A stretch of DNA of 64,000 nt. It comes from Branchiostoma floridae. Taxonomy: Eukaryota; Chordata; Leptocardii; Amphioxiformes; Branchiostomatidae. The notes under the pieces were generated by a model. That model was not told the origin of the DNA. It did not search any database and saw nothing but the letters and a program-made list of their open reading frames with translations. A program made the position numbers and the translations under genes. This document shows, piece by piece, positions 1 to 64,000 of this stretch (position 1 is its first letter; every line of letters begins with the position of its first letter). The stretch lies in NCBI RefSeq assembly GCF_000003815.2, contig NC_049982.1, positions 4,387,423 through 4,451,422 of the forward strand, in the 5' to 3' direction.

Positions 1-222
1 CAGAGTCGAAGTTGCATTGTGATTTGCAACACAAAAGTCTTTCATCCCTTTATGAGAATGGTTAAATGACTTGAACACATAAAACATCTTGACACTGAAC
101 TCCACACACTTTTTTTTATTACACTGGAAGTCTAACATCATTTGCATTGTTCAACACTTCATATCAAATACTGATAATTTTGTTACACCTTACACCAGTA
201 TCAATGTAACGTCAGTTCACCA

Positions 223-290
223 GTCAGTTTGCGGGGTAACCTATATCCATTACCAGTCAGTTTGCGGGGTAACCTATATCCATTGTATTT
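223..290. repeat. Two-copy 35-bp tandem duplication
   Basis: A unit beginning accagtcagtttgcggggta and running through aacctatatccatt occurs twice back to back with no mismatches that I can see. It is a simple local duplication with no coding sense. The same region also begins (positions 1-54) with a partial copy of the repeat whose complete inverted form lies at 2703-3026. Confidence 0.8.
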
Positions 291-542
291 AGAACATCAT
301 GTTTAGGATTACCAATTCAACGAAAGGTTTCAAACTGTAATATTTTCAAAAAAGTTTGAGACTACCATCTGTCCTCCTAACATTCCTAAATACCCTGCTT
401 TTAAAAACAACTAGCGTTAATAATCATAAATACTACACTGGACTTAAGTGTTGTCACCTACATGTACATTATGAAATCTCCAAGCAGATGTTGTGCGCTA
501 AATTGTAAGTTAACGTTTTCCAGGCAGTTTGATAAAGAAAAG

Positions 543-724
543 TAGCCTCTACCAGGCTCCGTGGATCGTTGGTCTAAATGTAGAAATTGGACAATGTCAA
601 GTAAAGTCACGTGGTGAAGACAATATTTTTGCTGGCCGGCCAACTCCCCTAGCGTACTATTGACTCTATTTGTTGTCCAATTTCTACAATTAGACCACCG
701 ATCCATGGAGCCTGGTAGAGGCTA
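543..724. mobile_element. MITE, 182 bp, about 50-bp terminal inverted repeats, 9-bp target duplication
   Basis: The left end reads tagcctctaccaggctc and the right end is its reverse complement. Pairing continues for about 50 bp with few mismatches, leaving about 80 bp of unique centre. Flanks are aaagaaaag (534-542) and aaagaaagg (725-733), an 8/9 match. A 9-bp duplication plus long terminal inverted repeats beginning TAG is typical of non-autonomous Mutator-like (MULE) elements; the superfamily call is inference. Four other miniature elements in this window share the TAG/TAA start and 8-9-bp duplications. Confidence 0.85.
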
Positions 725-2702
725 AAAGAAAGGGGCAGCTCATAAAATGTAACAATCTAGCCCCCAACATTTCCTTGGAAATGACACATCACCCTTTTCG
801 TACATATATTAACATCTTCCCACCTTTGATAAAACATTTGCTTCATCAAAATTTGATCCAAGGCCTCCACACAAATAAACCACATTCCATTTGTCTCTAA
901 AAACATTCACTGGCCAGGAATAGAACAAGTACATGTGTACCTAAAAATAACATATGATTCAAAATGTCAGCAACAAATTATTTGTCATATTGGTAAAATA
1001 CAACCCTTATAATATACATGAGCACCTTAGTTGACAAATCTATAGCTAATAGTGTTGATCATATAAAACTGTTTCACAAGTCTGAGTGCAAAGCAGAAAC
1101 AAACAAGGTAGAAAAAACTATTATAGCAAGGAAGATATGTTTGAAGGTACATGTATTAGCTTCAATTTCTTTCCACAACAATATTGGAGCAGTATCGAAA
1201 GAAATTTATGATGATAATCGAAAGACATTTACCTTCATACGAAAATAAAAGCTGATGCTGACTGTATTCAATTCTATATATTATTATATATATCATCATA
1301 TCAATTTATCATATTTGACAATGTTACACTTTGGCTATGTACAATGTACAATACTTAGTTTGAACTTCATTCCAATCCTCGGTCTCCTAAGTGTAGGACT
1401 GTGCAAAGTTGTTAATAACACTGGTTTCCTAGCAAATGTTGTTACACAAGCTGGAAAACGTTCAACATTAGTTAAGGCATCTTTCACAGACGTGGAATGC
1501 TTAATTTTACACAATGTACACTAAGTGTAGAGTACATTTATAAGGCAAGTGCTGATTTAGGCATTTTTAAGTAGTACAAATTAAAAAGTCTGATAATTTT
1601 TCTAGTGTTACATGTACACACATGTAACAAGGCAAGCATAGTTATAGTCTTTTTGTTCAACAAGGCACTTACATACTGACTTACATACACTTTGGGCCTT
1701 CCATGAGTGCTGGCCCTCATTGTTGGGGGGAGTGCTGATTTGCCATTTTCAGCATACGGGCCAGGTTCTTTACATCTTACTGATGAGGGGCTTATAGTAT
1801 CGAAAATCCTTTCAATGAAAAAGGTCATATGGCTACATGCATGATCTACAGTAGGTAAAAGTGAAGCACATGAAAGGAAAATTTTAAGGACTTAAAAATT
1901 CTAAGGACTTAAAAACCTCTTGTGCACAGAATGACATGCACTGAGCTTTGAGATTTGTTCAGCAAGGCACAGAAGGTAACAATAAGCATTAAAGGCATAG
2001 CTTGTGTGTGTCGTATACTCATCATCTCACACATACTCCTATTACTTGTCTACAAAATGTACTTTTTTCAATGCTCCCTGCAGTAAGTACATATCCCCCT
2101 AAATCTAGACAATGTCATATTTTTTTCCATCCCAGATGTGACAATTCTGCATATACTTACTTTCCATCCGACCAGTAGCCAGAATTTCTGTCACCCCAAT
2201 CAAACGTGAAAATAAATATTTGAGTTTGAGCTTCAAACTAAAAGTACAATTCATAACATGAATAGCTTGGTGTCTAAAGAAGTAACGTGAAACGAAAACT
2301 TTGTAACTCAAATACTCTAAAATGCTGAAATGTTCGCGGTAGTTTTATGTTCGTGGTTTTCCCGGTGGCCACTTCACCACAAAAATTTTTCTATTAAGGT
2401 ATGAGACTACAGTTTTTGGTGCTACTGCTAACTCAAAACCACCGTGGACGCTCCATTTTCCTGCTATTGTAAAAGTAAATTCCTACGAACTTTAATGAAT
2501 TTACAGTAACTTACAGGTACTTGCAGCAGTTTCCTGAAAAATTAATACATGTACTGGCATATAATCAATCAAAAATTGATACTGGCAATGCCGCATATAG
2601 ATTATAGTCCTAGACATTAGTCTTTCTTTGGTCTTTCAACTCACGTGCATGGTGTATATCCACACTTATGGCTCTTAACTTGAAAATTCATCTGTGATGG
2701 TC
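725..2702. other. Intergenic stretch without recognised genes
   Basis: AT-rich sequence 3' of the kinase gene. Open frames here are short and show no recognisable protein. Around 2325-2500 there is a motif-rich patch (gttcgcggtagttt, ttcgtggttttcccgg, aaaaccaccgtgg) that looks like a decayed dispersed repeat with partial inverted symmetry. Nothing else is recognised. Confidence 0.5.
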
Positions 2703-3026
2703 GAAGTCATTCTGAGTCAAAGTTGAATGGTAATTTGCAACATAAAAATTTGACTTACCAGTCCATCATCCCTTTAACAGATGTTTAACAGATGGGGGGG
2801 GGGGCACCACAGACATACTTTCTACTTAAGACATACTTTCTACTTAAGACAATCCACTGCTCACTCTAGTCATGTGTAGAATAACCATAATGGTAAATCA
2901 CAGAAAATGTGAATGGAAATGTTCATTCCTTGACAAAGACTGGAGTTTGAAAGAACGGAAAATGTGAGTAAGCCGAAATTTTGAATTGGAAATTACAGTT
3001 CCACTTTGACTCAGAATAAGGACTTC
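2703..3026. mobile_element. Inverted-repeat element (MITE-like), about 42-bp arms
   Basis: The left arm starts gaagtcattctgagtcaaag and the right arm is its imperfect reverse complement ending ctcagaataaggacttc. The arms enclose about 240 bp that includes a G8 run and a short direct duplication (cttaagacatactttcta). One arm-like copy is also present at 1-54. No clear target duplication was found, so the class is not assigned. Confidence 0.6.
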
Positions 3027-3102
3027 ATAGTTTGATTACCCTGCAACCTGAGGACAATACATTTTCTGTAACCTTAGATGCTAAAATAACACGTAACAAA
3101 AC

Positions 3103-3475
3103 CAGGGCTCGAAATTCATTTTGGGGAATAGGTGCACTGGTGAACCCAACCTAGAAAGTTGGGTGCACCAAAATATTTTTGGGTGCACCACATAAAATAA
3201 AGTAGAATATCAGAATAACCTAATTGCAAACCTACTAAATTAGTAATTTAAACGGAGCTCTTCAGAAATCGGAAGTACTATGACAGTCATCTTATTATCT
3301 TTCTAACACATAGATGTCAAGAATATGGTGTTTACTTAGTATACTGACATCTTAACATACATAAGCCTATGGAAATATTTGGGTGTGCACCCTGTGCACC
3401 CACAGAAAATAATTGGGTGCACAGCTCCAATTTTGGTGCACCTGGGTGCACAAAACCCCAGTATTTCAAGCCCTG
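3103..3475. mobile_element. hAT-like miniature element with CAGGGCTYGAAAT termini
   Basis: The left end is cagggctcgaaattc and the right end gtatttcaagccctg, near-perfect inverted repeats. The interior is built from repeats of gggtgcacc in both orientations. A CAGGG terminus is typical of hAT elements. The flanking 8-mers (aacaaaac and aaagccaa) do not match, so either the duplication has decayed or the ends are mis-set. Confidence 0.6.
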
Positions 3476-3509
3476 AAAGCCAATTGTCAACATTTGATAC
3501 GAATCATCC

Positions 3510-6500
3510 TCATAACCCGGCATGTTTCCTGTTACAGGTAAGGTTCTTCTTCATCTCGAAGTACCAGTCGAAGCGAGCCAGCGCATACTCCAGGAACCCG
3601 AAGCTTATGTGGCTCATGTAGGCCTGTGCTATGGACCACAGGCTCCACCAGTAGTGGGACACCAGCGCGAACCTCTCAACCTCCTGTAGTATCGCATCCC
3701 GGTCGGCGGAGACATCGCCGCTCTCCGAGAGGTAGGCCTCGATGAGATGGAGCTGCTGCTTCCGCGAGGGCCAGGCCAGGCGGTCGATGGTGAAGTGAGG
3801 CCACTTGGGGTGTGTGTAGTCCATGGCCCACTCGCAGAAGTGGTTAGCGAACTCGCAGCCGCGGTAGTTGTAGGCGCTGTACTCGTAGTCGATGACGGTG
3901 ACCCTGTCGTCGGTGGGGGCCGCCCCGTCCTTGTCGTCCACTAGGATGTTCCCCTCTTGCAGGTCGTTGTGGCAGAAGACAACAGGGGAGTGGGTGTCTT
4001 CTATCAGCCTGGGAGGGTCAGAATAGGAGACATGAAGTATTAAGTCTATCAGACAATGCGAAAATGCTTAATTATACAGTCAGGCTTTTCATTTGACGTC
4101 ATCTACGTAATGTTGGATTACAGTGCACATCTGTAAAATGCACCAGGATGTTCCTCTCCTGCAGGTCGTTGTGGCAGAAGACAACAGGAGAGTGGGTATC
4201 TTCTATCAGTCTGGGCGGGGAGTCAGAAATGGAGACATCAAGTTTTAAGTTTATCACACAATGTGAAAATGCTTAATATACGCCTGCTTTTCATTTGATG
4301 TCATCAGCGCCATGTCGGATTATAGTGCACATCTGCAAAATGCATGAAGATGCTACTGCTCAATCCAAGTACATGCCAACATGGTCGGTAAGGTATTCAA
4401 ATTAATACAGGGTTTACAGGGTCTGGGAAACTGTTTGTGACTTTGTTTTTGTGAATATATTTTGTGACTATCCAAAGAAAGAAAATTTTTAGGAATCTGA
4501 TTAAAAAGATAAGCTTTGGGCTGTCAAACTACATTTTTGAACCCCAATTATCATCCTTCGTAATTGTGACATTTCTGGAGGAAAAAGCTCCCTCTACCAA
4601 CCTGAGAATGAACTGCAGCTCTGCTTCCAGGTTGTAAGACAGGAGCTGCTTCAGCTGCTGAGACTTGGTCTCGTCCTTGAAGGAGATGTTGTTCAGGATG
4701 TTGCTGAGGTAGCTGCAAACAAGAGAAGACAAAAAATATTATTAAGAACGAATCAAAGCCAGAAATGATTTGTATGTGTCACTCACAGCTTTACTGAGAG
4801 CTATTGATCACAACTGAATGCGCAACAAAGCCAGAAACCAATATACATTTTTGCAAAAACAGGACAAATTACACCATAAGCAGTTGCTTGAGTATGGCAA
4901 TCTTATTACCTGAATGTCTAGCCTTCATCAACAAGAATTGTTGAAATTGCAGACTGCATTGATTATAACTTTGTAGGAAAAAAATGTAGAAACAACTTGC
5001 TATTTACCAACTATACTGAAGCTAAACCAGCTTTCATATTAGCAGAAATTCATATTGATAATAATCATCATGCCAGGCTTTATAGATACAAAGGAAAGTA
5101 TTAATAAGGATTTTGCATTGGTACTAAAATCATTACCTTCGCCTACAAACATGTCAACCAGCGAACGCACCTTTTTAAGTGCTCAGTGAGCCACTTGGGT
5201 TCCTTACACAGAGGCATCTCCAGTCTGTGGAGCCGAGCCATCTTCCGCCCGATGATCGCAGACAGGGTGGGGTTGGACAAGTCTGCTGTGGTCAGGGTTC
5301 GGGATTCCTGTGGTATGGAAGAATAACAAAGAGTCATTCTTGTGTCATACATTAGTATTCCAAATACTGTTTTCAGCCAAGTTGCCCAGGTGGCAACCTT
5401 AGTTTAAAGCCAGGTTGCACCGTCAACAATTCAGGTTGCCCCACTTCCAAGTTATTACTTTCTTCACATCAGCTTAGTTTATCCATTATCGTTTCTTCTA
5501 GTTACATTATACAATGGAACTAGATTACATTATACAATGTAACTACATTTTATCCCAAAAAAATAAATACACATAGGTAGGGGACAAGCAGTGTTCCCAT
5601 TGCAAAATTTCAGGTTGCTCACTGCGCTACCTGGGTTCAAAATAAAGTTGCACCAATCAAAATGTGGTTGCACTTGCAAGTGTGCAAGTGCTTATTTTGA
5701 GCACTGTACTTAGCACATGTAGCTGTACATATTCTCACTGTCTATATCACTCTGACTCATTCAGTGTCTCATTGACACTATCACTCACTCTCTCACTCCG
5801 AAGGAACATCCATTGGCATAATACCGGCAGTGATACTTATACCGGCTAATAACGTAAACGATGAATTTTCGGTGATACCACTAACCTTTAAACGCGAATT
5901 TCCGAGGTATGCACACTTCAGACATCCACGTATTTCAAACATTTTCAAAAAGGCTTCGATAACAGTGCATTCGAAGACAACAAGGCCAAAAGTTTTCAGT
6001 TCATTTTCGGGGCAGCCGAGCTCGTCGTGGGATGAACACACTGTCACGTTCATCGCAAGAACCGTTGCATTATCGCCCGGATCTACGGCTGAATGGGTCA
6101 AATTGAACGTATGCCTCCATTTTCCCGCCATTTTTAATGCTACGCCAGCAGTAAAGTTTTACGTCATAGCGGTTGTGACGGACCAAAATTAAATGAAAAT
6201 TCTTGATAGTATACGCCCATTTTCTCATGACTTTTTGTATGCTCACGCAGGTTTTTGTTTTGTGCAATTACTAACAGAAAAGGAAGGAACAACAGAGGAT
6301 GTATAACTATAAAGGTACTAGTACATAGCGGCTGTTAATTGTGCCATGTTTCGTTCTGCCAGTATTATTGCACCCCCTTCCAACCACACGCCCGTTCTCC
6401 GTGCAATTCCGCAGTGTGTTCCAATTACGATATCATATTTTTAGCAGGACAAGAGAGACAAAAAAAGATACACAGAAGAAGTGGCAAAGGTAAGCTGTAA

Positions 6501-8437
6501 CAGCAACATGTAACTGGAGAAAATGATGCGTTGATCATTTGCCAAATTAGTATTGCTTGAGAAATTGCAGTAAACCTGCCGGTATTATGCCAATGGATGT
6601 TACCTGTTGTGATATTTTCAAGGTCATAACATTGTGGCATCAATTGGGACTCTAAATCAGCAAAAACTTGACTTTGCCACAAGTAAATAATGAATTGACT
6701 AAACCATATAGGGATGAAAGAACTCAATACAGGTCTGTGAAGCATTCTAGTCTGGCAAATCCTTTGCACTGTTTGATCAATTTCTACCATGATCAAGGAT
6801 CAATACAACGCTGACAGAAGCCTGGAGAAGTCTACCCTGGAAAAAGCAAAAACCAAACCAAAGCCAACTCCTAAGACGCAGCCGGAAAGGGTTACCGATC
6901 CCTGCCTGCCACACGCACGTCTGCAACTATACACCCGCCCCACTACCACGGGTGGGTGTTGTGGGGGCACGTGTGGCGGGGATCAGTAACCCTTCCCTCG
7001 CCACCTCTTAGAAGTTTGGTTTTCCCAGGGTAGGAGAAGTCCTTACCTTGAACTCTTCCAGCCTGCCTCCATCGAAGATCCCCCTCAGCTGGGGAGCCAT
7101 CTTCTTCTCGGACAGGATGCTGTAGATGACGGAATCTTGGATCACGGTCGGCACGTCGCTCAGAATCTCTCCGTAGATCCGCAGCAAAATCTTACGTGGA
7201 ACACCTATAGAGAAGGAACAAGAACCTAATGAAACATCTGCTATAATTGTGGTAACAGCAGGATTCATGCCATGTAAGCTAAAGAATGTTTGGATGAATT
7301 GGCAGTCATATTATGACAGTACTAGTAGTGTTCCATTGACATGCTCAGGAAAGACACTGGCCTAGAAGTGGACAACTTACAGCGAGCAATGATCGACAGG
7401 GATGCATGGTCTGCCATCACAGCTCGAGACCGGATGGACTCGACTTAAGCAAGTAAGCAGTAAGCAAGCAGTGTTCCATGCAAATATTACAGTATTTCTA
7501 GACATATCTTTAATGAAAGATGAGGCTGCTCCCAGAATTTAGCCATTGTTTGTTGAGAAAGGGAATGAACTGAGAGGCATCTACTACTACTACACTTTTC
7601 TTTTCCTACTTAATAGTGACAGAGCTAAATGATAAATGACTTAAGAGTGACATAATTCATAAATACAGTTAGGGTTCTTGCCAGCACAGTTCATTTTGGA
7701 CACTAAGTCTCTGTCCAAGAAACTGGATGGTAACTACACCCGTCTGCTTCGTTATGCTCTGAATGTACCCTGGCAGAGTCGCATCGGAAACAAAAACTGT
7801 ACAATGGACTTCCCCCGATCACTATAGAACTATTCAGAAAAGAAGACTGGCCATGACATGAGGAGATGGCTGCCAAAGTTCTCCTCTGGGAACCTGACGC
7901 AAAGAGAAAAAGGGGAACCGAACCTAACACACCTAAGAAAGTTTTGGAGGAGGAGGTTGGTTTAAAGGACAACACCTTGCTAGCCGCCATGCTAGATAGA
8001 AACGCCTGGTCAGACATTGTTAATGACACCTCATATGAGGATGAACTGAACTGAACAGTTCATTTTATAAAATTTGGCCCTCAGCAGAGAGTGCAGGGAT
8101 TAGTGTTTCTGAGGAATATAAAGGGGGAAGATACCCTAGATAGGCTTACTCATGCGCCACTTTCCACGTGGCCTCAACTCCCTAAAATTTCCCGTACGCT
8201 GTGAAAAAAATTCCTGGCGAAAACCTTGACAATGTCCATGTCCATGAACCCACCTTTGACTACATATTTGTCAGGAACAGTGCAGATATAGAGGTAGTTA
8301 CTCAGTCCCCCGGGGAGCGTCTCAACGATGAACTCCTTCTCCGGAATTTCCTTCCAGGGCAGCCCGAGGTAGTCGTGGCAGATCGCCCATGCTTTGTGGT
8401 GAAACGCTGGGTCCAGACCGTTGTTGTTCTCTGCCAT
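3510..8437 (-). CDS. CHK: Choline/ethanolamine kinase (CHKA/CHKB family)
   Basis: This enzyme phosphorylates choline (and usually ethanolamine) with ATP, the first cytosolic step of the Kennedy pathway to phosphatidylcholine. Coding exons in transcription order are 8437-8254, 7204-7047, 5307-5171, 4712-4602 and 4008-3510. All junctions are GT-AG and phases join cleanly to 362 residues, against about 395-460 in vertebrate CHKA/B. Visible hallmarks are the N-lobe LLRIYG after GGLSN, the Brenner loop CHNDLQEGN, the metal-binding IDYEYSAYNYRG, then NHFCEW and a C-terminal RFDWYF. The start chosen is the Met of MAENNNG. The frame stays open upstream through the splice into a 5' exon (14500-14313), so an N-terminal extension of about 75 residues is possible. 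The gene is head-to-head with PEX16. Introns are loaded with transposons. The C-terminal tail after MKKNL is slightly longer than usual. Confidence 0.93.
4139..4343 (-). repeat. Tandem duplicate of the catalytic-loop exon segment (pseudo-exon)
   Basis: Positions 4139-4343 repeat 3938-4140 with roughly 85% identity, covering the 3' splice site, the exon portion encoding RLIEDTHSPVVFCHNDLQEGN and the adjoining intron. The copy keeps a plausible acceptor (ccgcccag) and an open frame through the HND motif, but changes the loop Gly to Arg (QERN). It ends in intron-like sequence without a convincing donor. It lies upstream of the real exon in transcription order, so use of its acceptor would disrupt the enzyme unless it were skipped. 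Confidence 0.8.
5805..6601. mobile_element. DNA transposon-like element, 797 bp, about 25-bp terminal inverted repeats
   Basis: The left terminus is aacatccattggcataatac and the right terminus its exact reverse complement, continuing to ccggca. It sits in a kinase intron. The interior holds a 112-codon open frame on the minus strand (6131-5793) that starts MAGKWRHTFN, is followed by GC-rich exon-like sequence and reads through the left inverted repeat. It has no recognised homologue in my knowledge and may be captured host exon sequence. No convincing target duplication was found. Confidence 0.65.
6887..6994. repeat. Foldback sequence in kinase intron
   Basis: aagggttaccgatccctgcc at the left is inverted as ggcggggatcagtaaccctt at the right with two mismatches. 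The enclosed sequence (cccgccccactaccacgggtgggtg) is itself partly palindromic. It is probably a very small foldback element, directly upstream (in plus orientation) of the kinase exon at 7047. Confidence 0.6.
7340..7447 (+). pseudogene. LINE 3' coding fragment
   Basis: The plus strand encodes a peptide of the form IDMLRKDTGLEVDNLQRAM followed by IDRDAWSAI and a stop. That pattern (D-L/M-x-R-D-T-G-L, then M-x-D-R-D-W) is the C-terminal end of ORF2 in a common invertebrate non-LTR retrotransposon class. It is 5'-truncated and lies in the kinase intron, antisense to the gene. Confidence 0.65.
7690..8054 (+). pseudogene. Second, decayed LINE ORF2 3' fragment
   Basis: The region reads in pieces as LSKKLDGNYTRLLRYALN..W, then after stops and frameshifts as LLWEPDAKRKRG and MLDRNAWSDIVNDTSYEDELN. 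This is the same C-terminal retrotransposon module as 7340-7447 but more complete and frameshifted. Its end lies about 200 bp from the first coding exon of the kinase. Confidence 0.65.
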
Positions 8438-9797
8438 CTTGTAACGAACCGTGGTTCTTACTTGTTGGTAACTCAGACCTGTGTAGAAAACAAGAGGAAA
8501 TTTAAGGATAGATAAGTCTATCAAAAACTAAGGCATTTCAAAATATGCTAGCAATGTATGGAAAAAGCTTTTTCTCCAAGTTCCTTTTAGAGATCCATGG
8601 AAATGTTTTGATAGTCCAACAACTACTGGAAAAAAAACGACATTGCATTCATCTGAAAATATCAGATCTATCTGGTCGTGTTTGTCTCCATCCACGAATA
8701 TTAAAAACACCAGCAAAATTGTCAAATAACATTTAAGCAACCATCTACAACAAGAGCACATTAAAGGAGCATCTCATGGTTGGATAAAGTTTCCCGGCAT
8801 CTTCTTCTCAACCTTAAGATTTGGGGCTGTCTCCAGGACGCTCTGTCTCAGGACGGAAATTTGCTGGTTGGGACGGAAAAAAATATTACCTCAACCGTCT
8901 AAAAATCTGAACTTCGACATGAAATTGTTGAAAATCTATTTTCACAAGCTTAAAAAAATCACATGTTAACAAGAAATATCCACTCCCAAACAATGAGTGG
9001 CCATGGGACGGAAAAAAAAAAATGCTGGAGATGCTCTGCTTAGATGCTTACTGTGTGAAGACTCTACCTCAGAATGGGAAAAACCTGAACAGCCACTGGC
9101 ACTGGTCTCAAACACGCAGCCGCTCAATAAACAAAAGTGCACCAAATGCAATAACACTGGCATCTGTTGATACAAAGCAGGGCCATCAAGTCGTTTGCTT
9201 TATAGCCAGCCAACAGGGCTTATTGAATTTCTTTACAAAATTCTATAGAGCGACACGGGTGTACCGGAGACTAGTAAATCAATTCAGCACTGCCAGAGGA
9301 CTTGCAGACAATGTCGCGCTGCAGAATGGACTGTAATGAGGCTGTTATGTCTTTTTAGAGGCTCCTGCCGCGACTTGTAATGTAATAATTGAAGGTAAGT
9401 ACATGTACTGAATTCGAACATCTGTTGGCACAAGTACAATGTATGACATGCATGTGAATGCCATGGTTTTTATCATCCAATGTCGAGTATAGAGTGAAGA
9501 CCGAGCAGGATAATATAAAAGGGTCAGTGAGGACTGAGGAATACGCAATGTCAATGTCAATGACATAAATATTTCTCATTCTTTGTTTCCTTTGCGTTTA
9601 AAGATCATGACCATTTCAAAAGAGTGATACATTTTGTGCATACACAGCCAGACATCAGATTTGGAAAGGACCTCTGCATCATACAGACTCAGATCTTTAG
9701 TTAGTAGTTAGACTTAGATGACAAGGCAGACACTCATAATATAGTCATGTACAAGTGTTAGGATTAAACAATGCAGCTGTTATTCAGACTTACAATG

Positions 9798-10171
9798 TGT
9801 AGGGTTCTAGCTAGTGCATTTTAGTGCACAAAGGGCCACTACACTATAATTTGTGATCACCACTGTGACACTAAACTGAGGACCACCACGCTAATTTTTA
9901 ACTGGCATATTAGTACTTAGCTATCGTTTACTTGTTAAACAATGTCTAATCAGTGTCTGAACAATGAAAAATGATGATATGCCACGAAAAACTGACCCAA
10001 AAATCCTTCAAATTACATGTGGTGTTAACAGAGTGCCAACTTTTTACTCTACATGTTCAAAATGTCACCGTGGAAGGGCCAAGACCCTCCATCAACACCA
10101 CCCTCCTGATTGGTCGCTTTGCTACCATGACATTAGCAATATGCTAAAATGAAATCCTGGCTAGAACCCTT
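9798..10171. mobile_element. Miniature element with AGGGTTCTAGC inverted ends
   Basis: The left end is agggttctagctag and the right end ctagaaccct, with matching inner segments (cattttagtgc versus gctaaaatg). The 9-mer cttacaatg flanks both sides (9789-9797 and 10172-10180). Size about 370 bp, no coding capacity. Lone end-like sequences of the same family occur near 7667 (agggttcttgcca) and 10946 (tggcaagaaccct). Confidence 0.7.
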
Positions 10172-11905
10172 CTTACAATGCCGATGACTACACAACCATA
10201 CATTGTAATCTGTACCATTTCAAAGTCAAAACTGTCCATCATTTGTATACCTCTCACTTTCTCTCTATCCTCCACACAGACCTGCTGTCCCCAGTGGTCT
10301 ACAGTCCAGGAAAATCAATGGAAACCAAATAACCCACAAGCTGTCACATGATAGAATGTTGAGAGGACATCATCACGATTTGATTACCATGGAGTATGCT
10401 GTCTACACATGGAATCACAGGACGGGTGTTGCCTATAAACATCTCAATAATATGGTGATCTATTTAAAATGTGTGAACATATGGTCTTATGTTCTTATAC
10501 GTGTAGGGTGATGATTTAAACGGAACACAGGATTTTTTTCACACTGTCTTAGTGCAGCAAAGCTATAAATTTCGCAAGTGGTGCAGGCAAGAGCATTGTA
10601 TGGTGTCTGGGGGCATCTTCTGCTCCCCTGAAAATTCTGAAATTTACAACCCTCTGACAGGTCAAATCTAATGATTCTCAAAGCCTCTTTCAAGGCCTCT
10701 CTCTCTCAAAATCTTTTACCTTTGTCAACAACAGAAAAGCCTCCTTATCTATGCTGAAGCCACCATAGCACTGGCTCTCTGGGCACAAGTGACCCAGTAA
10801 AAGAAATGGCCAGAAAAGTGTATTATGAGCCAAAAAAAAAAGGCGCAAAGAGCCTGCTATGGAGGAGATGAAACTCAGCATAGGGGCCAAAATCACAGCA
10901 AAAGGGCCTCCTGCACTCAACTGCACTGCCACTGGCAAGAACCCTCAGGTTCATAAGGTGTCTATGATGAATTTGAAAAAACACGTTTCTGAAATGTATG
11001 TCTCTTGTCATCAGCTCATGTATGAAGGTTAGGACTTTGTATAGGCTAGATATATATTAGATGGAATGACAAGAAAATCCTACTGTATGCTCCTGCTATA
11101 CGTTAACAAGAGACACGTTCAAAACATTTGTCTAATCTCTTATCTGAATGGTACAAACTACAATACCAGGATGTTCATGTCACTTCTCATGGCACAAAAT
11201 GCAATGAAACATGAATATTAAGCTTAGCCAAATGATCTTCTACTGGTACACAATTACTATTATTAGTTTTTATTTATCTTATTAGTATATTACTAAGGTA
11301 ACACAAATGCTGAGAGTTACAGGGCTATTGTACTGCTTACAAGGGATAAATGATTGAAAACTAAGCATTGATCAATCATAGCACTTTAGCAGCCAGGGTA
11401 TGATAAGCTTAAGATAAGCCATTACAGATCTTACGAAAAAATATTGTTACCAGGTTACATCCTTGATACATTTTACCGCAGGGCTATCATACCAAGTGAC
11501 TTACAAGAGAGCACTTTGAGACTAAGAATGACGGTCAACTTACTAAGATAAAATCAGATGACGCCTGGGCTATGAAACAAAATCTGAATCCTGAATTTGA
11601 TAAATCACAAAGAACTATTCTTTGACTGACTGTATGAATGAGTTCAATTTACTATTTTGCTGGACCTCACATATGTATTATATGTGTAGGTCCTGTAACC
11701 CTTCTAGGTAGCCTGAGTACCATAGAGGTTAGCAAGCGAAAGTACTGAACCAGTGGTCACTACAGAGGATAGTTTTCAGGCTTCCAGGAGCATACCTTTC
11801 AGTTATCATATTGACACAGAACACTGGGAGGACCTTGCATATGACAGATCCAGCTGGAGATGCACACTGTCCAGGCAGCTAAAATCAGGCAAAACCAGAC
11901 TGATG
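10172..11905. other. Kinase first-intron sequence, no gene seen
   Basis: No exon-like open frame or recognisable protein on either strand. A right-end-like fragment of the AGGGTTCT family is at about 10922-10946. An unpaired tagcctgagtaccatagagg near 11709 resembles the terminus of the element at 11906-12339 and may be a decayed relative. Confidence 0.5.
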
Positions 11906-12339
11906 TAGCCTGGGTACCATCCGGATAGTAGTTCGCTTCTACGTTCGCTCCTGCTATCCGTCTGGAGACGTGCGCATTCAAACCGTTTGGTGGTGACGCC
12001 AGTTAATGAGCGAATCTAGGAATGCGTTCTAGAGCGCTCGTTCGAACGGGCCCGACCGTCCGCTTCTTCGTCGGCCATGTTGATGATTTTCCGGTGTTGG
12101 AATGCCGGTTCGAACGAGCGCTTGAGAACCCATTCCATAATTCGCCCATATGTAAGGACCAATCAGCGCCTGCGTCCAAAATGTGGACGATTCCAGACGT
12201 TTAGATGGTCCGCGTTCCCAGACGGAAACACAGTGAAGCGACTGTATATAGTGTATAGTGAATGTCAGAGCTAGAAGCGACGGTATATAGTATATAATGA
12301 ACGCCGGAGCGAACTACTTTCCGGATGGTACCCAGGCTA
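11906..12339. mobile_element. MITE, 434 bp, about 33-bp inverted ends, perfect 9-bp target duplication
   Basis: Left end tagcctgggtaccatccgga, right end its reverse complement with one mismatch over about 33 bp. Flanked on both sides by agactgatg (11897-11905 and 12340-12348). A perfect 9-bp duplication supports a MULE-type origin. The interior has subrepeats of the form gaagcgacggtatatagtat near the right end. Confidence 0.9.
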
Positions 12340-12428
12340 AGACTGATGCGCATGGCAGAAGAAAAGCGGATCCTGCGAAAAGAACTCTGCAACAGACTTG
12401 AGTCAGCTTACAGATGTGACCTGTACGT

Positions 12429-12753
12429 GTGTAGCGTGCAAAATACCCACTTGCACACTTGCACATTGCAACCACTTTTTGCTTGGTGCAACTTACTTCT
12501 AAACTCAGGTTGCACAGGGTGCAACTTAGATTTTGAGCCTCAGAACTCGATTTCGTTGTCAATTTACTTGGAAGAAATAAATGGACCGAGGCAGCTCCAT
12601 TTCATATCAGCCAAACATGCATGTATTGTATTTTTTTTTTTCCAGAAGTTAGTGAATTGTAGGTGGTGCAACTTGAAATTCAGTTGTGCAACCTAGTTTT
12701 TATCCCAGGTTGCACACTGTGCAACCTGGCTCACAAAAGTATTTTGTACACTG
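12429..12753. mobile_element. Dispersed hAT-like repeat rich in ttgcaacc/ggttgcac
   Basis: The left end includes gcaaaatacccacttgcaca and the right end ggctcacaaaagtattttg followed by acactg. The interior carries ttgcac/ggttgca words in both orientations. The same family is at 16321-16657, with decayed pieces at about 5370-5460 and 5590-5705. No coding capacity. Confidence 0.6.
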
Positions 12754-13139
12754 CGGCCCTCTGTGGCAGAGACTGTCATTCTCGTATACGACTGTTTAGC
12801 CATAGTCGACGCGGTAGGGCTGATATCAATTAGGATTTTACCATGGTCAATATTGAAAGAAGGAGGCCACATACAGTTAACTAACCCCTAACACTTCTCA
12901 CAACTACATCCACAAAAAACAGTCAAATGGAGCACTTTTCAAGGAACATACAAGCATAGCAAGTCAGGTAAACAACAACGAGCTGAGACTTGACCTCCTG
13001 ACCTTTTGGTCCTAAAATAGGGTCAGTGACCACTGAATCTAGTCTGCTACTGTTTGGCTACTGCAAGATCTTAAGTTATGTTATGCAATGAAAAAATACA
13101 CTACATACCGCAAGCCCTGTAGCATATACATACAAACAA
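12754..13139. other. Intronic spacer, no feature recognised
   Basis: A short motif (gactgtttagccatagtcgacgc, ggatttta, catggtcaatattga) at about 12785-12860 recurs near 44760-44830 and 58690-58760, so part of this stretch is a dispersed repeat. Nothing coding is seen. Confidence 0.4.
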
Positions 13140-13300
13140 TGTATACTTTACGTCGATGAAGGTTAGACATCCAGGTAATAAGATACGCCAAAAAGCAGTT
13201 ACTAAAGCAACTGGATATGATTTTGCAAACAGTCAGACATTTTAACTAGCATCCACTAGTTTTCGTCGATCAGTGACACTGAAGACAGTGAAGTAATCTG
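13140..13300 (-). mobile_element. Decayed Penelope-type/hammerhead-like repeat copy
   Basis: Read on the minus strand this matches the right half of the element at 20269-20852: tcagtgtcactga, a degenerate stem region with tagtgga, gtctgactg, catatccagttgctt, then ttattacctggatgtctaac and catcgacgta. The ribozyme-like core is mutated. It is intronic in the kinase gene. Confidence 0.6.
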
Positions 13301-14312
13301 GGAGAACTGGTCTTTAAATTAAAGTTTTACAAAAAATGTATATCCTGACTATCCAATAGGAAAAAAGGTAAGACGAAGTCTATATACACATTAAATATAC
13401 CTCAGAAGTGCTACATCTGGCCGTACCTGGCCACCTGTACCTGCTGTACACCTGTCTCTCTCCACACCCTTTCAACACAGAACCACAGAACAGGAGTTTT
13501 CCCACGTGCCTCATTAACGTGTAGGCGTTGTTAGGACAACAATAGAACACTCCAAACAACAACAGGACAACACTGTTCAGTACTACAGCCTGGGTGTGTA
13601 GTATAGGAAACGGTTACAGAAGGCTGAATTAACTAGAATCAAATATGCAAAATAGTTCACATAGGTTCCCTGGGCTGGGCAAAGTACAGTAGCTGTGTAA
13701 TAAATAACTAATGCAGTCTGAGTGCTGGACATATAACTCTGTGCAGGTGTTGATAAACAAATGACTTGGCCTGCCATCTCCCATTATACTGGATCTAAAA
13801 TACATTTATCAGTAATATTTTTCAAGTTCTAAGAAACATTTTTTTTATTATACTGTAATTCTTTAAATGTAATAACTTTTCTTTTTAATTCTAGCTTAAT
13901 AAAAATTGATAAAACATTTCCAGTCTTGTGATGTTCTAATGTTACAACTTACTCTGATCAATCATTACGGCATGATGCATTACACATATTATATCGGATA
14001 ACCATAATATTAGCTGTAATCTGACAAATTTATGAATATAATACTTAAATACTGGATTATTTAAAAAATAATCTTATCCTAAATATCTTCCAACTGCAAT
14101 AGACACTAATTTTCCCATTCACCACAACCAATGATGACCAAAACGCACTAGCTAAACAGGACATCCCTTGCCTAAGTTGTAATTTTATATCACAGGGATT
14201 CCGCCCAGATATACATAAATAATGAGTATGAAAATCTCCATATTTTTTTTTGTCAAGTAGTCTAACCATCTATAAACCGAGTGTTAACTAAAGAAAAAGA
14301 AAGTGTACTCAC
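13301..14312. other. Kinase first-intron sequence, no feature recognised
   Basis: AT-rich sequence between the decayed repeat and the kinase 5' exon. Open frames are short and unconvincing. Nothing further is recognised. Confidence 0.4.
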
Positions 14313-14500
14313 CCAATAAACGATCATAAGGCACAGTGTGAAATAGCCGACTGTTTACGGCGGTTTCACATGGTTTATGTAGGAAGGAGGAGAAGAAAAA
14401 GGAAACTTTATCCAAAAGTTCTTGCCACGACCTTCCTCTTCCCGAGTTCGATCTTCGATCCGGCGCCAGCTGTTCTTGATAAAACAATCGCATCAAAACG
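14313..14500 (-). other. CHK: 5' exon of the kinase gene (probably mostly untranslated)
   Basis: A strong donor on the minus strand (ttattgg|gtgagt) ends this exon. Splicing to the acceptor at 8478 keeps an open frame into MAENNNG, so part of it could code for an N-terminal extension. Its upstream limit is not defined by sequence alone; 14500 is approximate. Confidence 0.6.
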
Positions 14501-14906
14501 CTTCCAACTATCTTTCCAGATATTGAAGGAAAAACTTCTTAATAAAGAGTTTTCTGTATTTTTGCAAGACAAACTCTATAACAATTAGTTTCGGAACATC
14601 AAACTTTAAAGTGACACCACAATTCTGTTGAAAAAGATTAAATAAACAGTACATTTTCTTGCTGTCACACTATAAGTATGTCAAAGGTAAATAGACTACC
14701 ACAAATGCAATTTATAGGGGTGTTATATTGTTTCATTTGAAATTTCTCTTAAATATTATCTATCATCAAAATATGGTTTATTGCACGTAATATATCAATC
14801 AACCTATATTATGATAGCTTTTAAGTTATATACCGTCGTAAATAGAGCCACTCTGAGAAAATAAATTTGTGAACCAACCTCGAAGGTCAGAGTGGTACAG
14901 TCCAGC
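14501..14906. promoter_or_regulatory. Candidate bidirectional promoter between CHK and PEX16
   Basis: The kinase 5' exon (minus) and the PEX16 start codon (plus) diverge across about 400 bp. The part near PEX16 becomes GC-rich. No TATA box in a canonical position is obvious for either gene, which fits TATA-less housekeeping promoters. Inference from geometry only. Confidence 0.5.
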
Positions 14907-17900
14907 ATGGCCGCCGAGCGGGAAGGGAATTTTTTGCTCGGCCTTCCGAGTAAACTTTCCCCGGACATGGCGCGGGAGAAGCTGTTGGAGCTGTTCGAAC
15001 GGTACAGAAAGTTCGTCAGCAGCAACCCGGACATCACCAGCCAGCTGGAGTCGTCTTTCCGAGTCGTCTCGTACTTTATAGCAGGTGGGGAAATGGTGTA
15101 GTATTTTCACGGTCCGCCTGCGTTTGCAGTTTCGATTTTGTTTACCTTGACTAAACCGTTTGTTTTGCAAAAAAAATACGCGGAGGAGTTGTTAAGTCGT
15201 TGTCTATAGTTGTTTGGAATCATTGTTATACATCAAACATGTTTGTTGCGCTGTTAATTCAGGTAACTGTGTTAATTCAGGTAACTGGAGAGGATACACG
15301 CCTACCGGGCTTAACAACTCTACTATACCCTACTCTACTCTAGTCTAGATCTGTATCTAACGTACTTGTATGTGTGACGTTTCCTTGTACCTTTTTTTTC
15401 AGGACGGTTTCAAAACTCCTCGGAGTTAGCTGAACTGGGTGAGCGAAGCTGTAGATGTACTTAGTAATAGTATCTAGGAACAATGAAAAGTAGAAAAGCC
15501 TGCAACAAATAAAGTATTGAATTGAAATTCACTTTACTGGACTTCAGCATAACAGTTGGTATCATTTAATCATCATTATCATATGAGACTATGAGTACTA
15601 GTACTAGTAGTAGTAGCATGTGATGATAGTGATCAGATGCCAGATTACAGAATACAGAATCATTTGCTGAGCAATAAAACACGATGTAGTAGATACATGC
15701 ATGTGTAAGATATGTTATACGTCTGTTGTGTCTTTGCAAGGTGGTTAAATAATGATCAGTTAACCTCCTTGATCATTTTTCCCCTTCCCAGTGTATTCAG
15801 CCTCGAACCTGATTGTGCTGTTGAATGATGGGATACTGAGAAAGGCTGCCAAACTCAAGACTGCTGTGGTGAGTGACATCATGATAGTACTGTGATGATG
15901 ATGATGATGATTATTGTGAACAAGGGTGAAATGTCTAGATGGCATCCAGGGAATGTGAGACAGTTCAGTAACTTCAGTCCTTGTACTAGAACTTTGTCAG
16001 TTTGTGCGACAAAGCTGATTTCTAAAATACAGTTACCACACAGTACCTAAAGAAAAACCAAGTCTGCAGCTGATGGAATAAATTTATTTTCAAGATATGC
16101 CTCAGAGTCAGATATATGTATTAACCTGTTTTCTGCAGTCCCTGTCTCAGAGACGGATCATGACGTTACTGACAGTACTGGAGTATGTGGAAGTGTTTGC
16201 AGAGATCGGTGCGGCTCGGCTGTGGGGAGAGTTGGGCAGGTGGATCGTCATAGCAGCCATTCAGCTCGCCAAGTAAGTGTAACAGTTATCTCTTATGATA
16301 CATTGTAGTTGTACATTCTAGTGCTTGACATACCCACTTGCACACTTGCAAAGGCGACCACATTTTGCTTGGCACAGCATAAGTTAAAACCCAGGTAGCG
16401 CACTGCGCAACCTTAAATTTGGCACTTGGAATACTGCTTTTTCCCATGTATGCTTTTGCATTTATTTCTTGATTAGATAAAACACAAGTACATGCAGTTA
16501 CATGTAACTGGAAGACAATGGATACCCGAGTAAGTAGCCGATTTGAAGAAAGTTATAACTTGGAAGTGGGGCAACCTGAAATGTTGATGGCGCAGCCTGG
16601 TCTTTGACTCAGGTTGCCGCCTTGGCAACATGGCTGAAAAAAGTATTTCAAGCACTGCATTCTATGATGGTGGTACATTTTGTTTTTAAAAACTTAAAGA
16701 CAATCAATACTGAAACTCTAGTGAAAGGTGAATCTCTCTGAATAAGCTAGCATTTTTCCTGATTTTGTTTAAGTCTGACTTAGAGTACTCTATAGCATTT
16801 TTCCTGATTTTGTTTGTGCCTGACTTATAATTTGTGCTCTCTCCCCAGGGTAGCCTTGCGAGGGCTCCTCCTGTTTAAGTACCAGGCTGGGATCGTGCGC
16901 ACCCCTCCCATCACCCCCCTGGACAGGGACGCTGACCTGCCGGACGCCTTCCTCAAGAGCTGTAAGGACAAGGTGGGTGACTTTGATTTTTTTTCTTTTT
17001 TTTAGTTTTGACATTGACATCTTCATCCATAGAGTACTGAGCAATGAGGGCATGATGCTTTGATGCAATGGCACTGAATGAATCTTACATCGTGTATGTA
17101 AAATGTCAGGAGATGTGAACTGTCTTGTTTGTATATTTTTATGTTTCAGAGTAATTCACACATTCCAGTTATGCATTCTGACTACATTTTCATGGAATTT
17201 CTGATTCTTGGTAGTCCATATAAGTTCTTCACCTTCACAAGTTTGCCAATTCTTCATGTTTCTTCAGAAGTCATCAGAAGCCCTGGAGATGGAGGATCTG
17301 GACCAGGTGTTTGTGAAGAAGGCTGAGGAGCAGGGGAGGTTACCTCAGGTCACATTCATGGGCACACGGTCGGGCAGGAAGGTCAGGAGTCTCACCGCAA
17401 GTAAGTCTACTGGAGGGGGGGAAGTAGGGATGGATGGAGGGAGGCAGGGAGGGAGGGAGGGATTGAGGAGTGGATGGGTGGGTTTTGGATAGATGGATGG
17501 ATGGAAGGATGGATGGTTGGCTGGGTGGACAGATGGATATTGAAGTAGGAATGAATGATTGAAGCATAGATAGATGAATGATTTAATAAATAGATATATC
17601 ATAAATAAATGAATGGAAGATTTTTGTTTTGTATGAGCAATAAAAAAGCATAACACAACAGCACAACATCCAGCTTTGTACAGTAGGTACAAGCTGCTTA
17701 GGCCAGTTAGGACCCTTCCTCTTTTCAAAACGGGGCTTCTTCAACGTACTCGAGATTTTCTTTGACCAATCTGAGTATAGAAATCAACTTTCCTCCTGTT
17801 TCTACCAGGTCTCTTCAGTGTCTTTGACAAAAGACGGTGGATGCTCTCTCAAACGTCTGACCATTTCCAAAACCATATCCAGTTGCTTGAGTTACTCAGC

Positions 17901-19708
17901 ATCTTGGTGTATCTAAATACACATTATGTACCTTCTAACCTTCATCAATGCAACATTCCTCCTCTGTTTCCCCCACAGCCCCTCCCCTCTCCATGAGGGA
18001 CTGGAAGCTCCCAGGAATGAGGTCAGACTCACCCTCGGGGCGGACGAAGACCGTGTCCTCCCTGGAGCATCAGAACCTGCCCCCCACCCCCCTGGGGGGT
18101 CTCCGGCTGGCGGGGGAGGCGCTGCACGTGTTCCGCCCCCTGGTGTACCTGTCCTCGCTGGCTGTGTGCGGGCGGTCGTCATGGAAACCATGGCTGCTGT
18201 CCTTCCTGACGGATGTCTCCAGGTAAACTTCTTCTTCTATTACACATGCATGCAACCGTAACTTAGAACTTTTGCAAGGCGTTTTTAAGAAGCTTTTTTT
18301 TCATCTGTCCTGGCGCTGATGGGAGACATCTGACATTCTAAACATACGTTTTTCTACGTCTTTAGGTAAACTGTAGAAAAAGAGCATGGTTAAACACAGA
18401 AATGTAGAACTTTTGGCAGATGTTTTTAAGAAGCTGAACTGAACTGAAAGAGTATGTTATTTTTTTCTGTCCCTCCAACCTAGCTCTGATGGGAGACATC
18501 TGACATTCTTTACATAAGTTGCTCAAGTTTCAAAGATAAACTGTAGAAAAAGAGCATGGTCACACTCAAACTCAAAAATTTATAGTTTAGGAAGGCGTTT
18601 TTAAGAAGCTGAAAGCACTTTTTCCTTCTGTCCCCCCAGTCTGGCCCTGATGGGAGACACGAAGGACCTGAACCTGCTGGAGAAAGCTGAGCTGAAGAGA
18701 CGCTCGCTCGTGCTGCTCTTCTACATCCTCAGGTCTCCCTTCTACGACAAATATGCACAGTAAGTCAAATATTATAAATTTTTTTTTTACTCTTGTAGCC
18801 TGGTATTCAGCCGTATTGTAGCTCCCGAGTCTCTTCTGTCCTCTCTGCAAATATCAAAGGATTTTTACAGACGACAGAGGAGACTTGGAAGATGATACAA
18901 CTGGATGCCAGGCTACTACTCTAATTCTTTAAACATAGTAAAATGCCTACCCACAATTTCAAGCTTTTGATTAGTCCTGTGTCCCTTCTCAAGTTGGAAT
19001 GACCAGAAGGCTATGTCACATGACCTGAACATAAAAGTGCACGGCAGTAGGTGCCACTTGAGGGTGAAAGTATGGGAGTCCCAATAAGCTAACTCAGGCT
19101 ATTCACACAGACCTTCCTGTAATCAGCTAAATTGAATTAACCAGCTTAAGTACAAAGAAAACAGGATGTTAGGCTTCCATCTTGATCAAGTCATCCAGAT
19201 GGTAAATGTTTGTCCTTTCCTCCTAGTTCATTTCCTCACTACATGTAACATAATTATTTCTGCAGGGCAAAGATCATCCTTTTCCTGAGGCTCCTGGCCA
19301 GCACAGTGCCTGGTGTGGGACTCATTATCGGTGAGTAACTCTCTGAAATATTAATTCCCAGTGATACCTTTTTGAATATTGAATCTGATCTGCTGTGTGC
19401 CACTTCAAAGAATGCACTTTGCATTTTTGAGGAACACTTAACTTCAAGTGAGGTGCAGATAGACGTCAGACATACCAGCTCCAGGCATCACAATAGTTTG
19501 TATTTGTGTTTCAAAGAGAAAGTTTGCATCCTACTGGAACTTGGGGGAGAGTTTGATTTGGCTATTCCTTTTGAAATACGATGATTGTTCAATTGATTGA
19601 CTGGTTGATTGATTGATTGATTTTTGTCCTATTTCTTCCTCTCCAGAGCCCCTGATTGGGTACCTTCCTAACTGGCAGAGGACATATTTCTACAACTGGG
19701 GAACGTAA
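14907..19708 (+). CDS. PEX16: Peroxin-16 (peroxisomal membrane biogenesis factor)
   Basis: PEX16 is an integral peroxisomal membrane protein that recruits PEX3 and helps form peroxisomal membranes de novo. Ten coding exons join in phase to 390 residues: 14907-15084, 15403-15438, 15792-15868, 16139-16272, 16849-16972, 17268-17400, 17979-18222, 18640-18759, 19266-19330 and 19647-19708. Family landmarks are [73 protein letters not shown], and a C terminus with [16 protein letters not shown], all matching vertebrate PEX16 in order. The human protein is 336 residues. The extra length is a 20-residue N-terminal extension and a longer exon 6-7 linker. An in-frame Met at 14967 aligns with the human start and could be the true start. 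It is head-to-head with the kinase. A relic of its last exon is found twice downstream. Confidence 0.96.
16321..16657. mobile_element. hAT-like repeat in PEX16 intron 4
   Basis: Left end gtgcttgacatac, right end gtatttcaagcactg. The 7-mer cattcta flanks both sides (16314-16320, 16658-16664). The interior matches the 12429-12753 family (cacttgcacacttgca, ggttgccg). A 7-8-bp duplication and these ends fit hAT-type non-autonomous elements. Confidence 0.7.
17402..17560. repeat. GGAT/GGGA low-complexity tract in PEX16 intron 6
   Basis: Imperfect ggatggatgg and gggagggagg repeats directly after the exon 6 donor. The long opposite-strand open frames here are artefacts of the repeat. Confidence 0.85.
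17805..17915 (+). mobile_element. Decayed hammerhead-like/Penelope-type repeat fragment
   Basis: ctcttcagtgtctttgac, ggtggatgc, caaacgtctgaccatttcc, then aaccatatccagttgcttga line up with the right half of 20269-20852. The core is degenerate. It lies just upstream of PEX16 exon 7. Confidence 0.6.
18796..18915. mobile_element. MITE, 120 bp, in PEX16 intron 8
   Basis: Left end tagcctggtattcagc and right end gatgccaggcta, with about 45-bp imperfect inverted arms (gagtctcttctgtc versus gacagaggagac). Flanking 9-mers match at 6/9 positions, an aged target duplication. Related in end sequence to the element at 11906. Confidence 0.7.
18916..19265. other. PEX16 intron 8 remainder
   Basis: No feature recognised; a normal acceptor follows at 19265. 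Confidence 0.5.
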
Positions 19709-20256
19709 AGGAGCTTGGTTCCATATTCAAATGGTGTATCGAAATACATGAAAAGTCTTCTTACCAGAATGATAAATAATCATTAATGTTAGTCACTGTG
19801 GTATCTCTGCCCTGCAGTTAAACTGTATCTATATATAGTGACTAGTAGAAAGGCGGTCACTTTTGACAGTTTTTGTAAGTTGGAAATCAATCAAATTTAT
19901 TGTGTCTCTAGCTATCCTTCCAAATCTATCCCAGAAACCACACCATTTTTTTGCATTTTATTTAGCGCAAGTGACTTGCAAATGTCTTCTATAGAAAGAT
20001 ATTGACGTGAGAAAAAAAATTTTAATTAATCTATTTACCAGCTTGTAAATTGTATGCCAGAAATTACATTTTGTACATAATTGTATGTACTGTTTGATAG
20101 TAGATGAAGTTAAGCTGAAGTTTCATAGCTACTGGATTGATACTGAAAATGGTGATGATGATATTGCTTTACAAAATGTTTAGAGGAAGGTGTATAATAA
20201 GGTTGAAGTGAAAATGTTTAATTGGTCATCATATGTAGTGTTAGGCTTTAAATGTC
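19709..20256. other. PEX16 3' flank / probable 3' UTR
   Basis: AT-rich sequence after the PEX16 stop. No canonical AATAAA close to the stop was identified with confidence. No other gene seen. Confidence 0.4.
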
Positions 20257-20268
20257 ATTATCCTGACG

Positions 20269-20852
20269 CGCCAAAAATAGTTACTCAAGCAACTGGATAT
20301 GGTTTTGAAACGGTCAGACGTTTTGGATAGAATCCACTATCCTTCGTCAGTGACACTGAAGAGATCTGGAAGAAACAGTTCTTTTATACTCTAACTATGA
20401 ATGAAGACAATTTCAGATGTCCAATAGGAAAGGTTGTAAGACAATTCAGACTGAACACAATTTGGATTCCAAAGAAAACCAAGCTAAGCCAAAGTCAACC
20501 TGACGACAATTCGGATTTCAAAGGATATCAAGGCTAATACACCTCCCCTGCAAATGAGTCAATTAGCTCCGGTTGTTTTAGTTCCGGGAGCTAAAAGTTT
20601 TTTTGGGGGGGGGGGGGGGGTAGTTTTGTCTTACAACCTTTTGTCTTACAACCTTTCCTATTGGACATCTGAAATTGTCTTCATTCATAGTTAGAGTATA
20701 AAAGAACTGTTTCTTCCAGATCACTTCAGTGTCACTGACGAAGGATAGTGGATTCTATCCGAAACGTCTGACCGTTTCAAAACCATATCCAGTTGCTTGA
20801 GTAACTATTTTTGGCGTGTCTTATTACCTCAATGTCTAACCTACATCGACGT
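20269..20852 (+). mobile_element. Inverted Penelope-type non-autonomous element with hammerhead-like core
   Basis: The element is flanked by a perfect 12-bp direct repeat attatcctgacg (20257-20268, 20853-20864), a target duplication of retrotransposon type. It consists of a left copy inverted relative to the right copy: arms of about 130 bp start cgccaaaaatagttactcaa and its complement. The right copy ends in catcgacgt. Each arm carries the hammerhead-like segment described separately. Penelope-like elements are known for variable target duplications, inverted truncated copies and hammerhead motifs; the class call is inference. No reverse transcriptase is encoded. A poly-G tract (about 20608-20621) separates the arms. 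Confidence 0.75.
20731..20772 (+). ncRNA. Hammerhead ribozyme-like motif
   Basis: In order: gtca (stem I, 5'), ctgacga, an extra a, ggatag-tggatt-ctatcc (stem II, 6 bp), gaaac, gtc, tgac (stem I, 3'). This matches the hammerhead layout CUGANGA-stem II-GAAA-NUH with a very short stem III, except for one extra A before stem II. The same extra A recurs in the other copies. The left inverted arm has a mutated GAAA. Activity is untested. Confidence 0.5.
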
Positions 20853-20864
20853 ATTATCCTGACG

Positions 20865-21356
20865 GTCTTTCTGTTGAAAGATCATGAATGAATTTATTCC
20901 TACTTTCTTGAATGTTATTCAAGACCATTTTTATAGGACTGGTGTAGACAATCCATGCTTTAAGCTAAGTTAGTTGAAGTCCTTCTCACACCAAATGGTG
21001 AATTGAACAGCCTCCATCTCCATTTCTGTAACATGGTCCACACAACTTTATGCAATCACAGTGTGTTTAAAAACCATACATACTCTTTCCCAACTAATGA
21101 GTGCTAAGCAGGGAAAGCAGCATGTGCTATTTTTTAAGTCTTTGGTAATTTTTTGATAGGAGCTCCAAGATGCACAGTGACTATCATATCAAAGTGTAGA
21201 TGCATCATTTTTCAGTTCATATTGGGCACTCTTAATGCTTTTCATTTTACATTACAGTACATGTACGTCATGTGTTTGAAATAAAAACTTAGTCATACAT
21301 CCATATTTTTACCTGTTTTGTTGCTCCTTTAGCTACCATTGTTTTTCTATAACTCG
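20865..21356. other. Intergenic, no feature recognised
   Basis: AT-rich sequence, nothing coding on either strand. Confidence 0.4.
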
Positions 21357-21935
21357 CATGCTCTCACTCACTCTCACTCACACACTCACTCACTCTGCTA
21401 TCCTGACATACTTGCTGAACGAGTATGAAACCAAAAAATAACAAGGACAATGTTGTTTTTGGGAAGAGAGTTTTTTTTAATTGTTTTTTGTGCTTGTACG
21501 TATACTATTTTCAATTTATGAAATTTACAGGTACCGAGTGAGGTAAACAATATAGGAAACTAGTATCTGCCATATGGTCATGAGCTTTATGTCTGTAACG
21601 TCGGAATCACAGTTCTATGAAAGCCTGGCGGCTATATAGGTATGGTTAATGTTCACTCACTCTCACACTAGTTCACTCACTCTCATACTAGTTCACTCAC
21701 TCTCACGCACTAGTTCACTCACTTTCTCACACACTAGTTCACTCTCTCACACACTAGTTCACTCACACACTAGTTCACTCACTCTCACTAGTTCACTCAC
21801 TCTCACACACTAGTTCACTCACTCTCACACACTAGTTCACTCTCTCACACACTAGTTCACTCACTCTCTCACACACTAGTTCACTCACTCATTTACTTAC
21901 TCTGACTCACTCTCACTCAATGTACTATCCTATAA
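21357..21935. repeat. CACT-type microsatellites
   Basis: Two tracts (about 21360-21400 and 21650-21930) of ctcactcac and cacactagttcactcact words. The second is followed by the sequence gtactatcctataatacagc that marks the start of the A/B/C duplicated block; equivalents are at 43856-44100 and 57785-58015. Confidence 0.85.
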
Positions 21936-23833
21936 TACAGCTTGAGTTAAATGAGTATCAACCAAATATAACAAAGACAAGGTTGTTACTTGGGAAGAGA
22001 GATTTTATTTCGATAACATGATTGTCCTGTGGTACTTTTTTTTTTCTCTATACGATTTACCAGGTTATACACATTATATTCATACGGTTTACAGGTGAAG
22101 TAAATTTACAGGTACGGATTGAAGTAAATTCATAGGTACAGGTTGAAGTAAATTTACAAGTGCAGATTGAAGTAGACTACTGTAACAGTTAAAAACTAGT
22201 GACCGTTAAATGTAACATGGGTTTTATACATAAGCCTGTAGAATCTGATAGCTTGTACAGGTACAATCAACGTGCTGTGACCCTTTAGTTGTTTTATGTT
22301 TTTCCTCCAGTAAAGGGAATGGGGAGTGTGAGAAAAAAATCACACAATTTGAATATTTGATTTAAAAGAAAGAAAGAAACCAATAAACTCCAAAAATTGG
22401 AAATTTCAGGGAAAAAAACAACAAGTTGAGAGTCCAGGAATCCCATGCCACGGATGTTATGGTGGAGAGACCCCCGCCGGCCGGCAGTCTGCTTGGGGTC
22501 TCCCCTGGCATGGGTCCTGGACAGTGGGCAGGAGGTGGGACTGTATGTAATGAATAAATTTATGTTAAAAAACATGCCAAAAAAAATAGAAATTTAACGA
22601 CAAGCTGAGAGTCCAGGAATCCCATGCCACAGATGTTATAGTGGGGAGACCCCGGCCCCTAAGCAGACCGTAGTCTGCTTGGGGCCTCCCCTGGCATGGG
22701 TCCTGGACAGTGAGGATTGGTGGAGGCTGTGAGAATGTAATGAAAAAACATTTAGTTCAAAAACATGCCCAAAAAATAGAAATTCAGATGACATTAGCTG
22801 TCTCATAGTCCAGGACACCCATGCCACAGATGTTATAGTGGGGAGACCCCTGCGCGCAAACAGACCGTAGTCTGCTTGGGGTCTCCCCTGGCATGGGCCC
22901 TGGACATTGGGTATGGGGTGGCGGCTGTGTGAGGATGTTAAATGTATAAATTTAGTTTAAAAAACATGACAAAAAGCTAGAAAACTGACAAGCTGAGAGT
23001 CCAGGAATCCCATACCTGGTGGGGAGACCCCGGCCCGCAAACAGACCGAAGTCTGCTTGGGGTCTCCCCTAGCATGGGCCCTGGACAAAGTCGAATGTAA
23101 AATTTTAGGGTTTTGCCATGATAAGAAAAGGGTTGATAAATCTTTTGAAAACAAATGAAAATGCCAAATCAAAGACTGATGTTAAAAAAGCAAATTTTAC
23201 ACTCACCCATTCAAAAATGTAGGCAAAAGTGTTAATGACATTATAACATTATAAATGACAAGGTGTGAAGTAGAAGGAAGGAATGTAAATTTAGAAACTT
23301 TAAAAAAAAAGCATTGATAAATCTTAAAAAGAATTGGAGATGCCAAAATGCAAAGAGAAAAAAACTTAAGTTAAATGCACACTCCCCATTCAAAAAAGGC
23401 AAATGTGGGAAATATCAATGACATGAAAAACAGTCTGAAATGTTAAATTTTAAAGCCATATAACACGCATAAATTTCTATCTCACAATGAGATTATCAGT
23501 TTTTTTGTTCAAAAGACTTAGTTTCGGATACTGGATATTTTCAGGCAACTGTAGGTATGCATAAGTTACCACAGTATGTAGAGAATAAACTATAGAAAAA
23601 GACGTACATGTACAAACTGTATATACCGGTACCTCCACATTAGGACTTAAAACAACAGAAATACATACTAACACAGCTACAATTTTACCTGCGCTTACCT
23701 AACTACCTGTTGTATTGTTAAAATTTAAAAGCACTTAACAGACAAACATACATTGTAATAAGTACTACATTTTTTTTTTGCTTCCCAAGTTTTTTTTTCT
23801 TTTTTTAACCCAGATGTTCTGGAAGATGATCCA
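21936..23833. repeat. Copy A of the duplicated block, 3' portion
   Basis: This segment is collinear with 44100-45900 (B) and 58016-59827 (C): shared words include cttgagttaaatgagtatca, gattttattt and repeated tttacaggtac. It contains the hairpin array. It lies downstream (3') of the small gene copy A. Confidence 0.8.
22432..23086. repeat. Array A of four long hairpin units
   Basis: Units at 22432-22522, 22611-22708, 22808-22905 and 23000-23086, about 90-100 nt each and spaced by about 90-100 nt of AT-rich linker (aacatgccaaaa). Each unit folds on itself in three nested layers: gtccagg...cctggac, ggggagacccc...ggggtctcccc, and a tip such as agcagac-cgta-gtctgct. Unit 1 has lost part of its tip. 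Strand of any transcript is unknown. Confidence 0.85.
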
Positions 23834-25183
23834 TTAGAACCCTTGATGATAACCGGGCTGGATACCAATCCATGGGTAGCTCTCTACCCTTGTCCTTGTC
23901 TTTGCCTTAGGTTGTTCGTCTTCTGCAGTGTGCTTGGTGGCGGTGGTGGCTTTGCCAGTGTTCCTGTTAAGGAACTACAGGGGCAGAGAGCAGAACTGTG
24001 TCTCAGAACTGTGTATTGTAGATATTAGATGAAAATGTATACTGTACGATGCCTAGCATGTCATGTCTAAGGTTTAAGTTTTAACTTAAGTCATGCAGAT
24101 AAGGAACAAACGTGACTCACCATGTTAGCTTCTGCTGCGCAGATGGCGGCGCCTGTAGCTATCATCAGCACTTCCGCTATCTTATGCTTGTGCACTGGAG
24201 GAAAGCCCAAAATAATGACTGACATGTAATGACAGTAGATTCATGGAAAGTATAGCCTCCTTGGGGCCTCCCAGGTTTGGCGTTCAATGTTAAAATGTCA
24301 TTCTTAGATAACCACGTAAAGGGTGTCAAAACAAAGGACTTACAACCTGATTCCAAACAAGATAGACTAGATAGATTTGCCTTGACATCATTAAAAGTTC
24401 TGAAATAAACTTTGACATTATGCTGCAGTATACTTCAAACTGAAACATATTCTCATGGTCAAAACAAGCTGGATTTGTTGACCATGTCCAAAATCATATC
24501 CAGTTGCTTGAGTAACTTTTTGGCCAAGGTAGATCTATGTTGACATGGGGCAAAGATTTGTAATAAAGAGTCACAAATGCTGCAATGAACTTCTATATGC
24601 ACACCTGCAGTATTCGAGTGCAATTCCTTATGAGCAACAAACGCAATGAACAAAAGATCTACCATATTAGCACTGTAGAAATTGCGGAGAGTCTTACCTG
24701 CCAGACTGGTAAGGCTAGGCATGGGGATGGGGAAAATCTTCGTGAACACCTGGGCAGGGGGGGCCTGGGGGGCTGAAGGAGAAACTCCATGTTCACTAGT
24801 TAACTACACAGTCATGTAGAATACAACTATTCAGGACACAAACACCAACAAAAAGCCCTGTAGCTGTCATGAAAAGACATACAACTTGTTAGGTTAAGGC
24901 AGCTAACAGTTACACTTATCAACATACATACTAGTACCTGACCAACGTTTGTACATGAGTAACTTTATACAATCAGTAACAGAGAAGTTAGTGATGAAAC
25001 CTTACCTGCCAGCTAGTTAACTGGCCTTGTCCCCAACATTACAGTTATCTACCTGCCTGACCAACATCTGTACATCAGTATTGTTAGAAGAGAAGTTAAT
25101 GGTCAAACCTTACCTGCCAGCATGTTGACTGGCCGCACCCCCGTCAGGCCCCGCATAGCGGCCCTGCCCAGGGTTCCAAACAT
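23834..25183 (-). CDS. Unrecognised small single-pass membrane protein, copy A
   Basis: Four coding exons (25183-25114, 24772-24698, 24194-24121, 23974-23834) join in phase with GT-AG sites to 119 residues. The N terminus MFGTLGRAAMRGLTGVRP is Arg-rich, without acidic residues and amphipathic, resembling a mitochondrial presequence (inference). A Pro/Ala stretch follows, then one hydrophobic segment IAEVLMIATGAAICAAEANM, a charged Lys/Thr linker and the C-terminal signature YPWIGIQPGYHQGF. I do not recognise the family. Two paralogues (B, C) in this window encode the same architecture with the same exon ends and phases, which supports a real gene. Copy A has an intron (24195-24697) that B and C lack and 8 extra residues around it. 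A 5' untranslated exon with a good donor is at 25898. Confidence 0.78.
24195..24697 (-). other. Intron specific to copy A
   Basis: In B and C the coding sequence runs uninterrupted across this position. The A intron contains a decayed Penelope-type fragment (ccaaaatcatatccagttgc, 24487-24506). Either A gained an intron around inserted sequence or the common ancestor of B and C lost it. Confidence 0.6.
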
Positions 25184-25897
25184 ATGGGTGATCCTGTTGA
25201 ATAAAGAAACAATCACGTTACTCCTTGGTAAACACATGACAAAACATGATGAATAAATACTCATACCTCCATCGGTCTGTGCCTAAATCAGCAAGATTGT
25301 TCTCTACTGTTGGCAACAACGATGCAGCACAGATACTGTGGAGAGGTTTCAATGGAACAACCAGAATATTTTACTCATGAGAACGTTGAATGGTTCTAAG
25401 TTCACATAATTCAGACTCTCCGCTATGGAGGCGTCGCCAAAAACTGCGTAACATGTTTGCTTGTTCTTTAACCATGAGTCCACAAATAGTGTTAAGTACT
25501 ATCATAAAATAACCTGTTGGCAGGGCTTAAAATACAACTCTTTTGCATGGTCTAAATATTAGATAAAGTTAGCGCCCCCTCCCCAACACCGTACCAAATT
25601 ATGCAGCGATTCAACCGGGTTGTCTATCCAGTTTTGTTGATGTGTTCACTGCAGTTAGTTACAAACTGGCTTCCCTGGTGTTTCTATATCCTTATGAACG
25701 TGTCAACAAGAAAAGACCTATTTTCTAGAATCATCATAAATTTTTAAATGTGAAACTCTTCCTCCAAAAGCCCCGAGTGTTGAAAAGCGAAGTTCATGTG
25801 AGTTTTCGCGTAAACGTAAGGCATAACTCAGATAGTTAGTGATCAAATGCCTTTGAATGGTTAGAAAATATGGTTACATGACGTTTATAAAACTTAC

Positions 25898-26040
25898 AGA
25901 AGGTGCTGTTGTTGTATACGCTTTGATACTGCAAAGGTAACGCTACGTCGACGTCCTCTCTCGGGGGCGTCCAAGTGCAGAATGATGAGGTAGTCGCCTG
26001 GATCGTTGCTAAGTGCCCCGCGGCGAATCCACTTCATGTT
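25898..26040 (-). other. Probable 5' untranslated exon of copy A
   Basis: A minus-strand donor (accttct|gtaagtt) at 25897 follows sequence conserved in B (from 47075) and C (from 61236), including ggatcgttgctaagtgc or its variants. The upstream end is approximate. Confidence 0.5.
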
Positions 26041-26700
26041 TTGTGGGGATGACTATAAAAACTGGGACAAGATTTTACTACATTCCAATCATTTTGATGT
26101 TACAAGAAAGCATTTGATGTTGAATATCAATGAAATAAAAATGAAAAATGACGTCCTAACTTTCCACAATAACATTTTTTGTCTAAATAATGTAGTGCTA
26201 TAAACGTTAGAATAACCTCCTCGAACGAATGGCCCGTTCTAAAATTTGCATATCTGGGGATTCCTTAGCAACTGCGCGGCAACAAGTGCAAAGTGTAAAC
26301 AAACGCCCAGGTGTGGGAGGGGGGCGAAATTTTATCATGAATTTTATGTCATTTTACGACAAATAAAATTCAAGAAAACGGAATGAAGTAAAAAGAAGAC
26401 TAACAAGATGGAAGCTCTGTGGTATGACACAAAGTAAAACAGCATCGATACTTGCGTCAAGCCGTGAAACACTTGATAAATCATTGTATTTCGTGTTTTT
26501 TTTCGAAAGGAGGTAAAAATGAAAAACCTTTATTACACGTTCATGAACCAACGAGCTTTGTAACGTTACAGGTCGTCTATCGTATGACTTGTGTATAGAC
26601 AATAATATACAAGGCCTAGGGAAACATACAATCAAGGAGACTGATACAATGTACTGTGCTTCACCGGTGCATCGGCCGCGTGTACTCTAACATAGATGAG
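26041..26700. repeat. Upstream flank of copy A
   Basis: Nearly identical to 61380-62045 in copy C and recognisable in B (47220-47750). It includes the conserved words ggattcc, gtgcaaa and gtgtgggaggggggcg. No coding sequence. The right border is interrupted by the hAT composite. Confidence 0.75.
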
Positions 26701-26876
26701 TAGGGGTGGGTACCGGTACAGAAAATTCAGGTCCGGTTCAGGTCCAGAGGATCAGGTCTAGGTCCGGACCGGAACCTGGACCTGATTCAGTATGACTCAT
26801 ACCAATGGTACATTTCACAACAAAGAAATCTGTTTGGTGGAGTATTGTGATGGACGGCCACTCTCACGAGTATGGC

Positions 26877-27378
26877 AAGCAAAGTATCCACACTGACAAT
26901 CATTGGATCATCCTCATTAGTGATGGGGGCAGTGCCGAAGTCGCGCGGTGGAAGCCGAGTCCCAGCAATGGCTATAAGGGCGGGTGGGTGGGGAAAGAAA
27001 AGCGCTTCCCCTCCTCACAACACTCTATCCACTTTTCCCACTCGCTACAGGTCGGCCCCACTTTGCTCTTCGGCACTAGTATTATGGATTTATCCAGATG
27101 AAAGCCAGTATGGATTATACACCCGTCTTACATAGTGTTATTCATCCGCTCTTTCTTTCATTGTCACCTGTTCATGTGCCAGGTCTGCCCCACCTTGCAC
27201 TTCTGAGCTGCGGATGTCTCCGGGAGAATGGCAGAGGGGATTATGCACGCCACCTTATATGGTATTATTTGATCACATGATTTCGGCTGACCAATGATCG
27301 TGCAGTGTGAATAGCAAAGTATCCACACTGACAATCATTGGATCATCCTCATTAGTGATGGGGGCAGTGCCTCCGTCG
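26877..27378. repeat. Direct repeat pair inside the hAT composite (about 68 bp)
   Basis: caaagtatccacactgacaa through gggggcagtgcc occurs at 26879-26936 and 27313-27370, essentially identical, with cgtcgcgc-like sequence following both. Confidence 0.75.
27209..27312. repeat. 104-bp direct repeat, left copy (right copy at 31528-31632)
   Basis: gctgcggatgtctccgggag through tcgtgcagtgtgaatag is repeated without visible change 4.2 kb apart. Near identity implies recent duplication or LTR-like homogenisation. The internal 4.2 kb holds the reverse-transcriptase fragments and satellite. Confidence 0.8.
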
Positions 27379-27879
27379 CGCTGGCTCCTCCCAATGTCCT
27401 GCAATAGGCATAATCACTGCTTTCCCATACTTTCACATGAAAGTATCTCTCCCCATCCTCATTATCCCCTTCCTTATTATCCCCATTCTTATCCCCTTAC
27501 TCAATCGACCATCATGCACCGCCACCACCGCACCCGTGCTTTGCGAACCCATGTAGACAGGATTGGCTGCACTGTTCCTCGGCCAACTTCCTAGTTTGAG
27601 ATGTATTGTTGCCATCTCAGTCTCAAAATGCTGTATGGCAAATAACCCCTCTGGTCTGCAGTGTCAAAGTATTTCTCTTATCTTTCTGTAATTGTTTGCC
27701 AAGTTTCTGCACTATACAATACCGTAGAAAGCACACACGCATTGCACCTATGCATTCTACTTCCCAGCTTAGTGTGTCTGGCTTTCCATACCCTCTTACG
27801 TTTTATACAGGTAGCAGCTCCAAGCCTCATTCTGTTCCTAATTTAAATGCTTCTACCCTTTCTTTTGTTGGCTGTGATG

Positions 27880-28060
27880 CCTAGGAGAACCTCTTGCAGA
27901 TTTCCCTACCTAATTTCAGTATCGCTGCTCCATCTTGGTCAATTCAAGTATCATTACTTCTATTTTCTTCTTACTTATACTTAGCCCAACTGAATTCCCA
28001 TTTACTGAAAAGTCTTCACTGAGGAGAACCAGGTCATCTGCCAAGTCTGCGTGTTACCAT
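27880..28060 (-). pseudogene. Decayed reverse transcriptase fragment
   Basis: The minus strand encodes ADLADDLVLLSED followed by NSVGLSISKKKIEVM, the YXDD-type catalytic motif (here LADD) and the downstream GL-x-I-x-x-K-K motif of non-LTR reverse transcriptases. Stops and deletions surround it. Confidence 0.6.
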
Positions 28061-28390
28061 ACTTGTGCCCTTGGGAAAGGCACTTTATACGGCTTTTCTC
28101 AGGTGAAAATGAGTACTTAGCTTTGGCTAGGGCCGTCACTCAGATAGGACGTTAATGGAGGTCCCCTGTCTGGGGACAGCCATATCCCGGGCACGTCAAA
28201 GAACCCACCACACGTGCGCTGTGAGTGGTTCAAAACCTACAGTTGCCACACCTGGGGCAATTACTGTCGTATTGAGGTCACTTGAGTGGCGCCAAATGGC
28301 AGCTCGCTCCAGACCCTTGCGATTGAGGCCGGCCTATTGTAAGCTTCTCGCACATCAATCCCTGGCTGCCAAGAGAGAGTAGTCGGCCTA
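28061..28390. repeat. SINE-like dispersed repeat
   Basis: Words such as cccttgggaaaggcacttta, tcaggtgaaaatgagtac, ggctagggccgtc, aggacgttaatggaggtccc and aagaacccaccacac form a segment I recognise as a common dispersed repeat in invertebrate genomes. A fainter relative is at about 33434-33480 beside a tRNA B-box-like ggttctagtcccc. Exact family not assigned. Confidence 0.4.
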
Positions 28391-28984
28391 CCCAATTAAA
28401 TGACAAGATAACAGTAACCATAACAGGTCCAAATCCTCGAACTGCCCACGTCTGAACCATGGTATTCTCTAATCTCATAACCCCGTCTATTACATGTCCA
28501 CCGAGGAGTAGTGACAAGATACGTTCTTACCTAATACATGACACGTTAAGACACTAAACCATTCTGAGAGTTCTCCAATATGTAGTCTTACAGCACACTC
28601 CCTCCCATTGCGAATTCCTTTATCACACATGTTAGCTTCTCTGGAAAACCATAGTGTAAACTTGTACGGCGATCACAGTGTAGGCCTGTGGACTATCATT
28701 GGCCTTTCGAAGTCCCCTTATGCGGTGAATGGTGAGAGGTTTATTACGGGCAACCTAGTTTCCAACATTTGTCCCAAGACCATATCTAATATACCTTGCT
28801 CACCATGCAATTATACATAGGCACATTCAACAATCCCAGATCACTCTTCAATACGTGCACTCTGCAATGCAACCGATGAGGACTTTTTCCCTACGTTAAG
28901 TCCTCACAGAGCCGAGTGAACTTCTAGTCACGAGACACTGTGTCCCTTTACGTGATCGTGCTTCCCAAGTCACGTGCACCTTGA

Positions 28985-29160
28985 GTGCTTAGTCATCAAA
29001 TTTGAAGTTTGGTGGAGAGGCCGTATTGATGCTCATGATCTCAAATTCCCTTGCATTGATTTTCAATCCGACTCTCCATGACTGACGTCTATTGTCTCGT
29101 TACTTGTTGTAGCTCCTCTTCACTATTCTCTATAAAGGCGATGTCGTCAGCAAAGATTTA
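28985..29160 (-). pseudogene. Second reverse transcriptase fragment (FADD motif)
   Basis: The minus strand reads IFADDIAFIENSEEELQQVT, a stop, then in another frame RVGLKINAREFEIMSINTAS. This is the FADD catalytic block and the following VGLKIN motif of a LINE, frameshifted and with stops. It differs from the LADD fragment at 27880, so two elements were involved. Confidence 0.7.
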
Positions 29161-29675
29161 ATGACCTCTGAACTCCTGAGGTTGTGACCTCCTACGTAAC
29201 AATAAAATATGCATATATACAGACCTCACTCCCTCTGTGAAGTCATCGGCGCCATGTTGGATCACAACACATGCTCGTACAGCACACGACGATGTCATTG
29301 GTTAATTTAATTAACCTCCAATGTGGTCACCGGGGAACTCATATCTTAATTACCATGACACACCTGCATCGTGGCGCCTGCCCAAGTCTATCAACTGATA
29401 CCCCTGGGTAGACACCTCGATACCAATTGTATCAATCCTGCCATTGCCAAATTGCTCACCTAACACACTAAATACGTCTATTTCATTCACGTAGCCCTTA
29501 TATCCATCATATGAATGCCGGCACGGTCGCCGACACTTTCATTCACGTAAGCCTATGGTGGATGACTTGCCTCCTGCACGTAACGCCTGTGAAACTCTTG
29601 TCTCCCGTTCATTACGTACCACATATCTTGTGTGACGTGAGATTATCCAACCTCTGCACACCCGGTGTGATAAAA
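29161..29675. other. hAT composite interior, no feature recognised
   Basis: Words such as tacgtaac, gcacacgacg and cctctgcacacccggtgtg foreshadow the satellite that follows, so this may be a decayed outer part of the same array. Confidence 0.4.
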
Positions 29676-30728
29676 CTGATATAGCGTCCCAGACGCAATA
29701 TCTCCAATCTCAGCACACCCAGTGTGCTCGCTGCAAACTGCCATAGTCAAAGCTAAGGCCTAAGCCGCAACATAACTTACGTCCCAGACGTAAGATATCC
29801 AGTCTCTGCACACCCAGTGTGCTCGCTGTAAACTGCCATAGTCAAAGCTAAGGCCTATTAAAGCAGCAACATAACTTACGTCCCAGACGCAAGATATCCA
29901 ATCTCAGCACACCCAGTGTGCTCGCTGCAAACTGCCATAGTCAAAGCTAAAGCCTATTAAAGCAGCAACATAACTTACGTCCCAGACGTAAGATATCCAA
30001 TCTCAGCACACCCAGTGTGCTCGCTGCAAACTGCCATAGTCAAAGCTAAGGCCTATTAAAGCAGCAACATAACTTACGTCCCAGACGTAAGATATCCAAT
30101 CTCAGCACACCCAGTGTGCTCGCTGCAAACTGCCATAGTTAGAGCTAAAGCCTATTAAAGCAGCAACATAACTTACGTCCCAGACGTAAGATATCCAATC
30201 TCAGCACACCCAGTGTGCTCGCTGCAAACTGCCATAGTCAAAGCTAAGGCCTAAGCCGCAACATAACTTACGTCCCAGACGTAAGATATCCAATCTCAGC
30301 ACACCCAGTGTGCTCGCTGCAAACTGCCATAGTCAAAGCTAAAGCCTATTAAAGCAGCAACATAACTTACGTCCCAGACGTAAGATATCCAATCTCAGCA
30401 CACCCAGTGTGCTCGCTGCAAACTGCCATAGTCAAAGCTAAGGCCTATTAAAGCAGCAACATAACTTACGTCCCAGACGTAAGATATCCAATCTCAGCAC
30501 ACCCAGTGTGCTCGCTGCAAACTGCCATAGTCAAAGCTAAGGCCTATTAAAGCAGCAACATAACTTACGTCCCAGACGTAAGATATCCAATCTCAGCACA
30601 CCCAGTGTGCTCGCTGCAAACTGCCATAGTCAGAGCTAAGGCCTAAGCAGCAACATAACTTACGTCCCAGACGCAAGATATCCAATCTCAGCACACCCAA
30701 TGTGCTCGCTGCAAACTGCTGTAGTCAG
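29676..30728. repeat. 95/99-bp satellite array with paired CCA-loop palindromes
   Basis: About eleven units. Starts of cataacttac fall at 29771, 29870, 29969, 30068, 30167, 30262, 30361, 30460, 30559 and 30654, giving periods of 99 (mostly) and 95 (twice). Most units contain cttacgtc-cca-gacgtaag and agcacac-cca-gtgtgct, two perfect palindromes with the same 3-nt centre, about 13 bp apart. Units at about 29880 and 30667 carry gacgcaag, which breaks the first palindrome. The 95-bp form lacks part of cctattaaagcag. Confidence 0.95.
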
Positions 30729-31527
30729 AGAACACCCGGCGTAAGGGGACCAACAGCAAATAAAAGCAGCCGACGTCACGAGCTGGTTTCTTCGAGCAGT
30801 ATTAACTCAATCAACCAGGTGCATACGCGCGCCACGTGTGCACAATCTACCGACGTCCCATCCACATGCAAATTTCATGGCGCCGCTCTCAGCTCCTGTA
30901 GGATGGTAACTCTGGCGGCAAAATCGCTGACTCAGGCTGTGAGTTATTGTGGTAGCTGCCGTTGCCATGATTCCCATGTCCGTCTGCCTGCTTGGGTTGT
31001 CCTCGTTGTTCTCATGTTGTCGTCGTTGTCCTCTCCTCTGTCTATGAAATAATTGTCGACTTCTGTGAAGATCTACAGTTTGATAACGACATAAGAACAC
31101 CACACGTTAGACTTTGCTGCATTCCGCTCAAATGCAGCGCTACCCCCAACCCAAGCAAGCTTCCGCCACGCGAAGCTAGATCGGGCAACGTCGTGGACGC
31201 ACGGGAAGCTCGACTTGAATTGTCCACCCAGCTACCATACTGAATACGTGATAAACCCACCCGGAGACCCAAATCTAGACAGCACACTACCTCAGAAATG
31301 CAAATCAGTCCCATGTGCGCCCATCATCCACATTCTCGCCGACAACTCAAACGTGGAACAAATTGACAGCAAAATGCGAAAAAGACAATTCCCTGCACAA
31401 AGTGTTACCACTGCGACACCCCAAACCTTTCAGGTGGAAACTGTGCTAAACTCTGCTTCATCAGTACACGTGGCGTAGGGTTTCTCTGCACTGCTGCCAA
31501 CACGACCCTGCTTGTGTCTTCTTGCTG
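30729..31527. other. hAT composite interior, GC-richer unrecognised segment
   Basis: Overlapping short open frames on both strands (for example 30702-31052 plus, 31103-30807 minus). None has a recognisable domain or clear codon bias. Might be captured host sequence. Confidence 0.35.
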
Positions 31528-31985
31528 CGGATGTCTCCGGGAGAATGGCAGAGGGGATTATGCACGCCACCTTATATGGTATTATTTGATCACATGATTT
31601 CGGCTGACCAATGATCGTGCAGTGTGAATAGTCTACATGTTTACAGTTGCAGTTCTACTTTGACGGGCCTTCCTCGCCTTAGTATTAAACTTACACGGAG
31701 TATTAGACTTACACTGGCGTCTTAAAATCCTACAACGCTAACTGCACCTGTACGATTGACTGTAAAACTTGGCAGAAATGACTATAAACTCTACTCTACT
31801 TCACTCTTGTTATTTTCTTCCACCTGCAAGCGCCAAAACGTGTGAATGCCTGATGAAATAATATGTTAATTTTCTAACCGGTCCAACATCCGGTCCACCT
31901 AATTTTTTCAGCTCCGGTTTTTCTGGACCGGTCCAATAAGAAAAACCGGTTTTGTACCAGTACGCTGTACCGATACCCAGCCCTA

Positions 31986-33200
31986 TAGATGAGCCGACGT
32001 CTCGCTTCTTTGTATCCGTGTAGACGTGAGAACATTAAATTAAGTAACGTCATATTCCTTTGACTATTCACATCAAAACTATACACGTATCCGTTACATT
32101 TAGATATTCACATATCAAAACGTTTCTTTGATCTAGCTAAAAGCAAGGAGGTTGAAAAGACCTCCACGTTGAAAGTAAATTATTTCCCACATACAGCCTG
32201 TTATATACAGACGGAGTGGGAAGAATAACAGCATAAACTTGACAAATCCTTTAATATTTCATTAGCTCTAGATCTATTACAGACCCATACATTTGCGTTG
32301 CCTTCGGTAGTGTTGACGTTTTCTAACTTTTGCTCCGAGATCTCAACTAATCTCCAAACAAATATCCGTGGTAAGGCAATCCAAAGAGTTAACCAGTAGG
32401 CCCCAACTAGTCCACCGGATGATTGTTCGATACTGTTTAGCCCTTTAAATCTGGATACTGCTTTTCCACCGATAGATCTTCTTGGAGATAACCTTCACAT
32501 ATCTTGACGTCTGGTCTGTACCAAAATGTACCAAGCTAGTATACTTCATATACATGTACCTAGATGGCGTCATCCAAATCGAAGGAACAAATTATTCATT
32601 TTGTGTCAACGTTAGAGAACCAGTACAGCATTTGATACTACTAGGTTACTCTTTTATCACACTTGCTTTCCTGACTCCTATAACGCCAAGCACTAACCAT
32701 AACGTCACAATCTAGCGTCCGTTCAATCTACGGCATGTGTCTGGTTGAATCAATGGCCACTTTTAAAGTTTCGGGAAAGACGTGCCACATTGTATGTGAT
32801 CCTTGCATTTCCATGGAGCAGACTTTGATCAAAATCCACTAGATTTTATGATACTACATCTCCATTAAGATCATTTACACTGATGTGGATTATCAAGTTA
32901 CGCAATCAAACGTCGAATCATCTTTGTTGCCTCGTTAGAATGTTTTGAGCGAGGTAGAAAGGCTTTGACTAGACTAGCTTTGACTTGACTTCAATGATGT
33001 GAACTGTTGTGCACAACAGTTTTGTGGTCGGCTGATCCCTAGCTAGTTTAAAGCTTCCCGTGTTGCTTCGAACTTTCCACGTTTTGGTAAAAACATGGAC
33101 GTCATGTTACCCTTGCTTTTCATTCACAAATTCCCCTAGAGCTAACTTATCTAGTAAAAAAACAACTAGGGTGACGTCACGCTGTCATTCTATTATATTT
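31986..33200. repeat. Outer flank of block A, near-identical to 62045-63250
   Basis: Runs collinear with copy C with only scattered substitutions and 1-4-base indels (for example cattctat at the end of both). No gene recognised in it; the low divergence implies recent duplication or conversion rather than coding constraint. Confidence 0.85.
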
Positions 33201-33635
33201 TGATGACAGAGTTACACGTCTAGTAGTCCAAGTGCTATCGACTGCGAGGCATTTTGCCGACAGAAAAAGTCAATGCGACGTCTTATTGGGTTTGCCGTAG
33301 TGAGAAAGGAACGACTACGGTGCAAAAAGGTGGATAATGGTAGATTTTGGGGAACATATGACTTTATGATGACAAAATGTGGCGTCGCAAAGCGTAACGG
33401 TGGGAATTTGCTTAAAATACCAAGAGGTGTTCGGTTCTAGTCCCCCGATATGCTCCGAAGTTGTGTCCCTGGGAAAGACTTCCTAGTTTAGTTTAAGGGA
33501 TGTCCTACACCGTCACTTTCCAGCAGACAAATTTGGACGGATCTGATCGTTTTCTTTAGCCTGGCAAGCCTGGTGAGGCGGTTTCGGAGGCTTATTCTGT
33601 TTGAAAAAATATCGTCCCTGTTACAAATGTTATAG
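33201..33635. other. Intergenic spacer
   Basis: Beyond the duplicated block. A tRNA-like B box (ggttctagtcccc) followed by gtgtccctgggaaagact near 33434-33480 suggests an old SINE fragment. Confidence 0.4.
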
Positions 33636-33997
33636 CAGGGCTCAAGCCAGCGTCCGTTTTTCCGTCAATTGACGGAAATTTACTGCGTCTGACGGAAAAA
33701 TTTTTAAAGCAATCCGTCAACCTTGACGGACAAAAATCCTAGGTGGAAGCTACAGGCGGTTTGGGGACGCTGTCCACGGCTGTAAAAGCCACACACTGTT
33801 TGTTTTGCTATTGTTATGATTGTTGACAATGTGTGTCGGCGCTCTTTCGCATACGATAATCTCATTAAAACCGGTTTTTCAAGGTCTCAGTGGCAACATT
33901 TACTACTTTGTAGTGTCATAAGGAAAATTAATTTTCGCGATTTTCACGACGATTGGTATTGGCTGACGGAAAAAAAATCGAGCTGGCTAAAGCCCTG
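33636..33997. mobile_element. hAT MITE, 362 bp, perfect 8-bp target duplication
   Basis: Ends cagggctcaagccagc and gctggctaaagccctg (imperfect inverted repeats). Target duplication tgttatag on both sides (33628-33635, 33998-34005). The interior carries multiple tccgtca/tgacgga words, including tccgtcaattgacgga, and no coding capacity. Confidence 0.92.
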
Positions 33998-34099
33998 TGT
34001 TATAGCTTATCATATCTTGTTTCAAGGCCCATTAACTATCTCCGAGAGCATGACATGATCTCAAATGAACTAATTATCTCCATGAAATGTCATGGAGGT

Positions 34100-34152
34100 T
34101 ATATTTACCTCCATGAAATGTCAAGGAGGTTATATTTTACCCAGCGTTTGTG

Positions 34153-34188
<36 letters not shown>

Positions 34189-36220
34189 AACAAGATAACT
34201 CAAGAACGGCTGGATGGATTAGTTTCATACTTGGTGTGTTGGTGGGGTGCGATGAAAGCTGGAAGTGATTAGATTTTGGGCACCCTAGCGGCTTCCCTTG
34301 ATACTGCAGCGCAACTTCTGGTTTTGCTATCTCGTGTTCTGAACACGCTATGGTCACGATTTTTGAGTGTTAGATAGCTCTTGTGCTCAGAAATAAGTGA
34401 CATAAGTTTTGGCCCCCTACCGACTAGGTTTGGGAAAGCAGGTGCATTTTTGTCAAAAAATTCTGAAGAGGATAACTCAAGAAGGGAACAATGGATTTTC
34501 ATGATTTTTGGTATGTAGGTACCTTAGACAATGTTGTACAAGATAAGATACTAATTATGCAAAATAGGAGTACATTTGCATAATTAATGAGAATATTCTA
34601 TCATGGCAGTTTTTTCAATGTATCTCTTGTCCCGGACATGATATAGTCTTGACATTTGGGTGGTAGATAGCTTGCAGTGTCATGACAAAGTGGGGCAGAT
34701 TTCAGCCCCCTAACATGTAAATTCGGAACTGCAGGGGCGTTTTTGTCTAGACATTCCAAAGAAGATAACTGCAGAAAGGATTGACAGATTGGCATCATTT
34801 TAGGGGTGCAGGTAGCTTAGGCAAAGGTGTTCATAATGATATACATGTTATGCAAATGAGGACCTTATGTGCATAATTAATGAGGAAATTGTATAATACC
34901 ATTATTAGCAATAACTGGACTTCAATAAATGTAACACTTATTAATTATGATAGATGGAATATAAGCAGATACCAAATATGGTAATGAGGAACTTATTTGC
35001 ATAATTTATATAAAAATTGCAAAGCAGCTTTATGTCTAATGATTGGAATTTTATACTTGTGACATGTGTATGTTAGTCAATGATGAACAACACCACGCAT
35101 AAATTATGTTAATGCATTAGTCAATTGTATGAAATTTACAAAAGCTCTAAATTTTCATGGAGGTATGAGGTCGCCGAACTCTAGTTTACCCTGCGTTTGT
35201 GTGTCTGTCTGTCTGTCTGTCTGTCAACAAGAAAACCCAAGAACAGCTGGATGGATTGGTTTCATACTTGGTGTGTTGGTAGGGTGTGATGAAAGCTGGA
35301 CGTGATTAGATTTTGGGCCCCCTAGCGGCTATCCTTAGTACTGCAGCGCAACTTCCGGTTTTGCTATCTCGTGTTCTGAACAAGCTATGGTCCCAATTTT
35401 TGAGTGTTAGATAGCTCTTGTGCTCAGAAATGAGTGACATAAGTTTGGGCCCCCTAGCGTCTAGTTTGGGGATAGCAGGGGCATTTTTTGTCAAAAACTT
35501 CTGAAGCAGATAACTCAAGAAGGGAACAACAGATTTTCACGATTTTTGGTATGTAGGTACCTTAGACAATGTTGTACAAGATAAAATACTAATCATGCAA
35601 AATTAGAGTACATTTGCATAATTAATGAGAATATGCTATCATAGCAGTTTTTTCAATGTATCGCCTGTCCCGGAAATGATATGATCTTGACAATTAGGTG
35701 GTAGACAGCTTTCAGCGTCATGACATGGTGGGCCAAGTTTCAACCCCCTAACATCTAATTTTGGAACTGCAGGGGTATTTTTGTCAAGACATTGCAAAGA
35801 ACATAACTGCAGAGAGGAATGATGGATTTCCATCATTTTAGGCATGCAGGTAGCTTAGGCAAATATGTTCATAATGATATACATGTTATGCAAATGAGGA
35901 CATTATTTGCATAATTAATGAGGAAATTTTATAATTCCATTATTTCAATAACTTGACTTCAATAAATGTAACAAATGTACATTATGACAGATGGAACATA
36001 AGCAGATGCCAAATATGCTAATTAGGAACTAATTTGCATAATATATGCGAAAATTGCAATGATATTTGCTCGATGATTATTGATAGGAATTTCATACTTG
36101 ACGTGTATGTTTGTCAATGATGAACATCACCATGCATGAATCATGAAAATGTGCAAGTCTGTTGCATGAAATTTACAAAAGCTTGAATATTTCATGGAGG
36201 TATGAGGTCGCCGAACTCTA
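34100..36220. repeat. Two tandem units of about 1.04 kb
   Basis: Each unit opens with accc(a/t)gcgtttgtgtgtctgtc and a GTCT microsatellite, then shared words (caagaac, ctggatggatt, ttcatacttggtgtgttggt, ttttgctatctcgtgttctg, tgcataattaatgag), and closes with ggaggtatgaggtcgccgaa at 35160 and 36195. Similarity is high but clearly diverged. A diluted relative is at about 54480-54790. No coding sequence. Confidence 0.85.
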
Positions 36221-36660
36221 GAGTGAGTGATTGAGTGAGTGAGTGAGAGATTGAGTGAGTGAGTGATTCAGTGAGTGAATGAGAGAGTGAGTGAGTGAGT
36301 GAGTGAGTGAGTGAGTGAGTGAGTGAGTGAGTGAGTGAGTGAGTGAATGAGTGAGTGAGTGAGTGCGTGAGAGTAAGTGACCAACTGAATAGTTGGATGA
36401 GAGCGAAAGAACGAATTAATGCATGGGTGGATCGATGGATGGATGAAGTAATGAAGAAATGAACAGTTGGAGGAATGAACGAAGGGTTATTGCATGTTTT
36501 AGAAAATTATCGGACTTTCCTGCATGAATAGGTAAATGAATGGATGAGTGAGTGAGTGAGTGAGTGAGTGAGTGAGTGAGTGAGTGAGTAAGTCAGTCAG
36601 TCAGTCGGTCACTGAGTAAGTCAGTTAATGAGTCAGTGAGTGGAGTAAGTAACCAAGTGA
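36215..36660. repeat. GTGA microsatellites
   Basis: Long gtgagtgagtga runs at about 36217-36370 and 36540-36600, linked by ggatggatg words. These lie immediately 3' (in minus orientation) of the donor of the small secreted protein exon. Confidence 0.9.
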
Positions 36661-36676
36661 ATGAATGCAGTCTTAC

Positions 36677-36905
36677 CCCGCGGCATGTCGTCACAGTCGG
36701 CGTTCCTACAGAGGGCGCACAGCGGCCCGCAGAGCGCCTTACCGATGGCCCTCCTACACGCGGTGCGGCTGCTGCACAGGTCGCAGTGTGGGCACGCGGC
36801 CTGCAGTAACCCCGCCCGCACGGCCGCCTGGAGGCCCCGGTCAACGGCGGCGTCGCACGCGGACAACGCGCACAGCAGGACCGCTGCGAGCACAGCCAAC
36901 CTCAT
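36677..36905 (-). CDS. First coding exon of a small secreted Cys-rich protein (partial gene)
   Basis: The minus strand encodes 76 residues from MRLAVLAAVLLCALSACDAA, a strong signal peptide with a cleavage-type SACDA, followed by a helix-prone Ala/Arg/Leu stretch and a Cys-rich segment with CPHCDLC, TAC, ALCGPLCALC and ADC. The exon is bounded by an acceptor just 5' of the ATG (tattttccag, exon end 36927) and a donor (cggg|gtaaga) at 36676. It is much more GC-rich than its surroundings, as expected for real coding sequence here. The following exon was not found; without the donor the frame would read on to a stop at 36633. I do not recognise the family; a secreted peptide, defence peptide or hormone-like molecule is conceivable. 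Confidence 0.6.
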
Positions 36906-37080
36906 CTCGCTATGTGGGAACTTTCTGCTGGAAAATAGAAGAGCAGTAATAAAAAGACAAGTGTCCAAAACGCATTTAAAATATATATAACGTTATAACC
37001 GGCCGAAGTATACACACATGTACTGGTATCGACCTCTCTTTTCAACAATCTCAGCGATAAGCTGTATAGTGATAAAAGCT

Positions 37081-37261
37081 TAGTCTCCAAGCGGACCCAA
37101 CGGTGCCTTAGAAATAGTATCAAAGCTGGCCAGGGACTTAGTATAGCGGCACCAGGTGCCCGTTTGACTCCCTTAGCCAGCTATCTCCCTTTGGCCGGCT
37201 ATACTCTTTGCCAGCTTTGATATATTATCTCTAAGGCACCGATGGGTCTGCTTGGAGACTA
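37081..37261. mobile_element. MITE, 181 bp, about 50-bp arms, perfect 9-bp target duplication
   Basis: Ends tagtctccaagcggaccc and gggtctgcttggagacta, arms continuing through gtgccttaga and tatcaaagctgg. Target duplication ataaaagct (37072-37080, 37262-37270). Same family as 40609-40789 and 51976-52122. Confidence 0.93.
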
Positions 37262-37309
37262 ATAAAAGCTGGCTTCGCTAATTTCTCTCAGTCGTCGCCT
37301 TCCGAAAAG

Positions 37310-37412
37310 GTCGTCACCTTTTTATACGCATAAAAAGCAGTTGCTCAAGCGACTAGATATGATTTTGGAAACGGTCAGAAGTTTCAGGTAGCGTCCACTA
37401 CCTTTCGTTTGT
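37310..37412 (-). mobile_element. Hammerhead-like repeat fragment
   Basis: On the minus strand: acgaaaggtag-tggacg-ctacc-tgaaac-ttc-tgaccg, then catatctagtcgcttgagc. This is another copy of the 20731 motif with compensated stem II (ggtag/ctacc) although the flanking CUGA is lost. It abuts a LINE tail. Confidence 0.55.
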
Positions 37413-37429
37413 TAATGCCAACCGTTTTG

Positions 37430-38060
37430 GAAATATATTTAAGAACCGTCTGCAAGACACGTTTCTCTCTGGTTGGAGACAAGAATTAAGAAGTTTTAAC
37501 AAACTCAGTACTTATTGTAAAATAAAAAAAAATTCTGTTTCGAAAAATATCTTTCATCCGTTCAAAACAAATTGTTTAGAAATGACCTAACGAGACTAAG
37601 GATTAGTGCACACACGTTACAAATTGAAAAGGGCCCACACTACAACATACCAGCCAATGAGAGACTTTATCCCACATGCCATAATGACATAGAAAATGAA
37701 TTTCATTTTGTAATGGATTGTCCGACTTATGAAGAAGACCGTCAAAAGTTATTTCAAAATATTGTATGTAAGTCCGAAATTGTACTACCACATGCTAGGT
37801 CAGAGGTATTCCATTTGATATTATCTTGTCCTGTTCATATATCTGCCTACGTTGGCCAATTTATTTACAACTCATTGCAAAAACGAGATAATGCTTTATG
37901 ATACTCACTAGATTGTTTATACTGTTATATTATATTACATTAGTTGTTAGTTATATTATATTACATTAGTTGTTAGTTATTTGTATTAGTATATAGTTGT
38001 TCACATTGCCATACATTGTAACTGTTACAATTGTTGCGCAATAAAGTTATTCTATTCTAT
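37430..38060 (+). pseudogene. 5'-truncated LINE 3' end
   Basis: Encodes the C terminus of a non-LTR retrotransposon ORF2 (about 37572-37901): RLRISAHTLQIEKG, IPANERLYPTCHND, ENEFHFVMDCPTYEEDR, the usual Cys/His-type tail. It ends after aataaag in a ttattctattctattc repeat, a typical LINE microsatellite tail. A second copy is at 47890-48240. Confidence 0.8.
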
Positions 38061-38208
38061 TCTTTGGCAGGAAAACCCTACAAAAACTCGTCAGAAACAG
38101 CTGAAGCCGAACCTCTGCTTGGAGTTTATACTTGCTATACTCGCTATACTGACACTATTTCCCTACCAAACTAGCAACACAGGAAGGAATGTGGTGATGT
38201 CTAACTTA

Positions 38209-39270
38209 AGCCCCGGTCACAAAGCGCGTACGATTCCTTGCGATGGACTATTCCGCATATCGTACGATGAGCGCAGTACATCGCAAGAAAATCGTAAGCA
38301 TCGCAAGCCATCGCAACGCATCGGATGGTGTTCAAAATTTTTCCAGCGTCGCACGATTTTTCACTTGTGTCTCTTCTGTATAGCCGTCTGACCGCTTTTG
38401 TGCTTCTTTAACCAACAAAATGTGGACATAGCTGTTAAATACCTTCCTATAATATCTTTAACTGTAAAAATAAATTAAAAAAGACCATGACAACAAGAGT
38501 ATTACAAGCAAAAGTTCAAATCAAGCGTGAGTACTGGTATGGTTATCTCGGCCTGCTTGCCGGCTCTACGTGTCAGGCTCTTTCGAAGATCGTATCATGA
38601 TATGCTATCAACAAAAAGATGCCATCATACAAAAATCAAATGATAAGCATTATATCATATATATTTCCGACTCATAGAGCCTGCCTTTATGTTCGAGTTG
38701 TCCCCATGGTTATTACGATTATGGTAAACTGACCCAAGACCGACGAGAACTGAGATTTGATCTAATTATAAACTCACGTGCATGAAGCGATCAAACAATT
38801 GTCTGCATCACCTGTGCGTGGCGCGCTGTTCTCTGGTTGCGACTGTGGCAGTTGCGACTGATATATTTCCCCTTTTCGTCAATATCGACAATATCAGGGA
38901 AAACTGAAACCATCACAGCATGCTAAAAAATCATAAATCTATAACCTCATCAGTAGAAAAAGATTGCCGTAATGAACTCTGCTATGGGGGCAGATAAAAT
39001 CTTACGACGATAGCGAAATTTTGAACATGTTCAAAATCCATTTCAGCTCTATTTTTCGCCATACGACGCTCCCCGATTTACTATGATCCACTGCGATTGA
39101 CGCAGGTACGCTCTTATGACCTCATCGTACGATGCACTACGCGCTTTGTGACCACGGCTTTATATACTTAAACCATTGCTTCCGATTCTCCCCCGACTTA
39201 CGACGCACTGCGCTTATCCTGCGCATCGGAAGGAATCGCAAGGAATCGTACGCGCTTTGTGACCGGGGCT
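38209..39270. mobile_element. Harbinger-like non-autonomous element, 1062 bp, TTA target duplication
   Basis: Ends agccccggtcacaaagcgcg and its perfect complement; the arms continue identically through tacgattccttgcgat. Flanked by TTA on both sides (38206-38208, 39271-39273), the usual PIF/Harbinger target. Many gcgat/atcgc words in both orientations subterminally. An inner end-like copy (gcgctttgtgaccacggctt, about 39142) suggests nesting. No transposase frame. Confidence 0.85.
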
Positions 39271-39273
39271 TTA

Positions 39274-40608
39274 CCGCGCCGTTGTTGATATCAGCACTGG
39301 CTGAACTGGAAAATTAACTATTGACCAAAACCGGTGATCTGCGTTGATCATGAATGCTAGGTGCGAACAGACTCTCAGGGCGTCCGGTGCGCGACGTTCT
39401 GGACCCCGTCCGAGTAACAGTCCGGACCTTTTGTGTTTCTTGTCGCCACAAACACTGAGTTGTATTTAGATATCAGCCCCACCAATTAAAGCCCCTTATC
39501 ACACGGACAAACTGACATAAGGACCAGCTTGGCAAACTGTAGGCGGATAAACTGTCAACGGATGGTGATAAAACAATGATAACCTCAAACAATCGACATT
39601 AACCATTGTTTATTGCAAATCCCTGCCCGAAAGGTGATTGCACTAAACATCTATTTTATTTTCAGCAATTGGTGGGGTTTGTGATCTTAGAAAGAGAGTT
39701 TTTGTCTGTAATCGTGGAAAGGTTGTGATGGAAGTTGGTGTCTTCCTTGAACAGTGCCATCTTTTTGTGATGGAATTAATCAGTTTTCTGTGCTTATGTC
39801 TTGCCTAGCCTGTGTTTATTTGCAAATCCAAGTGGGTGTCTTGTTAACTAAAAATAGATCGTTGTCGATCACTGTTGGGATCGGTTCTGTGTTAGCCTCG
39901 CTGAAAATTGTCCGACGAATGTCATGTCCGATCATTCCAGTCGAAGGTACCAACCGTCTGGAACGAGCCTAATAAGGTTGAACTCCAGGCTAATTTCGCA
40001 CTGGATGAAGTGTTTCCAGTACAGCATATCCTTCATGGCTGACAAATTAGGCCCTGACAAATCAATGTCTCTTTCGATCATTGTCTTTAACGTAATGTGG
40101 GGTCTACCTACTCCCTGCCTTCTTTTAAGAAAGCTTAATTAGGTTCGACTGTCTGTCCCAAGAATACCCTTGATTGCGGTCGAGACCGGGTCACAAAATA
40201 TTCTCCAAGAAAACGTTTTGGACGGGGGTCGGGACTTCTTACGGCTACCTTCACTCAAGGGACGATGCCCCCGACCGAAACCTCTGCTCGGAGAATACCA
40301 GCAATCTGCTTGAATGTTTGTGCAGCACACGCTGATGACCTGATTTGTATCGACCTGTGACCTGTACACACATTCGCTACTCAACAACAATAACAGAAAC
40401 GCCCCGCAAGTTTCTAGGAGGGGAAAGAGCATTGCTCACTCTAGAACAGGCCAGTTTTGTTCCTTGGCGCCATCCTAGAACTTAAGGTGTTTTACTCAAA
40501 CTTTGACTCATCAAATATTCAAATCTCCTTGGACTCACCTTTTGTACAAATATATACTGAGTGTATTTCGTTGAAATGAAACTTTTTCCCAGCTACTTTT
40601 GAGTTAGC
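39274..40608. other. Intergenic spacer
   Basis: No gene recognised. A minus-strand open frame at 40432-40139 begins with a hydrophobic run but lacks coding support. Short inverted words ccccaccaatt (39478) and aattggtgggg (39666) could bound a 200-bp foldback. Confidence 0.4.
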
Positions 40609-40789
40609 TAATCTCCAAGCAGATCCTACAATGGCATATGAAATAGTACCAAACTGGCCAGGAGATAGTCAGCCAAGAGGACAGTGTACATTTGCCATGT
40701 AGCAAAACACACTCCTAACTTAGCCGGCAACACTCCTCTGTCGGCTTTTGATACTATCTAATGCTACCGTAGAATCTGCTTGGAGATTA
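40609..40789. mobile_element. MITE, 181 bp, perfect 8-bp target duplication
   Basis: Ends taatctccaagcagatccta and its complement (tagaatctgcttggagatta). Target duplication gagttagc (40601-40608, 40790-40797). Same family as 37081 and 51976. Confidence 0.92.
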
Positions 40790-41241
40790 GAGTTAGCCTG
40801 TGTTTACACAATCTCTCGCAGGCTGGGCCTGGGGTTAATGACCCCCTTCCACCGTAAGACCGGCCGCTAGGAGCGCGATTTTAGTCAGGCTACTTCCAAG
40901 TGAAAAACATGGACGGCTGGCACAGACGGTGATGTGTAGGCAAGCTCCTCCACTTTCCTTTCTCACCAATTACTCCCAGTCACGGTCTGGGGAAGGTACT
41001 AAGAGGAAGGGAGGGCATTGTTGGCTAAACTATTACGTGTGTGGCAGGGGCTCATTTTGATGTTTTACGTCATGGCGTGCGAAGCATTACGTACTTTTCC
41101 GCTCAGGTGATGAAAGCAGGTCGCCCTCCCGAAGTTAACGAACGCAAGCTGCCTACATCAGTTGAAAGGTTGGACCGTAAACATGCATCTGTTGAATGAT
41201 ATAACACATTCTTGTTTCCCTTATTTCCAGACCTTCTATAC

Positions 41242-41249
41242 TATAAAAG
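41242..41249 (+). promoter_or_regulatory. TATA box of the short-collagen gene
   Basis: tataaaag lies 103 bp upstream of the chosen ATG, a suitable distance for a start site near 41270-41280 and a short 5' UTR. Confidence 0.65.
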
Positions 41250-41351
41250 CTGTTAGGCAGGCTAAAGAAACTCAGATACATCTGGCGATCACTCTCGAAC
41301 ACCGCCAACGTGGTAGCTGGAAGTCGATCTTCCTTTGAGACCCGACGCAAG

Positions 41352-42209
41352 ATGAGTGGTCAGGTAACAGTAGTCGTGTTCGCAGCGTCTGTCCTATCCT
41401 TGCTGTCTGCCTGCTCAGCAGTAGAAGGCGAGGAAGGCTCGTGTCCGGAGAAGTTGGCGAACAGCAACGTGAACAACATCACGGTCGTGGCTCCGCTCGG
41501 ACCGAAGGGGGACGCCGGGCCGCCCGGACCGAGGGGCGTTCGCGGAGAGAAGGGGGAGGAGGGCCGTCCCGGGAAGCTCGGGCCACGCGGCTTAGAGGGC
41601 CAGAGGGGTGAGAGAGGAGCTCCGGGACAGAAGGGCAGCAAAGGCGATGAAGGAATAGGCGGGGGAGCTGTGTATGTACGGTGGGGGCGGACGTCGTGCG
41701 AGGAGGGTGGTGCAGGCACGGCGACGGTGTACTCTGGGATGGCCGGCGGCGCGTGGTACAACCATAAGGGCGGCGGCAGCAACTACCAATGCCTGCCTGC
41801 AAACCCCGAGTGGGGCTGGCATAAAGACGGTTTTCAGAACACCTACATGTACGGCGCGGAGTACCAAATCGGCGCGGACTCTCCCTACGACGCTAGCAAG
41901 ATCCACGACCGTAACGTGCCGTGCGCCGTCTGTCACTCACCGTTCCGCCGCGCGCAGCTGATGATCCCCGCCCGCCAGACCTGTCCCGGAGGCTGGACGC
42001 GGGAGTACGGGGGCTACCTGATGACCGCCCACCACACCCACAGCCGCACGGAGTTCGTGTGCATGGACGGGGAGCCCGAGGCGCTGCCCGGCGGGGAGGG
42101 GAACGAGGACGGCGCGCTGTTCTACGTCGTGGAGTCCCGGTGCGGCTCGCTGCCGTGCCCGCCGTATGTGGAAGGGAGGGAGCTGACCTGCGTGGTGTGC
42201 ACCGTGTAG
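41352..42209 (+). CDS. Secreted short-chain collagen-like protein with conserved Cys-rich C-terminal domain
   Basis: A single-exon gene encoding 285 residues from MSGQVTVVVFAAS. The start is chosen because a signal peptide (hydrophobic core ending SACSAVEG) follows directly and a TATA box lies upstream; an in-frame Met 14 codons earlier lacks this. The body has 17 uninterrupted Gly-X-Y triplets (GPKGDAGPPGPRG through GSKGDEG), enough for a short trimeric collagen helix. The C-terminal domain (about 165 residues) contains VYVRWGR, WYNHKGGGSNYQCLP, PEWGW, YGAEYQI, VPCAVCH, QTCPGGWTREYGGYL, EFVCMDGEPEALPG and ELTCVVCT, with about ten Cys. It resembles proteins named short-chain collagen C4-like in marine invertebrates (family recollection, not searched). 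Likely extracellular, possibly lectin-like or matrix. Very GC-rich. A truncated duplicate is at 55137-55676. Confidence 0.88.
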   Translation: MSGQVTVVVFAASVLSLLSACSAVEGEEGSCPEKLANSNVNNITVVAPLGPKGDAGPPGPRGVRGEKGEEGRPGKLGPRGLEGQRGERGAPGQKGSKGDEGIGGGAVYVRWGRTSCEEGGAGTATVYSGMAGGAWYNHKGGGSNYQCLPANPEWGWHKDGFQNTYMYGAEYQIGADSPYDASKIHDRNVPCAVCHSPFRRAQLMIPARQTCPGGWTREYGGYLMTAHHTHSRTEFVCMDGEPEALPGGEGNEDGALFYVVESRCGSLPCPPYVEGRELTCVVCTV

Positions 42210-42257
42210 ACATCACGAAAACACAAACTGGACAGTCTTTAGTTTTCCAAAGTAGTC

Positions 42258-42465
42258 GTTATACCCCCCCCCCCCCCCCCTCACATTAGGCGAAAACCGA
42301 TTGGACGACGAGTCTGCGAGCTCTGAATTACGAGGAGGCATGACCCTGCTACCGACGAAGAAATGGCAGAGTTCCCCCCTTCCCGTCAGGGTCATGCCTC
42401 CTCGTAATTTAGAGCTCGCAAACTCGTCGTTCGATCGATTTTCGCCTAATGTGAGGGGGGTATTA
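42258..42465. mobile_element. Near-perfect foldback MITE in collagen 3' flank
   Basis: A C-rich left end (ataccccccc) then cctcacattaggcgaaaacc is inverted at the right as ttttcgcctaatgtgagggg. Pairing continues through ggaggcatgaccct, leaving only about 40 bp unpaired. The duplicate locus at 55705-55730 lacks it, giving an empty site. The exact target duplication is unclear (gtagt occurs on both sides). Confidence 0.85.
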
Positions 42466-42805
42466 GTAGTGCCAAAAGTTACGTGCTGGAAGCCTCAAGA
42501 ACAAAACGTATTACTGACTGCTCTGTTTTCTGCCTAAAAGCCTCACTGCAATATTTCTACTGTAACATGTCAACTTATATATGTATGTGCAGTGGATGTC
42601 TCGATTCGAATATTTGATATATATTTCAACCATTGACTTTCAAAACGTAAAAGAAAACGGGATTGCTAAGCCTAATGTATGAAGTGCCAAAACAAGATCA
42701 TAATGATCCATAATGTATGTAGGGATCTTGTATATGTATTGAAGCGATGAAATTCGAACATGAAAGAGTATACTGGTAGCGTGAAGCAGTCAGAATTGTC
42801 AGAAT

Positions 42806-42856
42806 TGCCCTGAGGAAGGTGACAGACGGTCACCGAAACGTTGTTGTGAATAAAGT
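42806..42856 (+). ncRNA. Hammerhead-like stem with downstream AATAAA
   Basis: ctgagga-a-ggtgac-agacg-gtcacc-gaaac-gtt, followed by aataaa at 42849. Same layout as the 20731 motif including the extra A. The cleavage triplet would be GUU and stem I pairs poorly. The duplicate at 56018-56065 changes only the loop (agact), with the stem intact. The AATAAA may serve as polyadenylation signal for the collagen gene. Confidence 0.45.
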
Positions 42857-43282
42857 CATGGTTAAATATGTAAAAAGATTCTCTTTATTCAGTGACGTAC
42901 AAACCTATTGAAACCATTCACTGATGTGCTAAAGTGATGTCAAGTTCTAAGAGAAACAGCTGCTATTTTTCTCTAATGCAAAATGATCCAGTTATAATAG
43001 CACGGTCTGTTGCTAGAAGCTTTTAGCGATGTTTATGCACATAAGTGTTTATCAATTTTGAACACATCAGTTCGGATATTTTGCTTGAAGTTTGTGTTTA
43101 AAGGAGCAAAACAGCGGCACTGCGATTATGATGAAAGGCCGGTGGCAGTCCTCTACTGTATGGAAAGGTACCAACAGTAAATCATCTGCACTTTAGGTGC
43201 GTGTTTTACTAAAATGCCTCCTCAGCATATTTTAAGTCAAATCTGGCTCAAGTCCAATTTGGCTATTCTGTTTGGAATAGTG
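42857..43282. other. Duplicated spacer 3' of the short-collagen gene
   Basis: Collinear with about 56066-57362 once the insert at 56690-57045 is removed. No gene recognised. Confidence 0.6.
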
Positions 43283-43340
43283 TGATTGGGTACCTTCCAA
43301 ACTGGCAGATGACATATTTCTGTGTGGGGAACATAAAGTG
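43283..43340 (+). pseudogene. PEX16: Relic of the terminal PEX16 exon, copy B
   Basis: gattgggtaccttccaaact through ggcagatgacatatttc and tggggaacataaag matches 19655-19710 with few substitutions and a small deletion that removes the YNWG codons and shifts the frame. The preceding tttggctattc also matches PEX16 intron 9 (19556-19566). This anchors the duplicated block to the PEX16 3' end. Confidence 0.85.
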
Positions 43341-43639
43341 GTCGTGGATGTTATACCTTGTAGGTTTTCAAACAGATTCAGTCGTAGACACTCAGGTGCT
43401 GTTTATATAATCGTCTAATCTGAGGTATGGTTAATAGTGTACAGAAGTTGACGATGGCGTGTGCTCAGTGCTCGGGTGGTGGTGCAAAGAGGAAGAGAGA
43501 GTCCGGTGTTCTCTTACTTTAAATTTGAGCCACTTGATATTTAGATGTTACCTGGGCTATGCACATTGGAGTGGAGGGGTGTTTTCTAACTATCAATAGT
43601 ACGGATATTACAACAGTGGAAGTCTAACATTAATGAATA

Positions 43640-43755
43640 TACTTGATATGAACCCAATTATCACAACAAGTACCACAGTCAACTGTCACAGCTATACTTT
43701 AATATATTACTAGTCAGACTAGTATATCAAGTGTAGCTGTGACAGTTCCCAAGCT
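43640..43755. repeat. Long palindrome in copy B
   Basis: aactgtcacagctatacttt on the left is inverted as the right arm ending gctgtgacagtt, with tactagtcagactagta at the centre. Copy C (57630-57680) retains only the right half, so one arm was deleted there or duplicated here. Confidence 0.7.
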
Positions 43756-43855
43756 CTATAGGACCCCGCTAACTTTTTTGGTGTTAACGTGTTTGAATTA
43801 AGAATTACTGTGACAGTCATATATCCATACATCCCTCTACCATCATTTTTCTATA

Positions 43856-44100
43856 ACTTTCACTCACTCACACACCCATTCACTTAATTACTCATTCACG
43901 GAAACACACATTCTCACACTCATACACTCACACATTCACTCGCACTCACACACCCATACACCCACACATTCACTCTCATATACTTACACACTCACTCACT
44001 CTCACTCACTCACACACTTACACACACACACACACATTCACTCACTCACACACTAGTTCACTCACTCATTTACTTACTCTCACACACTCTCACTCAATGT
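43856..44100. repeat. CACT/CACA microsatellite, copy B
   Basis: cactcactcacacacccatt-type words leading to gtaagttatcctataatac, the same junction as in A and C. Confidence 0.85.
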
Positions 44101-45900
44101 AAGTTATCCTATAATACAGCTTGAGTTAAATGAGCATCAACCAAATATAACAAAGACAAGGCTGTTACTTGGGAAGAGAGATTTTATTTTGATAACATGA
44201 TTGTCCTGTGGTACTTTTTTCTGTATACATTTAACAGGTTATACACACTATATTCATGCCAGATACAGGTACAGGTACAGGTGAAGTAAATTTACAGGTA
44301 CAAATCAAAGTAAACTGTAGATAACTATTGACTGTTAACATTACATGTAACATGGGTTTTATACATCCGAGTGTAAAATCCTAGATCTACATAGATAGAC
44401 CAAAGACTAGATATAAACAATAATACAAGATCTAACAACAGTCAAAATATATTAACATTTTGCTCATTTCTCAAGTTTTCTCAATTTTTTTCTGCGTAAA
44501 TTTACCAGGTTATACACATTATATTCATGTTATTTACAGGTATAGATTGAAGTAAATTTACAGGTACAGATCAAAGTAAATGTACAGGTATAGATTGAAA
44601 TAAACTGCCGTTAACTAGTGACTGTTAGATGTAACATGGGTTTTATATATATAGCCTGTAAAATCAAAGTTCTACAATAGCCTGCAAAGGTATTGTAATT
44701 AATGTGCTGTCTCTTAAGTTGTTTAATGTGCCTTTTATTTGTTTAATGTGCCATAGGATTGTTTTGCCACAGTCGACGCTGTAGGGCTGATGTCACTTAG
44801 GATTTTACAATGGTCAATATTGACTTAAGAAGGCCATATATGGTGCCAGTATATACAAAAAGAATGGGGAGTGTGACAATAAAAATCACACGATTTGAAT
44901 ATTTGATTAAAAAAAAAACAGAAATAAACCAATCAACTCCAAAATAGGAATTTCAGGGGAAAAAATGACAAGCTGAGAGTCCAGGATACCCATGCCACAG
45001 ATGTTGTAGTGGGGAGACCCCTGCGCGCAAACAGACCGTAGTCTGCTTGGGGTCTCCCCTGGCATGGGTCCTGGACATTGGGGTGGGGTGGCGGCTGTGT
45101 GAGGATGTTAAATCTATAAATTTAGTTTAAAAACCATGCCAAAATGAATAGAAATTTAAACAGCAAGCTGAGAGTCCAGGATACCCATGTGTAGGGAGAC
45201 CCCGGCCCCTAAGCAGACCGAAGTCTGCTTGGGGTCTTCCCTGGCATGGGCTCTGGACAGTAGGAAGGGGATGGGTCTGTATGTAATGAATAAATTTTGG
45301 TTAAAAAACATGCCAAAAAAATAGAAATTTAAATAACAAGCTGAGAGTCCAGGAATCCCATGCCACAGATGTTATGGTGGGGAGACCCCGGCCCATAAGC
45401 AGACCGAAGTCTGCTTGGGGTCTCCCCTGGCATGGGTCCTGGACAAGTTGGGCAGTGGAAGGGATGTAGATGTAGGGTTTTGCCATTATAAAAGGATTGA
45501 TAAATTTTGTTTTGTTTTTGAAATGTCAAAATGCAAAGAGAAAAGAAAAACTTATAGCACACTCCCCATTCAAAAAAAGACAAATATGGGACAATGTTAT
45601 AACAACTGAATGAAATGTCAAATTTTTCAACCATATAACGTTAACACATATAACTTTCAATGTCATAATGAGGTTATTAGTTGTTTCTTGGCCTATATTA
45701 GAGAAAACTAGAAAAAGACGTACATGATTTTACAAACTGTATGTACCTGCACATTAGGTTAAGACATCAGAAATACCAACGCAGATCTAATTTTATGTTA
45801 AGCTGAATTTAAAAACACTACAGGCAAACATAAAAGTATTTTTTTTTTCTTATTCCCAAGTTTTTAGATTTTTTTCCCAGGTATTCCTGAAGAATTCTCT
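44100..45900. repeat. Copy B of the duplicated block, 3' portion with hairpin array
   Basis: Three hairpin units at 44979-45076, 45174-45258 and 45347-45444, with the same three-layer folding as array A; the middle unit has a shortened outer arm. Spacer words are shared with A and C. No coding sequence. Confidence 0.85.
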
Positions 45901-46591
45901 TTACCACCCTTGTTGGTAGCCTGGCCCCACCCCTATCCAGGGGTAGGTAGGTGCCTTCCTCGCTGGTGTGTCTGCCGATGTTGATTTGTCTTCGGTTTCG
46001 ATCGTCTTCTTGTTCCGATTAAAGAACTGCAAGGGCAGAGAACAAAAATCTGTCTCAGAATTGTGTATTGTGGATATCGGATGAATGTATATGATATCTA
46101 ACAATTGTCATTTCTAAGGATGAGTTTTAACTTACTTGTCATGCAGACAAGGAGGAAACGGGACTCACCATGTGTGCTTCTACGGCACAGATTGTAGTGC
46201 CCGTTGAAATCATTGCATACTCAGCAATCTTCGGCAAGGTAGGGATGTTGGAGAAAATCTTCGTGAACACCTGGGCAGGGGGGGCCTGGGGGGCTGAAAG
46301 AGAAACACCATGTTCACTGTTTAACTACACAGTCATGTAGAATACAACTATTCAGGACACAAACACCAACAAAAAATAAGCCCTGTACCTGTCATAAAAA
46401 GACATACGACTTACAATGGTAGGTTAAGACAGTTAACATTACAGCTATCTACCTACATACCTGACCAACATGTGTACATCAATATAATTATTGTTAGAAG
46501 AGAAGTTAGTGTGAAACTTACCAGCCAGCATGTTGATTGGCCGCGCCCCCGTCAGGCCCCGCAAAGCGGCCCTGCCCAGGGTTCCTAGCAT
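45901..46591 (-). CDS. Unrecognised small single-pass membrane protein, copy B
   Basis: Three coding exons (46591-46522, 46293-46169, 46026-45901) join in phase to 106 residues. N terminus MLGTLGRAALRGLTGARP, then APPAQVFTKIFSNIPTLP, the hydrophobic segment KIAEYAMISTGTTICAVEA, a charged linker and the C terminus YPWIGVGPGYQQGW. Exon 2 is the fusion of what are exons 2 and 3 in copy A. All splice sites are canonical and no frame is broken, so it appears functional. Substitutions against A are mostly conservative and the termini are preserved, which argues for protein-level constraint. Function unknown; mitochondrial targeting is a guess from the N terminus. Confidence 0.78.
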
Positions 46592-47780
46592 TTACACTTT
46601 CCTGTTGAATAAAGAAACAGTTAACGTTACTTCTTAGTAAACACGAGAAATAGTGTAAAGTACCGTCGGTGGTATCCTGGCGGCAAGGCTTGAAATACCC
46701 CCGGGCCCCGTACAACTTTTAATACATGGTTCAACAAAGATTTGACGCTGGCGCCCCCTCCCCTTACCACCGTAACAATGCAGTCTTTCAACCGGGTTGT
46801 CTGTCCAGTTTGTTGATGTGTTAACTGCAGTTACATGTAGTTACGTACTGGCTTCCCTTACGTTTCTATCTTTTTGTCAGCAAAAAATAACTTGCATACA
46901 CCGGTAAGATTTCCACGCTCTACGTTCATGGATTCAAAACCCTTGCCCTCCCCAAAACCCCTTGTTGAAAAGTTAGCGAAGTGCATGTGAATTTACGGTA
47001 AAGATCGGGTAGTTAGTGATAAAATGCCTTTGAATGGTTCGGAAACTTCGTAAAACGTGACGTGTAAAACTTACAGAAGGGGTTGTGGTTGTGTACGCTG
47101 CTCTCGCAAATTGACGACCACCTACGACGGCGTTCAAGTGCTGAATGGTGAGGTAGTCGCCCGAGGCGTTGCTAAGTGCGCCGCGGCGAGTCCACTTCGT
47201 GTTGTGTGGGGATGAACGAAAAAGTTCGGACAACTTTTACACCGCATGCCGATCGTTCTGACGCTTCAAGAGAGTATTTATTGACGTATAATGTGTATGA
47301 AGACGAATAATGAATCCTTGCCTTTCTACGATAAAGTCGTGGACTAAATATTCTAATCATAAAAAGTAACTACAACCTCGTCGAATGGAATGGTACGTTC
47401 TAAAATTTGCATATCGAGGGATTCCCTGGCAACCGCGCGGCGGCAAGTGCAAAATGTAAACAAACCCCAAGTGTGGGAGGGGGGCGAAATTATATCATGA
47501 ATTTCATGTCATTTTTACGATTTAATATAGTTATAGACTCTAAGAACGCGGAATGAAAGAAAATGAAGGCTAACAAGATGAAAGCTCTGTGATATGAAAT
47601 AAAGGCAAACAACATCTTCACTTTCGTCAAGCAATGGAAATACGAAATAAATCAGTGTATTCCTTTGCTTTATTCACGCTAATCATGTGTTTTTCTTCGT
47701 TAAAAAGATGTTAAAAGATCTTAAGTGAAAGACCTCATTCAGGTCGTCTATCCTTTATCCTATAAACATTATTATTAGAA
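46592..47780. repeat. 5' flank of copy B
   Basis: Contains a conserved 5' untranslated exon (from 47075, donor ttct|gtaagt on the minus strand) and diverged upstream sequence homologous to A 25500-26560. Homology ends around 47770. It is more diverged from A than C is. Confidence 0.65.
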
Positions 47781-47889
47781 ACAAACATCTAACGTTAACG
47801 TTACAGAAAAGTGTAAACAAGAACACACAAGCCTGAAACACACAAAAGTTCTGTAACATTACATGCTTCTCCTTCTTCTTCTTTCTAAC

Positions 47890-48240
47890 CAGTTTGGAAA
47901 TTTATTCAAAAAACGCCTGATAGACACGTTTCTCTCTGGCTGGAGACAAGAAATAAGAAGTCCAAGCAAACATAGTACCTATTGAAGAATCAAAAAAGAC
48001 TTCTGTCTTGAATATTACCTTTTAACAAATCTTTTAGAATTATCATTACAAAACTGAGAGTCAGTGCCCACTCATTACAAATCGAAAAGGGTCATAAGAT
48101 ACTATAACACACCAGCCAATGAGAGACTGTGTCCAACATGCCATGATGATATTCTGAATGAATTCCACTTCATAATGGATTGTCCAACCTATGATAGAGA
48201 GAGACAAAAATTGTTACACTATTAAAATGCAAGTCTGATA
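47890..48240 (+). pseudogene. Second copy of the LINE 3' end
   Basis: Matches 37430-37760 in order: gacacgtttctctctgg, ctggagacaaga, cattacaaatcgaaaagg, accagccaatgagagact, ttccacttcataatggattg. Frame disrupted and tail missing. Confidence 0.75.
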
Positions 48241-48608
48241 GAATGCTACCACATACCTCTGCATCAATAGAAACACAAGCAAGTACTGTTTCACAGCATA
48301 AACTTGAACATAAAACCTCAAAAATTCAAGAATTAACAGCATACATTTCCAACATATTTTACTGTACAGTACTACAGAAGTGGTTCAACCACAAACTTAA
48401 AATATTGCAACAAAAACACATTTCCTATTCAACTGCAAAATTAAAACCCTGTAAAAATAACTGCTTAGGCTGGATAAATATTTTGCCAGGTAGGACTGGT
48501 ATTAAAAAGCAGAAACAAGCTGAGGCTCATGATATTGATGGCTTTCACTTTTGAATGCTGTGAGTAAGATGCACAATGCTTTTCTCTTGCAAAACTCAGC
48601 AACCCTTT
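48241..48608. other. 3' flank / UTR region of the BTB gene
   Basis: AT-rich; one plus-strand open frame of about 100 codons without recognisable features. Nothing assigned. Confidence 0.4.
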
Positions 48609-51600
48609 TCACGTTTGCGTAACCTCTAGATCTCGAGCGACAACTCTGTCTCCAAATGACATGAAAACACTTCTCGGTTTAACCCCCATGCTGGGGTTGT
48701 GGACTGTTTTGAGCTGTGCATTCTGAGAATGAGGAAAGGCTCCTCTCTTTGACATAACTGCCATTTTCATGTTTGTTGGCTTGTTCACATGAACAGTACC
48801 CTGCAGGTTTGTGTCCTGGGTGGTACCAAAGTCTCCAAAGAACATGATGGGGTTGCTTGGCATTTTGGATCTCTCCAGATCCTTTCTAACAGGATCTGGA
48901 GGAGCACCAGGTATTCTACTTTCTGTTGAAGGTTGTTTTGAAATGAACAAAGGATAGTAATTTGCAGGAGAGTGGCTGTCCAGTGCACTGCCATCACTTG
49001 TGTGTGCAGCTGAAGCCTCTGAATCAATGTCCCTCTTTGATCTCTTTTTACCCTGAAACGTCTCTTCAGACCATTTTCTCTTCCTCCTGCCCCCTTCACT
49101 ATCACCACAGTCTGTGTCAGAGTCGATTGTTGACCTTACCTCTGACCTTTCACCTTCAGAGCAATCTAAATCCTCCTCAAACCAACCCAACGAGTGGCAC
49201 ACAATGGGTTCCTCGTCCAGATCTCCGATGGTTGGGATTCCTCCCAGTTCCATCTCAAGCTCATTCAGAAGAAACTGGTTCAAATCCTCTTCTCTGGCTT
49301 TTTCTTCCTTGGGGTTGTCGTCAAATGGGTCTGCATCAGCTGCTTTCTTCTTTGCATCATGTGTCCATGTCAACTGACTTAAGTACTGGAACTCCTGTAC
49401 CTCCTCTTTTACCTTGACCTTGGTACAGCTTGATGAAACATTGTTATCATCTGAAGAAGTATCTTGCATAGAGTTTGACTCAAAGGTCTTGCTGAGAGGC
49501 TTGCAAACTTCCTCACAAGTGGGAATTTTCTCCTTCTCTTTGTCAATACCAGCATTTTGCAGAGGAGCACTTTGGCTGCTAGCTGCTGCTTTATATGTTT
49601 CATTTTGCTTGTCTGTTGTTTTGCAGGTTGCACCACCATGTAAACTCTCTTTCCCGTGGACGTCATCATTGCTGTTGATGCCAACAGTTTTCTGCATGAC
49701 ATCGTTAGATCTAGAGGCCAGTGCACCTGTTTCCCTTCCCTGGGAACTTCTTACCATTGTTCCTGAATTTGGGAGTGTGGCACTATTTTTCGCCAGTGTT
49801 CCAGAGTTCTGAACTATGGTACCATTTTCTGCCATTGTTCCTAAGTCCTGTAGTACAGTGCCATTTCTTGCAACTATTCCCAAGTTCTGGGGTATGGTAC
49901 ATTTTTCTGCCAGCATTTGTGAATTCAGGGGGATGGTCCACTTTTCTGGCATTGTTACCAATTTCTGGGTTATGGTAGGATTTCCTGCTTGTGCTCTTGA
50001 ATTCTGGACTATGGTACCATTTCCTGCTAGTGCTTCAGCATTCTGGACTATGGTACCATTTCCTGCTTGTTCTCCTGAATTCTGGACTATGGTACCATTT
50101 CCTGCTTGTGTCCCTGAATTCTGGACTATGGTACGATTTCCTTCTTCTGTCCCTGAATTCTGGACTATGGTACCATTTCCTGATTGTGCTCCTGAATTCT
50201 GGACTATGGTACCATTTCCTGCTTGTGCTCCTGAATTCTGGACTATGGTACCCTTTCCTGCTTGTGCTTCAGCATTCTGGACTATGGTACCATTTCCTGC
50301 TTGTTCTCCTGAATTCTGGACTATGGTACTATTTCCTGCTTGTGTTCCTGAATTCTGGACTATGGTACGATTTCCTTCTTCTGTCCCTGAATTCTGGACT
50401 ATGGTACCATTTCTTGCTTGTGCTCCTGAATTCTGGACTATGGTACTATTTCCTGCTTGTGCTCCTGAATTCTGGACTATGGTACCATTTCCTGCTTGTG
50501 TCCCTGAATTCTGGACTATGGTACCATTTCCTGCTTGCATTGATTTTCCTAAATTTTGGACTATAGTACCATTTTCTGATTGTGCTCCTGAATTCTGGAC
50601 TATGGTACCATTTCCTGTACCAGTACCATTTCCTGCAACTGTTCCCAAGTTCTGGACTATGGTACCATTTCCTGCTGGTGTTTCTGAGTTCTGGACTATG
50701 GCACCATTTCCTGCCAGTGTTCCTGAATTCTGGACTATAATACCATTTGCTGTACCAGTACAATTTCCTGCAACTGTTCCCAAGTTCTGGACTATGGTAC
50801 CATTTCCTGCCAGTGTTCCTGAATTCTGGACTATGGTACATGTACCATTATCTGCTGTTGTTCCTGTGTTCTGGAGTAACTTTGTACAAGCCTGCTTGAC
50901 CTCTTCGAAGTTGAAGTACCTGCCATTGGCAGCATGCATGATGTTCGCCGCACTTTGTTTAGTCACCCGAATACTGCCAGTGTACAGGTAATCCAAGAGC
51001 TGGGCAAATGCAGAGGCCTTGAGATTCTTGTCTCCGTCACTCAGTCTTACACTTACAGCAACAACAAAGCCTTTTCTGTTTAGTACATCGAACAAAGACT
51101 GGAAGTAACTACTGAATGCTGCCAGAACCATCCTGAAGAAACAAACAGAAAGAAGAACAAAAAAGNNNNNNNNNNNNNNNNNNNNNNNNNNNNNNNNNNN
51201 NNNNNNNNNNNNNNNNNNNNNNNNNNNNNNNNNNNNNNNNNNNNNNNNNNNNNNNNNNNNNNNNNACAAACCAAAGAGGAAATAATGATACTGATACTAT
51301 CAAGCAACTTTGCAGTGCCAGACAATTACCAGTATAGTTAACCACCATAGATAGATGAGAGCTTTGCTTTTGTTTTAGTTTATACTTATAGTTCATTGTC
51401 AAAGAGCTAGCCCATGTAATAACCGACCAATGGCTTCATATAGTTGGGCAGGCCTGGTCGTGTGTCTTTAAATAAAAAACAATCACTGGAAAGTAAAAGC
51501 ACTTCTTACCTATGGCATCTGAATTGTTGGTCCTCCACAATGATGGTCACATCACAGAGTTCACCGTCGTTGCGCATCTGGTTCAGCCTGCACAGTAGAG

Positions 51601-51664
51601 ACCGCTCCCTCTGTCCAAACGTCAGGGTGATACCCTTCTGGCTATACATATGGTCCCCTGCCAT
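48609..51664 (-). CDS. BTB/POZ-domain protein with about thirty 13-residue repeats
   Basis: Two coding exons, 51664-51510 and 51132-48609, join in phase (TGC CAT AG|G ATG) to 892 residues. The intron contains an assembly gap. Residues about 15-140 form a BTB/POZ domain: LLCRLNQMRNDGELCDVTII across the exon junction to FRCHRMVLAAFSSYFQSLF, then LLDYLYTGSIRV and IMHAANGRYFNFEEV. BTB domains dimerise and often recruit CUL3 or corepressors. Residues about 145-520 are tandem copies of a 13-mer like GNGTIVQNSGTQA (39-bp units). The tail is acidic (EEDLNQFLLNELEMELGG, EEPIVCHSLGWFEEDLDCSE) with a basic NLS-like stretch (RRKRKWSEE, GKKRSKRD). No zinc fingers or Kelch repeats follow, unlike common BTB proteins. 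Family not recognised beyond BTB; a nuclear regulator is likely. Confidence 0.85.
49745..50865 (-). repeat. 39-bp coding minisatellite in the BTB gene
   Basis: About 29-30 units whose coding strand reads ggaaatggtaccatagtcca-like, preserving the frame. Some blocks recur at higher order (a group of about eight units at 49990-50260 is echoed at 50240-50480). Because the unit is a multiple of three, an open frame also persists on the opposite strand (49816-50991), which is not a gene. Confidence 0.92.
51166..51265. other. Assembly gap (100 N)
   Basis: In the BTB intron; a 100-N run conventionally means unknown size. Confidence 0.99.
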
Positions 51665-51764
51665 CACAGCAGGTTCTAAGACTTGTGAAATGAAAATAAC
51701 ATACAGTTCAGTGGCCTTGTGTAAAGTCTGTTATTTAATAACAAACTTTACAATATGAGTATTT

Positions 51765-51975
51765 ATATTTGTATCGGGACAATTTCTTCTACTTCAGTCA
51801 TTTCAGACAGTATCCGTGACAGATTATTATCCCGCCCATGTCAAATTCCCTTTGTATTGCCTTTGTCTGTCAGCAGGGCTAGTCAATTGTCATTTTGATA
51901 AGCCATATGCTAGTTGGGCAGCCCTGGCTGTGCGTGGTGAACAGCCAAACCAATAAATTATACATCCAATAAATG
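51765..51975. other. Upstream of the BTB coding exon; promoter not resolved
   Basis: The first coding exon may be preceded by an acceptor (ttcacaag), implying a 5' untranslated exon further upstream that I could not place. Confidence 0.35.
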
Positions 51976-52122
51976 TAATCTCCAAGCAGATCCTACAGTA
52001 GCACAAGATAGCATCAAAAGCTGGCAGAGGAGTGAAGCCGGCTTAGGAGTGTGTTTCGCTGACTACACTCCTTGGCCAGTTTGGTACTACCTTATGCCAT
52101 TGTAGGATCTGCTTGGAGATTA
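51976..52122. mobile_element. MITE, 147 bp, perfect 9-bp target duplication
   Basis: Ends taatctccaagcagatccta and its exact complement. Target duplication caataaatg (51967-51975, 52123-52131). Third intact member of the family at 37081 and 40609. Confidence 0.94.
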
Positions 52123-52600
52123 CAATAAATGTACATTTCTTAAGTCACTGACGAAAGCTTGTGATTGCTATTAAAAAATTATGAAGCGTCTGACTGTTTA
52201 CAGCTAAGTCACCTTTGTATAACCGGTGTATCTTATCACAGTGGCTAACCTTCATAAATCAAGGAGGTAAAAATGCTNNNNNNNNNNNNNNNNNNNNNNN
52301 NNNNNNNNNNNNNNNNNNNNNNNNNNNNNNNNNNNNNNNNNNNNNNNNNNNNNNNNNNNNNNNNNNNNNNNNNNNNNGTCGCTGACTACACTCCTTGGCC
52401 AGTTTGGTACTACCTTATGCCATTGTAGGATCTGCTTGGAGATTACAATAAATGTACATTTCTTAAGTCACTGACGAAAGCTTGTGATTGCTATTAAAAA
52501 ATTATGAAGCGTCTGACTGTTTACAGCTAAGTCACCTTTGTATAACGGTGTATCTTATCACAGTGGCTAACCTTCATAAATCAAGGAGGTTAAAAATTGC
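52056..52600. repeat. About 220-bp near-identical direct repeat around a 100-N gap
   Basis: 52057-52277 and 52379-52600 agree from cgctgactacactccttggc through taaccttcataaatcaagga with only one or two single-base differences. The right copy starts inside the MITE. A degenerate hammerhead-like segment (cactgacgaaagcttg, gaagcgtctgactg) is in each. This looks like redundant sequence at an unresolved gap. Confidence 0.9.
52278..52377. other. Assembly gap (100 N)
   Basis: Flanked by duplicated sequence on both sides. Confidence 0.99.
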
Positions 52601-55136
52601 ATAAACGTATATGACAAGAATGAATTTGTTGACTGGCTTACCGAACACTCCGGCCTACTGGAGATTGTGGCTAGTTGTTAATCATCACGGCATAGACAGG
52701 ACGAACCTTGGACGGGATGTTTTTGGTAAAACTCCGCACTGTTGCGTTGTTTCCCTCGAGACGTATGAGTTCAGGAAAAAGTGCAACACTCGACAAACAA
52801 CTGCAACAACAACCACCGGTGCCACTCCCGCGAGAAAATGCACTTTGACCTTGAATTAGTACATTGACTCGAAAGGGGATGTGAACATACCAATTTTTTT
52901 ATCACAACTAGATTGCTTTGCTGAAATCCGTTAAAAGATAACTTTATAGAAATCAAGTTATGTCTTAAACTTAGGTAAAGTTTTCTACCAATTATACTCA
53001 GCTTTGATTAATAGATATGTTTGCAACAGTTGCCCCTACCCCATTGAGGAGTCAAGTTGGGATATCCAACATGGCTGCCTGAATTTTTTGGCGGACGCCT
53101 CAGGGGCTCCGCCTAACATTATAGTGTGCGTCCGTTTGACAAAAATCCCAGAATTCCGCAGGCATCTGTTGAATTTTTACAGGCATGCGTAGTTTTTTTT
53201 ATTTTTTTTATTCAACATAAAAGCAGACAGGACAAAGTGACACTGCACTCAAGTTGAAAAAACTTATTTTAACAGTGCCACTTAACATACATTTGAATAC
53301 ATGAATACAGATATAACGACATTAGAAACAATAATTGAACAAACTAATCGACTAACATCGTGTGTGCCCCTAAAACGCGTAGTTGCATCCTGCTTACCCG
53401 CGTTCCCCGAAGGGGATTCCCAAGTAGCTGGGTGTAACTTATACTCCGGCCAAGATTACATCTGGAATCCCTCAACCGGCCTTGGCACACACATCCTTTA
53501 TACCATGGGCCGGGTCAGATCGTGCGTCTTACTTTTTGTGGCACAACATTGCGAAGATAAATTTGTACTGCTTTACGATGTCAAAAATGATCGCCAAAAT
53601 TGACTACATTTGTTAGCTGATGATTTTTGGCCATTAGGAAGAGAAGTTACTTCTAACATTCAAAATATACAATGTTTGTGCTGAACGTTGAAAACTTGGA
53701 TGTTCAGTTCTCTTCAAAAGAACCATGTAAAACAAGAAACGTGAGGCCCGTGCAGCAGGAAAAGTCCAGCTGAGGGGAATTTTTCAATAAATCAACACTG
53801 TCATTGAGCTTCTGTTTAGCCTCGTTCAAGTACAAAAAAATTATGTCACATTTTATGTAGTCTAAAATGTTTCCAAAGAATGTTTCTCATGTAAAATGTG
53901 AAGTATGACCCTCTCTTCACTGTGTTTCCTTCAGTTTTTGTGGCACATCTGGTCAGCATGCGCCCAGTGCCTGCCGCAGTGTGGATTAACAGACGGTCTC
54001 CCGGGTATCAATGCTGGCTACCTTTCCCCAGTGATTGACATCTCGTTTGCATTGAGCTTAATGCCACCATGCGCCAAAATTAGGACATAAATATGTATGC
54101 CATTTTCCTGTGATTTTCTCATATATTTGATAAAATGTAACAAAAATAATCATAAAATAACATGTGTTGGTGCGTAGATTTTTGTTTGTGACCAAACACT
54201 TGGCACGTTTTGTATGTTTTAGGCACTAAATTAATGTCAAATAGTGGCCTTTTATACCGGAAGTTAATTTTAATGCCATTTTTGTCGATTTGTCTATAAC
54301 TTGCACAGGACAACTCAATAGTAGTGATTCTTACATGTTCTTGTAGATTGTGTGTGGATTTCATAGGGTTTGGTGATAATCATGCTAGAGCGTTTAGAGG
54401 TCTTAAGAATAGACCAACTCCCTTGCCCACCCAGCACGGCGTCACGAGGGTTTTTGCTGTAAAGGCATGTGTAGTTGCATCATCCCTTTTGAGGGGAATA
54501 ATTCGAGAATCGGTTGATGGATCTTCATGATATTTGGAATGTAGATAGCTTCAGACATGCCTTACATAATTAAATGCTAATCACGGAAATCAGGGGCTTA
54601 TTTGCCTCATTGATGAGGGCAGTGTATAAATACACTGCATTTTCATGTTAGAATGCTTAAAGATATGCCATATGTAACTCTATAAGCCATAATAAAGAGA
54701 GAAATATAAGGCTTACTGTTAAGCTAAGGATATATCCGATTGGCAAATAAGGACCTCATTTGTAAAATCAATGAGAAACATTTATGGTCACTCGTCACAA
54801 GAGACCGTCCTTCTTAAGCTTGTTAATAGCAATGCCCTACAAACATCCATCGCGTAATACAATCTTCATACATACAGCCAGGCGAAAGAAAATACAGCAG
54901 ACCTACAACAAAAATCATTAATACTTATAAACAATAAAGCCGTCCGCCATGGCAATAGGTTTTATTACCACACTTATTTTTATTTTCGGAAATTTCTCCT
55001 AAATCAGGAATTCTCCTCAGAAATCTTCCGAAGTTTCGTTATCGGCTTTCATTTCCCGTCGTATCCGTTCCTAGACTGACAAGGGTGTTGATGAAAGGTA
55101 CTCTACTTTTTTATATGAATTAATTTACCTTCTGAG
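52601..55136. other. Intergenic stretch, no gene recognised
   Basis: Several open frames of 60-100 codons (for example 53301-53603) lack homology or splice context. From about 54480 to 54790 the sequence is a diverged relative of the 1.04-kb repeat at 34100-36220 (ttgatggatcttcatgata, gcctcattgatgagg). Nothing else assigned. Confidence 0.5.
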
Positions 55137-55676
55137 GTTGATACCACCAAGGAGGTGCATGCGACGCGGGCACGGTGACGGTGTACGTACTCTGGGATGA
55201 CCGACGGACTGTGGTACAACCATAAGGGCGGAGGTAGCAACTACCAGTGCCTGCCTACGGACCCCGAGTGGGGCTGGCACAAGGACGGTTCACAGAACAG
55301 CCGGGAGGCCTACATGTTCGGTGCGGAGTACGAAATCGCCGCGGACTCTCCCTACGACGCCGGTTCACTTAACAACCGTAACGTGCCGTGCGCCGTGTGT
55401 CACACACCGTCCCGCCGCGCGCAGCTGATGATCCCCGCCCGTCAGACCTGCCCGGGAGGATGGACGCGGGAGTACGGGGGCTACCTGATGACTGCCCACC
55501 ACTCCTACAGCCGCACGGAGTTCGTGTGTATGGACGGGGAGCCCGAGGCGCTGCCGGGCGGGGAGGGGAGCGAGAACGGCGCGCTGTTCTACATCGTGGA
55601 GGCCCGCTGCGGGTCGCTGCCGTGCCCCCCGTACGTGGAGGGGAGGGAGCTGACCTGCGTGGTGTGCACCATGTAG
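55137..55676 (+). pseudogene. Truncated duplicate of the short-collagen gene (C-terminal domain only)
   Basis: About 160 codons from MTDGLWYNHKGGGSNYQC to the stop are about 90% identical to 41740-42209, retaining all the Cys and the terminal ELTCVVCTM. The signal peptide, collagen triplets and promoter are absent. A 4-nt insertion (gtac within gtgtacgtactctggg) breaks the frame just upstream. The remaining frame is open, so it could serve as an exon of another gene, but no acceptor or upstream exon is evident. Downstream sequence matches the 3' flank of the intact gene. Confidence 0.8.
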
Positions 55677-56689
55677 ACATCACGAAAACAGAAACTGGAC
55701 AGTCGTTATTTTTCTGAATGCCAAAAGTTCCGTGTTGGAAGCCTTAAGAACCAAACGTATTAATGACTGCTCTGTTAAGCTTCACTGCAATATTTCTATT
55801 GTTTATAACATGTCAACTTATATATCTGGATGTCTCGATTCGACGATTTGGTAGATATTTCAACCATTGACTTTCAAAACGTAAAAGAAAACGTTATTGC
55901 TTATATGAAGTGACAAAACAATATCATAATGTATGTAGGGATCTTGTATATGTATTGAAGCAATGGAAGAATTCGAATATAAAGAGGATACTGGTAGGGT
56001 GAAGCAGTCAGAATTGTCAGAATTGCCCTGAGGAAGGTGACAGACTGTCACCGAAACGTTGTTGCGAATAAAGCCATGGTTTAATATGTAAAAAGATTCT
56101 CTTTATTCAGTGACCTACAAACCTATTGAAACCATTCACGGATGTACTAATTAAAAGTGATGTCAAGTTCTAAAAGTCCACAGCTGCATCGACATTTCTC
56201 TGTTGTCCAGCTGCTAACACAAAAACTCTGCTGCGCATGGTCATATAAGAGCGAACAAGTACATGTAGTAGTCTACCAGACTCATGCCTGCCCGAATATT
56301 AATATGGGACTAAACGTCTAGTTGGAGATAATTGGCCTAGGAGTGAACTGGCCGGCCGGCAGATAGCTGTATCAATTACAACAAGAAAATTAAACTTCCT
56401 TTGCAGATAGACTGCAAAAGACTGACTGAAATCCCATAGAAATTTATTTGCCCCTATTTGGCCAACTTTTTTTCCATCCAGCTGACACGTCTGCTTGGAG
56501 ACTAAACATGTAGTACAGAACACCAAAGCTTAACTGCAACTCAGATTGATGATTAGCATCAGAAGTTCATGGAGACATAGACCGACTGTGCATCTGACAG
56601 CCAAGTTCTTCTCGCATCATCTGCAAATATGTCTAATTAAGCACAAAAACGTAAGATTTAAGAGAAACGACTGCTACGTGTTTCTCTAA
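55677..56689. other. Duplicated spacer 3' of the collagen-like relic
   Basis: Collinear with the intact gene's 3' flank: the hammerhead-like stem (56018-56065) and aaaaagattctctttattcag are shared. At about 56320-56510 copy C has extra sequence absent from B, ending cgtctgcttggagacta, which resembles one end of the MITE family at 37081. Confidence 0.6.
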
Positions 56690-57045
56690 TGCGATAAGAT
56701 CTTATGAAAATCTTATGAAAATCACACGAATCACTATGCGAAAACGTACGAACCTTATGTGACACACACGAACCTTATGTGATTTGCACGAACCTTATGC
56801 GAAACCGGTCAACCGTCGCCAGGTCACGTGATATCACGTCATTCTCATAAGGTTCGTGCAAATCACATATTTAAGTTCGTCCGTTTTCGCATAATGATTC
56901 GTGTGATTTTCATAATATTCGTGCGTTTTCGCATAGTGATTCGTGTGATTTTCATAAGGTTCGTGCGTTTTCGCATAGTGATTCGTGCGTATCAAATAAC
57001 ATTCGTACGAATCTCATAGGGTTCGTGCAAATGCTTAGGCACCCC
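56690..57045. repeat. Insert of tandem and inverted gtgattcgtg / cataaggttcgtg words
   Basis: Absent from the equivalent place in copy B (42985-43000). About 46-bp units combine attcgtgtgattttcataa and gttcgtgcgttttcgcatag; left-half units are inverted relative to right-half units around aaaccggtcaac. Palindromic overall; possibly a foldback element. No terminal duplication confirmed. Confidence 0.8.
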
Positions 57046-57362
57046 TGCAATTATAATAGCACGGTCTGCTGCTAGAAGCTTTTAGCGATGTTTATGCATA
57101 TACTAAGTAAGTGGTTATGAATTTTTAACACATCCGTTCGGATATTTTGGTTGAAGCTTGTGTTTAAAAGAGCGAAACAGCGGCACTGCGATTATGATGA
57201 AAGGCCGGTGCCAGTCCTCTACTGTATGAAAAGGTGTACATGTACCAACAGTAAATCATCTGCACTTTAGGTGCTTGTTTTACTAAAATGACTCATCAGC
57301 TAATTATAAGTCAAATCTGGCTCAAGTCCAATTTGGCTATTCTGTTTGAAATACTTGTAGTG

Positions 57363-57420
57363 TGATTGGGTACCTTGCAAACTGGCAGAGGACATATCTC
57401 TGTGTGGGGAACATTAAGTG
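57363..57420 (+). pseudogene. PEX16: Relic of the terminal PEX16 exon, copy C
   Basis: gattgggtaccttgcaaact, ggcagaggacatatctc, tggggaacattaag: the same truncated exon as 43283-43340 with the same internal deletion, so the damage predates the B/C split. Confidence 0.85.
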
Positions 57421-57784
57421 GTCGTGGATGTTGTATCTTGTAGGTTTTCAAACAGATTCAGTCGTAGACACTCGGGCGCTGCTATATATAAACGTCTAAT
57501 CTGAGGTATGGTTAGTAGTGTACAGAAGTTGACGGTGGCGTGTGCTCAGTGCTCGTGCAAAGAGGAAGAGAGAGTCCGGTGTTCTCTTACTTTAAATCTG
57601 GAGCCACTTAGTATTTAGATGTTGCCCCTTTAACATACTAGTCAGACTAGTATATTAAGTGTAGATGTGACAGTTCCCAAGCTATATAGGACCCCGCTAA
57701 CTTTTTTGGTGTTAACGTGTTTGAATTAAGAATTACTGTGACAGTCATATATCCATACATCCCTCTACCATTAGTTTTCTTTAA

Positions 57785-58015
57785 CTTTCACTCACACACC
57801 CATTCACTCGCTCATTCACTGCCACACACATTCACTCACTCATTCACTGCCACACATTCACTCACTCACACACTCACTCACTCATACACTCACTTACACA
57901 TTCACTCACTAACTCACACACATTCACTCACCCCCCCCCCCCCACACACACATTCACTCACATGCTAGTTCACTCACTCATTAACTTACTCTCACACACT
58001 CTCACTCAATGTACT
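57785..58015. repeat. CACT/CACA microsatellite, copy C
   Basis: Includes a C13-type run (about 57931-57943) and ends in gtactatcctataatacagc as in copy A. Confidence 0.85.
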
Positions 58016-59827
58016 ATCCTATAATACAGCTTGAGTTAAATGAGTATCAACCAAATATAACAAAGACAAGGCTGTTACTTGGGAAGGGAGATTTTATTTT
58101 GACAACATGATTGTCCGTAGGTACTTTTTTCTGTATACATTTAACAGGTTATACACACTATATTACATGCCAGGTACAGGTACAGGTGGAGTAAATTTAC
58201 AGGTACAGATCAAAGTAGACTGTAGATAACTATTGACTGTTAACATTACATATAACATGGGTTTTATACATCAGAGTGTAAAATCCTAGATCTACATGAT
58301 ATTCTGTACAGGTACAATTATTGTGCTGTCCTCTTTAATAGCTGTTTTGTGATAGACCAAAGACTAGATATAAACAATAATACAAGATCTAACAACAGTC
58401 AAAATATATTAACATTTTGCTCATTTCTCAAGTTTTCTCAATTTTTTTCTGCGTAAATTATCCAGGTTATACACATTATATTCATGTTATTTACAGGTAC
58501 AGATCAAAGTAAATATACAGGTACAGATCAAAGTAAATGTACAGGTATAGATTGAAATAAACTGCCGTTAACTAGTGACTGTTAGATGTAACATGGGTTT
58601 TATATATATAGCCTGTAAAATCAAAGTTCTACAATAGCCTGCAAAGGTATTGTAATTAATGTGCTGTCTCTTTAGTTGTTTAATGTGCCATAGGATTGTT
58701 TTACCACAGTCTATGCTGTAGTCAATTAGGATTTTACAATGGTCAATATTGACTGAAGAAGGCCATATATGGTGCCANNNNNNNNNNNNNNNNNNNNNNN
58801 NNNNNNNNNNNNNNNNNNNNNNNNNNNNNNNNNNNNNNNNNNNNNNNNNNNNNNNNNNNNNNNNNNNNNNNNNNNNNNNNNNNNNNNNNNNNNNNNNNNN
58901 NNNNNNTGAGAGTCCAGGAATCCCATGCCACAGATGTTATAGTGGGGAGACCCCTGCGCGCAAACAGACCGTAGTCTGCTTGGGGTCTCCCCTGGCATGG
59001 GCCCTGGACAGTGGGGTGGGGTGGTGGCTGTGTGAGGATGTTAACTCTATAAATTTAGTTTAAAAACCATGCCAAAAAGAATACAAATTTAAATGAGCAA
59101 GCTGAGAGTCCAGGATACCCATGTGTAGGGAGACCCCAGCCCCTAAGCAGACCGTAGTCTGCTTGGGGTCTCCCCTGGCATGGGCTCTGGACAGTAGGAA
59201 TGGGGTGGGACTGTATGTAATGAATATATTTAGGTTAAAAAACATGCCAAAAAAAAATAGAAATTTAAATAACAAGCTGAGAGTCCAGGAATCCCATGCC
59301 ACAGATGTTATGGTGGGGAGACCCCGGCCCATAAGCAGACCGAAGTCTGCTTGGGGTCTCCCCTGGCATGGGCCCTGGACAGGGTGGGCAGTAATGGATG
59401 TAGATGTAGGGTTTTGCCATTATAAAAGGATTGATAAATTTTGTGATGTTTTTGAAATGTCAAAATGCAAAGAGAAAAGAAAAACTTATAGCACACTCCC
59501 CATTCAAAAAAAGACAAATATGGGAAAATGTTATAACAACTGAATGAAATGTTAAATTTTTCAACCATATAACATTAACACCTATAACTTTCAATGTCAT
59601 AATGAGGTTATTAGTTGTTTCTTGGCCTATATAGAGAAAACTAGAAAAAGACGTACATGATTTTACTGTATGTACCTGCACATTAGGTTAAGACATCAGA
59701 AATACCAACGCAGATCTAATTTCATGTTATGTTGAATTTAAAAACACTACAGGCAAACATAAAAGTATATTTTTTCTGCTTCCCAAGCTTTTAGATTTAT
59801 TTCCCAGGTATTCCTGAAGAATTCTCT
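58016..59827. repeat. Copy C of the duplicated block, 3' portion with hairpin array
   Basis: Collinear with B 44100-45900 and nearly identical in places. Hairpin units at 58912-59009, 59108-59192 and 59285-59380. The 129-N gap replaces about 120 bp present in B, so its size fits. Confidence 0.85.
58778..58906. other. Assembly gap (129 N)
   Basis: Non-round length, apparently size-estimated; the B copy predicts the missing sequence. Confidence 0.99.
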
Positions 59828-60507
59828 TTACCACCCTTGTTGGTAGCCTGGCCCCACCCCTATCCAGGGGTAGGTAGGTGCCTTCCTCGCTGGTGTGTCT
59901 GCCGATGTTGATTTGTCTTCGGTTTCGATCGTCTTCTTGTTCCGATTAAAGAACTACAAGGGCAGAGAACAAAAATCTGTCTCAGAACTGTGTATTGTGG
60001 ATATCGAATGAATGTATATGATATCTAACAATTGTCATTTCTAAGGATGAGTTTTAACTTACTTGTCATGCAGACAAGGAGGAAACGGGACTCACCATGT
60101 GTGCTTCTACGGCACAGATTGTAGTGCCCGTTGAAATCATTGCATACTCAGCAATCTTCGGCAAGGTAGGGATGTTGGAGAAAATCTTCGTGAACACCTG
60201 GGCAGGGGGGGCCTGGGGGGCTGAAGGAGAAACATCATGTTCACTAGTTAACTACACAGCCATGTAGAATACAACTATTCAGGACACAAACACCAACAAA
60301 AAGCCCTGTAGCTGTCATGAAAAGACATACAACTTACAATGGTAGGTTAAAACAGTTAACATTACAGTTATCTTACATGCCTGACCAACATCTGTACATC
60401 AGTATTGTTAGAAGAGAAGTTAGTGATGAAACCTTACCTGCCAACATGTTAACTGGCCGCGCCCCCGTCAGGCCCCGCAAAGCGGCCCTGCCCAGGGTTC
60501 CAAACAT
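59828..60507 (-). CDS. Unrecognised small single-pass membrane protein, copy C
   Basis: Three coding exons (60507-60438, 60220-60096, 59953-59828) join in phase to 106 residues. N terminus MFGTLGRAALRGLTGARP (first residues as in A), exons 2 and 3 essentially as in B, ending YPWIGVGPGYQQGW. Splice sites are canonical and the frame is intact. The upstream flank, with a 5' exon from 61236, is much closer to A than to B, so the gene is a mosaic. Function unknown. Confidence 0.78.
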
Positions 60508-63251
60508 ATGGGTGATCCTGTTGAATAAAGAAACAATGACGTTACTCCTTGGTAAACACTTGACAAAACATGCATGAATTATAACCCATACCTCCATCGG
60601 TCTATGCCTAAATCAGCAAGATTGTTCTCTAGTGCTGGCAACAATGATGCAGTACAGATACTATGGAAAGGTTTTAATGGAACAACCAGGATATATTACG
60701 CTTGAGACGTAACGTTGAATGGTTCTAGCTAGTTCAGTCTCCATCATTCAGTCTCTCCGCCATCGAGGCGTCGCCAAAAATCACGTAACATGTTTGCTTG
60801 TGCTTTAACCATGGCATAAGTCCACAAATTTTGATCATGATCATAAAATAACCTAGCGACAAGGCTTGAAATACGATTCTTTTGCATGGTCTAACTTAAA
60901 TAACGTTTTCGCCCCCTCCCAAACTACCGTAGCAAATTATGCAGTGATTCAACCGGGTTGTCTGTCCAGTTTGTTGATGTGTTAACTGCAGTTAGTCACA
61001 AACTGGCTTCCCTGATGTTTCTATATCATTATGAACGTGTCAACAAGAAAAGACCTATTTTCTAGAATCATCATAAATTTTTAAATGTGAAACTCTTCCC
61101 TCCCAAAGCCCCGAGTGTTGAAATGCGAAGTTCATGTGAGTTTTCGCGTAAACGTTAGGCATAACTCAGATAGTTAGTGATCAAATGCCTTTGAATGGTT
61201 AGAAAATATGGTTATATGACATGTATAAAACTTACAGAAGGTGCTGTTGTTGTATACGCTTTGATACTGCAAAGGTAACGCTACGTTGACGTCCTCTCTC
61301 GGGGGCGTCCAAGTGCGGAATGATGAGGTAGTCGCCTGGATCGTTGCTAAGTGCGCCGCGGCGAGTCCATTTCATCTAGTGTGGGGATGACTATAAAATA
61401 TGGGACAAGATTTTACGACATTTCAATCATCTTGACGTTATAAAAGAGAATTTGTTGTTGAACATAATATTATGAAAATTAAAAATGACTTCCTAACTTT
61501 CCACAATAACATTTTTTTCTGAATTATGTATGGTTATAAACATTAGAATAACCTACTCGAACGAATGGTCTGTTCTAAAATTTGCATATCTGGGGATTCC
61601 CTAGCAACTGCTCGGCAACAAGTGCAAAGTGTAAACAAACGCCAAGGTGTGGGAGGGGGGCGAAATTTTATCGTGAATTTTATGTCATTTTACGACAAAT
61701 AAAATTCAAGAAAACGGAATGAAGTAAAAAGAAGACTAACAAGATGGAAGCTCTGTGATATGACACGAAGTAAAACAGCATCGTTACTTGCGTCAAGCCG
61801 TGAAACACTTGATAAATAATTGTATTTGAACTATTTCGTGTTTTTTTTCGAAAGGAGGTAAAAATGAAAGACCTTTATTACACGTTCATGAACCAACGAG
61901 CTTTGTAACGTTACAGGTCGTCTATCGTATGACTTGTGTGTAGACAATAACACACAAGGCCTAGGGAAACATACAATCAAGGAAGCTGATACAATGTACT
62001 GTGCTTCACCGGTGCATCGGCCGCGTGTACTCTAACATAGATGAGCCGACGTCTCGCTTCTTTGTATCCGTGTAGACGTGAGAACATTAGATTAAGTAAC
62101 GTCATATTCCTTTGACTATTCACATCAAAGCTATACACGTATCCGTTACATGTAGATTTTGACATATCAAAACGTTTCCTTGTTCTAGCTAAAAGCAAGG
62201 AGGTTGAAAAGACCTCCACGTTGAAAGTAAATTATTTCCCACATACAGTCTGTTATATACAGACGGAGTGGGAAGAATAACAGCATAAACTTGACATATC
62301 CTTTAATATTTTATTAGCTCTAGATCTATTACAGACCCTGAATACATTTGCGTTGCCTTCGGTAGTGTTGACGTTTTCTAACTTTTGCTCCGAGATCTCA
62401 ACTAATCTCCAAACAAATATCCGTGGTAAGGCAATCCAAAGAGTTAACCAGTAGGCCCCAACTAGTCCACCGGATGATTGTTCGATACTGTTTAGCCCTT
62501 TAAATCTGGATACTGCTTTTCCACCGATAGATCTTCTTGGAGATAACCTTCACATATCTTGACGTCTGGTCTGTACCAAAATGTGCCAAGCTGGTATACT
62601 TCATATACATGTACCTAGATGGCGTCATCCAAATCGAAGGAACAAATTATTCATTTTGTGTCAACGTTAGAGAACCAGTACAGCATTTCCTATGATGCTA
62701 CTAGGTTACTCTTTTATCACACTTGCTTTCCTGACTCCTATAACGTCAAGCACTAACCGTAACGTTACAATCTAGCGTCCGTTCAATCTACGGCATGTGT
62801 CTGGTTGAATCAATGGCCACTTCAAAGTTTCGGGAAAGACGTGCCACATTGTATGTGATCCTTGCATTTCCATGGAGCAGACTTTGATCAAAATCCACTA
62901 GATTTTATGATACTACATCTCCATTAAGATCATTTACACTGATGTGGATTATTAAGTTACGCAATCAAACGTCGAGTCATCTTTGTTGCCTCGTTAGAAT
63001 GTTTTGAGCGAGGTAGAAAGGCTTTGACTAGACTAGCTTTGACTTGACTTCAATGATGTGAACTGTAGTGCACAACAGTTTTGTGGTCGGCTGATCCCTA
63101 GCTAGTTTAAAGCTTCCCGTGTTGCTTCGAACTTTTCACGTTTTGGTAAAAACATGGACGTCATGTTACCCTTGCTTTTCATTCACAAATTCCCCTAGAG
63201 CTAACTTATCTAGTAAAAAAAACAACTAGGGTGACGTCACGCTGTCATTCT
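60508..63251. repeat. 5' flank of copy C, near-identical to copy A flank
   Basis: Collinear with A 25184-26700 and then 31986-33200, skipping the hAT composite. Small indels only. No gene beyond the 5' exon of copy C. Confidence 0.85.
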
Positions 63252-63254
63252 ATT

Positions 63255-64000
63255 TACAACTACCGCGGGATTTCCATTTCTAGCTGTCTCGGGAAACTAT
63301 TTACCTCTGTACTAAACAAAAGGCTCTCCTCTTTTCTCGAGGAAAACAAAATTCTTAAACCTAATCAAGCAGGGTTCCGAAAGAATTACAGAACGTCAGA
63401 TAACATATTTGTTCTGAAAACGTTGATTTCCAAATATACACAGTCAAGAAATCAACTATTTGCTTGCTTTGTGGATCTATCCAAGGCATTTGATTCAATT
63501 TGGCACGAGGGCCTATTATTCAAACTCATATCAAAAGGCATTTCCGGTAGATTTTTTGATATGCTAAAAAGTTTATATAGTCAATCCGCAGCGAGTGTGA
63601 AAACAAATAAAGGTTTAAGTGAAAATTTCCCTGTCAAAATAGGAGTGCGGCAAGGTTGTGTTCTAAGTCCCTCACTATTTAACCTATATATCAGTGACTT
63701 AGCAGACGAACTGAATACAGGAGATTTTGATGCGCCCTTGCTAAATACATCTGAAGTATCAAGTTTATTTTATGCCGACGACCTTGTCCTACTATCAACT
63801 AGCCAAAATGGTCTTCAAAATGCAATTGATAAACTAGGTCTCTATTGCAACAAATGGAAATTATCAGTTAACATAAATAAGACAAAAATAATCGTATTTA
63901 ACAAAAAGGGTCATATGTTCTCAAATCTCAAATTTCATATACTCCACGAAGACATAGAGATAGTTTCTTCATATTGCTATTTAGGAGTGGTGCTTACAAC
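63255..64000 (+). pseudogene. Non-LTR retrotransposon reverse transcriptase, 5'-truncated, runs off window
   Basis: An open frame of 248 codons without an internal stop encodes the RT core: YNYRGISISSCLGKLFTSVL, LKPNQAGFRKNYRTSDNIF, CFVDLSKAFDSIWH, GVRQGCVLSPSLFNLYISDL, the catalytic FYADDLVLLS, then KWKLSVNINKTKIIVF and YCYLGV. The element joins the duplicated flank at 63250-63254, where A (33195-33200) continues differently, so the insertion or its border can be read against an empty paralogue. It starts within the RT domain, so it is 5'-truncated. It could still be intact to its 3' end beyond the window. Type of LINE not assigned. Confidence 0.88.

Follow-up and report, generated by a model that had tools for sequence, protein, structure and literature searches.

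The window (the whole 64-kb stretch of DNA that was analysed) contains three related genes on the minus strand, copies A, B and C. The best overall reading, in which about even confidence is placed, is that these tandem nuclear genes encode a small, probably mitochondria-imported protein. From their sequence, A, B and C are very probably real protein-coding genes. The trio consists of two lineages and one hybrid: B and C are recent duplicates, the split between A and B is old, and copy C is very probably an A/B hybrid sequence. If expressed as modelled, these genes would extend animal annotation by an unnamed family of small proteins. Small proteins of this size class are often missed by gene finders.

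The three loci described in the first-pass annotation were confirmed at positions 23834-25183 (A), 45901-46591 (B) and 59828-60507 (C). In the splice models, the spliced frames are open from ATG to stop and encode 119, 106 and 106 amino acids, respectively, and all of the introns (7/7) are GT-AG. The coding sequence of A is interrupted by three introns (phases 1, 1, 0), and that of B and of C by two (phases 1, 0). Coding exon 1 of A (25114-25183; MFGTLGRAAMRGLTGVRPVNMLA) ends in phase 1 and is followed by a symmetric phase 1-1 exon of 75 nt (exon 2, 24698-24772), a phase-1 intron of 503 bp (24195-24697), exon 3 with the hydrophobic segment (24121-24194), and exon 4 (23834-23974), which carries a charged linker, YPWIGIQPGYHQGF and the stop. 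Copy B consists of exon 1 (46522-46591), exon 2 (46169-46293), the counterpart of exons 2 and 3 of A without the intron, and exon 3 (45901-46026; YPWIGVGPGYQQGW and the stop). In copy C, exon 1 (60438-60507) has an A-like flank upstream, and exons 2 (60096-60220) and 3 (59828-59953) are exactly those of B. The splice sites and phases had been thought to be preserved in all three copies; this has to be corrected, as the phases differ between A and B/C and the 503-bp intron is present only in A. Judged from the models, the difference is one of intron gain or loss; close to this intron, 8 alignment columns are gaps in B and C. No fourth copy was found within the 64-kb window by tblastn with exon peptides at E up to 20, where the best match beyond the exons of A, B and C had an E of 0.064.

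All three copies keep an acceptor-like TTTCTTTATTCAACAG that stops 10 nt short of the ATG. It suggests a putative 5' untranslated exon, the donor of which was not located. At the other end of the genes, a single AATAAA occurs 27 nt past the stop of C, and neither AATAAA nor ATTAAA was found within 900 nt of the stop in A and B; because a signal is present in C alone, these signals were given no weight.

The C terminus, YPWIG-x2-PGY-x-QG, is identical across A, B and C in the alignment, as had been reported. The best mean hydropathy over 19 residues is 1.72 in A and 1.01 in B and C, and the usual cut-off for a membrane segment is about 1.6 over about 19 residues. Thus, the single hydrophobic segment of the first-pass annotation is borderline in A and weak in B and C. 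A may be a membrane protein, as was proposed there, and for B and C the case is weak. Moreover, the segment contains Glu and His/Asn, which, together with the low hydropathy of B and C, implies that it may not cross a membrane. The N terminus, described as Arg-rich, has 3 Arg within residues 1-17; the lack of acidic residues is more telling. The first Asp or Glu does not occur before residue 56 in A or residue 48 in B and C, with 5-6 Arg/Lys in this stretch (permutation p 0.022-0.026). The N-terminal amphipathic moment is 0.48-0.52 compared with 0.31 in shuffles, a marginal excess (p 0.04-0.08) in copies that are not independent of each other. By eye, residues 1-23 lack the hydrophobic core that a secretory signal would have.

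Since no relative was found by sequence, the N terminus alone points to mitochondria, and a mitochondrial location is predicted with slightly more confidence than its opposite. In the proposed mechanism, exon 1 (residues 1-23), being basic and weakly amphipathic with no acidic residue nearby, would serve as a cleavable presequence. The mature part would be held at the inner membrane through the short hydrophobic segment or would act as a peripheral subunit, and the freely evolving charged linker may let the conserved YPWIG..PGY.QG tail touch a partner. The role would then resemble that of the small accessory subunits or assembly factors that serve respiratory complexes; that the partner is a respiratory complex is itself a doubtful prediction. 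The most specific form of this proposal is improbable. It holds that the protein is a lineage-restricted respiratory accessory subunit with YPWIG-x2-PGY-x-QG as a new C-terminal contact motif, with A and B as isoforms (perhaps stage or tissue forms), and that hybrid C, formed by crossing-over in intron 1, drives a B-type protein from an A-type upstream region.

The strongest competitor, which is the less probable reading, is a lineage-specific small protein outside mitochondria (cytosolic, nuclear or peptide-like), the N terminus of which is basic by chance. Such a protein would fit the weak hydrophobicity of B and C, the marginal amphipathic moment and the failure to find a homologue in Pfam, NCBIfam, PDB and prokaryote or viral contigs. 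It does not account for the acid-free residues 1-47 of B and C and 1-55 of A, nor for the three Arg of exon 1 kept by every copy; the retention of these Arg, however, counts for less because the exon-1 stretch looks homogenised.

The hybrid nature of C was observed in a comparison of two-way sites. Copy C is A-like above about position 60350 and B-like below it (155/177 and 206/222 sites, respectively), a switch pattern reached in 0/2000 shuffles. The best single switch, at 60351/60350, falls in a minus-strand zone of alternating A-like and B-like sites (60226-60480), flanked by purely A-like sequence at higher coordinates and purely B-like sequence at lower ones. The copies also share duplicated blocks. 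The block with copy B (44974-46644) is 94% identical to the block with copy C (58907-60559), and further pieces of the B-C duplication extend back to 41712/55166 with 84-91% identity. The flank of C at 60358-62045 matches the flank of A at 25035-26700 at 91%, and A and C also match at 31985-33194 and 62037-63254 (97.5%). Downstream, B and C are 95.9% identical. The earlier statement that the surroundings have diverged is therefore contradicted by the blocks shared between B and C and between A and C, and stands for the 300 nt upstream, which are dissimilar (A-B 44%, B-C 49%). The A-like 5' part and B-like 3' part of C are the outcome to be expected if neighbouring copies in a tandem array underwent unequal crossing-over or gene conversion. 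Copy C would be a natural promoter swap, in which A-type upstream sequence is joined to a B-type mature protein, and would allow regulatory differences between the paralogues to be separated from protein differences.

An artefactual origin of this arrangement must also be considered, in which copy C (or B) is an alternative haplotype or an assembly misjoin in a very polymorphic animal and no separate gene. The high identity of the B-C block and of the 31985/62037 piece is compatible with alleles, and PMC4284660 reports 4.39% SNP and 0.98% small-indel polymorphism in the Chinese lancelet; in addition, a run of 129 N (58778-58906) lies immediately left of C, directly before its block. The A-like/B-like switch, however, sits in N-free sequence, and the 91% A-like right flank of C continues into sequence that lies 5.3 kb further on in A. 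Taken together, these two observations indicate that C is no plain allele of A or B. N runs are also absent from 41.7-46.6 kb and from A. An allele or misjoin is thus rather unlikely, and the hybrid C probably exists in the animal and was not made by assembly.

Searches of Pfam, NCBIfam and PDB sequences provided no name for the family, which the first-pass annotation could not match to a named one either. Pfam gave no significant match for A or C, the two copies scanned (for C a chance match to Integrin_alpha, E 0.085; for A none), and NCBIfam gave nothing significant (one match, to a single copy of the three, with an E of 0.044). In PDB, the profile search yielded nothing significant (best E 0.46, ATP synthase subunit d), and the single-sequence search yielded one chance match for C (E 1.8) and none for A. 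Prokaryote contigs gave 31 pattern matches and viral contigs 3, of which none was confirmed as a relative, and the text YPWIG was absent from the paper library searched. Other kinds of gene were also sought. No Rfam match reached the gathering score across the whole window, and five weak matches around C (59500-60900, E-value setting; E 1.2-4.3) were far under the cut-offs. No tRNA was found in a search for them. A gene on the opposite strand was likewise not supported: the plus-strand frame at 60248-60577 matched nothing in Pfam at E 0.1, and no plus-strand frame of at least 90 aa is listed within A or B.

The family could also be a respiratory subunit of a known small type (COX7B, COX6A, NDUFA4, NDUFB1 or similar) that has diverged so far that sequence searches missed it. 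The overall plan of presequence, short hydrophobic segment and tail is similar, and C and COX7B have a 12-residue stretch in common in the hydrophobic segment (AMISTGTTICAV / AVLASGATFCIV). Thirteen known small respiratory or mitochondrial proteins were compared with A and C by SW scores against shuffles, giving 26 comparisons, among which a p of 0.012 or less is expected by chance roughly 1 time in 4 and one or two values below 0.05 are expected. COX6A1 exceeded shuffles with A (p 0.012) but not with C (0.77), and for COX7B the values were 0.21 with A and 0.058 with C. NDUFB1 was nominally over shuffles with both (A p 0.041, C p 0.044); the NDUFB1 sequence used was unverified, the Pfam and PDB searches gave no match to it, and the two p values are not independent, given the 65% identity of A to C. 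Among 26 comparisons, this was not counted as a match. COX7B was set aside, with no COX7B chain in the PDB searches and no Pfam match. COX6A was rejected because its PFPWGDG..LFHN..VN.LP.GYE tail does not occur in A, B or C and no COX6A chain was matched. NDUFA4 (COXFA4), chains of which have a short N terminus right before the helix and NPEPW after it, was likewise rejected (SW p 0.52 for A, 0.18 for C; no chain matched in PDB searches). Since neither Pfam nor the PDB searches brought up any of these families or chains, a diverged known subunit is unlikely.

The coding status of the trio was judged from comparisons between the copies. Across 106 codons, the A-C dN/dS is 0.365 (p 4.5e-4); it is 0.19 over the 70 diverged codons (p 2.7e-5), 0.298 in the last exon (41 codons, p 0.02) and 0.015 from YPWIG to the end (last 14 codons, p 4e-4), all from one A/C alignment in which the placement of the linker is uncertain, the tail distances are saturated and the sub-fit for 29 exon-2 codons went to infinite distance. 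A value near 1, which the first-pass annotation had named as evidence against its proposal, was found in the 27-codon linker (1.12) and not over the whole frame. Within the codons of YPWIG, PGY and QG, 6/10 differ between A and C, and every change is synonymous. Between B and C, exons 2 and 3 are unaltered (0/251 nt), compared with 15/435 changes, gaps excluded, when intron 2 is taken together with 300 nt of aligned downstream flank (Fisher p 0.0017). Intron 2 itself differs at 3/142 sites between the two identical exons, which argues against a single homogenising tract. Purifying selection acts on the region of the hydrophobic segment and on the YPWIG tail. The selection on protein asserted earlier is upheld by these ratios and by the unaltered B-C exons, not by the argument then given, which set preserved splice sites, phases and termini against diverged surroundings. 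The earlier count of three copies also overstates their independence, as two share identical exons and one is a hybrid. A differs in its distance from B/C along the gene: identity is 58.7% in the last exon, lower than in intron 2 (78%) and intron 1 (86-89%), and dS rises from 0.065-0.084 in the first 38 codons to 1.25-1.84 in the last exon. The 5' tract, from exon 1 through intron 1 into the start of exon 2, thus looks homogenised between A and B/C. Decaying or non-coding copies, with frames kept by chance or gene conversion, might be read from this low last-exon identity, the linker ratio and the homogenised-looking 5' tract, but are very improbable and already largely refuted by the three intact spliced frames, the ratio of 0.19, the synonymous motif changes and the unaltered B-C exons beside altered intron and flank.

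Compared with COX7B, COX6A and NDUFA4, the predicted proteins share the size range, one short hydrophobic stretch and a C-terminal tail, and their basic N terminus is as in COX7B. None of the three gives a match repeated in both A and C, and no counterpart of the YPWIG-x2-PGY-x-QG tail was found. Exon rearrangement in lancelets involves 1-1 phase exons, according to PMC4284660. Coding exon 2 of A is similarly a symmetric 1-1 exon; unlike the exons described there, it is continuous with the next exon in B and C and has not moved to another gene. The trio also resembles tandem families shaped by unequal crossing-over or gene conversion, in that its copies lie near each other within duplicated blocks, one of them is a hybrid with a distinct switch, and the 5' tract looks homogenised. 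In evolutionary terms, the trio shows ordinary tandem-array behaviour, nothing unusual in kind, and its novelty lies in the unnamed gene.

The three minus-strand copies A, B and C form a real small tandem gene family, which on sequence comparison is made up of two lineages and one hybrid, copy C, and whose evolution is ordinary in kind. GT-AG models were recovered at all three loci placed here by the first-pass annotation: A (coding exons 25183-25114, 24772-24698, 24194-24121 and 23974-23834; 119 aa), B (46591-46522, 46293-46169 and 46026-45901; 106 aa) and C (60507-60438, 60220-60096 and 59953-59828; 106 aa). Common to them are exon 1 with a phase-1 donor and an exon 2 that begins rich in Pro/Ala. 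They also share a short hydrophobic segment, a charged linker and a YPWIG-x2-PGY-x-QG tail, the conservation of which was rightly noted before. The uniform splicing also proposed was not found: A carries one more intron than B and C (503 bp, phase 1) and its linker is longer, so splice structure differs among the copies. Within intron 1 of A (24930-25113 region) the end of exon 1 occurs a second time together with its donor (TGGCAGGTAAG, at about 25011), and this intron is therefore longer (341 nt vs 217-228). Searching with exon peptides (tblastn) detected no fourth copy within the window; the best match outside the three copies had E 0.064.

On present evidence the family can be regarded as coding, in agreement with the first-pass annotation. 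In a single A/C alignment, using a GY94-type fit written for this analysis, dN/dS was 0.365 over 106 codons (p 4.5e-4), 0.19 over the 70 codons beyond the homogenised 5' part (p 2.7e-5), 0.298 in the last exon (p 0.02) and 0.015 over the final 14 codons, where the distance is saturated. The 27-codon linker gave 1.12, and the distance was not finite when the fit was restricted to the 29 exon-2 codons. Between B and C, 0 of 251 nt differed in exons 2 and 3, vs 3 of 142 in intron 2 and 12 of 293 aligned nt in the 300 nt downstream, gap columns left out (Fisher's test: p 0.0017 with intron and downstream pooled, p 0.047 for the intron by itself). Running against a simple story, the last exon of A is 58.7% alike to B/C, below the introns (78-89%). 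The 5' part is read as putatively homogenised between A and B/C because dS is 0.065-0.084 over the first 38 codons vs 1.25-1.84 in the last exon. Intron 2 (23975-24120 in A, 46027-46168 in B, 59954-60095 in C), 78% alike between A and B/C, is more alike than last-exon dS would predict; no Rfam family reached gathering score over it.

The earlier description of the surroundings as diverged did not hold in self-comparison. B and C lie within a duplicated segment (pieces of 41712-46644 vs 55166-60559, 84-94%), and on its right side C resembles A, not B (25035-26700 vs 60358-62045, 91%), with a further A-side/C-side match at 31985-33194 vs 62037-63254 (97.5%). Among 416 informative sites in the three-way alignment, 171 were A=C, 228 B=C and 17 A=B. 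A single switch fits best at C 60351/60350, and 0 of 2000 shuffles equalled it; sites on its 5' side number 155 A=C vs 22 B=C, and those on its 3' side 16 vs 206. By this distribution C combines A-type upstream sequence with a B-type mature protein. A-like and B-like sites alternate over about 60226-60480, and thus the switch zone spans exon 1 to just ahead of exon 2. That C is instead an allele or an assembly product is worth excluding, and heterozygosity as high as that of the Chinese lancelet, for which PMC4284660 gives 4.39% SNP and 0.98% small-indel polymorphism, is a reason to consider it. The switch is free of the three N runs of the window (51166-51265, 52278-52377 and 58778-58906).

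Inside the B/C duplication, Pfam identified a collagen-like gene (41247-42209, +), the C-terminal part of which has a second copy (55179-55676, +). Other Pfam assignments were choline/ethanolamine kinase coding segments (PF01633; 3510-4067 and 7008-7310, -) and a BTB/POZ frame (48609-51296, -) that continues into a 39-bp tandem repeat, translated as GNGTIVQNSG units of about 13 residues, and runs across an N run. Taken with the introns, the kinase, collagen and BTB genes suggest that the genome is an animal's, putatively a lancelet's. A 99-bp minisatellite of about 10.7 copies (29685-30727) sits in a 5.3-kb stretch of A's flank that the copy on the C side lacks, and a 1.03-kb head-to-tail duplication, 87.5% identical, occupies 34158-35184 and 35195-36221. 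The frame 37521-37901 (+), which we take to resemble the final part of a non-LTR reverse transcriptase, had no Pfam match.

The absence of a named family was confirmed within the libraries searched, and 'undescribed' is limited to these: Pfam, scanned with A and C (one chance match, E 0.085), NCBIfam (nothing better than E 0.044), solved structures, by single sequence and by profile (no significant relative), and prokaryote and viral contigs (none confirmed). Both A and C were also compared with thirteen small respiratory/mitochondrial proteins, 3 with sequences checked against PDB entries and 10 with unverified sequences. COX6A1 gave p 0.012 vs A and 0.77 vs C, and NDUFB1 (unverified sequence) 0.041 and 0.044; given 26 comparisons, none of the 13 was counted as a match.

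The unnamed product is probably mitochondrial. The first 47 residues of B and C and the first 55 of A contain 5-6 Arg/Lys and no Asp/Glu, and the N-terminal helical moment (0.48-0.52) lies above shuffles at p 0.04-0.08; these features fit, and do not prove, a mitochondrial presequence, which would be encoded by exon 1 alone. The firm membrane segment claimed earlier was not substantiated: mean hydropathy reaches 1.72 in A, which makes a transmembrane helix plausible there, and 1.01 in B and C, where such a helix is doubtful. According to PMC4284660, exon rearrangement in the Chinese lancelet is frequent, with a 1-1 phase bias; the second exon of A is 1-1, the same class as the exons favoured there.
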